In this document: positions 1 to 39,268 of the stretch, piece after piece
Layout: each line of letters begins with the position of its first letter
Position numbering within the stretch: position 1 is the first letter of the stretch
Translations under genes and position numbers: made by a program
DNA from: Bacillus sp. UNC41MFS5
GTDB lineage: Bacteria; Bacillota; Bacilli; Bacillales_B; DSM-18226
Assembly (NCBI RefSeq): GCF_000686805.1
Contig: NZ_JMLP01000030.1
Span: forward strand, 1 to 39,268
Direction of reading: 5' to 3'
DNA: 39,268 nt
Notes under the pieces: generated by a model
Database searches by the model: none
Seen by the model: only the letters and a program-made list of their open reading frames with translations
What the model was told of the DNA's origin: nothing

Positions 1-245
1 CCAAATAAGCTTGCAACTCCAAGAACAAGTAAAGTAATGCTTATAAGAGAATCACTCATTCCTACATTTTTTACAAGGAATGGAGATAAATAAGTAAAAA
101 GAATTCCGTACCCTGTCATTAAAAAGAAGGTGATTGATAATGCTAAAGCAATTTTTGGTTTTTTGAACATAGCCATTTGTCTCGTTAAAGGGATTGAAGC
201 ATCACCATTCATTTTTGGTATGGTATTTAAAACAATAAAAATGAC
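1..245. repeat. Left copy of exact 245-bp terminal repeat
   Basis: Every base from 1 to 245 matches 39024 to 39268 in the same orientation, and both windows end inside the same MFS transporter gene. This is what a circular or tandemly repeated molecule looks like when written linearly with overlap. An unresolved duplication of this part of the MFS gene is the alternative. Confidence 0.97.
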
Positions 246-758
246 AAGTAAAACTAATATTGCGGTACCGATAAATACAAATTTCCAGCCATACGTAGAT
301 GTAATAAAACGTCCAATAGGAACACCAATGATTAATGATGCGGTAAATCCCATGACAACTGTTGCAATTGAACTGGCCTTTTTATTAGCAGGTGCAATCT
401 TGGCGGCGATATTTAAAATTGTAACGACCGCTACACCTGTACTTAAAGCCATAATAATGCGAGCAATTATAAATAATCCATATCCTGGAACAATCACTGA
501 AAGTAAATTTCCTACAATAAAAACAAATAAGGCATAGATCAGTAATTTTCGTCTTTCCATTTTAGCCGTTAATACCAGTAATATAGGTGTACCGATGGCA
601 TAGGCTAATGAAAAGACTGTAATTAATTGACCAGCCGCTCCAATTGACACTCCTAGAGCCTCTGCCATTTTATCCAAAATACCTGAGATGATGGGTTGTG
701 AAGTACCGACTAAAAAACTTATCAGTCCTAAAATATAAATCTTTGCTGTATTGGACAT
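1..758 (-). CDS. MFS transporter, N-terminal part (continues across window end)
   Basis: This is the first two thirds of a drug/sugar efflux-type major facilitator (AraJ/DHA1-like) of the cytoplasmic membrane. It starts at ATG 758-756 behind GGAGGAG, begins MSNTAKIYILGL, and runs open to base 1. Several hydrophobic helices are visible, and a K-M-E-R-R loop with basic residues between helices 2 and 3 fits the MFS fold. If the terminal repeats are joined, the frame continues exactly into the part at 38573-39268, giving 402 residues, a normal length for the family. It is the third gene after arsR and the OYE gene on the same strand. A variant of the ArsR operator and a hairpin lie just upstream, so it probably exports the compound that induces the OYE. 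The substrate is unknown. Confidence 0.88.
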   Translation of the reverse strand, partial: MSNTAKIYILGLISFLVGTSQPIISGILDKMAEALGVSIGAAGQLITVFSLAYAIGTPILLVLTAKMERRKLLIYALFVFIVGNLLSVIVPGYGLFIIARIIMALSTGVAVVTILNIAAKIAPANKKASSIATVVMGFTASLIIGVPIGRFITSTYGWKFVFIGTAILVLLVIFIVLNTIPKMNGDASIPLTRQMAMFKKPKIALALSITFFLMTGYGILFTYLSPFLVKNVGMSDSLISITLLVLGVASLF

Positions 759-789
759 GTGCAATTTTCTCCTCCATATCATTATTAAT

Positions 790-813
790 TACTATATTTC
801 TATAAACACTGAA
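790..813 (-). promoter_or_regulatory. ArsR-type operator variant before MFS gene
   Basis: The right arm AAACACTGAA differs by one base from the consensus arm AAATACTGAA. The left arm TACTATATTT matches TTCAGTATTT at 7 of 10 positions, with the same CTAT centre as the OYE operators. It sits about 30 bp before the MFS start, so MFS expression is probably under the same repressor. The binding is inferred. Confidence 0.6.
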
Positions 814-827
814 ATAATGTACAAAAT

Positions 828-852
828 GAAAGAAGCTATATAAGCTTCTTTC
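828..852 (-). terminator. Hairpin between OYE gene 1 and MFS gene
   Basis: Perfect 10-bp arms GAAAGAAGCT and AGCTTCTTTC enclose a 5-base loop just after the OYE stop codon. Only a weak T run follows on the minus strand, so it may attenuate rather than fully end transcription into the MFS gene. Confidence 0.55.
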
Positions 853-864
853 TATTCTAGTGCT

Positions 865-1965
865 TTAAATTAATGTATGAAGATGCTTCTTAACATCGTA
901 TTCTTCTATTTCTTTTCCATTTTTTAAACGATGAATAAAATCAGGATTAGAAATGAATGGACGTCCGAAAGCAGCGACATCAATTATTCCTTCTTCTATC
1001 GCCTGATTCGCCATTTCCGGATTTAATGTACCTACCCCAATAATGACACCATCCCAGTATTTTCTGACCAATTGATGCATTGTTTTTCCATCTGCAAGCA
1101 CTCGATCAAATTGCATAATCGATGGGTGAATCATTGTTGCACCCGCTTCCTTAAATGCCTCAACAAATGTACGAATAGCCATTTCTGGATCTTCCCACAT
1201 GTAATTTGGTATATCTGCTTTAAGAGCAGAGAATCGGATCATTGTTCGTTCTGTTCCGATTGCGGCGATAACTGCTTTAATTACTTCCTTCATGAACGTT
1301 AATCTTTGAGCAAGGTTACCGCCATATTCGTCTGTACGATGATTGGTTATATCTGAATTAAATTGGTCAATTAAGTAACCGTGGGCACCATGAATTTCCA
1401 CACCGTCAAAGCCTGCTGCTATTGCATTTTTCGCAGCTTGCGCATATTGATTGATTACTTCATTAATATCATCATTTGTCATTTCTTCAGGAACATCATA
1501 TGGCTTACGGAAACGAGAGACAAGGCCTTCAGCTAGAATAGCTGATGGTGCTTGAGGAGGCAGATTTCCAGCAAGCTCATGATGAGATAAACGACCAACA
1601 TGCCATATTTGAGCGATCATTGTTCCTCCCTCTTTATGCACAGCATCAGTTACTTTTTTCCATCCCTTAATTTGTTCGTCTGAATAAATGCCTGGAACTC
1701 CAGGATTGCCTTTTCCACGAGGACTTATGACCGTTCCTTCTGAAATGATTAAACCAACGCCATCTGCAGCACGTTTTCGGTAATATTCAACAATATCCTC
1801 TCCTACTACACCCGTCTGATCATCTGCAAAGGTTCTTGTTAACGGTGCCATTGCGATACGTGAGCGTAAATTCCAAGCTCCGATTTTTATCGGTTCAAAC
1901 AATTTACTGTCTAAACCTTTTTTTAAATTTCCCCAATTATTTGTTTCTTTGCTAATTTGACCCAT
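865..1965 (-). CDS. Old yellow enzyme family NADH:flavin oxidoreductase (alkene reductase), copy 1
   Basis: This is a 366-residue FMN-dependent (beta/alpha)8 barrel of the OYE/NemA type. Such enzymes use NAD(P)H to reduce activated C=C bonds, quinones, nitro-esters or similar electrophiles in the cytosol. The N-terminal L-F-E-P-I-K-I-G, the R-I-A-M-A-P-L-T-R strand, W-H-V-G-R, and the substrate-binding pair in IHGAHGYLIDQF (H192 and H195, Tyr197) followed by N-H-R-T-D-x-Y-G-G are all present. The start is ATG 1965, preceded by GGAGGAG; an upstream ATG at 1983 has no ribosome site and would add six residues absent from copy 2. It lies downstream of arsR with an inverted-repeat operator between them and upstream of the MFS gene. 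The natural substrate cannot be told from sequence. Confidence 0.93.
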   Translation of the reverse strand: MGQISKETNNWGNLKKGLDSKLFEPIKIGAWNLRSRIAMAPLTRTFADDQTGVVGEDIVEYYRKRAADGVGLIISEGTVISPRGKGNPGVPGIYSDEQIKGWKKVTDAVHKEGGTMIAQIWHVGRLSHHELAGNLPPQAPSAILAEGLVSRFRKPYDVPEEMTNDDINEVINQYAQAAKNAIAAGFDGVEIHGAHGYLIDQFNSDITNHRTDEYGGNLAQRLTFMKEVIKAVIAAIGTERTMIRFSALKADIPNYMWEDPEMAIRTFVEAFKEAGATMIHPSIMQFDRVLADGKTMHQLVRKYWDGVIIGVGTLNPEMANQAIEEGIIDVAAFGRPFISNPDFIHRLKNGKEIEEYDVKKHLHTLI

Positions 1966-1991
1966 ATATTCTCCTCCGTTCATTTCAATTA

Positions 1992-2015
1992 TTCAGTATT
2001 TCTATAAATACTGAA
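1992..2015 (-). promoter_or_regulatory. Inverted-repeat operator before OYE gene 1
   Basis: Perfect arms TTCAGTATTT and AAATACTGAA are separated by CTAT, 27 bp before the OYE start. The same left arm occurs at the arsR promoter, and related sites flank copy 2 and precede the MFS gene. It is likely the binding site of the adjacent ArsR repressor. Confidence 0.75.
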
Positions 2016-2032
2016 ATTAAAACTAAAATTAT

Positions 2033-2058
2033 TCCGCTTTAACATTAAAGTAAAGCGG
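2033..2058 (-). terminator. Hairpin at the 3' end of arsR copy 1
   Basis: CCGCTTTA and TAAAGCGG form a stem overlapping the arsR stop codon, followed on the minus strand by an A/T-rich tract. It probably reduces read-through from arsR into the OYE gene. The same hairpin is kept in copy 2 near 15116-15141. Confidence 0.5.
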
Positions 2059-2308
2059 GAGCGTATTGTGCAAGGACTTCTCGTTGTAAACTGTAATATC
2101 TGAAGGTTCCCTCTCTGCGAACTGCTAATAATCCGCAATCGAGTAATGGTTTTAAATGATGCGTCAATGTTGAATTGGCAGGGCCTTTTAATTGATTTGC
2201 CATTTCCAGGCAAGCTAACTCTGATTGCCCTGCAAGTAATTTAACGATTTGTAGACGAGTCGATTCACCTAGTGCCTTATAGACTTTTACTGCAATATCA
2301 TCATTCAC
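2045..2308 (-). CDS. ArsR/SmtB-family transcriptional repressor, copy 1
   Basis: This is a small winged-helix repressor of 87 residues: A-V-K-V-Y-K-A-L-G-E-S-T-R-L-Q-I, then the recognition region G-P-A-N-S-T-L-T-H-H-L-K-P-L, then the wing V-R-R-E-G-T-F-R-Y-Y. Two cysteines (about C33 in ELACLEM and C58 in LLDCGLL) could be thiol switches, but no clear metal-site set is seen. I place the start at GTG 2308. A longer ATG reading at 2401 is excluded because the promoter -10 box lies inside it. Copy 2 starts with ATG at the equivalent codon behind a stronger ribosome site. It heads the arsR-OYE-MFS unit and probably represses it and itself. Confidence 0.88.
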   Translation of the reverse strand: MNDDIAVKVYKALGESTRLQIVKLLAGQSELACLEMANQLKGPANSTLTHHLKPLLDCGLLAVRREGTFRYYSLQREVLAQYAPALL

Positions 2309-2338
2309 CGCTAAAAACTTCCTTTCAGCAATTCTTAT

Positions 2339-2385
2339 TTCAGTATTTCTAGAAATATTATATTTAATCAGAGATGCTCTGTCAA
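2339..2385 (-). promoter_or_regulatory. arsR copy 1 promoter with overlapping operator
   Basis: On the minus strand, TTGACA (2380-2385) and TATAAT (2357-2362) are separated by exactly 17 bp, an ideal vegetative promoter. The operator arm TTCAGTATTT with centre CTAG overlaps the -10 box and start site (2339-2362), as expected for autorepression. Confidence 0.85.
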
Positions 2386-2510
2386 GAGAGTACTTTTCCA
2401 TTTTTTAATTCAAAGGCTGTTTTCTTAATTGAAGAATGTGAGAACAAATAGTCACCAAAATATAAAGCCTGTATCTTAGATTACTAAGTAATTATTGATA
2501 CAGACTAACG

Positions 2511-2550
2511 AAAAAAGTCCAATTTCTCAATTTTAATGCTGAGAAATTGG
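2511..2550 (-). terminator. Rho-independent terminator after the DUF3870 gene
   Basis: Perfect 11-bp arms CCAATTTCTCA and TGAGAAATTGG enclose a 10-base loop and are followed on the minus strand by a run of six T. It ends transcription from 2624-2959. Confidence 0.85.
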
Positions 2551-2623
2551 GCTCTTTAATATTCTAATTTACTTAACGTCGTAAATCCGTATTTTCCTGA
2601 CGCTACCCCCTGTTAAATATTCT

Positions 2624-2959
2624 TTATTTCACTTGATTCAGTCTTTCAATGTACCTTTTATAGGCTGCTTTTAAAGCAACGATTACGGAATTCGTAGAAG
2701 GAGCAAAGTAATGCTTCTCAACTCTCTGAATAAGGTCATCAATCCCCTTGGATAAGTCATAACCGACCATCATACGTCTAAAAAAATCCTTTGTTAAATC
2801 TGCCAAAAAAGTGAATTCCGCATTAATAATTAGGTTGGTATTCGGATCAATTTCCAATATTATTCCTGCATGTTTATATACTTCATACATTGCGCTACCT
2901 TGTGGTGCTTTAGCATATGCAGTGACAAGTACAGTATTCAATTCGGATTGTTTTCCCAT
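2624..2959 (-). CDS. DUF3870 domain-containing protein
   Basis: This 111-residue cytosolic protein matches the DUF3870 pattern: T-V-L-V-T-A-Y-A-K-A-P-Q-G-x-A-M-Y-E near the start, H-A-G-I-I-L-E-I-D-P in the middle, then D-F-F-R-R and a basic C-terminal helix. The start ATG has AAGGTGG eight bases upstream. The family has no settled biochemical role. From memory, its members often sit beside aromatic- or amide-catabolism genes and XylR-N/PucR-type regulators, and such a regulator is 2 kb upstream here, with a NagZ-like gene in between. A terminator follows directly. I am confident of the family, not of the function. Confidence 0.82.
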   Translation of the reverse strand: MGKQSELNTVLVTAYAKAPQGSAMYEVYKHAGIILEIDPNTNLIINAEFTFLADLTKDFFRRMMVGYDLSKGIDDLIQRVEKHYFAPSTNSVIVALKAAYKRYIERLNQVK

Positions 2960-3028
2960 AATATTGCCACCTTATCTCGAAGAATTTTTTCTAAATTTAA
3001 CTTACGTCAAAAAATGTTTTGTCGTCTT

Positions 3029-4771
3029 TTAACTTGCCATATTATTATGAGCTAAGGATGCGTTATATATAGAGTAATGATCAAGATACATTGTTTTAGT
3101 TCCTGTAGGAAATACAAACTTTAATGTATTGCTTCCAACTGTATAGCTGATAATTTCTTCCTTGTTACTTGTTTTTATATCTGTTTTCGGAGAACCAAAA
3201 TAATGTTTAATATCGTTAATGGTTAAGTTTTTTAAACTAGGATCGTAGGATCGAATCTCAAACAGTTGCTGTCCTTTATTATAAGCCACAACTACATGTT
3301 TTTTACTATAAGTGCAATAGGTGCCTTTCGCTGCTGCAATATATTCTCTTTTATCTTCTTTTCCCCAGCTCTTTCTTACTTCATCAATTGTGGTACTTTT
3401 TAGATGAAAATCAGCGTTTATTATGGAACCTTGTTTTGCTTTAGTTGCTATAGTTAAAAGTAATTTACTATTTGTTATATTCGTCGTAGTAGTATTTGAA
3501 ATCGTTTTTGTTATTTGAGTATTTAGATTACTTACATTTACAGGTGAAACTTTATGATTATTAATATTATATTTATGTTTCAAAGTTAAAATCCTGTATA
3601 CACTCTTATTTATCGTATCTTCAGAAATAGTATGATTTGTCACAGCTGAATAAATACTTTTGTAAACAGTAGCCACATTTTCCATTCCATGACCAACTAA
3701 AATAATGTCGCTCCCTGCGTTTATTGCCCTTACGGCTGCGTCTTTCAACTTGTAGTGTTTTGCAATCGCACCCATCGTCATATCATCTGAAATGACAACT
3801 CCTCTAAATCCAGATTGTTTACGCAAAAGATCTGTGATAATGGTTTTTGACATGGATGCAGGATAATTAGGATCAATTTTTTTCACTAATATGTGAGCAA
3901 CCATCACCATATCGGCGTGGTCTTTGATTGCATTGTTAAATGGAACTAATTCAACCTTTTTTAGTCTTGTAAGATCATTCTGTACTAATGGAAGTTCCAA
4001 ATGAGAATCAACGGACGTGTCTCCGTGCCCAGGGAAATGTTTAATAACTGGAATGATTTTTCCAGAACTTATTCCATTCATCATACTAACTCCTAGTTTA
4101 GAAACAATACTGGAATTTGATCCAAAGGAACGATCCCCGATAACAGTATTATTAGGATTGCTTTGGATATCTAGAACGGGAGCGAAATCTGTGTTAAATC
4201 CAAAAGCTTGCAATTCATAGGCGATCACCTTACCTATATTATATGCGTATTTTTCATCTTTTTTATTTCCAATGATTCTTGCACTCGGTGTGTTTTTGAT
4301 TGATGTTGGCATTCGGTGTACTCTCCCGCCTTCCTGGTCGACGGATATGAATAGTGGTACTTTATTCTTGCTGTTTGCAGTTTTAATTGCATTTGTTAAG
4401 TTAACTAATTGAGCAGCACCCTTAACATTCGGTTGATATAGGATTAACCCGCCTGGCTTGTATTTATTAATTAGGTTTTGTGTATTTGAATTAACGGTTA
4501 TACCATCAAATCCTGCGATGATCATTTGCCCGATTTTTTCATTTAAAGTCATCTTATTAAGCTGCTCTTGAATTGGATCTTTCTTAGGTGGTAAAGTGGT
4601 CTTTTGGGTATCTTGTGGTATGGTATCTTCTGTTTTACTATTTTCAGTTTGGCTTGTATTCATCTCTTTATGATTATCCTTATTATTATTAGTTGTATTA
4701 TTATTTGAACAACCATTAATATGTAATAATGCAATCAAAATGAACAGCATTTTCATAATCAACTTTTTCAT
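3029..4771 (-). CDS. NagZ-like glycoside hydrolase family 3 lipoprotein with C-terminal DUF4309
   Basis: This is a predicted membrane-anchored beta-N-acetylhexosaminidase acting on cell-wall sugars outside the membrane. The 580-residue product starts at ATG 4771 (AAGGA upstream) with a lipoprotein signal ending L-H-I-N-G-C, so Cys21 would be lipidated, followed by an Asn/Lys/Thr-rich linker. The GH3 catalytic domain follows: K-I-G-Q-M-I-I-A-G-F, S-V-D-Q-E-G-G-R-V-H-R, then K-H-F-P-G-H-G-D-T with the His-Asp dyad typical of NagZ, and the nucleophile region V-I-S-D-D-M-T-M-G. The last ~130 residues resemble DUF4309 (YjgB-like), a domain of secreted Bacillus proteins. A 29-residue upstream extension in frame lacks a ribosome site and would bury the signal peptide, so I reject it. 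The GH3 plus DUF4309 combination is unusual. Confidence 0.88.
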   Translation of the reverse strand: MKKLIMKMLFILIALLHINGCSNNNTTNNNKDNHKEMNTSQTENSKTEDTIPQDTQKTTLPPKKDPIQEQLNKMTLNEKIGQMIIAGFDGITVNSNTQNLINKYKPGGLILYQPNVKGAAQLVNLTNAIKTANSKNKVPLFISVDQEGGRVHRMPTSIKNTPSARIIGNKKDEKYAYNIGKVIAYELQAFGFNTDFAPVLDIQSNPNNTVIGDRSFGSNSSIVSKLGVSMMNGISSGKIIPVIKHFPGHGDTSVDSHLELPLVQNDLTRLKKVELVPFNNAIKDHADMVMVAHILVKKIDPNYPASMSKTIITDLLRKQSGFRGVVISDDMTMGAIAKHYKLKDAAVRAINAGSDIILVGHGMENVATVYKSIYSAVTNHTISEDTINKSVYRILTLKHKYNINNHKVSPVNVSNLNTQITKTISNTTTTNITNSKLLLTIATKAKQGSIINADFHLKSTTIDEVRKSWGKEDKREYIAAAKGTYCTYSKKHVVVAYNKGQQLFEIRSYDPSLKNLTINDIKHYFGSPKTDIKTSNKEEIISYTVGSNTLKFVFPTGTKTMYLDHYSIYNASLAHNNMAS

Positions 4772-4940
4772 AGTGTTGGTCCTTCCATTTATAGAGTCCT
4801 CTTCAGTTCGATTTAGTAAATATTTTGCACGGTTCCTTTTTATTTTATTTTTATACAATTAATATCATAACATTCTACCGTAACAGTTATGACCGGCTAT
4901 TTCCTACGGTTATTCAAGAAAAAAACTGACTTAATAAGAC

Positions 4941-4974
4941 AAAAAAAGAAGAAAACAAAGATGTTTCTTCTTTT
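4941..4974 (-). terminator. Rho-independent terminator after PucR-type regulator
   Basis: Arms AAAAGAAGAAA and TTTCTTCTTTT form an A/U-rich hairpin followed on the minus strand by a further T tract, 20-50 bp after the regulator's stop codon. Confidence 0.65.
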
Positions 4975-4992
4975 AACATTATCCCTATGATT

Positions 4993-6924
4993 TTACACTT
5001 CTAATAAGTTAATCTTCCCATTGGCATTCAGTATTCTTAAAGCAAGTTGAAGATTAAATTTTTGATCTGCATGGTTAAAATCAATCTCTCCGATATCTTT
5101 TAATCTCTGAATTCTATATTTCAACCCACTTAGCGAAACATTCAGTTCTTTTGATGTTCTTTGAAGATTGCATTCATTTGCAAGAAAGATGTGAAGAGTA
5201 GAGATAAGAGTAGTTCCACCGCTTTCCTCATCATATTTTAGAAGTTTTTCGAGCGTTCGTGTTGCATACGTAAGAAGTTGTTCTTGAGCAGAGCCTGCAT
5301 ATAGTAAGTCAAATACGTTCATTTCTTCCACTAAAAAAATTTTATTTGTCCGTCCTAATCGTGTCATAACCTTCATCATGTTTGAACATTCTTCAAATAA
5401 GGGTTGAAGTACTTCAATGGACATCGCCTCACGACTAATACAAATGGAAGTTTTAATATTTGCAAATAATTGCTCCTGGCGGTCTTGCAGGACTTTTGCC
5501 ACCCTTCGAAAATCTAATCCATTGGGATCTGAAGGCCCCAAAAGGATAATCTCCCCTCTTCGCTCTACAATTAATGCATTCTTCGTAGAAGAGTGAAGTT
5601 TGGTTCGAACAATATTTAATAATTCATTACGAAGATTCATAGGCAGATCTTGATCTTCAATCAAGCCATTATCGTTTCCGGGTTGAATCATTTTCACAAG
5701 CATAAATCGGTGTGGCTTTCCAAAATCATATCCCATATAATTTGCTCGTTTAACTAATTGTTCGATAGGTGTTGTACCGGATAACAAATCTTCAAGAAAT
5801 TCACCTTTTAATTTATGTTCCGTATTCAATGCCGTTTTTTCCTTCAATAAATCTACTGCCAAAACAGCAGCAGCGCGCTCGGTAATCATTTGTCTCAGTT
5901 CACTATCTGTTCCTTCAACATGGATAACCGATATATATCCCATAATCTCATCGCCAAGAACAATCGGGGCAATGGTCCTCTCAAGGAACATTGCCTCATC
6001 CGAAACAATAAAATCCTTCGCACATTTTTCCTCATCTAACTGTCTGAGCTTCAGGTGAAATTCTGAAGAAGTCTCCTTTTCGGGTTTGATGAGGTATGGT
6101 TCTATACTTGAATTTTCTTTGTTCGGCAGCCACCACGAAAGCGGACGAAAATATTTATCTTGAACAATGACAGGTGAATGAAGCATTTGCCCGATTGCAT
6201 CTATGACAGCTTGCCGGCTCTGCCCGGAAAGAACCATCCGGTTGAGCTGTTCATGGATTTCCATAATTCGTTGTAACATCGTATGCTGTTTTTGAATGTG
6301 CTGATGTGCCTCTTCTAATTCTTCTGCAATTTTGGTTTGACCATAAAAAGACAGTTCATGTTCAATATCATTTCCCCATTCCTCTACAGTTCTTCCAATA
6401 AACCGGCACTCAGTATCCCCTCGACCAACACAAGCCACTTCTTTATACAATATTTTCCTTCCGAAAATTCCTGTTGAGACCCCACTTGCATAACCAATTA
6501 ATGTCCAGCACACTGGATCTTTGACTATACCGAAATGTTGAATATGTTGTTCTACTTCAAATGAATTTAACCAAACTCCTTCCATATAAAACTTATTCTG
6601 TTCATAATCCACACTAAGACCTTGTAAATCAACTTGAACAAAGCCTTCTTGCATATGAAAAATTGGAGCTTGTTGATGGAGGTATTCAAGAGAAGCATTA
6701 GGAAATAGTTTTTTAATTGAAATCGAATCTTTATATCCACATTCCCACCCATATCGAAGGAGGAACGCCCTTGCTCTTTCTCGCCCCAAAGTAGAAATAA
6801 GGTCACGACTGAGCATTCCTAATGCTTCGGCATTCATCAGAATAAAACGTTCTCCTTTAAACCTAATTTGGCCTGGATTAAATTCAATATCTGATTTATT
6901 CAGTGATGTTAGTACTTGCTCCAT
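4993..6924 (-). CDS. PucR-family regulator with XylR-N and V4R sensor domains
   Basis: This is a 643-residue cytosolic transcription factor. In order: an XylR-N-like sensor (about residues 10-120; R-F-I-L-M-N-A-E-A-L-G), a V4R-type small-molecule domain (about 120-190, with C-V-G-R-G-D-T-E-C-R-F), a short coiled coil (about 205-240), a GAF-like middle, a CdaR/PucR GGDEF-like region, and a C-terminal PucR helix-turn-helix (N-L-Q-R-T-S-K-E-L-N-V-S-L-S-G-L-K-Y-R-I-Q-R-L). XylR-N/V4R modules bind aromatic or other hydrophobic effectors in sigma-54 activators; here they are joined to a sigma-54-independent HTH. I choose ATG 6924 (GGCGGGAG upstream) over the ATG 45 bp earlier. A palindrome of the TetR-like operator family lies 119 bp upstream. 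Likely targets are its own gene and DUF3870, by inference. Confidence 0.85.
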   Translation of the reverse strand: MEQVLTSLNKSDIEFNPGQIRFKGERFILMNAEALGMLSRDLISTLGRERARAFLLRYGWECGYKDSISIKKLFPNASLEYLHQQAPIFHMQEGFVQVDLQGLSVDYEQNKFYMEGVWLNSFEVEQHIQHFGIVKDPVCWTLIGYASGVSTGIFGRKILYKEVACVGRGDTECRFIGRTVEEWGNDIEHELSFYGQTKIAEELEEAHQHIQKQHTMLQRIMEIHEQLNRMVLSGQSRQAVIDAIGQMLHSPVIVQDKYFRPLSWWLPNKENSSIEPYLIKPEKETSSEFHLKLRQLDEEKCAKDFIVSDEAMFLERTIAPIVLGDEIMGYISVIHVEGTDSELRQMITERAAAVLAVDLLKEKTALNTEHKLKGEFLEDLLSGTTPIEQLVKRANYMGYDFGKPHRFMLVKMIQPGNDNGLIEDQDLPMNLRNELLNIVRTKLHSSTKNALIVERRGEIILLGPSDPNGLDFRRVAKVLQDRQEQLFANIKTSICISREAMSIEVLQPLFEECSNMMKVMTRLGRTNKIFLVEEMNVFDLLYAGSAQEQLLTYATRTLEKLLKYDEESGGTTLISTLHIFLANECNLQRTSKELNVSLSGLKYRIQRLKDIGEIDFNHADQKFNLQLALRILNANGKINLLEV

Positions 6925-7042
6925 ATTCTCCCGCCTTATTAAGTGAGTTTTAGTTTCTGAGCCTATCATAAAAACTTACAATGAAAAAATAGAGTGATTT
7001 CTCCTTTTTCAAAGTAATGGAAGTTTAACTAAAACAGCCATC

Positions 7043-7058
7043 TACCTACTAATAGGTA
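7043..7058. promoter_or_regulatory. TetR-type operator, site 1 (before PucR-type regulator)
   Basis: TACCTACTAATAGGTA, a 16-bp near-perfect palindrome, is the reverse complement of the site at 27619-27634 and belongs to the same family as five further sites in the window. It lies in the gap between hpr and the PucR-type gene. Confidence 0.65.
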
Positions 7059-7223
7059 AATTGTTTGTAGAATGGTTTTTAATTTCAATAAAATATAGAA
7101 TGAAAAGAAAAGGAAAGGAAAGGAAGAATGGAAAAATGAATTCAATTTGCATCTAAAAGAAAAAAACACATTTCATGAATGTCAAACCTTTCTTATGCGA
7201 GCTCTTTCAATTTTCTAAGGTTA

Positions 7224-7790
7224 TCACTTTTCCTTCACATCAATAAATTCTTTTTCAAAATGCTGGAACATTTGTTCATGAGTATTAATAAATTTTTCAC
7301 CGAAGGTATTTCGAATAATGGCCTCTAGTTCACGCAGCTCAGGGAATTTCCCATATATATTCCTTAATGGGAGGGTTGCTGAAACAAGGCCATTTTCTTC
7401 TGGCTTGTAAGATTCAAGCAAGCTAATGATAATTTCTTTTCCTTTGTCAGTAAGTTGAATATACGTATTTCTTTTATTATCTTCTCTTTTTAAAGATAGT
7501 AGAAGCCCTCGTTCCTCTAACTTTTTGGAAAAATTAAATGCGGTAGACACATGCATGACTCCTAACTCCGCAATTTCGGAGATAGATGCACCGTGTAAAT
7601 GATAGCCAACCCATAAAATATGGTATTCATTAATATTCAAGTTAAATGGTTTTAGCCATTGTTGTAAATCATTTTCAATCACTTTCCAAAGTGCCTTGCT
7701 TAATTGAGCCACTCTTTGATTAAAAATAAGTGCTTCCTTCATAGAATAAATTTTTTTCAAGTTTTCATTCCCCTTTTTTTCGTTTTCCAT
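7224..7790 (-). CDS. hpr: Hpr/ScoC-type MarR-family transition-state regulator
   Basis: This is a winged-helix regulator closely resembling B. subtilis Hpr (ScoC), a repressor of protease, oligopeptide transport and sporulation genes. Family-specific stretches are [29 protein letters not shown] and [18 protein letters not shown] in the recognition helix. The ATG at 7790 (188 residues) has no ribosome site but lies exactly where a transcript from the promoter at 7797-7825 would start. A TTG at 7760 (178 residues) behind AAGGGG is an equally good alternative. The product lacks the charged C-terminal tail of B. subtilis Hpr (203 residues). The chromosome presumably carries its own hpr, so this would be a second copy under a different control: its promoter spacer holds a TetR-type palindrome. 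Confidence 0.87.
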
Positions 7791-7796
7791 AGTGCG

Positions 7797-7825
7797 ATTC
7801 TAACTTACTAGTAAGTTAGTGTCAA
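7797..7825 (-). promoter_or_regulatory. hpr promoter with TetR-type operator in the spacer (site 2)
   Basis: On the minus strand, TTGACA (7820-7825) and TAGAAT (7797-7802) are 17 bp apart. The perfect 18-bp palindrome TAACTTACTAGTAAGTTA covers 7801-7818, filling the spacer. The -10 box ends 6 bp before the ATG, the same geometry as at tetR (28216) and the TetR relic (34359). Confidence 0.82.
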
Positions 7826-7827
7826 TT

Positions 7828-8264
7828 CTATGGACGCCGGGTTGGATCGTTAATTTGGACTCTCTCCACTCTGCCGATTAGTAATGTGTGATCTCCGGCG
7901 TCCACTTTTTGGTCTACCCTGCATTCAAACACAGCCAATGCATTCGAAAAAACAGGTACATGATATAATCCTTCTTTATAGTCAAGTTCCTGGAATTTAT
8001 CTACACCTCGTTTGGCAAAGTGTCCTGATAGTTCTTGTTGCTCTTCTGCCAGAACATGTACGGCATACCCATCGGAATTCATAAACGCACTATATGATCC
8101 GAGTTTTTTATCCAAACTAACTAATATAAGTGGAGGACCTAAAGAAACCAACGTAAATGAGTTTTGCCGTTATTCTCACGGGCTTTCCATTCTCCCCAGT
8201 AGTAGTCACGATTGCCACACCCGTTAAGTATTGACCATAGGCATTACGTACGGAAGAATCGTGA
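7828..8264 (-). pseudogene. Flavin reductase (FMN-binding split barrel), frameshifted
   Basis: The two frames together read as a small NAD(P)H:flavin reductase. The upstream frame gives V-R-N-A-Y-G-Q-Y-L-T-G-V-A-I-V-T-T-T-G and the downstream frame gives S-L-G-P-P-L-I-L-V-S-L-D-K through G-D-H-T-L-L-I-G-R-V. The family's conserved I-T-A-N-S-F-T segment is restored if one A is removed from a run of four on the minus strand (8162-8165). No usable start codon follows the GGAGGG at about 8290, so the 5' end seems damaged as well. The open C-terminal 107 codons alone lack the N-terminal half of the flavin site. A sequencing error in the homopolymer cannot be excluded, but the missing start favours real decay. 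Confidence 0.75.
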
Positions 8265-8712
8265 ATTAAAACTTTCTTGCCTGATAGCCCTCCAATTGAT
8301 AATTATTTATTCTTTGAATGAGCGACAAGCTCGGATTAGGCGAACTTATATCAGATAAACCCTCATCCATTTGAAAGTAACATCTATCATTTCCATCCTT
8401 CTCTCCACCCTTAATTGGGCATTCGAATTAAAGGAGAGAGAATCTTTCGATGACATTCTCCAGTTCATTGAGTTTATTAACTGTTTTTATAGTATCAAGA
8501 TTCTGATTATTTTTAATCGCCTACAAAAGATGGTTTTTCATACAAACTTTCTGTCCGAATCAGCCTAAATTAGATACTTTTGTGGTAAGAAATCATGTCT
8601 AGAAACATTTGTATGTATGTTCATTCCTCCAAGAAATATAGAACAAAAAACTATCTTACGGTATAAGGAATAAAGTGGAAGTATTGAGGGAAATCTACCA
8701 TTATTAAAACTG
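8265..8712. other. Intergenic region between flavin reductase relic and germination operon
   Basis: About 450 bp with no gene I can support. A 65-codon plus-strand frame at 8371-8568 has no ribosome site and no family resemblance. The germination operon promoter must lie in the distal part, but I find no convincing sigma-G-type -35/-10 pair. Confidence 0.5.
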
Positions 8713-8730
8713 ATGCAAGGGAATGAGAAT

Positions 8731-9819
8731 TTGTCAGCAATGAATTCTACGAAAATTTTCATAAGTCCAGCTTTGATGATCGTCATTCTCTCGACTGGAT
8801 TGATGAATCATGTATTCGTGTTACCACTTCTTCTCGACCAAGCAGGAAGAGATGCGTGGATCTCGGTACTCGTGTCCATTCCGCCCTTTTTTTTGTGGCT
8901 TGGTGTCCTATATTACATCATGCGAAAAACAAATCAGCAATCGTTAATGCTATTGATTCAACAGAAATTTGGAAATCTGGCTTTTATTTTGATTGTTATC
9001 CCGTTAGAGCTTTTCCTGCTGGCCATTACGATAATAACACTAAAAGAAACAACGTATTGGATTTCCATCGACTTTTTGAAAGCGACACCGATCTTTGTCA
9101 TTGCATTTTGCATCATGCTCCTCTGTTCAATGACAGCTCTTGCGGGGATTTCCTCGATTGCACAAATGTCTGCTCTCTTCCTGCCAATGGTGGTTTTGTT
9201 CGGTTTTTTTGTCATGTTGACTAACATACCATACAAGCATTATTCTTGGTTGCTGCCTATGATGCAAAACGGCTGGGGGCCGGTCTGGAAAGGCAGTTTG
9301 TACTCGGCTGGCGGCCTAGTGGAGATTTTGTTTCTTCTACTATTTCAGCATCACATAAAACAGAAGGTAAAATTTTGGCATTTAGTTATGATTGGAATAA
9401 TCCTTGTGGGGCTTACACTTGGACCGCTTCTTGCAGCCATTGCGGAGTTCGGGCCGCATCTCGCCACAAAACAAAGACACCCGGCTTATGAGGAATGGCG
9501 TTTGGCGGAAATAACTACATATATTACACATTTTGACTTTATATCATTTTTCCAATGGATGTCGGGAGCAGTAATCCGCATTGCAATGTCATTGTATTTA
9601 TGTGTGGATGTGCTAAATTTTAAGAGTAAACGAGTAAGGAATAGTACGCTGTGGGTAATTAGCTGTGCAGTGTTGGTACTTGCTTTGGTACCGATCTCCG
9701 ATACGGAATACTATGGCATGTTGAAAAATCATTATTTTCCATTACTTATACCTATGGTCATTCTAATCTCACTAGTTCTCCTGATCTTTAGCTACACGAT
9801 CCAATTTAAACGAGGGTGA
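8731..9819 (+). CDS. Spore germination receptor B subunit (GerAB/KB type)
   Basis: This is an integral inner-membrane protein of about 362 residues in the APC-superfamily GerAB group, with ten predicted transmembrane helices. It is the subunit thought to bind the germinant in the spore inner membrane. The N-terminal pattern I-S-P-A-L-M-I-V-I-L-S-T-G-L-M-N-H-V and the periodic hydrophobic segments fit the family. I place the start at TTG 8731, eight bases after AAGGGA; ATGs at 8713 and 8740 lack well-placed ribosome sites. It is the first gene of a three-gene operon, six bases before the A subunit gene. The gene order B-A-C differs from the usual A-B-C or A-C-B. Expression is expected in the forespore. 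Confidence 0.87.
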   Translation: MSAMNSTKIFISPALMIVILSTGLMNHVFVLPLLLDQAGRDAWISVLVSIPPFFLWLGVLYYIMRKTNQQSLMLLIQQKFGNLAFILIVIPLELFLLAITIITLKETTYWISIDFLKATPIFVIAFCIMLLCSMTALAGISSIAQMSALFLPMVVLFGFFVMLTNIPYKHYSWLLPMMQNGWGPVWKGSLYSAGGLVEILFLLLFQHHIKQKVKFWHLVMIGIILVGLTLGPLLAAIAEFGPHLATKQRHPAYEEWRLAEITTYITHFDFISFFQWMSGAVIRIAMSLYLCVDVLNFKSKRVRNSTLWVISCAVLVLALVPISDTEYYGMLKNHYFPLLIPMVILISLVLLIFSYTIQFKRG

Positions 9820-9825
9820 ATCTCC

Positions 9826-11256
9826 ATGTCTTTTATAATTCAAGAGCAGAAATTACGCAGCCTGTTCACCGCTTGTGCCGATGTACAAGTCCAGTTACAT
9901 GAATATGGAACAGAGCCTCATGTCGAGAAGGTACTGCTCCTCTTTTGCACAGGACTGGCTGATCCTGTGCAAATTAATCAAGTGGTGCTTCCACAGTTGG
10001 AGCAAAACAAATCGTTACCTTTGCTTCCTATCTCGCTGGAAGGGAGTCGAAATGCGGTAGAGCAGGAGATTGTTACGAAGGTATTTGCGGGAGAACTTTT
10101 GCTGCTTTTTGAAGGGTCAGGCGAGTTGTTCTCGCTGAATGTCGCTAAACTTCCTCAGCGCCAGACGGAAGAATCCACTTATGAAGTGTCAGTGAAAGGA
10201 CCACGCGACTCGTTTACGGAGTCAGTGGAGACCAACGTAGCTCTGCTTCGGAAGCGGGTACGGAGTACGACACTGTGCAATGAATCGTTTGTGGTCGGGA
10301 AACGAAGCCAGACCAAAATCTCCCTGATGTACCTTTCCGATGTACTGAACGAGGAAGTGTTGAAAGAGGCAAGAAAGCGGCTAAATTCCCTTGACGTGGA
10401 CATTGTCAACGGCGTCTCCCCGCTAGAGGATTTGCTTGCCGACTCGCCTTTTTCGTTTCTGCCGTTAATTTCCTACAGTACGAGGCCCGACTATGTGGTG
10501 GAATCGTTACAGCGAGGGCGGTTTTGCATTTTGATTGATGGGGCACCTGCCGCTTTGGTCGCCCCAATCAATTTTCAGTATTTGGTAAAATCGGCTGAAG
10601 ATATGTACATGCCGTATTTTTTTGTTACGTTTGAGCGGTTGATGAGATATCTCGCCTATTTCATAACTGTGATGCTACCGGGATTGTACATCTCGCTAGT
10701 ATCATATCATACGGAGCATCTTCCATTTCCTCTAATGGCAACAATATCGTTAAATAGCTCTGGTATCCCAACTTCTCCTTCTTTTGAACTATTTGCTATG
10801 CTCTTTTTGTATGAACTGTTTGGTGAGGCTGGTAAACTTTTGCCACGGCAGGTAGGACAAACCGTCTCGGTTGTCGGAGGATTAATCGTCGGCGATGCAG
10901 TTATACGTGCAGGACTTACTTCTCCTAACATTATTGTAATCGTAGCGATATCGTTTATGGCGCAGTTAATACTAGTCAACCAATCATATGCAACGTCGAT
11001 CATTTTTATGCGGCAATTCGTGCTGCTGTTGTCGAGCGTTCTCGGCCTTTTTGGGTTTTTAATAGCTAATTATTCTATCGTACTGTACATGTCGACGTTA
11101 AAATCGTTTGGTATGCCTTTCTTTTCTGAATTGATCGATCCACTCGACGCTGACTCGATCAAATCGCTCATTCAATTTCCGAAACCTTTTCAACGAACGC
11201 CACCGAAGTTTCTGCGGACGAAAAAAACGCATAAGCAAGGGGATGATTCAGAATGA
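9826..11256 (+). CDS. Spore germination receptor A subunit (GerAA/KA type)
   Basis: This is the 476-residue large subunit of a Ger receptor, close to the family length. A soluble N-terminal half (about 1-240) has the characteristic S-Q-T-K-I-S-L-M-Y-L-S-D-V region. It is followed by the conserved R-P-D-Y-V-V-E-S-L-Q-R-G-R-F segment, P-A-A-L-V-A-P, and a membrane half with four to five helices including F-L-F-Y-E-L-type L-Y-E-L-F-G-E-A-G. ATG 9826 is preceded by GAGGGTGA, which overlaps the end of the B gene. The stop codon overlaps the start of the C gene (ATGA). It forms an inner-membrane complex with the B and C subunits, and the germinant is unknown. Confidence 0.9.
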   Translation: MSFIIQEQKLRSLFTACADVQVQLHEYGTEPHVEKVLLLFCTGLADPVQINQVVLPQLEQNKSLPLLPISLEGSRNAVEQEIVTKVFAGELLLLFEGSGELFSLNVAKLPQRQTEESTYEVSVKGPRDSFTESVETNVALLRKRVRSTTLCNESFVVGKRSQTKISLMYLSDVLNEEVLKEARKRLNSLDVDIVNGVSPLEDLLADSPFSFLPLISYSTRPDYVVESLQRGRFCILIDGAPAALVAPINFQYLVKSAEDMYMPYFFVTFERLMRYLAYFITVMLPGLYISLVSYHTEHLPFPLMATISLNSSGIPTSPSFELFAMLFLYELFGEAGKLLPRQVGQTVSVVGGLIVGDAVIRAGLTSPNIIVIVAISFMAQLILVNQSYATSIIFMRQFVLLLSSVLGLFGFLIANYSIVLYMSTLKSFGMPFFSELIDPLDADSIKSLIQFPKPFQRTPPKFLRTKKTHKQGDDSE

Positions 11257-12413
11257 AGCGTGAAAAGTATCGCCTATTGCTCTTGCTGATTTTGCTATTC
11301 GTGGTGCCTAGTTTGACTGGGTGCTGGGATTACAAGGTGTTAAAGGACATGTCATACGTCTCAGCAGTTGGCATTGATTACGTAGATAATCAGTTTGTCG
11401 TGTACACCCAGATGGTCGACTTTGCTTCTGTAGGTAAAGTGGAAGGTGCCAGCAGTGAGGAAGCTTCCTCCAACATATGGGTGGGCAAGGCCACTGGCTC
11501 CACATTTTTGTTAGCGTGGAATAATTTGTACAATAGCATACAGCAAAAAGTTCATATTGGGCAAGTATCGTCGGTGGTGTTCACACAGAAAGCGATGCAA
11601 ATGCATCTGAATCAAACAATAGATATGTTTGAACGTTCTGAGGCAAGGTTAACGCCTTGGATTTTTACAACAGAGGAACCGGTGGATGATCTTTTCTCCA
11701 TCACACCAATGTTTCCTTCGTCTCCGCTTTTTACGAAACTGAACTCCCCAGAAGGCAATTACAAGCAGCATTCCATGATCCGGCCGCTGAAGTTTTTGGA
11801 ATTTGTAGCACTTTATTCGGAACCAAGTACCTCAATTATTGTGCCGACACTTTCAATCGACAAGAATAATTGGAAACAAAAAAAGAAAAAAATGCCTGAG
11901 ATGACAATTAACGGAGCGATTATTTACCATACAAAGAAGAAGCCGCGCTGGATGTCCAAGGATGATTTACTGGGGGTGCGGTGGTTGGAAGAGAATACCA
12001 CTCATACACCACTTGCTTTGAATGATGACAAAGGGGATATTAAAGCAGTCCTGTACTTTGAGAAGCCTAAGGTAAGCGTGAAATCTAAGCTTTCGGCGAA
12101 TGGAGAGCCCGTCTACAACCTGCACATCAAAGTTCACGGTGAATTAAACCAGTTGAACGTCCCAATGACAACTAAAAAGTTGAAAGCAGAAGCCGAAGCA
12201 AGAATCAAGGCTGAGATTCGCTCAACGTATACCGCAGGTTTGAAAAATAATGTAGACGTCTACCATTTGGAGGAAACCATGTTCCGCCATCGATATGCAG
12301 ATTGGAAGCGGTTGACAAGCAGAAAGTCATTCCCCTTCACACAGAATTCACTAAGAGACATTCAAGTGGAAGTTGAGATTACGAATACAGGGATGTCAAA
12401 GTTAAAGACTTAA
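11253..12413 (+). CDS. Spore germination receptor C subunit lipoprotein (GerAC type)
   Basis: This is a 386-residue lipoprotein with a basic N-terminus, a hydrophobic run and the lipobox S-L-T-G-C-W. The modified Cys is about residue 24, directly followed by W-D-Y, which is typical of GerAC (C-W-D). Other family signs are G-I-D-Y, the A-R-L-T-P-W region, and the C-terminal L-K-N-N-V-D-V-Y with Y-A-D-W-K. It starts at ATG 11253 inside the last codons of the A gene, so the two are translationally coupled. It is anchored on the outer face of the spore inner membrane. Its stop is followed within 120 bp by a strong hairpin, so the operon has three genes and is complete. Confidence 0.9.
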   Translation: MKREKYRLLLLLILLFVVPSLTGCWDYKVLKDMSYVSAVGIDYVDNQFVVYTQMVDFASVGKVEGASSEEASSNIWVGKATGSTFLLAWNNLYNSIQQKVHIGQVSSVVFTQKAMQMHLNQTIDMFERSEARLTPWIFTTEEPVDDLFSITPMFPSSPLFTKLNSPEGNYKQHSMIRPLKFLEFVALYSEPSTSIIVPTLSIDKNNWKQKKKKMPEMTINGAIIYHTKKKPRWMSKDDLLGVRWLEENTTHTPLALNDDKGDIKAVLYFEKPKVSVKSKLSANGEPVYNLHIKVHGELNQLNVPMTTKKLKAEAEARIKAEIRSTYTAGLKNNVDVYHLEETMFRHRYADWKRLTSRKSFPFTQNSLRDIQVEVEITNTGMSKLKT

Positions 12414-12463
12414 AGGTGACGGAACGTTTTAAAATTCATCATTGTTTTATTCGATTTTTTATC

Positions 12464-12582
12464 AAAAACCCATCCTTATAGAAAAAAAAGGGTTCCGTTT
12501 TGAGTTGCATATCATATAAATGACAATAAAAATGGCTTGCTAACTGACATCAGTTTTGGCAAGCCATTTTCTGGTTTATATA
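12464..12582 (+). repeat. Dispersed non-coding repeat, copy A
   Basis: About 120 bp after the germination operon align with the reverse complement of 19054-19163. Shared blocks are AAAAACC-ATCC, AAAGGGTTCCGTTT, TGCA, a GGC...GCC hairpin containing ACTGAC, and TTTATATA. The copies are diverged but collinear, and inverted relative to each other. No coding potential is seen. Confidence 0.7.
12529..12570 (+). terminator. Terminator after germination operon
   Basis: Arms AAAATGGCTTGC and GCAAGCCATTTT (12 bp) with an 18-base loop form a strong hairpin with A and T flanks. It could act on both strands and is part of dispersed repeat copy A. Confidence 0.75.
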
Positions 12583-12610
12583 GTCTTTTTGACGACATAA
12601 AATACAAATG

Positions 12611-12646
12611 TCTTGTTCAACTAAAGCATGCGTTAGTTGAACAAGA
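12611..12646. repeat. 36-bp near-perfect palindrome
   Basis: Arms TCTTGTTCAACTAA and TTAGTTGAACAAGA (14 bp, perfect) surround AGCATGCG, whose core GCATGC is itself palindromic. It lies between convergent transcription units, so it may be a terminator for the quinone reductase gene (a weak T run follows on minus) or a palindromic insertion target. Confidence 0.7.
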
Positions 12647-12708
12647 AAAACAAAAATCCTTTTCAAAAGAATGATCTTTTTTATGTTAATTATTACAATT
12701 ACTTCAGC

Positions 12709-13242
12709 TTAAACCGTTACTGACATCTTTGTTACGTATTTTACATATTCGGCAGCGTTTTGTGCCAATTGCTCATCGGTTACGTCACCAATCCCGTGCA
12801 AAATATACGGTGTCATAAAAGTCATACCGATAAATGGGTTCGTAGCCGTAGCTTGAATCGGCTTCAACAATTCCTCCATCGTGTAACGGTTGTAACCGGT
12901 AGGCTGATATGATTCCGCAGGACCGAATGTAGAAACCGCTACTCCCAGATGTTTGCCGCGCAACTTATCGCCTCGTATTCCGAAATCCCCAACAAGTACT
13001 CTATCGAACCATTCCTTCAACAAAGCCGGTGTGCTGTACCATTGGAACGGAAATTGAAGAATAATGCGATCATGAGCCAAAAGCAGCTCCTGTTCTTTAG
13101 AAACATCGATTTTTTGGTCAGGATAATTTGTGTACAATTGGTGAATCGTAACATTGTCTTGATTTTGTATTGCTTCCATCCAAGTCTTGTTAATTCTGGA
13201 CTTTTCGATGTTAGGGTGTGTAACGATGACTAATGTTTTCAA
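12709..13242 (-). CDS. NAD(P)H-dependent quinone reductase, flavodoxin fold (YwrO/KefF-like)
   Basis: This is a 177-residue cytosolic flavoprotein of the NAD(P)H dehydrogenase (quinone) / flavodoxin-like family, reducing quinones or nitroaromatics by two electrons. Family features are K-T-L-V-I-V-T-H-P-N at the first strand, F-P-F-Q-W-Y-S-T-P-A-L-L-K-E-W-F-D in the middle and S-T-F-G-P-x-x-x-Y near the flavin. The best start is TTG 13242, five bases after AAAGGCGAG; the ATG at 13266 has no ribosome site. It fits the reductive-defence theme of the neighbouring OYE genes. A Dabb-domain gene lies upstream on the same strand, 76 bp before the ATG, so co-transcription is possible. Confidence 0.87.
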   Translation of the reverse strand: MKTLVIVTHPNIEKSRINKTWMEAIQNQDNVTIHQLYTNYPDQKIDVSKEQELLLAHDRIILQFPFQWYSTPALLKEWFDRVLVGDFGIRGDKLRGKHLGVAVSTFGPAESYQPTGYNRYTMEELLKPIQATATNPFIGMTFMTPYILHGIGDVTDEQLAQNAAEYVKYVTKMSVTV

Positions 13243-13341
13243 ACTAATCTCGCCTTTGTTGTTCATTTTGTTTTGTAATTTAGAAACTTTTGGTAACCTT
13301 TATAAAATGCTGATTTTTCATTACTATAGAAGCTTAAACAA

Positions 13342-13635
13342 CTAAATTTCAAAATCGACAATAATAATGTCAGTCATTCCAGCTTCGATCATGCACGAAA
13401 TTACCTTTTGGTGTTCTGGATGAGGACCATAGGCCTTTAATGCTTCCATGCTTTCAAATCGAATGGTTAGACCAATATCAAATCCTTGATTCCTTTCGGA
13501 AAAATTGTGATTACAACGCAAATCAACAATGCCTGGTATGGAATTTACTAAACTTCTCAGCTGTTGAATCACATTATCCTTATGTTCCCGTGTCGTCATT
13601 TTATCGAACTTGATGATTACAACGTGTTCAATCAT
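13342..13635 (-). CDS. Stress-responsive A/B barrel (Dabb) domain protein
   Basis: This 97-residue protein has the Dabb/ferredoxin-like barrel pattern: M-I-E-H-V-V-I-I-K-F at the first strand, a helix with Q-L-R-S-L-V-N-S-I-P-G-I, the strand D-I-G-L-T-I-R-F, then A-L-K-A-Y-G-P-H-P-E-H-Q-K-V and the last strand I-I-I-V-D-F-E. The ATG has AAGGAGGCG seven to eight bases upstream, an excellent site. Dabb proteins are small dimers, some of them cyclases or oxygenase-like enzymes and many of unknown role, so function here is not assignable. An 18-bp TetR-like palindrome lies 100 bp upstream. Confidence 0.85.
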   Translation of the reverse strand: MIEHVVIIKFDKMTTREHKDNVIQQLRSLVNSIPGIVDLRCNHNFSERNQGFDIGLTIRFESMEALKAYGPHPEHQKVISCMIEAGMTDIIIVDFEI

Positions 13636-13946
13636 GCCAACGCCTCCTTAATTTAATATTTAAAACCCTTCCAAACTGCTTTCATCATTTCTTTCTTCTC
13701 TTCTGTATATTGTGGACTCTTTAATCGTTTTCAAATGAATAAACATATATTCATTCCAGACTAACATGTTCATTTCAATAATTTTGCGTAATTTTTCTTT
13801 GACCGTTACTGTCTTAATATGGCAAAGATGCCTGTCGTTATTGATTTACTGCGATGCATATATCGGAATTACAATGGAAGGAGCTACGCATTCCCTGCAA
13901 CTCGAACATGGAAAAATCTTTATAAGATTCTTTCTATATTAGTGCA
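13636..13946. other. Intergenic region with short coding relic
   Basis: Between the Dabb gene and OYE copy 2 there is no intact gene. At about 13655-13730 (minus) a 25-codon open tail ending in TAA reads like the C-terminus of a lost protein (T-E-E-K-K-E-M-M-K-A-V-W-K-G-F-K-Y), which I cannot assign. A hairpin after the OYE gene lies at about 13911-13935. Confidence 0.4.
13736..13753. promoter_or_regulatory. Candidate TetR-type operator
   Basis: TGAATAAACATATATTCA is an 18-bp sequence with perfect TGAATA/TATTCA arms and a 6-bp centre, resembling FadR/TetR-like operators of Bacillus. It lies about 100 bp upstream of the Dabb gene. No cognate regulator is evident. Confidence 0.35.
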
Positions 13947-15047
13947 TTAAATCAATGTATAAAGATGCTTCTTAACATCGTATTCTTCTATTTCAATACC
14001 ATTTTTTAAACGATGAAGAAAATCTGGATTAGAAATAAATGGACGTCCGAATGCAGCGACATCAATTATTCCTTCTTCAATCGCCTTATTCGCCAATTCT
14101 GGATTTAATGCACCTACCCCAATAATGACACCATCCCAATATTTTCGGACTAATTGATGCATCGTTTTTCCATCTGCAAGCACTCGATCAAATTGCATAA
14201 TCGATGGGTGAATCATTGTTGCACCCGCTTCCTTAAATGCCTCAACAAATGTACGAATAACCATTTCTGGATCTTCCCACATGTAATTTGGTATATCTGC
14301 TTTAAGAGCAGAAAAACGGATCATTGTTCGTTCTGTACCAATTGCGTCGATAACTGCTTTAATTACTTCCTTCATGAATGTTAATCTTTGAGCAAGGTCT
14401 CCACCATATTTGTCTGTACGATGATTGGTTATATCTGAATTAAATTGGTCAATCAAGTATCCGTGTGCACCATGAATTTCCACACCGTCAAAACCTGCTG
14501 CTATTGCATTTTTCGCAGCTTGCGCATATTGATTGATTACTTCATTAATATCTTCAATTGTCATTTCTTCAGGAACATCATATGGCTTACGGAAACGAGA
14601 GACAAGGCCTTCAGCTGGAATAGCTGATGGTGCTTGAGGTGGCAGATATCCTGCAAGCTCGTGATGTGATAAACGACCAACATGCCATATTTGAGCGATC
14701 ATTGTTCCTCCTTCTTTATGCACGGCATCAGTCACTTTTTTCCATCCCATAATTTGTTCGTCCGAATAAATGCCTGGAATTCCAGGAATGCCTTTTCCAC
14801 GTGAACTTATGACCGTTCCTTCTGAAATGATTAAACCAACTCCATCGGCAGCACGTTTTCGGTAATATTCAACAATATCCTCTCCTACTACTCCTGTTTG
14901 ATCATCTGCAAAAGATCTTGTTAAAGGTGCCATTGCGATACGTGATCGTAAATTCCAAGCTCCGATTTTTATCGGTTCAAACAATTTACTTTCTAAACCA
15001 TTTTTTAAATAACCCCAAGAATTTGTTTCATTAGTAATTTGACTCAT
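13947..15047 (-). CDS. Old yellow enzyme family NADH:flavin oxidoreductase (alkene reductase), copy 2
   Basis: This is a 366-residue FMN enzyme collinear with copy 1 and about 93% identical. All the catalytic features are kept: R-I-A-M-A-P-L-T-R, W-H-V-G-R, the H192/H195 pair in IHGAHGYLID, and N-H-R-T-D-K-Y-G-G. Substitutions concentrate in the first 20 residues and in surface loops, so both copies are likely active and may differ in substrate range. ATG 15047 has GGAGGAA nine bases upstream and fixes the start of both copies. It is preceded by its own arsR and an operator whose left arm differs at two positions (TTCGATATTT). No transporter follows, so this module looks like the reductase half of the circuit only. 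Confidence 0.93.
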   Translation of the reverse strand: MSQITNETNSWGYLKNGLESKLFEPIKIGAWNLRSRIAMAPLTRSFADDQTGVVGEDIVEYYRKRAADGVGLIISEGTVISSRGKGIPGIPGIYSDEQIMGWKKVTDAVHKEGGTMIAQIWHVGRLSHHELAGYLPPQAPSAIPAEGLVSRFRKPYDVPEEMTIEDINEVINQYAQAAKNAIAAGFDGVEIHGAHGYLIDQFNSDITNHRTDKYGGDLAQRLTFMKEVIKAVIDAIGTERTMIRFSALKADIPNYMWEDPEMVIRTFVEAFKEAGATMIHPSIMQFDRVLADGKTMHQLVRKYWDGVIIGVGALNPELANKAIEEGIIDVAAFGRPFISNPDFLHRLKNGIEIEEYDVKKHLYTLI

Positions 15048-15074
15048 ATATTTTTCCTCCGTTTATTTTTATTA

Positions 15075-15098
15075 TTCGATATTTCTATAAATACTGAA
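15075..15098 (-). promoter_or_regulatory. Inverted-repeat operator before OYE gene 2
   Basis: Left arm TTCGATATTT (two changes from copy 1), centre CTAT, right arm AAATACTGAA (perfect). Position relative to the OYE start is the same as in copy 1. Confidence 0.7.
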
Positions 15099-15127
15099 AT
15101 AAAATGTAAAATTATACCGCTTTAACA

Positions 15128-15391
15128 TTAAAGTAAAGCGGGTGCGTGTTGTGCAAGTACTGCTCGTTGTAAACTGTAATATCTGAAGGTTCCTTCTCTG
15201 CGAACTGTTAATAATCCGCAATCAAGCAATGGTTTTAAATGATGCGTTAATGTCGAATTGGCAGGACCTTTTAATTGATTTGCCATTTCCAGGCAAGCTA
15301 ACTCTGATTGCTGTGCAAGTAATTTTACGATTTGTAATCGAGTTGATTCACCTAGTGCCTTATAGACTTTTACTGCAATATCATCATTCAT
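15128..15391 (-). CDS. ArsR/SmtB-family transcriptional repressor, copy 2
   Basis: This 87-residue winged-helix repressor is nearly identical to copy 1, with only a few conservative changes such as A-Q-Q-S for A-G-Q-S and Q-R-A-V for Q-R-E-V. The recognition region G-P-A-N-S-T-L-T-H-H-L-K and both cysteines (C33, C58) are unchanged, so the two repressors probably bind the same sites and cross-regulate. It starts with ATG behind AAAGGAGGT, a stronger initiation site than the AAAGGAAGT plus GTG of copy 1. More repressor may therefore be made from this copy. Confidence 0.9.
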   Translation of the reverse strand: MNDDIAVKVYKALGESTRLQIVKLLAQQSELACLEMANQLKGPANSTLTHHLKPLLDCGLLTVRREGTFRYYSLQRAVLAQHAPALL

Positions 15392-15429
15392 CGTTAGAAA
15401 CCTCCTTTCAGTAATTCTTATTTTCTTAT

Positions 15430-15476
15430 TTCAGTATTTCTAGAAATATTGTATTTAATTTGAGATGATATGTCAA
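15430..15476 (-). promoter_or_regulatory. arsR copy 2 promoter with overlapping operator
   Basis: TTGACA (15471-15476) and TACAAT (15448-15453) on the minus strand are separated by 17 bp. The operator arm TTCAGTATTT with centre CTAG (15430-15453) overlaps the -10 box. The -10 is one base weaker than TATAAT in copy 1. Confidence 0.82.
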
Positions 15477-15616
15477 GAGATTGCCTATCCCTGTTCTTAT
15501 TCAATCTGAATTATTCTTTAAGTAAGTTATTCTTGAATTAAAATAACTCAAAAAAGTACTAATATAAATCGGTTAGAGATAAAATTCCAAGAATACTTTT
15601 ACTTGCATACAGGTCA

Positions 15617-15703
15617 TCAAGCAAAGTTCATTCTGGGTGGGGTAGACTTTAGTACATAATGTTTCTTACCCGATTTTGCAGAATCCAATTTTGATTCCTC
15701 CAT
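15617..15703 (-). pseudogene. N-terminal relic of a YciI-like protein
   Basis: A 28-codon frame from ATG 15703 ends at TGA 15617 and contains K-K-H-Y-V-L-K-S-T-P-P-R-M-N-F-A. This resembles the first strand of YCII-related proteins (x-H-Y-x-L-K-L-x-P-P-R-x-x-F-A). The rest of the gene is missing. This lies in the 410-bp gap between arsR 2 and the CurA/YfmJ gene, where I otherwise see only its promoter. Confidence 0.4.
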
Positions 15704-15858
15704 TTTCTCTTTTAAATACACTTTTCCAACTTATAAGTTAATACATATTTTAACTGAAAGCAAAAGGCAACCCGTATGGTTGAGGGTGAATCTGAGTACC
15801 CTATGAGGAGTGATTGGAAAAATTCAATTCACAAGGTTATATAAAATATTGTGAGATT

Positions 15859-15887
15859 TTGACATACCGTGTGGTATGCTGATATCG
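15859..15887 (+). promoter_or_regulatory. Promoter with inverted-repeat operator before CurA/YfmJ-type gene
   Basis: TTGACA at 15859-15864 is followed by a perfect 6-bp inverted repeat CATACC-GTGT-GGTATG (15863-15878) filling the spacer and a weak -10 (GATATC/ATATCG near 15881-15887). This is typical of a TetR/MarR-repressed promoter. No regulator gene is adjacent. Confidence 0.65.
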
Positions 15888-15945
15888 ATCTATGTATCGA
15901 TGCTGCACTAAAAAAGTGGGTAAAGAACCCAGAAAGAGGTGGAAA

Positions 15946-16965
15946 ATGAGTTTAGCACGCCCAGCCTATAAGAAACGAATTGTGCTGGCATCCAGACCGG
16001 AAGAGACGGCTAACGCAGAGAACTTCCGGATGGAAGAAGTAGAAATTCCTGGGCTTCAAAATGAGCAAGTGCTTGTCCAAAGTCTATACATTTCGGTTGA
16101 TCCATTCATGCGCGAACGAATGAATGCCGGAAAATCGTACTCAGCTCCATATCCAATCGATGGTGTTATTCTCGGGGGGGTTATAGGTCGAGTAATTGAG
16201 ACTGCATCACCAGTGTTCGATGTTGGTGATATCGTACTCGGCGGTTATGGATGGCAAACATATGAAGTCGTGAGCGCTGACAGTTTGCGCAAAATCGATC
16301 CAAGTATCGCACCTATTACAACGTATCTCGGTGTTCTAGGGATGCCAGGACAAGCTGCCTACTTTGGACTGCTTGACATTGGCAAACCCAAAGAGGGGGA
16401 GACCGTGGTCGTATCTGGTGCAGCGGGTGCCGTAGGTACGGTAGTTGGACAAATTGCAAATATCAAGGGAGCTAGCTCTGTAGGGATTGCTGGTTCGGAT
16501 GATAAGTGTGAGTATCTAACAAAGGAACTTGGATTCACGGCCGCAATCAATTATAGGGAGCCGGATTTTGAGAAACAGATTGAGGATGCATGCCCAAACG
16601 GTGTTGATGTCTATTTCGACAATGTTGGTGGTACGGTATCCGACACGATTATGAAACTTATTAATCACGGAGCCAGAATTCCGATTTGTGGTCAAATCGC
16701 AACGTATAATGGAGCTAAGACTGATATTGGTCCACGTGTGCAAATTAAACTTTTGACTACTAGCTCATTGATGCAGGGATTTGTCTTCAGTAACTATGCA
16801 TCACGTTTTGCAGAAGGTGCCGAGATTATGGCTAAATGGATTTCAGCCGGAAAAATCAAATATCAAGAGACGATTGTTGAGGGGTTTGAAAATACAGTAT
16901 CTGCTTTTTTCCAGTTATTCACTGGTGGAAATACAGGTAAGTTATTGGTAAAGGTATCTGAATAA
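15946..16965 (+). CDS. NADP-dependent oxidoreductase, CurA/YfmJ (LTB4 12-hydroxydehydrogenase) family
   Basis: This is a 339-residue zinc-free medium-chain dehydrogenase/reductase that reduces the double bond of alpha,beta-unsaturated aldehydes and ketones with NADPH. Seen in order: S-V-D-P-F-M-R-E-R-M in the N-terminal catalytic domain, G-V-L-G-M-P-G-Q-A-A-Y-F-G-L-L, the Rossmann motif V-S-G-A-A-G-A-V-G-T-V-V-G-Q, F-D-N-V-G-G, and R-I-P-I-C-G-Q-I-A-T-Y-N. ATG 15946 follows AGAGGTGG; an in-frame ATG 54 bp earlier lies too near the promoter. It is a single-gene unit with its own promoter and a terminator at 17116-17152. It functionally parallels the OYE enzymes nearby. Confidence 0.92.
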   Translation: MSLARPAYKKRIVLASRPEETANAENFRMEEVEIPGLQNEQVLVQSLYISVDPFMRERMNAGKSYSAPYPIDGVILGGVIGRVIETASPVFDVGDIVLGGYGWQTYEVVSADSLRKIDPSIAPITTYLGVLGMPGQAAYFGLLDIGKPKEGETVVVSGAAGAVGTVVGQIANIKGASSVGIAGSDDKCEYLTKELGFTAAINYREPDFEKQIEDACPNGVDVYFDNVGGTVSDTIMKLINHGARIPICGQIATYNGAKTDIGPRVQIKLLTTSSLMQGFVFSNYASRFAEGAEIMAKWISAGKIKYQETIVEGFENTVSAFFQLFTGGNTGKLLVKVSE

Positions 16966-17115
16966 GAGGGTTAATGCAAACGTGCATCTTTAGGCAGTTG
17001 TTCCCGATCCGATGAAAAATCTTCACGCGAAGTAAGTTCGGGAACACCGCAGTAATGATCACTTTTGGACGAAAGGTACCTTTTTTTTGGTCTTACCCCT
17101 GTCAAATATCGCAAT

Positions 17116-17152
17116 AAAAAGGAGCTTCGACGTGATGCGAAGCTCCCTTTTT
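17116..17152 (+). terminator. Rho-independent terminator after CurA/YfmJ-type gene
   Basis: Arms GGAGCTTCG and CGAAGCTCC (9 bp) with an 8-base loop, flanked by AAAAA and TTTTT, 155 bp after the stop codon. It can work on both strands. Confidence 0.85.
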
Positions 17153-17163
17153 GCATATGATAC

Positions 17164-17406
17164 TTACCACTTTTTATTTTTAATCACTTTTCTTGTACCT
17201 ATTAATAAACGTATTAATATATAGATTAATACAACGACTCGATCGTGGTTTATTATTATCTCTTTTCCATTAGAATAAATATATTTAACATAAAAAAAAT
17301 GTTGAGTATAATCTAAATACTGATCGTAGTGATTGTTTAATTCGTAAATCTTATTAACGTCAGTATACCAAACAGCAATAAAATAACTTACAACAAAACA
17401 ATACAT
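17164..17406 (-). CDS. Possible small hypothetical protein
   Basis: An 80-codon frame with a hydrophobic C-terminal stretch (V-V-V-L-I-Y-I-L-I-R-L-L-I-G) and an aromatic-rich N-terminus. There is no clear ribosome site before the ATG, no family resemblance that I recognise, and the DNA is very A/T-rich, in which open frames arise by chance. I list it only because nothing else explains 17157-17686, which is otherwise empty. Confidence 0.15.
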   Translation of the reverse strand: MYCFVVSYFIAVWYTDVNKIYELNNHYDQYLDYTQHFFYVKYIYSNGKEIIINHDRVVVLIYILIRLLIGTRKVIKNKKW

Positions 17407-17686
17407 TTAATAATACTATTTCTTTTATTCAACTTTTACTATCTCTTTAATCATATCAATAAATTTTATCAGAAAATTACTTCTATTCTTCCAGGCAAAC
17501 ATTCCCATTTATTTTAGCGAACTTATTCAACTCCCTCAGTTTGATACGATTATCTCTCGAATGCTCACTTATTCGCAGGATTTCATAACCCTTTTAATTG
17601 GATTTTCGGATAAATGAAATGAGTCCAGATCATTTTGGCTTCGTGAAGGCATAGTTAAATAAAGGAGTCAGCTGCCACTCCATATT

Positions 17687-18764
17687 TTAGTAGAGGAATC
17701 GCCATAGCCGAGATCTTCCACGCTTTGAAATGACAATCTGACCTTTCCATTTTCCTGAACTTGCTTCAGCTAGATGCAATCCTGCATGGCGTAATAGAGA
17801 GTTTCCGTGAGAGAATCCGCTTAGGTCTCCTGACTCACCTAGTATCCCAGCTAATGAAATTTCACTTATTCCCTTAATCATAAGTAGTTTTTTCGCGAAT
17901 GGTATTTTGTTGAGGACATCTTTAACTTGTTGTTCAACTCTTTCGAGTTGTTTTGCAGCGAGGTCATATTCCTCTAATAATTGTTCTAAATGGAATTTAT
18001 AAGCATCAAGTGCTTGTCCGGTTCCAATAGAAGATTTTGCTAGATTGATGAGTAATTGAGCCTTCTTGGGTCCTGGTTGTCGTTTCATTTAAAGACTTCC
18101 AACCCCTCATGACATCTAGTGGCTTCATTAAAGATATTTCAGCTGGAGTTGGAAACAAACGAAGGGTTGCTATGGCCCCTTTGCACGAAACATCGTTAAA
18201 CACTTGCCGCAGCTCTGGAAAGACAACATCTACCCATCGATTTATTTGATTAATAGACATGACGAGACGGTTTACAACCACATCACGATTAGACATTAGA
18301 ACTCTAAGTTTCTCAAATGATTCTGATGATGGGCGAATGAAGGAATAGTAGCCGTTTTTGACCATATCCGTGATAACGAGCGCATCCTTTTTATCACTCT
18401 TAGATTGGGTATTATCACGATTCTCTTTATTCCTTTTTACTAAGTGGGGATTGACTGTTACTACCTCAATGTTTTGGTTATATAACCATTTGAATAGGTA
18501 AATCCAATAATGGCCTGTAGGCTCCATACCAACTATTGTTGAATCTAATTTTTTTAGTTTTTGTAAGTTTTGAATCCAACTTACTAGTTTTACGAACCCC
18601 TCTTCATTATTTTCAAATGAAAGAGGATCTCCAACTACAATTCCACGGAAGTTAACAGCTCGAGCAACGTGTAGTTGTTGAGCGATATCCACACCAACAA
18701 TTAGATGTGTATCGGAAATTCTTTCTATTAGTTGATTTTGTTTGTCTTGCATTTTAAAATTCAT
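17687..18764 (-). mobile_element. IS110-family transposase, frameshifted and 3'-truncated relic
   Basis: The N-terminal 230 or so residues carry the DEDD RuvC-like pattern of IS110 transposases: V-G-V-D-I-A near the start, G-M-E-P-T-G-H-Y-W, and K-S-D-K-K-D-A-L. The second frame (from about 18088 down) carries the Transposase_20 region with M-I-K-G-I-S-E-I-S-L-A-G-I-L-G-E and L-L-R-H-A-G-L. The frames join if one A is removed from the run at 18088-18090. The protein ends at a stop after R-F-L-Y, where the family normally has about 100 further residues, so it is dead twice over. IS110 elements lack long inverted repeats, and I cannot define the element ends. The upstream sequence to about 18840 probably belongs to it. 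Confidence 0.85.
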
Positions 18765-18959
18765 AGTAGGGCTTCCTCCTTAAGACCCTGAGTTTAGATT
18801 GGTCTCTATACTCGTATCTTACTGAGGGGCTTTATTTTTTTCAAACCTGATATTTAACGATCTACAGGAATGCTATACTGCTTCTGTTGAGTAAGCTTAG
18901 GTAATTTTTATGATTTAATATCAAAATGTTAGTGAAATTGACTGATCATTTGACACGTT

Positions 18960-19030
18960 AATTGACAACTATTTTTTAGAGTACAACAACATTGTCCTAT
19001 AAAATAATTACATCCTTTAGGTTGTCAATT
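18960..19030. repeat. 71-bp segment bounded by 10-bp inverted repeats
   Basis: AATTGACAAC at 18960-18969 and GTTGTCAATT at 19021-19030 are perfect inverted repeats around A/T-rich DNA. It could be a miniature element or chance in this composition. It lies within the 660-bp gene-free stretch between the IS110 relic and the protease, which also holds dispersed repeat copy B. Confidence 0.4.
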
Positions 19031-19053
19031 CACTATAAAAAGTTAAAAAAGCC

Positions 19054-19163
19054 TTTATATAAAAAGAAAAATGGCATAGTCAGTTCTTATGCCATTTCAT
19101 GTGTCAATTTATCGTTTTGCACCCCCAAACGGAACCCTTTAATAGAAAAAGGATAGGTTTTTT
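19054..19163 (-). repeat. Dispersed non-coding repeat, copy B (inverted relative to copy A)
   Basis: The reverse complement aligns along its length with 12464-12582, including AAAGGGTTCCGTTT and an internal hairpin (AAATGGCATA / TATGCCATTT at 19069-19097). The two copies bracket a 6.5-kb segment that holds the quinone reductase, Dabb, arsR-OYE copy 2, CurA/YfmJ and IS110 relic. Confidence 0.7.
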
Positions 19164-19425
19164 TTGTATATTTTCTGCCGTTATTCTATTTCCCTTCTTC
19201 CAACCTTCTATAGGATCAAATAAATCCAAAATTGATTCAATCCCTCCTTCTACTCTTTATCGATAACTGAAATGAATCATTATCATAACAAGGATGTCAT
19301 TTACCAAAAAAAAATATCGCCATATAATAACCTTAGCATTTAGAATAGTCTTAATTTTACCAATGTTAATAACAGTTTAATTTTACTATCCTTAAATGCA
19401 ATACATATTAGAGGTGATACATTAG

Positions 19426-22400
19426 ATGAAAAAAAGAAATCAGTGGTTTAATGGGAGGACAGCAACTTGGCTTTTCACTTCAACCCTAGTATTCTCCAGT
19501 GCTAAATTTCCTTTTGTAGCTCCAACCGGTTTAGCACAGGGAATCACTGCCAATGAAGCAATGACACGGGTTATTGTCGAAATGGACGGCGCACCTGTGA
19601 TTCGAGCCCTGCCGAAGTCAGAAATGATAGGAGCCGCTTCCAAATCAACGGTAAATAAGTTGAAAGAACAAACCGAGAGCTTGAAACAGGTACACGGCAA
19701 AATGTTACAAGCATTAAATGAAAAAAGGATTCCATTCAACAAGTCTCATGAGTATACGTTTACCCTTAACGGGATGGCATTACAAATTCCCAAAAACAAA
19801 GTGGATGAACTGCGTTCCCTTCCAGGCGTAAAAGCGGTTTATCCGGATCAGGAATATCACGCAGACTTAGCCAACAGCGTTCCTTTGATTGGTGCTCCTG
19901 ACGTTTGGTCCAAGCACGACCAAGAAAATCAAGGAGTTACAGGAAAGGGAGTGACGGTCGCGGTGATTGACACTGGTGTGGACTATGATCACCCGGACCT
20001 AGGAGTGGGATTCGGGCCAGGACATAAAGTTGTCGGAGGATATGATTTTGTTAATCATGATAACGATCCGATCGACGACCAAGGCCATGGCACCCATGTC
20101 GCTGGAATCATTGCGGCGCATGGAAATGTGACCGGCGTGGCACCTGATGCCTCGATAACAGCCTATAAAGTCCTAAACGAAAATGGAATAGGAGATGAAT
20201 CCGATATCATTGCCGGAATAGAAGCTTCTATTTCGCCAGACAATCCATTCCCGGCAGATGTCATTAATATGAGTCTAAGTGGTCCCGGCGATGGCAGTGA
20301 TCCCCTCTCCAAAGTCGCCCAAAATGCAGTTGATGCCGGTGTAGTTGTTGTAGCCGCAGCCGGGAATTCAGGTCCAGCATATGGAACGATTGGTGCTCCT
20401 GCTATTGCAGAGGGAGTACTTGCTGTTGGTGCTAGTGCAAGCGGTATCAAAGTGCCTGCCGCGAAAATGGTTGCCCCGCTTGAAGAGGATTTGTCCGTTA
20501 CCCGCCTTGGATTTACAGCAAATCCTCCTGAAGGAGCCACCACCCGCGAGCTGGTAGACGTTGGAGAAGGAGGAGTGGAAAACTACGAAGGATTAGATGT
20601 AAAAGGAAAGATTGTTCTAATTCAATTGCCTTTATTGGCAGATTCACAGCAATACTATACAGCGGGGATTACAGCTCAAGAAAAAGGGGCCGACGCTGCG
20701 CTCTTTTTCGAGCCTCTCGAAAATGGTCCTGTTTTTAAAATAGGAGAAACGATTCCATCTCAATATACATCCAACTTACCTGGAGAGTTACAAGCACAAC
20801 ATGAATTCCTGACAGGTTCATCCATGGACGGCCGGTTGGAATCGTTGATCGCGATGAGAATTGACGAAACAAAAGCTGGGAAATTAAAGTCCACCTTGGC
20901 CAAGGGACCTGTTAAAATCACGATTACAGGAAAAGACGTAACGGATCAAATAGCTAACTTTAGTTCACGTGGTAATTCCGACTTTCGAGCAAAGCCTGAC
21001 TTAGTCGCTCCAGGTGTTGAAATCAATTCGACGTACATCAAGAAACAAGATGATGATTCCGGTTACACAAGATTGAGCGGGACAAGCATGGCAGCCCCTC
21101 ATGTGGCGGGAGCAGCTGCCCTCCTGAAACAACTCAAGCCGTCATGGAAAGCCAGCGAGATTTCCAGCGCTTTAAAAGAAACCGCGAAACCGCTGGCATC
21201 CTATGATGTGCTTACACAAGGGGCTGGAAGATTGGATATTAAGGCTGCGGCGGAAACCGATGTGGTCGCCTCTCCTAATGGATTAAATTTGGGAATAGCT
21301 GATATAAAAGATTCTGAGATTCATAGAAGCGCTTCCTTATCTTTGAACAATCACGGAGAAAAGCCAGTTGATATGGATTTCACAGTAAAAGACGATACTA
21401 AATCCGGGGCAACCGTTACAGTGAATCCTTCCCATATTCATATAGAACCAGGTCAACAGGTCAATGTTGATGTGAACATCAACATGAATCGGCCGGATCA
21501 GGATACGGTTATTTCCGGATGGATAGAAGGAAAAATCCAATCCGCAAACGAATCGCAGCATTTGCGGGAGCCATACCAGTTGACTGTACGGCATCTCCAA
21601 ATTACTGCATCTCCCGATCCAGTAGCATCCACAGTAAGTCAGACGGAAGCCTTCATTTATAGTCCGGTTGATTTGTCACAAGCTCCAAAAGTGACAGTAC
21701 GAACTCCAAGCGGAAAAACAAATGAAGTGACTTCTGTCTTAGATCATAATCGTTGGTGGCGGGTGCCCATTCAGACAAGCGAAGTGGGAATATATCGGAT
21801 TGATGCAAGTTCCAAAGTCAAAAATTCCTCTACTGAGGAAGCTACCATAATAGGTTCTAGTTTTCTGGAAAAATTACCAGCCCTTAAGGAAAACGCTTCA
21901 CCCTGGAAAGCTGTTGGGCCTTACTCTAATACAGGCCTGATGAATTTTGACCTGAAAAATCCTAAGGGCATGACGGTATTACCTGCAGGCGCATTAACAA
22001 TACAGACGACTCCTTCAATTTTCCGAACGGATGATGGGGCAGAAACTTGGCATCAGTTTGGAAATTTTCCAGTGGCTGGAGGAACACCAATGGCTCTAGT
22101 GGTTGATCCCACTAATGAAAAAAATATATATGTGCCTATTAATGGGTCCTATTTTGATCCAACTTATCAAGGTAAGATATTAGCCAGCAAAGACGGTGGA
22201 AAAACATGGAACACTCTACCTTTTCCAAATCTAGAGGTTTCTGACTTACAAATTGATGAAAGTGGGCAAAAACTCGTTGCTATTACGAGGAACGAAGTCT
22301 ATGTCAGCTTGGACAGAGGAATGAACTGGGAGAAGCTGTCTGGATGGTGGCCATATCTTACTGACGCACATCTTTTGAATAACGACCTTTACCTTTCAAC

Positions 22401-23817
22401 AGGCTACAAAGGTTTATACGTTTTGAAAGATGTATTCTCTGGTTCGCCTACATCTGAGAAATTGTTTCAGCCGCCTTTTAGTAGTACAAAGGATGTAGTA
22501 GGCAATCAAGATATACTAATTGCCAGTACATTTGGTGGCGGATTGTACGCTTCCTATAACAAAGGTAAAGATTGGAAAGAACTTACTCACTCTCAAATAC
22601 CATTTAATAATGTATCTCACTTAGAGATTCTGGATGGAGATATTTATGTAGGGACTGGCTATGATGGAATATTGGTGAGTCACGATAACGGAACAACATG
22701 GGAAACTTGGAAAAAACCGCTTCCTGGGTATAACTCCTATGAACTCGATTTCGCCTTAGGACCAAAATCTTCTCCTAAAGCGATGCGCCCAGTTTATGTT
22801 TCTTCTACTCAGGCAGGGATATATGGAACACAGGATAAAGGTGAAACATATAAACGGATCGGTATTCCTGGAGCAACGGTTTATGGCCTGGCTATTTCCC
22901 GAAACTCCAAAGGATACCAGTTACTTGCCGGGACTGAATCAGGAACGTACCGGAAAGTGTTACCAGTTCAAAACAAGGTTGATTCCGCAACATTCGAGTG
23001 GGGAGCGGCTGAAGGCGAAGGAAGAGATGGAGAACAAGTGTATCATATTGCAACGTCCCCAACAGAACCAAATGTCTCTTACAAGATACGCTATAGTGGT
23101 TGGACTGGGGTTAGTCAAGTATACCGAAGCAAAGATGGTGGGGAAAACTGGGATTTGAAATTTGAAAATGGAGGATTCGCCCTTGCCATGCAGATTCACC
23201 CAGCCAACTCAAATCAAATCATGATCACATATTCAAACGTAAATGAGTATGGTGTGTTAATTAGCCAAGATGGTGGAGAGAATTGGAAAAAGCTTAAGCA
23301 AGAACACAAGTTTATAGCTTTAGCCGGTGATCCTAAAGATCCTAACCGGATTTGGGCAGGCGGAAATGACGGGCTATTCCTGTCCAAAGACATGGGACAA
23401 TCATTCCAAAAAATTCAAAACGTTCCTGTAAGCAGGATTGCGATCGACTCACACAATCCGGACCATTTAGTGGTCGGAGGAAACCATTTGTATGTCAGCA
23501 CAGATGGCGGGAAAACATTAGAAACAGCAAAGGGTGCTGATGAGCTCGAAATATATGTCAATGATATCATCGTTTCCCCTAGTAACCCTAAAGTCGTCTA
23601 TGCAGCCACTGGTTCCTTTAATAAAAAGGATCTCCGTAAGCAAGGTCGCGGTGTGTTAATGAGTGAGGACGGCGGGGAAACATGGACTAATGTATCCGAG
23701 GGCCTCGATAACAGAAATGCGACTGCCCTTGAACTATCACCAGACGAAGAATATTTGTTTGTCGGCACACAGGGCGGCAGTGTCCATCGTTTAAAATTAC
23801 CTAATAATCAACGTTAA
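19426..23817 (+). CDS. Secreted S8 subtilase (Vpr-like) with C-terminal Asp-box propeller region
   Basis: This is a 1463-residue extracellular serine protease. An atypical long signal sequence (about 1-38) is followed by an inhibitor I9 propeptide (about 45-150) and the peptidase S8 domain. The catalytic triad is Asp182 (V-I-D-T-G), His221 (H-G-T-H-V-A-G) and Ser554 (G-T-S-M-A-A-P), with oxyanion Asn314 (A-A-G-N-S-G-P). A protease-associated insert lies at about 370-500, as in Vpr. Fn3-like and beta-sandwich regions follow (about 610-830). From about 870 to the end are roughly eleven BNR/Asp-box motifs such as S-K-D-G-G-K-T-W and S-E-D-G-G-E-T-W, as in sialidase/VPS10 propellers. ATG follows AGAGGTGA. 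It is a single-gene unit ending in a strong terminator. The propeller may bind glycans or protein substrates, but that is inferred. Hpr-type regulators repress such proteases in Bacillus. Confidence 0.93.
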   Translation: MKKRNQWFNGRTATWLFTSTLVFSSAKFPFVAPTGLAQGITANEAMTRVIVEMDGAPVIRALPKSEMIGAASKSTVNKLKEQTESLKQVHGKMLQALNEKRIPFNKSHEYTFTLNGMALQIPKNKVDELRSLPGVKAVYPDQEYHADLANSVPLIGAPDVWSKHDQENQGVTGKGVTVAVIDTGVDYDHPDLGVGFGPGHKVVGGYDFVNHDNDPIDDQGHGTHVAGIIAAHGNVTGVAPDASITAYKVLNENGIGDESDIIAGIEASISPDNPFPADVINMSLSGPGDGSDPLSKVAQNAVDAGVVVVAAAGNSGPAYGTIGAPAIAEGVLAVGASASGIKVPAAKMVAPLEEDLSVTRLGFTANPPEGATTRELVDVGEGGVENYEGLDVKGKIVLIQLPLLADSQQYYTAGITAQEKGADAALFFEPLENGPVFKIGETIPSQYTSNLPGELQAQHEFLTGSSMDGRLESLIAMRIDETKAGKLKSTLAKGPVKITITGKDVTDQIANFSSRGNSDFRAKPDLVAPGVEINSTYIKKQDDDSGYTRLSGTSMAAPHVAGAAALLKQLKPSWKASEISSALKETAKPLASYDVLTQGAGRLDIKAAAETDVVASPNGLNLGIADIKDSEIHRSASLSLNNHGEKPVDMDFTVKDDTKSGATVTVNPSHIHIEPGQQVNVDVNINMNRPDQDTVISGWIEGKIQSANESQHLREPYQLTVRHLQITASPDPVASTVSQTEAFIYSPVDLSQAPKVTVRTPSGKTNEVTSVLDHNRWWRVPIQTSEVGIYRIDASSKVKNSSTEEATIIGSSFLEKLPALKENASPWKAVGPYSNTGLMNFDLKNPKGMTVLPAGALTIQTTPSIFRTDDGAETWHQFGNFPVAGGTPMALVVDPTNEKNIYVPINGSYFDPTYQGKILASKDGGKTWNTLPFPNLEVSDLQIDESGQKLVAITRNEVYVSLDRGMNWEKLSGWWPYLTDAHLLNNDLYLSTGYKGLYVLKDVFSGSPTSEKLFQPPFSSTKDVVGNQDILIASTFGGGLYASYNKGKDWKELTHSQIPFNNVSHLEILDGDIYVGTGYDGILVSHDNGTTWETWKKPLPGYNSYELDFALGPKSSPKAMRPVYVSSTQAGIYGTQDKGETYKRIGIPGATVYGLAISRNSKGYQLLAGTESGTYRKVLPVQNKVDSATFEWGAAEGEGRDGEQVYHIATSPTEPNVSYKIRYSGWTGVSQVYRSKDGGENWDLKFENGGFALAMQIHPANSNQIMITYSNVNEYGVLISQDGGENWKKLKQEHKFIALAGDPKDPNRIWAGGNDGLFLSKDMGQSFQKIQNVPVSRIAIDSHNPDHLVVGGNHLYVSTDGGKTLETAKGADELEIYVNDIIVSPSNPKVVYAATGSFNKKDLRKQGRGVLMSEDGGETWTNVSEGLDNRNATALELSPDEEYLFVGTQGGSVHRLKLPNNQR

Positions 23818-23850
23818 AGATTATCACTTTGACCAAAATCTACTCTACTC

Positions 23851-23889
23851 CCTTCCCCATTCCGCTTGATGGAATGGGGAAGGTTTTTT
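23851..23889 (+). terminator. Rho-independent terminator after subtilase gene
   Basis: Perfect 13-bp arms CCTTCCCCATTCC and GGAATGGGGAAGG with a 7-base loop are followed by six T. It is the strongest terminator in the window and lies between the convergent protease and LysR genes. Confidence 0.95.
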
Positions 23890-23905
23890 AAAAAGGGAAA
23901 ATTCT

Positions 23906-24832
23906 TCAGAAAGTAAGGAAAGTATTTTCAGGATACACTCTCTCATTCAGTTTTGTCTTTTCCACATAAGCAACCATCAAGTCTATAAAACTTCTTGCAG
24001 CAGATCCAATATACTTTTCTTTATGATGTACAATGGCGATTTCCTTACAAATAGCTGGGTTTTCTATTTTAATTACCTTTAGGGTTCCATCATTCTCCGA
24101 ATCGAGAAGTGTTCTGGGAAGAATGGTTGCTCCAATACCTGCTTTCACTAAACTCAATATAGATTTTACCTCAGTTAATTCGATGATTGGCTGAATGGCA
24201 AATCCCACAGAGGCAAAGGCAGCATCAATTAACTTCCGGCACGTGTGGTTTATTGGACATAATACAAGTGATAGGTCCCTTATCTCTTCCAACTCCACTA
24301 TATCCCTATCTGCCAATGGATGGTCATCTGAAACCGCCAAAAAATATTCTTCAATATATAAAAGGATATTCGTTAACTTTTCATTCTCTACAGGCATGAG
24401 TGTCAAAGCTATATCAATTTCATTTCTAAAAACCTTTTCTTCAATGTTATCTGACATAAAAATCTTTGTTTGCACATGGGGCCACTTGCGATGAAGTTCT
24501 AAGAAAACGACGGATGCAAGCTGACTTAACTCTTCCGACATTGCCCCAATGATTAGTTTTCCTTTTTTTACATTTTGAAGTTCTTCCATTTGTTCATAAA
24601 CACTATTTATATTGGAGAATATATTTCCAGATTGTTCTCGTAGAATTTCACCAGCTTCTGTGATGGCGATTTTTTTTCCTAAACGATCAAATAAACGGAC
24701 TCCTAATTTATCTTCAAGGGTTCTCATTTGACGGCTCAAAGCAGGTTGTGAAATTCCTAATTTTTCAGCAGCCCTTGTGAAATGTAATTCCTCACATATA
24801 GCCATAAAGTATTCCAATTCCCTTAATTCCAT
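23906..24832 (-). CDS. LysR-family transcriptional regulator
   Basis: This is a 308-residue LysR regulator. The N-terminal winged helix M-E-L-R-E-L-E-Y-F-M-A-I, H-F-T-R-A-A-E-K-L-G-I-S-Q-P-A-L-S-R-Q is followed by the linker helix and a periplasmic-binding-like effector domain (about 90-300). The effector domain has the pattern K-G-K-L-I-I-G-A and L-V-K-A-G-I-G-A-T-I-L-P, typical of the CynR/GltC-like group. ATG 24832 has AAGGGG six bases upstream. No divergent partner gene is present: upstream is an empty 320-bp stretch and then vanY on the same strand, so its target is not shown by context. The effector is unknown. Confidence 0.92.
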   Translation of the reverse strand: MELRELEYFMAICEELHFTRAAEKLGISQPALSRQMRTLEDKLGVRLFDRLGKKIAITEAGEILREQSGNIFSNINSVYEQMEELQNVKKGKLIIGAMSEELSQLASVVFLELHRKWPHVQTKIFMSDNIEEKVFRNEIDIALTLMPVENEKLTNILLYIEEYFLAVSDDHPLADRDIVELEEIRDLSLVLCPINHTCRKLIDAAFASVGFAIQPIIELTEVKSILSLVKAGIGATILPRTLLDSENDGTLKVIKIENPAICKEIAIVHHKEKYIGSAARSFIDLMVAYVEKTKLNERVYPENTFLTF

Positions 24833-24997
24833 AATTCCCCTTCTCTCTATCGCCTAGTTCAACGCCTTTTCGCATTTGGTAAAAATCAAAAAGCAAAAGG
24901 CAACGTTTTCAAATTATTGTCTTTATTTTCTTATTTAATTAGAGTACTTGGTTTATAACCTCAATGTTGTTATTATATTTCGCAAATGTAAGAAAAG

Positions 24998-25022
24998 CCT
25001 TCCTATCATTTTGATAGGAAGG
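24998..25022 (-). terminator. Rho-independent terminator after VanY-type gene
   Basis: Perfect 11-bp arms CCTTCCTATCA and TGATAGGAAGG with a 3-base loop are followed on the minus strand by CTTTTCTT. It sits in the otherwise empty 24833-25153 gap. Confidence 0.8.
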
Positions 25023-25153
25023 TATTTTCTTGTCTCAATTATTTGCCTGCAACAGTGTTGAACATTTCTTTTGAGTATTAGACCTAAACCATATTCACCG
25101 CCGTGTTCCTTATGAATGGATAGTACTTAATCCAACTGCCGCTAATTTAATAT

Positions 25154-25927
25154 TTAGTTATTTACTTTAGCAGCATTGTAGTATTCTTCTAGTGTAATGC
25201 CTTGGCTCGTGATTTCCTTTGCGAGTTTTTTGCCGACATAACGAAGATGCCATGATTCATATTGATAGCCTGTAACGGCTTCTTTCCCTTTTGGATAGCG
25301 GATGATGAAACCGTAATCCGCTGCATGCTCCTGCAGCCATTTGGCCTCAGTACTGTCACTGAAGCAATCAGCTGCCGCGCATTTGCCATCTCCTTCTGTC
25401 ACATCGATGGCCAGTCCAGTTTCATGCTCGCTTGTCCCAGGAAGGGCGCTATAGGTTCTCGCTTTTAGATAACCATCCCTATTAACATAAGTATTAAAAA
25501 GAGAAATTTGTGTCTTTTCCGATCTGTAAGCCGAAACTCCTAATAAATTCACACCCTGTGCTTTCGCAGCATCAAAAAGTTTTTTTATAGCAGCTGCAGC
25601 TTCATTTCTCATTTCGTGTTTTTCTGAATTAGCCGGCGAAGGAACAAACGGTATTTGGGTAAAAACAAGGTCCTTGGGCACATAGCCGGCAGGCAGTTTA
25701 TTTTGTTTGTTCACCAGCACGGGAATGCTTTCAGGATTTGAAACAACCACTGTACGATTATTTTGAAAATTATAATGGGCTTGCTTTTGCTCATTGACTT
25801 GCTTCCCTTTATGCTGTTTCTCCACTAGGGAATTTTGCTTAGCAGTATTATACATAGATAGCGAAAAACCGGCTAGTGTAATAGTAACGACAATACAACA
25901 AATTCCAGTTGAAATTAATTTAAACAT
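25154..25927 (-). CDS. D-alanyl-D-alanine carboxypeptidase, VanY/YodJ (M15B) family
   Basis: This is a 257-residue exported zinc peptidase that trims stem peptides of peptidoglycan. An N-terminal hydrophobic segment (about 5-27) gives a membrane anchor or signal. The M15B catalytic region carries the zinc ligands in S-E-H-E-T-G-L-A-I-D-V (His168, Asp175) and W-H-L-R (His227), with upstream S-A-Y-R-S-E-K-T-Q. Two cysteines (A-A-D-C and G-K-C) inside the insert after the first motif could form a disulfide, as in YodJ-type proteins. ATG has AAGGAAG about seven bases upstream. It is a single gene, with fabF upstream and a terminator downstream. There is no VanA or VanX homologue, so vancomycin resistance is not implied. 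Confidence 0.92.
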   Translation of the reverse strand: MFKLISTGICCIVVTITLAGFSLSMYNTAKQNSLVEKQHKGKQVNEQKQAHYNFQNNRTVVVSNPESIPVLVNKQNKLPAGYVPKDLVFTQIPFVPSPANSEKHEMRNEAAAAIKKLFDAAKAQGVNLLGVSAYRSEKTQISLFNTYVNRDGYLKARTYSALPGTSEHETGLAIDVTEGDGKCAAADCFSDSTEAKWLQEHAADYGFIIRYPKGKEAVTGYQYESWHLRYVGKKLAKEITSQGITLEEYYNAAKVNN

Positions 25928-26016
25928 ATTAAACTTCCTTTTTTAAAAAAATTTCATTGGTTGGTTTACATTTGCTCCTTCATCACCTATCGATTATTCC
26001 TTTTCTTCCGTTCACT

Positions 26017-27252
26017 TTATATCGAAAATTTCTTAAATGCCAACACTGCATTGTGTCCTCCAAAACCAAAACCATTAGAAATAGCATAGTTTATTTTCAT
26101 GTTAACTGCATGGTTTGGAACATAATCTAAATCACACTCTTCATCTGGTATTTCAAAATTAATAGTTGGAGGAGCTATATCTTCCATGATACTTTTGAGG
26201 GTTATTACAGCCTCAATCCCACCTGCTGCTCCAAAAAGGTGCCCAGTCATTGATTTTGTGGAACTTACCTTTAAGTTATAAGCATGAGTACCGAAAACAC
26301 TTTTAATCGCTTTGGTCTCTGATTTATCTCCTTCAGGGGTACTTGTACCATGTGCATTTATATAATCCACATCCGTCAATCCAATATTCCCCATATATAA
26401 AGCCAATTTCATGGCATTTGCGGCCCCATTGTAGTCAGGGGAAGTAATATGGTATGCATCTGTTGTGGAGCCATAACCTACGATTTCTCCTAAAATTGTC
26501 GCTCCTCTTTCCTTCGCATGTTCATATTCTTCCAGGAATAAAACACCCGCTCCTTCAGACATGACAAAGCCATCACGCCCTTTGTCAAATGGGCGACTTG
26601 CCTTTTCTGGAAAATCATTAAGAGTAGACATTGCTCTCATTCTTGAGAATCCAGCAAAAGCTAGTGGATTAATAGGAGCTTCAGCCCCTCCAGCTAATAT
26701 GCCATCAGCATAACCATGTCTAATATTTAAAAAAGCTTCTCCAATTGCTTGATTCCCTGTTGCACAAGCAGAAACAGGTGAAAAGCTAGGTCCTTTAAAA
26801 CCTGTTTTGATAGATATTATTCCTGACGACATATTACTGATCATCATTGGAACCATAAATGGAGAAACTTTTCTTGGTCCCCTTTCAAGAAATGCTTTAT
26901 GATTTTCTAATGTAGTATTAATTCCTCCAATACCGGAACCAATATAAACCCCTAATCGATCCTTATTAACATTTTGTAAATCTAGATTCGCCTGTTCTAA
27001 AGCTTGTTGAGCAGCAGCAACAGCATACTGTATGAATAAGTCATATTTCTCCTGTTCTTTTTTATCCATATATTGCTCTGCGGCAAAGTCGGTAATATAA
27101 CCTGCAATTTTGGTGTTAATATTGTTATAGTCATCAGATTCAATTTTTTTGATGCCTGAATTACCTTCTTTAATGTTCTTCCAGAACGCTTCAATTGTAT
27201 TTCCTAACGGTGAAACCACTCCATATCCTGTTACGACAACTCTTCGTGCCAT
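26017..27252 (-). CDS. fabF: Beta-ketoacyl-ACP synthase II (FabF-type)
   Basis: This is a 411-residue thiolase-fold condensing enzyme that elongates acyl-ACP with malonyl-ACP. The triad is complete: Cys163 (S-A-C-A-T-G-N), His301 (N-A-H-G-T-S-T) and His338 (S-M-T-G-H-L-F-G-A-A-G-G), with Lys333. ATG 27252 follows AGGAGAG; an upstream ATG (27285) adds 11 residues absent from the family. There is no fabH, acyl carrier gene or other synthesis gene nearby, so it is a stand-alone paralogue. It may alter membrane lipid composition or serve a small pathway elsewhere. Only 36 bp upstream ends a TetR C-terminal relic preceded by a TetR-type operator. The gene is therefore probably read from that promoter and repressed by the nearby TetR. 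Confidence 0.93.
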   Translation of the reverse strand: MARRVVVTGYGVVSPLGNTIEAFWKNIKEGNSGIKKIESDDYNNINTKIAGYITDFAAEQYMDKKEQEKYDLFIQYAVAAAQQALEQANLDLQNVNKDRLGVYIGSGIGGINTTLENHKAFLERGPRKVSPFMVPMMISNMSSGIISIKTGFKGPSFSPVSACATGNQAIGEAFLNIRHGYADGILAGGAEAPINPLAFAGFSRMRAMSTLNDFPEKASRPFDKGRDGFVMSEGAGVLFLEEYEHAKERGATILGEIVGYGSTTDAYHITSPDYNGAANAMKLALYMGNIGLTDVDYINAHGTSTPEGDKSETKAIKSVFGTHAYNLKVSSTKSMTGHLFGAAGGIEAVITLKSIMEDIAPPTINFEIPDEECDLDYVPNHAVNMKINYAISNGFGFGGHNAVLAFKKFSI

Positions 27253-27287
27253 CAAAAACACTCTCCTGTCATTCCTTTTTCGCATAA

Positions 27288-27602
27288 CTACTTCAAAAGA
27301 GCTTTAAGTTGTTCAAATATTTTAGACAAGAAACCATCTCTTAATACACGTTTACATTGTAATCCGCCCTTGATGCTTGAAATGAGAAAAACTGCTAATG
27401 CTTACAGATCGTCAGTATTTTGAATGCGCCATTCCTTTTTGATGTCCTTAAGCAATTCTGATAGAAAATCTATTTCGATTTGACATAGACGTTTTACTTT
27501 CTGTTGCATGAGTATAGGCAAATAATTATAATCTGCCAATAATGCTGCGATAGGGCACACACAATCGGATGAATATAATGAAAAAAAGGCCAAGTTTGCC
27601 AT
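27288..27602 (-). pseudogene. TetR-family regulator, C-terminal half only, with an in-frame stop
   Basis: From ATG 27602 (AAGGG upstream) the frame has C-P-I-A-A-L-L-A-D-Y-N-Y-L-P, matching C-P-V-S-S-L-Q-S-D-Y-E-S-L-P of the intact TetR at 27668. After a TAA at 27402-27404 the same frame resumes the alignment (A-L-A-V-F-L-I-S-S-I-K-G-G-L-Q ... E-Q-L-K-A-L-L-K) to TAG at 27288. The DNA-binding half is absent, so no repressor activity is possible. An operator lies directly upstream and fabF directly downstream. The 66-residue product could be made but has no evident role. Confidence 0.8.
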
Positions 27603-27618
27603 GGGGTGAACCCTTTTT

Positions 27619-27634
27619 TACCTATTAGTAGGTA
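27619..27634 (-). promoter_or_regulatory. TetR-type operator, site 3 (before TetR relic and fabF)
   Basis: TACCTATTAGTAGGTA, 17 bp before the relic's ATG. A weak -35 (TTGGAA) with 17-bp spacing would place the operator in the spacer, as at the other sites. The -10 is poorly matched. Confidence 0.7.
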
Positions 27635-27667
27635 TCTTCCAAAAATAAATCAGTTTCAAAAAGCTTT

Positions 27668-28216
27668 TTAACCTTTTAAAAGGCGGTATATTTCATTCAT
27701 TGCTTGCTGCAATATCTCCTTTCCCAGTACCCGTCCGTATTGTATTGTTCCTTTCATACATGACACGATGGCAAAAGCTAATGATTCAATTTCTTCGGCT
27801 CCCCTTTCTACCAGTGTTACCTTAAGAATATTTTTAATAATCGTTATTTCTAACTGACTGATTTCTCGTACTTTTTGCCTTACTTTTTCAGGAAGGGATT
27901 CATAATCTGACTGGAGAGATGAAACCGGGCATATCCCACCGTCGCTTAAGACAATTTGTCTCTCTAAAAAATGCTTGATCTTTTCTTCAACAGTCAGCTT
28001 AGAATTCGTAATGAAGGATAAAAAGTCCTGCAAATTTTGAAGCACCAGATCAGTAACGGCAACTCCCAAATCCTCCTTTTTTTCAAAATGATAATGGATG
28101 CTACCTTTCGTCACACCCAATCGTTTGGATAAATCATCATAGCTAATGGCTACATAGCCTTTTTCACGAATTAGTTTCAGTGCCAGATCGATAATTTGTG
28201 TTTTCCTGTTCTCCAT
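27668..28216 (-). CDS. TetR/AcrR-family repressor (probable owner of the palindrome regulon)
   Basis: This is a 182-residue repressor. The N-terminal HTH has G-Y-V-A-I-S-Y-D-D-L-S-K-R-L-G-V-T-K-G-S-I-H-Y-H-F, with a ligand domain of the LmrA/YxaF type (C-P-V-S-S-L-Q-S-D-Y). The ATG is preceded by no ribosome site and lies only 6 bp after the -10 box, so the transcript is probably leaderless. No later in-frame start would keep helix 1. Its promoter spacer is occupied by ACTTACTAGTAGGTAAGT, so it is almost certainly self-repressed. Six related sites lie before other genes in the window, which makes this the best candidate for a local master repressor. Fragments of two sister regulators lie at 27288 and 34073. 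The effector is unknown, likely a hydrophobic or toxic small molecule. Confidence 0.9.
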   Translation of the reverse strand: MENRKTQIIDLALKLIREKGYVAISYDDLSKRLGVTKGSIHYHFEKKEDLGVAVTDLVLQNLQDFLSFITNSKLTVEEKIKHFLERQIVLSDGGICPVSSLQSDYESLPEKVRQKVREISQLEITIIKNILKVTLVERGAEEIESLAFAIVSCMKGTIQYGRVLGKEILQQAMNEIYRLLKG

Positions 28217-28222
28217 GATTAT

Positions 28223-28251
28223 ATATTAACTTACTAGTAGGTAAGTGTCAA
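28223..28251 (-). promoter_or_regulatory. tetR promoter with operator in the spacer (site 4)
   Basis: TTGACA (28246-28251), 17-bp spacer, TAATAT (28223-28228), start codon 6 bp further on. The palindrome ACTTACTAGTAGGTAAGT covers 28229-28246. It gives autoregulation and a predicted leaderless start. Confidence 0.85.
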
Positions 28252-28314
28252 GATTAGGCTGATTTCATCCCGCCACTTCATCGGTAAAATGACTGAGACC
28301 CCGGCTTGCCGTGT

Positions 28315-28440
28315 ATGCTTACGATTTTCGTCTATTGCAGCTTTCGGGAACTCGATGGTCATAAGCCTCTTCAATACCAAGAGCATCTGGCAAAACTTGA
28401 TAAATCGATAGAGGACTTGGCTGAAAATGAAACCGATTGA
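28315..28440 (+). pseudogene. Unassigned short coding relic
   Basis: A 41-codon plus-strand frame ends in a well-formed amphipathic helix (H-K-P-L-Q-Y-Q-E-H-L-A-K-L-D-K-S-I-E-D-L-A) at TGA 28440. The composition looks protein-like rather than random, resembling the C-terminal coiled helix of some regulators, but there is no ribosome site and I cannot name a family. The surrounding gap (28252-28570) contains nothing else I can support. Confidence 0.25.
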
Positions 28441-28570
28441 AAGTCCTGTCGTTCTTAACAAAACTCATTGATTAATTTGAAATTTTGTAATGTAAAACAC
28501 AAAAAAATCATTGATATTTGACAAATTGTGTAAATATTGCGGATGCCTATTGTCTTAAAAAGCAATAGAA

Positions 28571-28592
28571 AAAGCACTCAGATGAGTGCTTT
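28571..28592 (-). terminator. Rho-independent terminator
   Basis: Perfect 10-bp arms AAAGCACTCA and TGAGTGCTTT with a 2-base loop are followed on the minus strand by a T-rich tract. It ends transcription from the 28729-29451 gene through the aldo-keto reductase relic. Confidence 0.75.
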
Positions 28593-28601
28593 CAAATGCC
28601 A

Positions 28602-28735
28602 TCATATTTTAGGAAAAAATCGGTCAATACCTTGGATTTCTTCATTCGTTAAATGGACTTCTAGTGTTTTCAGATTTTGCAAGACTTGTTCTGCCCTTTT
28701 TGCTCCCGGAATGATGACGTCAATGGCTTCACGGG
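28602..28735 (-). pseudogene. Aldo/keto reductase, C-terminal relic
   Basis: About 43 codons read I-P-G-A-K-R-A-E-Q-V-L-Q-N-L, then L-T-N-E-E-I-Q-G-I-D-R-F-F-P, ending at TGA 28602. The I-P-G-A-x-x-x-x-Q-V-x-x-N segment is the cofactor-phosphate-binding tail of aldo/keto reductases. The rest of the gene has been replaced by the 28729-29451 gene, whose own stop codon lies within the first codons of this tail. Confidence 0.75.
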
Positions 28736-29451
28736 TTGAACCGGAAGTTGCTGAGATCAATCGAGACTAGCAGCAGATCCTTAACTGGCTCCAAATTGGG
28801 TCCACGAAGATATGCGCGGCGTTTTGTCGGGAAACGAAGCCCTTCGATCTCAATGAAGTCGTAGACATATTGCGCCGCTGGAAAGCCACCTGAAACATCG
28901 ACATGGTAGTCGTGCCTGCGTAGTAGTAAATCATCGCCAAAGTAGAAGTCTTGCTCCTTGCTATGACTGGCGACGTGTTCGGGAAACCGTACACGCAAAC
29001 CGTGCCAGAGCCCGTTGCCCTCTTGCAATGGGGGGATTTCACTGACCTCGAATCCTGGCATGACCATAAAAAAAGGCGTTGTCAGGTATGTCCACATTGC
29101 GTACCCGTTGAAATATGCTCGATGAAGCGGGTCCCACGGTGTGTTCATCGTATGGTTAGCAAACAAGGTCCTAGGATCGTATTTCTCGCGGACGGTTTCC
29201 CCAGAGAGGGTCTCAATCGCGATACGATTGGGGGTAAAGGCAGTACGCCAATCCGGTTGACCAAAGGGAGTAACAGATGCGATTTCCGAATGTAGCGCGA
29301 CCGTCATCTCACGAGGATTGGAATCTTGTACGAGCCCTTTCATTGCCCATAAACCGCCACCAGTGACGATCGTGGCAGTCAGTGAACTAAATTTTTCCCA
29401 TCGGTCAATTCCGCCGTGCGCGTCAATAATTTTTGCAAGTAGGTTGTTCAT
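28729..29451 (-). CDS. Conserved hypothetical protein of foreign base composition
   Basis: This 240-residue protein is one I do not recognise. It begins M-N-N-L-L-A-K-I-I-D-A-H-G-G-I-D-R-W, has F-Y-F-G-D-D-L-L-L-R-R-H-D-Y and ends with R-A-Y-L-R-G-P-N. Alternating short strands suggest a beta-rich, LolA-like or lipid-carrier-like fold, but this is only an impression. There is no signal peptide or membrane helix. The coding DNA is visibly richer in G and C than its neighbours, which suggests transfer from a higher-GC organism. A strong host-like ribosome site AAGGAGGAG precedes the ATG. Its 3' end abuts an aldo/keto reductase tail in another frame, marking an insertion or recombination joint. 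UspA lies upstream on the same strand. Confidence 0.72.
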   Translation of the reverse strand: MNNLLAKIIDAHGGIDRWEKFSSLTATIVTGGGLWAMKGLVQDSNPREMTVALHSEIASVTPFGQPDWRTAFTPNRIAIETLSGETVREKYDPRTLFANHTMNTPWDPLHRAYFNGYAMWTYLTTPFFMVMPGFEVSEIPPLQEGNGLWHGLRVRFPEHVASHSKEQDFYFGDDLLLRRHDYHVDVSGGFPAAQYVYDFIEIEGLRFPTKRRAYLRGPNLEPVKDLLLVSIDLSNFRFNP

Positions 29452-29516
29452 ATTCTCCTCCTTAAGTTGAAAGATGATTCGTTAATGAAAATGAGCTTTA
29501 ATAAATCACCTCATAT

Positions 29517-29939
29517 TTACTTTACAATCATTACACCACAATGCGCATGCTGGACCACTTTATGGCTTACACTTCCCACGAGCAGTTCTGAAAAGAGGCT
29601 AAGTCCCCTGCTGCCCATTACGATCATGTCGTAATCTCCTTCTTTTGCCTTCTTGCATATCATTTCTGCAGGATCTCCAATATGGTATTCGCTATCATAT
29701 TGTATAGATGACCCTGAAAGGACTTGTGCGGATTCTTCTAAAATCCTCCTAACTTCCTCTACTTGCAATTGTTCAATATCCACTCCGTAAGCAACTGCAT
29801 TAATATTGTTACTAGGAATAATATGAAGTAGCGTTATACGGGCATTTATCCCAATGTTTTGCGCCAACCATTTAGCCGATTTCAGTGCATGTTTGGAATG
29901 TTCGGAACCGTCAACTGGAACCAAAAACCGTTCATACAT
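29517..29939 (-). CDS. Universal stress protein (UspA family)
   Basis: This is a 140-residue single-domain Usp of the ATP-binding kind. It starts R-F-L-V-P-V-D-G-S-E-H-S with the Asp at the nucleotide site, and ends with G-S-R-G then nine residues then G-S-V-S, the G-2X-G-9X-G-S phosphate loop. ATG 29939 follows AAAGGGGAG; an earlier ATG at 29987 lacks a ribosome site. Usp proteins are small cytosolic dimers raised under stress, with roles in redox and membrane-stress survival that vary by species. The gene is alone, with the unrecognised gene 28729-29451 downstream. Confidence 0.92.
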   Translation of the reverse strand: MYERFLVPVDGSEHSKHALKSAKWLAQNIGINARITLLHIIPSNNINAVAYGVDIEQLQVEEVRRILEESAQVLSGSSIQYDSEYHIGDPAEMICKKAKEGDYDMIVMGSRGLSLFSELLVGSVSHKVVQHAHCGVMIVK

Positions 29940-29994
29940 GTTGTCACTCCCCTTTTTATAAAATCTTATTTTTATAATAAAACCCATGACGTGA

Positions 29995-30034
29995 TTATTG
30001 TGATGTAACTCTAGAATAATAACGATTAAATCTG
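29995..30034 (-). pseudogene. Tail fragment of an MFS gene
   Basis: Bases 30012-30034 are identical for 23 bp to 32838-32860 inside the intact MFS gene at 32554-33999. In frame they read R-F-N-R-Y-Y-S and then stop (TAA 29995). It is a relic of a second copy of the segment after the last transmembrane helix. Confidence 0.5.
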
Positions 30035-30081
30035 TACGAGCGAATTAGCGCGATAAAATGGAAAAATAGTTTCATTGAAAA

Positions 30082-30295
30082 TTACTGCCAATCGTGCAAA
30101 TGTGTCTTGAACCATTCCATGGCTGCGCTGCTCGATTGGTCGAAATATTGCGTGTACGGGTCAAAATGTCCTCCCGGTATCAGCTGTGGCTTCGAACATT
30201 ACATCTTCTGCGAAGACTTCGGGATATGCAGCTTGAAACTTATTTGCCAATGCGGTTTCCCAGTCACTTCTTGTCGATTTATCCATCTCAATCAT
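30082..30295 (-). pseudogene. Fused relic with alpha/beta-hydrolase C-terminal tail
   Basis: From ATG 30295 a 44-codon frame (W-E-T-A-L-A-N-K-F-Q-A-A-Y-P-E-V-F-A-E-D-V) stops early. An overlapping frame reads L-I-P-G-G-H-F-D-P-Y, then S-S-A-A-M-E-W-F-K-T-H-L, to TAA 30082, which is a typical alpha/beta-hydrolase C-terminus with its catalytic His (G-G-H-F). The first part is not one I can assign. The arrangement suggests a deletion that joined the heads and tails of two genes, leaving no functional product. Confidence 0.55.
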
Positions 30296-30431
30296 ATTTA
30301 ATAGTTTGAAAGTATTAGTTTACAAAATAAAGGGTTCTAGAGCTTTGTAAGCTTATTTAAAATAAAGGCTCTTTTTATGACCGCCATTGTACAGCTAATG
30401 TGCTTTTAAAACTAACGAAGATCCCTTTTAA

Positions 30432-31271
30432 TTAAGCTTTGACAGCATTTGCTGAACCCCAAAGCGCTCCAGGGTTTACTCGATTTGGATAAAGATCAAG
30501 CATTGCATTGTATAAATCTAAAACGTTGTCTGTTTCTTTATCCAAACGAATAAAGTCTAACAGATATTGTTTAGTTTCATCCAAAATTTTTGGGTTATTA
30601 TCATTTTCAGGGACTTTATGACCCGCAATAACAAATTTAGAATTTAATTCTTTCAAGCCATCGATCGCTAGGATCCATTCAAGTCGAGAACTCTCTGTTG
30701 TTTCAGCTAGATGCTGATGGATTCCGTTGTAAACAACATCACCTGCTACCAGTAATTCAATATCTGGAATCCATAATAATGTTGTATTTGCTGTATCCGT
30801 AAATCCAGCTTCAATAATTTCTAACCTATGTCCTTCAAGTTCAAAAGAATTTGAATCGATTCCCTCAGGAAAAACTTGGGGTTGAGGAATTTGATTAGGG
30901 AATAATTCCCCCCAAAAACTTTCAATTTGTTTTGGACTTCCTTGTATATAACTCACTTCAACAGATCCTTTTGTTGCTAGTGCTTTGACATTTGGAAATG
31001 CCTCTTTTATTTGTTTGATTCCAAAGAAATGATCCCCGTGACCATGCGTGATATAGACATATTTCAAGTTACGATCAAAAGACTTTATCCAATCAATCAA
31101 TTTTTGGTTTTGTTCAATTGTAGTAAAAGTATCCACTAAAACTGCGTCTTTTTCTCCATAAATTAAAGTAGCAGTATTGGAAACCCATTGAAGATCTTCT
31201 TTTCCTTTTGGCAGGTTTCTTGTGAGGCCGGCACGTTTTACGCATAATTCAGCGAATTGTAAGTTTGACAT
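30432..31271 (-). CDS. Metallo-beta-lactamase-fold hydrolase
   Basis: This is a 279-residue cytosolic MBL-superfamily protein with the zinc motif H76-x-H78-x-D80-H81 (T-H-G-H-G-D-H-F-F-G), a bridging Asp in V-A-G-D-V-V-Y-N-G and a late His in A-G-H-K-V-P. It resembles the broad group of stand-alone MBL hydrolases, and I would not predict beta-lactam resistance. I choose ATG 31271 (AAGGATGG upstream). A 51-codon in-frame extension upstream lies next to the operator, lacks a ribosome site and is not part of the fold. A TetR-type operator at 31427-31444 indicates control by the local TetR. The substrate is unknown. Confidence 0.88.
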   Translation of the reverse strand: MSNLQFAELCVKRAGLTRNLPKGKEDLQWVSNTATLIYGEKDAVLVDTFTTIEQNQKLIDWIKSFDRNLKYVYITHGHGDHFFGIKQIKEAFPNVKALATKGSVEVSYIQGSPKQIESFWGELFPNQIPQPQVFPEGIDSNSFELEGHRLEIIEAGFTDTANTTLLWIPDIELLVAGDVVYNGIHQHLAETTESSRLEWILAIDGLKELNSKFVIAGHKVPENDNNPKILDETKQYLLDFIRLDKETDNVLDLYNAMLDLYPNRVNPGALWGSANAVKA

Positions 31272-31426
31272 TTTAACCATCCTTAAATTTTTTATTAAAC
31301 GATCCCCATGTATGTCTGAACCCCCATCCGCCCGTAATAAATAGTAGCAGTATTTTTCAATAGCATGTAATATGCGGGCTAACGTTTGTGTTCTACTTTC
31401 AATGTTACTGCCTTTTGTTGGCATTA

Positions 31427-31444
31427 ATCTACTAGTAGGTAAGT
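31427..31444 (-). promoter_or_regulatory. TetR-type operator, site 5 (before MBL hydrolase)
   Basis: ATCTACTAGTAGGTAAGT on the plus strand has two changes from the tetR operator. Weak promoter elements with the same 17-bp geometry flank it on the minus strand (TCAATA and TAATGC). It lies about 155 bp before the MBL start codon. The adjoining 31445-31625 gap has no gene. Confidence 0.7.
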
Positions 31445-31625
31445 ATTGAGTATTATTGCAATGATTAATTCATTACCAATCGTTCGCGGCATTGGTCGAA
31501 ACATAAGGTGTTGTCTCACGAAATTAATGTTTTTAGAATGATCCATAACAAAGAAACAGCGACGGGTAAATGACCCTAAAAAGAAAGTCTAAGACCGCCG
31601 CTTGTGTTTTCAGCCTTTTATTCAA

Positions 31626-32438
31626 TTAGTCAGCTTCAGTCGACCGCTCAAACCATGTGTTGACTTCTTCAAGCCGTTTGGTATAAGCTTCGCGAATCGT
31701 ATATGCAGCTTGAGATCCAACTGCCAAACGAAGCGGCGAATTGTCGCTTTTTATAACGGAAATAATCAGTTCCACTGCTTTTGCTGGGTCGCCGGTCTTG
31801 ATGTTCGACATACCTTTCTTGTATGCTTCATATAGCGGAGCATATTCTTGTTTCTTCTCGGTATGCTGCATCGATTCGCCAAAAAACTCTGTTGCGTACA
31901 CGGAAGGCTCCACGATTGTCGTCTTGATCCCGAAACCTGCGAACTCTTGCGCGAACGCTTCGGAGAAGCCTTCAACTGCAAACTTGGATGCAGCGTATAT
32001 ACTGTACGGAGGCATGGACCAAGTTCCGAAGAAGGATGAAAAATTAACGTAATGGCCCGATCCTTGACGTTTAAAGACGGGGAGTGTTGCTCGGATGACA
32101 TCTAGTACACCGAACACGTTGACGTCGAACTGCTTCCGGATTTGTTCATCCGTATACTCCTCCATCATTCCGAACAGTCCGTATCCGGCATTATTCACCA
32201 CAATATCTATTTTCCCGAAAACGTCAACGGCTTCTTGAACGGCGGATTGAATTTGCGCCTTATTTGTCACGTCCAAAGCTGATAGGTGAACACGATCCGG
32301 TGCCAGTTCTTTAAAATCCTGAATAGATTCAAGTTTGCGTGCCGTTGCGACCACTTTGTCTCCTGCTTGAAGCAGCTGCTGCACAAATTGCCGTCCGAAT
32401 CCTGACGAAGTTCCTGTAATAAACCATACTTTACTCAT
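31626..32438 (-). CDS. Short-chain dehydrogenase/reductase (classical SDR) 1
   Basis: This is a 270-residue NADP(H)-dependent oxidoreductase. The cofactor motif T-G-T-S-S-G-F-G is at residues 8-15, then D-V-T-N, N-N-A-G-Y-G, and the catalytic Ser134/135, Tyr148 and Lys152 (Y-A-A-S-K). The sequence type matches oxidoreductases often annotated as SDRs acting on unspecified ketones or aldehydes. I choose ATG 32438, eleven bases after AAGGGAG, over an ATG nine bases earlier that crowds the same site. It lies 115 bp downstream of an MFS gene on the same strand, so the two may be co-transcribed. Confidence 0.9.
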   Translation of the reverse strand: MSKVWFITGTSSGFGRQFVQQLLQAGDKVVATARKLESIQDFKELAPDRVHLSALDVTNKAQIQSAVQEAVDVFGKIDIVVNNAGYGLFGMMEEYTDEQIRKQFDVNVFGVLDVIRATLPVFKRQGSGHYVNFSSFFGTWSMPPYSIYAASKFAVEGFSEAFAQEFAGFGIKTTIVEPSVYATEFFGESMQHTEKKQEYAPLYEAYKKGMSNIKTGDPAKAVELIISVIKSDNSPLRLAVGSQAAYTIREAYTKRLEEVNTWFERSTEAD

Positions 32439-32553
32439 CGTAATCATTTCTCCCTTTTTATTTATTCAGATCCGCTCCTCCGCTTTGATGACAAAACTTG
32501 ACAGCGATCGATCAATAACTTTTTGCTTTTTGAATTTAATAATTTGTTGCTCT

Positions 32554-33999
32554 TTAATATTTCCTCCCGAAATTTTCCTTTATATTTACAACTAGTGATT
32601 TTGAAGATTCCATAATTTGCTCCGCATTTGAATTGAATTCTATTTTAGTGAATTCATTTAGTAACTGTAATATTTGATTCGCTGCTTGGAAATTTTCATT
32701 CGCAATTTGGGCTTGTATGCTCTCTGAGCCGTGGATTTTTACATTCTCTCTTAAAATTTCCAGCATTACTTCCATTTTATTGTGACAATTTATAAAATCT
32801 TGCATGGATTTCTCTGTTGATGCAACTTTAGAGTATTTAGAATAATAACGATTAAATCTGATTGAATAAATCAACACATAGATAACAATTACCGCAGCAA
32901 ACAAATTTAGCATAATCAATGAGAAGTTCAAGCTAAAAAATTGAGTCAGCACTCCGACTCCAATAGGAGGAATTATGAATCCGGAGTAGGCGCATAAATA
33001 AAATGCCGAAATGACTCGCGGACGTTCTTCCGGTTTCGGCAACTGGCTGGCAAACCTTAAAGCAACTTGAAACGTCCACCCACCGCCAATTGCTTGAATG
33101 AATATGCTGGCCCATACCAAAAATAAATTCGCTGTCAGACCAGAAAATACAATGCCCCATGATCCAATAGCAAGTAGTAAGATTCCAAAGCGCATCCGTG
33201 AGACTGGATGACTCGGCCAAGGAACGAACTGAGCCAAAGCCCCTCCTCCAAGAAGCAACAAGATTATAATCCCTGAAAAGGCAAGATTTGAAGTGTGAAT
33301 GACATTTCTGACGAAAGAAGGTATTAGGGATAACGCAATTCCTTGAATTGTGAAAACAGTAAAGATCGGCAGTGCAGCAAATGACCAAAAATGTGAACGA
33401 ATACTATTAGGCACTCCAAGTGATATCTTAGTCTTAGCCGGTTTCTGCATGAGGGAATCCTCATGCTTAGGAAGAGTTTCCAGAATTACTAAAGAAGTAA
33501 TTAACATTACAAGTAAAAACCAGAATGGTACTCTAAGCGGCTGCAGATGTAAATATTGCAAAATTAAACCAGCAATAGCTGGACCTAGGCCAAATCCGAT
33601 GAGTACCGTTGCTCCTGATAACTTAATAGCTGTACTTACTTTATTAGGAGAGATTTGTTTTATTAAAAATGCAGCGGCAGTACCTGTAAAAGAGCCATAT
33701 GCAATACCTTCCAATATTCTTGCAGCATAGAGCATCCAAACATCAAAACTGCCTAGAAAGAGCAATGTAGAGGCAATAGAAATCCATATACTGCTGCGAA
33801 GCACCCTCTTCAATCCCCAGGCGCTCCCTTTGGCTCCTACAACAAACAGGGTCGGCAGTAGGATAGCGGCATAAACGGCAAACAAAATCGTAATTTGCAG
33901 ACTATTCAATTGATAATGTTCACTGTACAAAGGAAATAACGGTGTAATAAATGTTGCACAGCAGGACATTATAAGATAAACCCAAAGCATTCTTTTCAT
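32554..33999 (-). CDS. MFS transporter with long cytoplasmic C-terminal extension
   Basis: This is a 481-residue major facilitator of the cytoplasmic membrane. Twelve hydrophobic helices fill residues 1-385, with the usual G-x-x-x-x-A/R-type loop after helix 2 (G-A-K-G-S-A-W-G-L-K-R). The last 95 or so residues after R-F-N-R-Y-Y-S-K are hydrophilic and helical (S-M-Q-D-F-I-N-C-H-N-K, E-I-L-R-E-N-V). They look like a cytosolic regulatory or dimerising tail not normally present in this family. ATG follows AGGAA. A TetR-type operator lies 33-50 bp upstream, so it is likely an efflux pump controlled by the TetR. The substrate is unknown. Confidence 0.88.
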   Translation of the reverse strand: MKRMLWVYLIMSCCATFITPLFPLYSEHYQLNSLQITILFAVYAAILLPTLFVVGAKGSAWGLKRVLRSSIWISIASTLLFLGSFDVWMLYAARILEGIAYGSFTGTAAAFLIKQISPNKVSTAIKLSGATVLIGFGLGPAIAGLILQYLHLQPLRVPFWFLLVMLITSLVILETLPKHEDSLMQKPAKTKISLGVPNSIRSHFWSFAALPIFTVFTIQGIALSLIPSFVRNVIHTSNLAFSGIIILLLLGGGALAQFVPWPSHPVSRMRFGILLLAIGSWGIVFSGLTANLFLVWASIFIQAIGGGWTFQVALRFASQLPKPEERPRVISAFYLCAYSGFIIPPIGVGVLTQFFSLNFSLIMLNLFAAVIVIYVLIYSIRFNRYYSKYSKVASTEKSMQDFINCHNKMEVMLEILRENVKIHGSESIQAQIANENFQAANQILQLLNEFTKIEFNSNAEQIMESSKSLVVNIKENFGRKY

Positions 34000-34031
34000 T
34001 TTAGAAATTCCTACTTTCTCAATTTTATTTT

Positions 34032-34049
34032 ACTTACTAGTTGGTAAGT
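34032..34049 (-). promoter_or_regulatory. TetR-type operator, site 6 (before MFS transporter)
   Basis: ACTTACTAGTTGGTAAGT has one change from the tetR operator and lies 33 bp before the MFS start codon. The promoter boxes are less clear than at tetR. Confidence 0.78.
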
Positions 34050-34072
34050 TATATTCCTAGAAAAACCGCCTT

Positions 34073-34359
34073 TTAATTTTTAAAAAGACGGTTTATTTGA
34101 TTCAGAACTTGAGATCATACATCCTTTACTAACATGCGTTAATCTTGCAAAGTACCTTCTATCCATGACAGAAATGTATAAGCTAATGATTTATCGGTAA
34201 CGGCAACTCCGAAATCTTCTATTTTTTCAAAATGATAGTGAATGCTTGCCTTATTTACCCCCTGCTGTTTGGAGAAATCATCAAAACTTATGGCAACATA
34301 ACTCTTTTCCGGAATAAGTTTTAGTGCCAGGCCTAAAATTTGTGTATTTCAATTTCCAC
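34073..34359 (-). pseudogene. TetR-family regulator relic, DNA-binding half retained
   Basis: After a one-base loss near the GTG start (34359), the frame reads S-Y-V-A-I-S-F-D-D-F-S-K-Q-Q-G-V-N-K-A-S-I-H-Y-H-F-E-K, parallel to the intact TetR at 27668. It stops at TAA 34139. A short out-of-frame tail, L-N-Q-I-N-R-L-F-K-N before TAA 34073, matches the end of the intact TetR (M-N-E-I-Y-R-L-L-K-G). So most of the ligand domain was deleted. The promoter and operator upstream are intact. Confidence 0.8.
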
Positions 34360-34365
34360 TACTGT

Positions 34366-34394
34366 ATTTTAACTTACTAGTAGGTAAGTGTCAA
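34366..34394 (-). promoter_or_regulatory. Promoter with TetR-type operator in the spacer (site 7)
   Basis: TTGACA (34389-34394), 17-bp spacer, TAAAAT (34366-34371), then 6 bp to the GTG of the TetR relic. The operator ACTTACTAGTAGGTAAGT (34372-34389) is identical to that of the intact tetR. Confidence 0.82.
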
Positions 34395-34755
34395 GCCAAT
34401 AAGAGCAGAATTACTCTCCTCTTCCCAGTTCATTTGAGACCGAGCTTGCCTGCTTTATTCAAATCGACGTTAGAACTTTTTTCCGCTTTAATATATAATT
34501 CACCGTCCAATTCTAAAATCTCTACTTGGCACTTTTTTATCTTCCAATTGATTTTTCACCACGAAGGACCATACAGGTACTTAAAGCATGGGCTACTAAT
34601 GAACCACCTTCATCAAAAACATCGCACTTGATTAGCCCAATTGTCTTTCCTTTTTTTATAACCTCACCTTTTGCTGTAATTTTTTCATTCCAAATCAGTT
34701 TCAAATAATTGATTTTAAGTTGAAAAGGCTACTCCCATTGCCATATCGGACATAG
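34372..34755. repeat. Direct repeat flanking MFS transporter 3, copy 1
   Basis: From the operator half-site ACTTACTA, and continuously from AGAATTACTCTCC, this matches 36180-36570 in the same orientation, including the thioesterase remnant. Copy 1 keeps the full operator but has lost 38 bp in the thioesterase. Confidence 0.8.
34537..34755 (-). pseudogene. PaaI-type thioesterase relic, copy 1 (38-bp internal deletion)
   Basis: Nearly identical to the gene at 36319-36606 over D-M-A-M-G-V-A-F-S and again from L-K-I-N-Y-L-K through V-L-R-G-E-K-S-I-G-R. A 38-bp deletion removes the intervening hot-dog strand and breaks the frame. It lies just after the end of MFS transporter 3. Confidence 0.85.
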
Positions 34756-34772
34756 AAGAGCTTTCCATATAT

Positions 34773-36047
34773 TTAAGAAGATGTTGAGCTATTACTTATA
34801 AGTTTATCTTGTTTAATTTTTTTCATCTTGAGTTTATCAGGAATTAGATATGAAATAATGCCTGCACTTATTAATATGAATGCGGCTAATCCGAATGAAA
34901 AAACATATGTGCCAAAGACCTCATAGCCCCACCCACCAAGAAATGAAGAGATTGCCCCTCCTATTTGATGACCAAAATAAGCCCATCCGTAAAGCACACC
35001 GAGCTGCCTTACACCAAAAAGGTCTCCTAAAATAGCGGAAGACATTGCTATACTCCCTGCCCATACTAATCCACCCAACGCTGCAACTAAATAAAGTTGC
35101 CACGTGTTCTGTGAAAATACCAAGCCTAAAAAACCCAAACCACGGATAAAATAAATAAAAAATAGTAGCTTACGTTTGGCAAAACGGTCAGCAATTGAGG
35201 CTAAAACAAGTGTGCTAAAGATTGCAACAAGCCCAATCAGTCCAACTCCAAATGAAGCAGTAGCAGGGGCAAAATGATGATCTATTAACATCGGAACTGC
35301 ATGGGTACCTAGTAAGTTCATACTGAACCCACAAGCAAATAATCCTGCTACAATTTGCCAATACGCTTTTGAGCGAATAGCATCTCGCAAAGTGAGCTTT
35401 TGTGTTAATGCATGAGTAGAGGTCATGGTGCTTGAAGAATCCTCTTTTAAATCAGCACCTTCTGGAACATCTTCTTTAAAAATCAAAATGGCAGCAGGAA
35501 CAATTAAAATGACAAAAATGAACGCAAAAATGAACAAGGTACTTCGCCAACCACTGGACTCAATCATAAAAGTAGCCCACGGATTAAAAATAGCAATCCC
35601 AGCCATTGACCCTGTTGAGAGAGAATACAATGCCTTCCCCCTTTGACGAACAAACCAACGACTAATAATCGGAGTTAGTGCAACAGGGCTAGTAAATGCA
35701 AGACCGAACGACAGAAACACGCCATACATCAAGAAAAAAATCCAGACATTGTTTGTTAACACCGTTCCCAAAACCGATAACTCAATGATCACAATCCCCA
35801 GCAGAAGAACAAATTTTGTACTATATTTTCCACATAAATAACCCGCGATAGGCATTCCAACACCATACATAATCATACTCACAGAAATGATCATTGATAT
35901 AAATGTTCGTGTTACATTTAAATCTTCCATCATCGGTAATACAAATGGTCCTATCCCCAAGCGAAGCCCTACTGTTAACATGGTAATGATCATACTTACA
36001 ATAACAATATACCAGCCAAAGTAAATTCCTTGTCGTTTTTGAACCAA
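34773..36047 (-). CDS. MFS transporter 3 (oxalate/formate-antiporter-like)
   Basis: This is a 424-residue twelve-helix major facilitator of the cytoplasmic membrane. F-G-W-Y-I-V near the start, R-L-G-I-G-P-F-V-L-P-M in helix 1, and R-W-F-V-R-Q-R-G-K-A-L after helix 4 are typical of the monocarboxylate/OFA-like branch that imports or exchanges organic acids. A hydrophilic loop of about 35 residues divides the halves, and the C-terminus is basic. The best start is TTG 36047 behind AGAAGG. It stands between two direct repeats that each contain a thioesterase remnant, as if placed there by a duplication. The substrate is unknown. Confidence 0.87.
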   Translation of the reverse strand: MVQKRQGIYFGWYIVIVSMIITMLTVGLRLGIGPFVLPMMEDLNVTRTFISMIISVSMIMYGVGMPIAGYLCGKYSTKFVLLLGIVIIELSVLGTVLTNNVWIFFLMYGVFLSFGLAFTSPVALTPIISRWFVRQRGKALYSLSTGSMAGIAIFNPWATFMIESSGWRSTLFIFAFIFVILIVPAAILIFKEDVPEGADLKEDSSSTMTSTHALTQKLTLRDAIRSKAYWQIVAGLFACGFSMNLLGTHAVPMLIDHHFAPATASFGVGLIGLVAIFSTLVLASIADRFAKRKLLFFIYFIRGLGFLGLVFSQNTWQLYLVAALGGLVWAGSIAMSSAILGDLFGVRQLGVLYGWAYFGHQIGGAISSFLGGWGYEVFGTYVFSFGLAAFILISAGIISYLIPDKLKMKKIKQDKLISNSSTSS

Positions 36048-36179
36048 TGAGTGTACCTTCTTTCTATGGCACTATTATTTTTTAATTTCATGGTAAAAAC
36101 GTAATCAGCACTATACTTAGATGTTATATAAGTCAAATAATTCTGAATTACAGAAATAATAGTGTGGGATAATCACATC

Positions 36180-36570
36180 ACTTACTAAGAATTACTCTCC
36201 CTTCCCCAGTTCATGGAGCCCGACCTTACCTGCTTTATTCAAATTGACGATTGAACTTTTTTCTGCTTTTATAATAAATAATTCACTGTCTAATTCTAAA
36301 ATCTCTACTTGACACTTTTTATCTTCCTACTGATTTTTCACCACGAAGGACCATACAGGTACTTAAAGCATGGGCAACTAATGAACCACCTTCATCAAAA
36401 ACATCGCACTTGATAAGCCCCATCGTCTTTCCCTTCTTTATAACCTCACCTTTTGCTGTAATTTTTTCATTCCAAATCGGTTTCAAATAATTGATTTTAA
36501 GTTCAACAGTCGTAAAGGACTCATTCAATTCTAACAAACTTGAAAAGGCCACGCCCATTGCCATATCGGC
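36180..36570. repeat. Direct repeat flanking MFS transporter 3, copy 2
   Basis: Matches 34372-34755. The operator has been cut to its left half ACTTACTA (36180-36187), joined directly to AGAATTACTCTCC, with 27 bp lost relative to copy 1. Just outside, an 11-bp inverted repeat (CACTATTATTT at 36070, AAATAATAGTG at 36154) lies in the gap before MFS transporter 3. Confidence 0.8.
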
Positions 36571-36606
36571 TAAATCACATAGTATTCCTCCATGAATTGT
36601 TCCCAT
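36319..36606 (-). pseudogene. PaaI-type hot-dog thioesterase, 5'-truncated (copy 2)
   Basis: A 95-codon frame reads N-P-M-G-T-I-H-G-G-I-L-C-D-L-A-D-M-A-M-G, the catalytic helix of PaaI/YbgC-type acyl-CoA thioesterases, and continues to the natural C-terminus V-L-R-G-E-K-S-V-G-R. The codons before the first ATG still read E-K-H-A-N-P, but a TAG nine codons upstream of the ATG (36631-36633) ends the homology. The usual 40-50 N-terminal residues, including the first helix and strand, are therefore missing. A short product could be made from ATG 36606 but no ribosome site supports it. I call it a truncated gene, most likely inactive. Confidence 0.7.
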
Positions 36607-36718
36607 AGGATTTGCATGTTTCTCTGTATCCTAAACTTAGTTAAAATCGTCAATATGATTAGAATATTCTAATAAAAAAAGAGGATTTAAATTACATAAT
36701 AGTTATACTTACATTAAA

Positions 36719-36734
36719 AAGACCGTTCGGTTTT
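36719..36734 (+). promoter_or_regulatory. Palindromic operator before TetR gene 2
   Basis: ACCGTTCGGT within AAGACCGTTCGGTTTT is a palindrome typical of AcrR/LmrA-type sites, 29 bp before the TetR start codon. It is unrelated to the ACTTACTAGT family, so this regulator has a separate target set. Confidence 0.65.
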
Positions 36735-36762
36735 AAAATTCTAATAAAAATGAGGGTTAAAA

Positions 36763-37365
36763 ATGAGTAAAGGAGAACGAACAAAACAGATGATTATTGA
36801 AAAGGCCTCTGGACTTCTAAATACCCAAGGATACTTGGCAACTTCCATTACAGATATTATGAAAAAGACTGGTATGGAAAAAGGAGGGATTTATAATCAC
36901 TTTAAAAGCAAACAAGAACTTTCTTTGGATGCATTTTCATTTTCTATTAAAACGATGTCCACAACCTTTCAAGAAGCAATTAGGAGCAAAAATACTTCCA
37001 TCGAAAAATTGAATGCTCTTCTCGAAGTCTTTTTGTTATTAGCAGAAGACAAGCCAGTTCCTGGCGGCTGCCCAATTCTTAATGCGGCAATCGAGTCCGA
37101 TGATGCACACCCCGCCTTACGTGATGCAACTAGAAACGCAATGAATGACCTATACTCTATGATCCTTCGAATCATTCGAACTGGGATAAGAAACAATGAA
37201 ATAATCTCTACAATAGATTCGGAAACATCCACAACAATTATTATTTCTACCGTTGAAGGATCTCTTATGATGACGAAGCTTTATAATGACACCATTTATA
37301 TAAATCGATCAATTGGATTTTTAAAAGACTACCTTTCAAAATTTGAAACTAGGGAAAGTAATTAA
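36763..37365 (+). CDS. TetR/AcrR-family repressor 2
   Basis: This is a 200-residue repressor. The HTH has Y-L-A-T-S-I-T-D-I-M-K-K-T-G-M-E-K-G-G-I-Y-N-H-F-K-S-K, a near-ideal TetR recognition helix, followed by an all-helical ligand domain with G-G-C-P-I-L-N-A-A-I-E, the YfiR/LmrA-like C-terminal signature. ATG follows GAGGGT. It is divergent from the thioesterase/MFS 3 group and has a palindrome just upstream, so it likely represses itself and possibly the divergent unit. It differs clearly from the TetR at 27668 and belongs to another subgroup. Confidence 0.92.
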   Translation: MSKGERTKQMIIEKASGLLNTQGYLATSITDIMKKTGMEKGGIYNHFKSKQELSLDAFSFSIKTMSTTFQEAIRSKNTSIEKLNALLEVFLLLAEDKPVPGGCPILNAAIESDDAHPALRDATRNAMNDLYSMILRIIRTGIRNNEIISTIDSETSTTIIISTVEGSLMMTKLYNDTIYINRSIGFLKDYLSKFETRESN

Positions 37366-37457
37366 TCCCAAATATTTATGAGCTCAATAAAAAAAGCTCC
37401 GTTAGTTCTTGACACATATGCCTGAGTTTATTTGCCCCCTAAGACAAGATTGATAGT

Positions 37458-37514
37458 AAATAAATGAAGGAAAACACATTTAGTAGTTTGAGATGTGTTT
37501 TCCTTCATTTATTT
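37458..37514. terminator. 22-bp perfect inverted repeat after TetR gene 2
   Basis: Perfect 22-bp arms (37458-37479 and 37493-37514), beginning AAATAAATGAAGG, enclose a 13-base loop. It lies between the convergent TetR 2 and SDR 2 genes and could end transcription from either side. It is much longer than a usual terminator stem, so a miniature element is also possible. The rest of the 400-bp gap has no gene. Confidence 0.7.
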
Positions 37515-37766
37515 TGGGATATCTCGAGAGTAGTTCAACGATTATTTATTTCGATGATCATTAAATATAAACGTGTCTTGACCACTCCAACATTACTATA
37601 AGTGTCTCAATCACAGACCTCTTTTTTATTCTTACTGTTCCTTTCAAGCACCTTATTTCCCATTTATAATTTGAAATTTATCGCATGTCATTATCACTTC
37701 TCTAAATGTAATATAAAAATTCACAGTTCACTTTTAAAAAGAGTACCAATCAGTCTGCAATATTGC

Positions 37767-38465
37767 TCATTCGAACTGTGGGTATAGAGCCGAGACTCCT
37801 CCAGCCAGACCTTTCTGAACCCTTCGACTCAAATCATCGGCAAGAATCTCATAGCTGTCAGCCTGGATTCCATCGATAGCAATCTTAGCTACATCAGCAG
37901 CATTCAACTTAGGAGCTGTCAAGTGGGCAGTCATGTCTGTGTCCATGTACCCGACATGAAGTCCTGCTACGCGTACCTTCTGGTCAGCCAGATCTAAACG
38001 AATTGCGTTGGTGAGAGCCCACTCGGCTGACTTGGCAGCAGAATATGCTCCTGAATTTACACTACTGAACCAGGACAACACTGAAAGAATGTTTAGAATA
38101 GTACCGCCCCCGTTCGAGGCGATTTTCGGTACGAAGGCGCGAACCATAGAAAGAGTTCCGAAAAAGTGCGTATTAAATTCGGTGTGGATGTCCTCCAAAC
38201 TACCATTGATAAGGGAGGCGCCTGTCGACACCCCAGCATTGTTTATCAGCAAAGTCACGTCACCCGCTACCTCTGCTGCCGCTGCCACAGAGGTAGGATC
38301 GGTGATATCGATTTGCAATGGTTTTGCTCCCGGTAGTTGGATACTATCAGGGTTACGCGCCCCAGCATAAACAGTAGCTCCTCGAGAAATCAATTCAAGA
38401 GCGAGTTGTCGACCAAGTCCTCGGTTTGCGCCCGTAACGAGCGCGGTTTGTTGTGAAATATCCAT
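37767..38465 (-). CDS. Short-chain dehydrogenase/reductase 2
   Basis: This is a 232-residue classical SDR. The cofactor motif T-G-A-N-R-G-L-G (residues 11-18) is followed by A-G-A-R for the NADP phosphate, D-I-T-D, N-N-A-G-V-S, and the catalytic Ser128, Tyr141 and Lys145 (Y-S-A-A-K). It is at the short end of the family length. ATG has AAAGGAG ten bases upstream. Codon use is slightly richer in G/C than its neighbours. It lies about 107 bp downstream of the joined MFS gene on the same strand. On a circular reading it would be the last gene of arsR-OYE-MFS-SDR, a plausible reductive-detoxification operon. The substrate is unknown. Confidence 0.9.
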   Translation of the reverse strand: MDISQQTALVTGANRGLGRQLALELISRGATVYAGARNPDSIQLPGAKPLQIDITDPTSVAAAAEVAGDVTLLINNAGVSTGASLINGSLEDIHTEFNTHFFGTLSMVRAFVPKIASNGGGTILNILSVLSWFSSVNSGAYSAAKSAEWALTNAIRLDLADQKVRVAGLHVGYMDTDMTAHLTAPKLNAADVAKIAIDGIQADSYEILADDLSRRVQKGLAGGVSALYPQFE

Positions 38466-38572
38466 AATAAGAATTCTCCTTTCAGATTTAGGATCCTACT
38501 TTAAACATTAAGACAAACAATTTCTGTTCTGTGGAAAAGTTGATGTTTAAACAAAAAAGCAAAGATAACGAT

Positions 38573-39268
38573 TTAAGACTCCATATTTTGCCAAGATTGC
38601 TTTTGTACCGCAAAATCTTGGTTGACAACCTTTTTATTATTTAAGAAACGTGATAATCCAAATGTTGTAATACTTGCAAACACAATACTTAACGCACTGA
38701 ACCATGTAATGGAAGACAATGATATTTGCCCCACAATTATTCCACCAAAACCTGCACCAGCCGCAAAGCCTAATTGCATCATTGATTGGTTCAGACCTAG
38801 CAACACATCTGAGGATTCAGGTGATAGCGTTGCTAAATTATATTGCTGAGTTGCACCTGATGACCAGCCAGCAAATGACCAGACTGTCAATAAAACAAAT
38901 ACAGCAATAATTGAATGTGATAGGAATGAAAGCACGACTAAAGATGTTACGTTTACAAGTAACCCTCTTTTTAATGTAAAAATTACGCCTCTCTTATCTG
39001 CACTTAATCCACCTAATTTAGATCCAAATAAGCTTGCAACTCCAAGAACAAGTAAAGTAATGCTTATAAGAGAATCACTCATTCCTACATTTTTTACAAG
39101 GAATGGAGATAAATAAGTAAAAAGAATTCCGTACCCTGTCATTAAAAAGAAGGTGATTGATAATGCTAAAGCAATTTTTGGTTTTTTGAACATAGCCATT
39201 TGTCTCGTTAAAGGGATTGAAGCATCACCATTCATTTTTGGTATGGTATTTAAAACAATAAAAATGAC
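38573..39268 (-). CDS. MFS transporter, C-terminal part (continues from window start)
   Basis: This is the C-terminal portion of the same MFS efflux protein, ending N-M-E-S before TAA at 38573. The methionine at 39235 corresponds to internal residue 183 of the joined 402-residue protein, so it is not a true start. It contains about six hydrophobic segments, including the central loop before M-F-K-K-P-K and the second-half helices. Downstream by about 107 bp on the same strand is an SDR gene, which may be the last gene of the arsR-OYE-MFS unit. Read as a linear contig the gene would look split; read as a circle it is intact. Confidence 0.88.
   Translation of the reverse strand, partial: VIFIVLNTIPKMNGDASIPLTRQMAMFKKPKIALALSITFFLMTGYGILFTYLSPFLVKNVGMSDSLISITLLVLGVASLFGSKLGGLSADKRGVIFTLKRGLLVNVTSLVVLSFLSHSIIAVFVLLTVWSFAGWSSGATQQYNLATLSPESSDVLLGLNQSMMQLGFAAGAGFGGIIVGQISLSSITWFSALSIVFASITTFGLSRFLNNKKVVNQDFAVQKQSWQNMES
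39024..39268. repeat. Right copy of exact 245-bp terminal repeat
   Basis: Identical to bases 1-245. Removing one copy gives a unit of 39,023 bp and joins the two parts of the MFS gene in the same reading frame. Confidence 0.97.

Follow-up and report, generated by a model that had tools for sequence, protein, structure and literature searches.

Seven related palindromes as the predicted operators of an AltR-type TetR regulator in Bacillus sp. UNC41MFS5

Here, we report seven related palindromes in a 39,268-nucleotide stretch of Bacillus sp. UNC41MFS5 DNA (contig NZ_JMLP01000030.1, positions 1 to 39,268; hereafter the window), which we read as the operators of an AltR-type TetR encoded at 27668-28216; the regulator would block its targets at the -35 and -10 boxes and be released by thiol-reactive modification of Cys96. 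We put the probability of this reading at about 0.7. Comparison among relatives strongly supports that the palindromes are one set belonging to this TetR, whereas TetR binding, repression, and the thiol signal are what we infer, as is TetR control over hpr, MBL, fabF, and the PucR-type gene. Taken together, the set resembles an AltR-type regulon in a Gram-positive host that probably responds to thiol-reactive stress.

Results

Seven palindromes and their promoters

An earlier sequence-only reading of the window claimed seven related palindromes preceding a PucR-type regulator, hpr, a tetR remnant with fabF, tetR itself, an MBL hydrolase, an MFS gene, and another tetR remnant. All seven were found (20-mer registers in Table 1) with the downstream genes as named, and they lie well beyond chance. 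A 16-mer consensus with three or fewer mismatches recovered six of them, against 0.05 expected from 100 shuffles of the window; the seventh, the hpr site, is more divergent from this consensus and was recovered by the matrix. The seven matrix scores span 22.5–28.6, the next best window position scores 12.3, and 60 dinucleotide shuffles gave two positions in total at 16 or above, with a maximum of 17.3. The core YWACTAGTWGGT is exact in four sites and carries a single change in the remaining three; the palindromes at 28226 and 34369 are the identical 20-mer. The operator letters, used as a literature query, matched only in human genetics and returned nothing on a bacterial operator.

The same reading placed the promoter sites between the -35 and -10 boxes. 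By eye, this holds exactly at three of them, i.e., hpr, tetR, and the tetR remnant at 34.4 kb, where TTGACA, 17 bp containing the palindrome, and TAnnnT follow one another; the hexamers are weak at the MFS and MBL sites and unconvincing at 7041 and 27617.

Table 1. Predicted operators and associated genes in the window (scores from the operator matrix; L numbers denote loci of related genomes)
Feature	Coordinates	Strand	Score	Remarks
PucR-type regulator (XylR_N/V4R/PucR)	4993..6969	-		possible target without comparative support
Operator before PucR-type gene	7041..7060		24.8	72 bp before the gene; no clear promoter hexamers
hpr (scoC) paralogue	7224..7790	-		NF010349; predicted target
Operator of hpr	7800..7819		26.8	tetR-type promoter; TTGACA 7820-7825, TAGAAT 7797-7802; six bases to ATG
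VanY-like carboxypeptidase	25154..25927	-		behind fabF; 45% to L005 VanY
fabF	26017..27285	-		TIGR03150 above cut-off; possible O2 target (inferred)
tetR remnant A	27291..27593	-		C-terminal half of a Lysinibacillus/Psychrobacillus-like TetR, same family as TetR 27668-28216
Operator O2, first cassette	27617..27636		22.5	3' of tetR, preceding remnant A and fabF
tetR, intact	27668..28216	-		predicted AltR-type repressor, Cys96 and Cys153; TetR_N, alignment, AltR profile match
Operator O1 of tetR	28226..28245		28.6	between TTGACA 28246-28251 and TAATAT 28223-28228; six bases to ATG
MBL-fold hydrolase	30432..31424	-		Lactamase_B; predicted target
Operator before MBL gene	31424..31443		26.2	
SDR oxidoreductase	31626..32447	-		adh_short; behind MFS gene, possibly co-transcribed
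MFS transporter	32554..33999	-		MFS_1; predicted target
Operator O2, second cassette	34029..34048		26.2	before MFS gene
tetR remnant B	34079..34354	-		~272 bp lost internally, frame broken; tblastn and nucleotide comparison with L001 and L152
Operator O1, second cassette	34369..34388		28.6	TTGACA 34389-34394, TAAAAT 34366-34371

The palindrome accompanies the TetR gene in relatives

The structure model of TetR 27668-28216 has a pLDDT of 92.6, and the protein was aligned with those of 41 of its 45 homologue loci (42 proteins in all). A palindrome lies within 300 bp upstream of the TetR homologue in 37 of the 45 loci, in 32 of them exactly 29 bp upstream; in the other eight, no upstream site reaches a matrix score of 16. 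A second, downstream operator is present in 24 loci, with an MFS pump next in 15 of these, and sites elsewhere number 25 in 837 kb. In whole genomes, a broad pattern with one mismatch gave mostly chance matches in 16 genomes as judged by a reversed control, so exact patterns were used afterwards. The exact pattern occurred in all 12 genomes of one family sample that carry a tetR homologue as compared with 16 of the 181 that do not, and in a second family in 9/11 versus 6/93; 32 of the 34 exact matches in the 12 tetR-bearing genomes fall within 10 kb of tetR on the same contig. The fixed position of the palindrome and its co-occurrence with the gene strongly support the proposal that TetR 27668-28216 owns the set. 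The accompanying proposal of a seven-gene regulon stands only in part: two of the sites flank one dead tetR, and those before the PucR-type and MBL genes lack counterparts in the relatives compared, as follows.

At a limit of E 1e-100, too strict to mean much, homologues of the PucR-type regulator were absent from 80 genomes of one family; at E 1e-60, 47 of 193 genomes of another family had them (~26–32% identical), and the 20 of these loci that were retrieved all lack a site of score 14. The MBL operator is absent in L152, the sole syntenic relative found, where ~100 bp differ. At E 1e-60, one genome in a sample of 104 had an MBL homologue, and it lacks the site. Please note that the start codon listed for MBL (31424) runs into the palindrome; translation probably begins further into the gene, in line with the related open frame of L152, which has just 282 aa.

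Two cassettes and an hpr paralogue

The first cassette contains the intact tetR, and tblastn with intact homologues relates its remnant A to L031, L033, L035, and L036 at 52–57%; VanY genes related to the one behind fabF also stand behind operators in relatives. As for the second cassette, L152 has an intact counterpart of remnant B and, with others, an operator at the place equivalent to 34029-34048. MFS homologues with 67–87% identity adjoin operators in relatives; in L002 and L146, SDR homologues (89–91%) follow an operator.

The Hpr paralogue meets the curated Hpr model (NF010349, 262 bits against a cut-off of 153) and is 55–64% identical to chromosomal Hpr, yet none of 30 chromosomal hpr loci has a site of score 14. 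The flanks of its operator, with the operator itself excluded, match the tetR start of L039 at 23 of 28 positions, whereas none of the 17,547 remaining ATGs of the 45 loci attains this level. The hpr site is a complete tetR-type promoter, in our reading a captured one, which is predicted to put hpr under TetR control. An inner start near codon 11 of hpr is possible.

Discussion

Proposed mechanism

In many relatives, the unit is operator-tetR-operator-target, the commonest target being an MFS pump. The window holds two such units, one with its tetR intact and the other with a decayed tetR, with both operators and the pump kept, so the intact TetR would control that pump in trans. By occupying the -35 and -10 boxes or the DNA next to them, TetR 27668-28216 would block the target promoters, and it is predicted to leave the DNA once a thiol-reactive chemical modifies the conserved Cys96. 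The tetR promoter occurs a third time, together with its operator and start codon, in front of the hpr paralogue; this MarR-type regulator would thereby come under TetR control. Since just 6 bp separate the -10 box from the ATG at tetR and hpr, we predict leaderless transcripts for both genes.

Analogy with AltR and NemR makes thiol-reactive stress a likelier signal than a classical ligand. Cys96 is conserved in 41 of the 42 aligned proteins and coincides with the redox Cys106 of NemR; against AltR, it aligns beside Cys100/101 with a gap adjacent. The AltR box and AltR Cys100 have been tested experimentally by others (PMC13178969). Other targets in relatives are Ohr/OsmC genes; in L143 and L149, MsrAB follows the second operator. 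The window has no OsmC/Ohr gene and, at E 1, no Ohr remnant.

Alternative readings

Most TetR regulators act through ligand binding. The TetR might occupy the same sites as an efflux-pump repressor of the usual kind, which leaves the DNA on binding a drug or metabolite and not on cysteine modification, and the MFS pump as commonest neighbour behind the second operator (15 of 24 loci) fits this. So does CssR, a similar TetR that, according to the accessible part of that report, has no redox-active cysteines but still regulates stress genes (PMC8176726). We nevertheless find an ordinary pump repressor rather doubtful in view of the near-invariant Cys96 aligned on NemR Cys106, the Ohr/OsmC and MsrAB targets of relatives, and a site code that is also that of AltR. 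It is also conceivable, albeit unlikely, that the intact TetR governs its own cassette only, and that the MFS, hpr, MBL, and PucR-type sites are functionless leftovers of lost paralogues. Three things speak for such leftovers: the window contains two same-family tetR remnants, sites in relatives cluster near tetR, and the MBL and PucR-type sites lack support from relatives. Against them, the 20-mer at 28226 recurs unchanged at 34369, which together with the scores of 24.8–28.6 predicts binding in trans, and the promoters are intact at hpr and remnant B.

Two other DNA-binding regulators are encoded in the window, a TetR at 36763 and Hpr, and we regard ownership of the sites by either as very improbable. 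The palindrome tracks the 27668-type gene and not chromosomal hpr; as to the TetR at 36763, its own upstream region has a different imperfect palindrome, AAGACCGTTCGGTTTT (36719-36734), and no site nearby. Operators released through Cys96 of TetR 27668-28216 remain our preferred reading.

Origin and significance

A plasmid origin was considered and rejected: positions 1-25000 and 26000-36100 compared with plasmid records returned fabF (~89%), IS110, and short or weaker pieces only. The IS110 element is 91% identical to Peribacillus simplex.

The element illustrates how operators may outlive their own repressor gene and then be captured by an unrelated regulator gene. We see even odds for a broader proposition, namely, that a thiol-stress operator code, YWACTAGTWGGT, read by central-cysteine TetRs with an SIH[HY]HF helix, spans Bacillota, Actinomycetota, and Proteobacteria, that the altR box and the second repeat IR2 are one site, and that promoter capture spread the code here, making a mobile copy of Hpr, a transition-state regulator, thiol-responsive. 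The cross-phylum loci were nine and hand-picked, five from 60 listed of 653 AltR-like plasmid records and four from 1551 others, among the latter L208, which has a different helix and served as a negative. Scores are low at L217 (8.2) and L211 (11.3), and the best site of L213 is ~1.9 kb from the TetR in a region without annotation. In 40 trials, permuted matrices matched the observed best score five times for L211, twice for L210, once for L215, and never for the other six loci.

In B. subtilis, the accessible text of an allicin study names OhrR, HypR, YodB, and CatR (MarR/OhrR and DUF24 families) as thiol-modified regulators and mentions no TetR regulator (PMC6943732), so a TetR sensor with a ready operator list is directly testable.

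Comparison with known systems

NemR of E. coli (PDB 4yze) has a fold like that of the window TetR (TM 0.72–0.78) and Cys106 at the place of Cys96, but its recognition helix differs (PKGSFYHYF), and the window matrix finds nothing at the nemR locus (best score -1.2). DitR of Stenotrophomonas maltophilia, as described in the accessible text, is likewise a cysteine-sensing TetR that regulates MFS genes, one box being located between -35 and -10; however, its operator is CATACnnnnnGTATG and it senses through two cysteines, Cys92 and Cys127 (PMC9342713). The Pseudomonas PfAR-1 allicin-resistance islands, again from the accessible portion of the source, share tetR with osmC, sdr, and oye, but the gene set dsbA, trx, ahpD, and kefC differs (PMC7119367). 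The closest solved structure is PDB 3on4, a Legionella pneumophila TetR (TM up to 0.91, 30–32% identity). Its helix reads SIHYHF, the aligned position is likewise a cysteine, and its title names no function.

AltR was described in 2026 from one onion pathogen, and its genes alt confer allicin/thiosulfinate tolerance; its binding to IR2, which precedes strongly induced alt genes, was left open by the authors (PMC13178969). The alt system resembles the window in self-control, here predicted, several operators over one island, the core YWACTAGTWGGT, and a cysteine in the same region (PMC13178969), and both have OYE and SDR genes. Among 11 alt proteins compared with the window proteins at E 1e-4, only AltR, OYE (36%), and SDR (25%) found matches, i.e., DsbA, the thioredoxins, CMD/AhpD-like protein, glutathione reductase, and OsmC did not; alt OsmC also failed to match the Ohr of relatives at this limit. 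Across 61 residues of their DNA-binding parts, the two TetRs are 51% identical (profile probability 99.4%), and their DNA-binding helices are of one kind, TKASIHHHF against TKGSIHYHF, whereas the ligand-binding half is weakly conserved; the symmetry centres of the window palindromes and the AltR repeats differ, and the details of site reading may accordingly not be the same. What is new here is that a matrix built from the seven window sites alone finds the alt boxes of Pantoea ananatis: over 50 kb of its plasmid, four alt sites rank first (24.1, 19.4, 18.0, and 17.3), the known AltR box among them, and the fifth-best score (8.8) is also inside alt, as compared with 8.2 for the best outside. 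The window sites predict that the altR box and IR2 are a single operator type, and they would extend the AltR kind of regulator to Gram-positive bacteria.

Results

A single palindrome is present in seven copies in the window, and all seven related sites that the sequence-only reading had listed were located. Briefly, a symmetric scoring matrix trained on the seven window sites alone gave them the scores in the table; the next best window position scored 12.3, and 60 dinucleotide shuffles yielded two positions above 16 (top 17.3). With a 16-mer consensus and up to three mismatches, six window sites were matched versus 0.05 expected from shuffles.

The intact TetR was then used as a query with one genome per species, which gave 45 loci at 40-63% identity; 44 are titled with genera that we take to belong to Bacillales, and the remaining one is titled Pseudomonas sp. 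ISL-84. With the window-only matrix, a palindrome was found within 300 bp upstream of the tetR homologue in 37 of these loci, exactly 29 bp before the start codon in 32, and a second one directly behind the homologue, 540-800 bp from its start, in 24, while eight (L021, L026, L028, L029, L030, L034, L037, L040) have no upstream site scoring at least 16. Away from these two places, the matrix scan of the 45 loci found 25 sites in 837 kb. Among 193 genomes from the family of Cytobacillus oceanisediminis (G008), an exact pattern match occurs in all 12 genomes with the TetR (E <= 1e-30) versus 16 of the 181 others, and 32 of the 34 matches in the 12 TetR genomes are within 10 kb on the contig that carries tetR, which argues that the palindrome set is a predicted island regulon. 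Among 104 genomes from the family of Paenibacillus sp. V4I3 (G002; TetR limit E <= 1e-40), a slightly wider pattern was matched in 9/11 TetR genomes versus 6/93 others, one of the nine having its match solely on another contig. The fixed place of the palindrome beside homologues and its co-occurrence with them bear out the owner proposed earlier, i.e., the intact TetR very probably owns and would bind the seven sites. The window's other TetR (TetR_C_13) was rejected as owner, being preceded by a different imperfect palindrome, AAGACCGTTCGGTTTT, which is likely its own operator.

Features of the window and of the Pantoea ananatis plasmid locus L212
Feature	Position	Matrix score	Context
Seven palindromes, 20-mer registers	7041, 7800, 27617, 28226, 31424, 34029, 34369	22.5-28.6	predicted operators
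Intact tetR	27668-28216 (-)		predicted AltR type
tetR remnant A	27291-27593		decayed
tetR remnant B	34079-34354		decayed
MBL gene	30432-31424		
MFS gene	32554-33999		
PucR-type gene	4993-6969		
Second TetR gene	36763-37365		
AAGACCGTTCGGTTTT palindrome	36719-36734		before second TetR gene
OYE genes	865-1983, 13947-15047		
Flavin reductase remnant	7828-8151		
IS110-type transposase	17522-18881		
S8 peptidase and LysR genes	19426-24832		
alt site	L212 43902	24.1	IR2, between DMT-transporter and aminotransferase genes
alt site	L212 47391	19.4	box before OsmC
alt site	L212 40808	18.0	between OYE and thioredoxin
alt site	L212 42241	17.3	altR box

The gene behind the second operator in the 24 loci is an MFS pump in 15, Ohr in three, VanY in one and others in five. 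Over all loci, duplicates included, the operator-adjacent genes are tetR (64 entries), MFS pump (37), OsmC/Ohr-like (15) and VanY (8), with rarer or single neighbours such as a cupin, an iron-sulphur protein, an HlyD-type protein, SDR enzymes and, on the far side of tetR, YetF-like and GerA-like genes; two loci (L143, L149) have an MsrAB fusion gene behind the second operator with a small ORF in between. On a Metabacillus dongyingensis plasmid, genes for an S8 peptidase, LysR, TetR, four Ohr proteins and a universal stress protein follow one another; all but Ohr have homologues in the window (peptidase 30%, LysR 57%, TetR 52%, stress protein 49%). S8 peptidase and LysR genes adjoin tetR-Ohr units in relatives too (L047, L148, L018), as if they travelled together.

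The tetR promoter has the form TTGACN, 17 bp, TnnnnT, followed after 3-9 bases by the start codon, in 30 of the 45 loci. In the window tetR, the operator core fills the spacer between TTGACA (28246-28251) and TAATAT (28223-28228), and the ATG follows six bases on, leaving no room for a ribosome-binding site, so the transcript is probably leaderless.

Hpr/ScoC is a transition-state regulator in B. subtilis. Exactly one hpr (E <= 1e-40) is found in 79 of 80 genomes from the family of G010, 55-63% identical to the window copy, on which the homology starts at residue 9-13 in the best 30 rows (2-13 over all rows). The 30 chromosomal hpr loci scanned from this family have another promoter in common and no operator scoring at least 14. 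The window hpr has the tetR layout, i.e., TTGACA, operator, TAGAAT, six bases, ATGGAAAA. Operator excluded, 23 of 28 flanking bases equal the tetR start of one relative (L039), against a median of 18 for all 45 tetR starts; 17547 other ATGs in the same loci average 9.6, of which 12 score 18 or more and not one gets to 23, which argues that hpr most likely captured a tetR promoter. A flavin reductase remnant without its N-terminal part adjoins this promoter.

Window positions 28737-34397 align in four pieces (94.5, 87.2, 82.1 and 84.4%) with L152, a locus of genome G239, itself one of the G002 family genomes; the SDR gene is mostly unmatched. L152 has an intact tetR (185 aa) with an operator on each side, preceding the pump; the window has remnant B at that position, frame-disrupted and lacking ~272 bp internally, with both operators kept. 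Since one and the same 20-mer precedes both remnant B and the intact tetR as operator, the simplest reading would be that the intact TetR controls the pump in trans. No site scoring 16 precedes the MBL gene in L152, where ~100 bp are unrelated to the window. Remnant A retains the C-terminal half of a TetR that belongs to the intact one's family and resembles Lysinibacillus/Psychrobacillus proteins, and site 27617 sits where relatives carry the second operator. The MFS protein is 481 aa long (474 in L152) versus about 390 in most relatives, with a C-terminal extension of ~90 aa. A 40-base stretch is identical in the window (30301-30340) and L152 (4415-4454), but inverted.

The window GC is 38.4%. 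The IS110-type transposase is divided between two overlapping frames and is 91% identical to Peribacillus simplex plasmid copies, and fabF is ~89% identical to two Priestia plasmids, which suggests an element of mosaic make-up within a Bacillales host.

Discussion

According to a published report (PMC13178969), the alt (allicin/thiosulfinate tolerance) cluster of Pantoea ananatis is repressed by AltR, the AltR box CAATCTAC[N6]GTAGATTG is required for repression and AltR Cys100 for release by thiosulfinates, and its authors did not settle whether AltR also binds another repeat, IR2 (TTACCAAC[N6]GTTGGTAA). When 50 kb of the P. ananatis alt plasmid (L212) were scored with the window matrix, the four top scores all fell in alt (see table); the fifth, 8.8, is also within alt, and the best outside is 8.2. 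With its N6 filled in, as TAGTTG for the altR box and TAGTAG for IR2, each repeat includes the core YWACTAGTWGGT, which is exact in four of the seven window sites and has one change in the other three; this common core suggests IR2 as an AltR operator.

We also scanned eight hand-chosen loci with AltR-like or SIH[HY]HF-type TetRs (Rhodococcus, a Pseudomonas aeruginosa plasmid, two Agrobacterium, two Klebsiella, Acinetobacter and E. coli). Counting alt as the ninth locus, the best scores add up to 137.6, whereas 40 column-permuted matrices averaged 54.1 and did not exceed 76.8. Best sites are found near tetR or in front of genes such as OsmC, OYE, DUF417 and cupin; in L213 the best site is 1.9 kb from TetR with nothing annotated there. 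Please note that some single loci are weak (L217, 8.2; L211, 11.3, reached by permuted matrices in 5/40 trials). Two loci with another helix gave nothing (nemR, best -1.2; L208, best 3.8). These results, from nine hand-picked loci and not a survey, are suggestive of a common operator code among these AltR-like TetR loci.

Over a 61-residue stretch of the DNA-binding part, the window TetR is 51% identical to AltR; profile comparison of the two gives a probability of 99.4%. Among solved structures the nearest is 3on4; others, FadR and NemR among them, come next. An alignment of the window protein with those of 41 loci (all 45 except L011, L016, L017 and L039) shows Cys96 in 41 of its 42 members; the one that lacks it, L040, is likewise without an operator. 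The likely function, in our view, is a Gram-positive, AltR-type regulon for thiol-reactive stress, with binding and signal predicted, under which hpr, the MBL gene, fabF and the PucR-type gene would be controlled by the TetR. The open-licence literature searched yielded no Gram-positive AltR-type regulon.

Compared with known regulators, the window Cys96 aligns on NemR Cys106 (profile probability 94.9%) and beside AltR Cys100/101, with a gap. The two OYE genes of the window lie on either side of a gerA-type gene set and hpr; their products are 92.9% identical over 366 aa, and neither gene is preceded by the palindrome. The alt clusters count OYE genes among their members.
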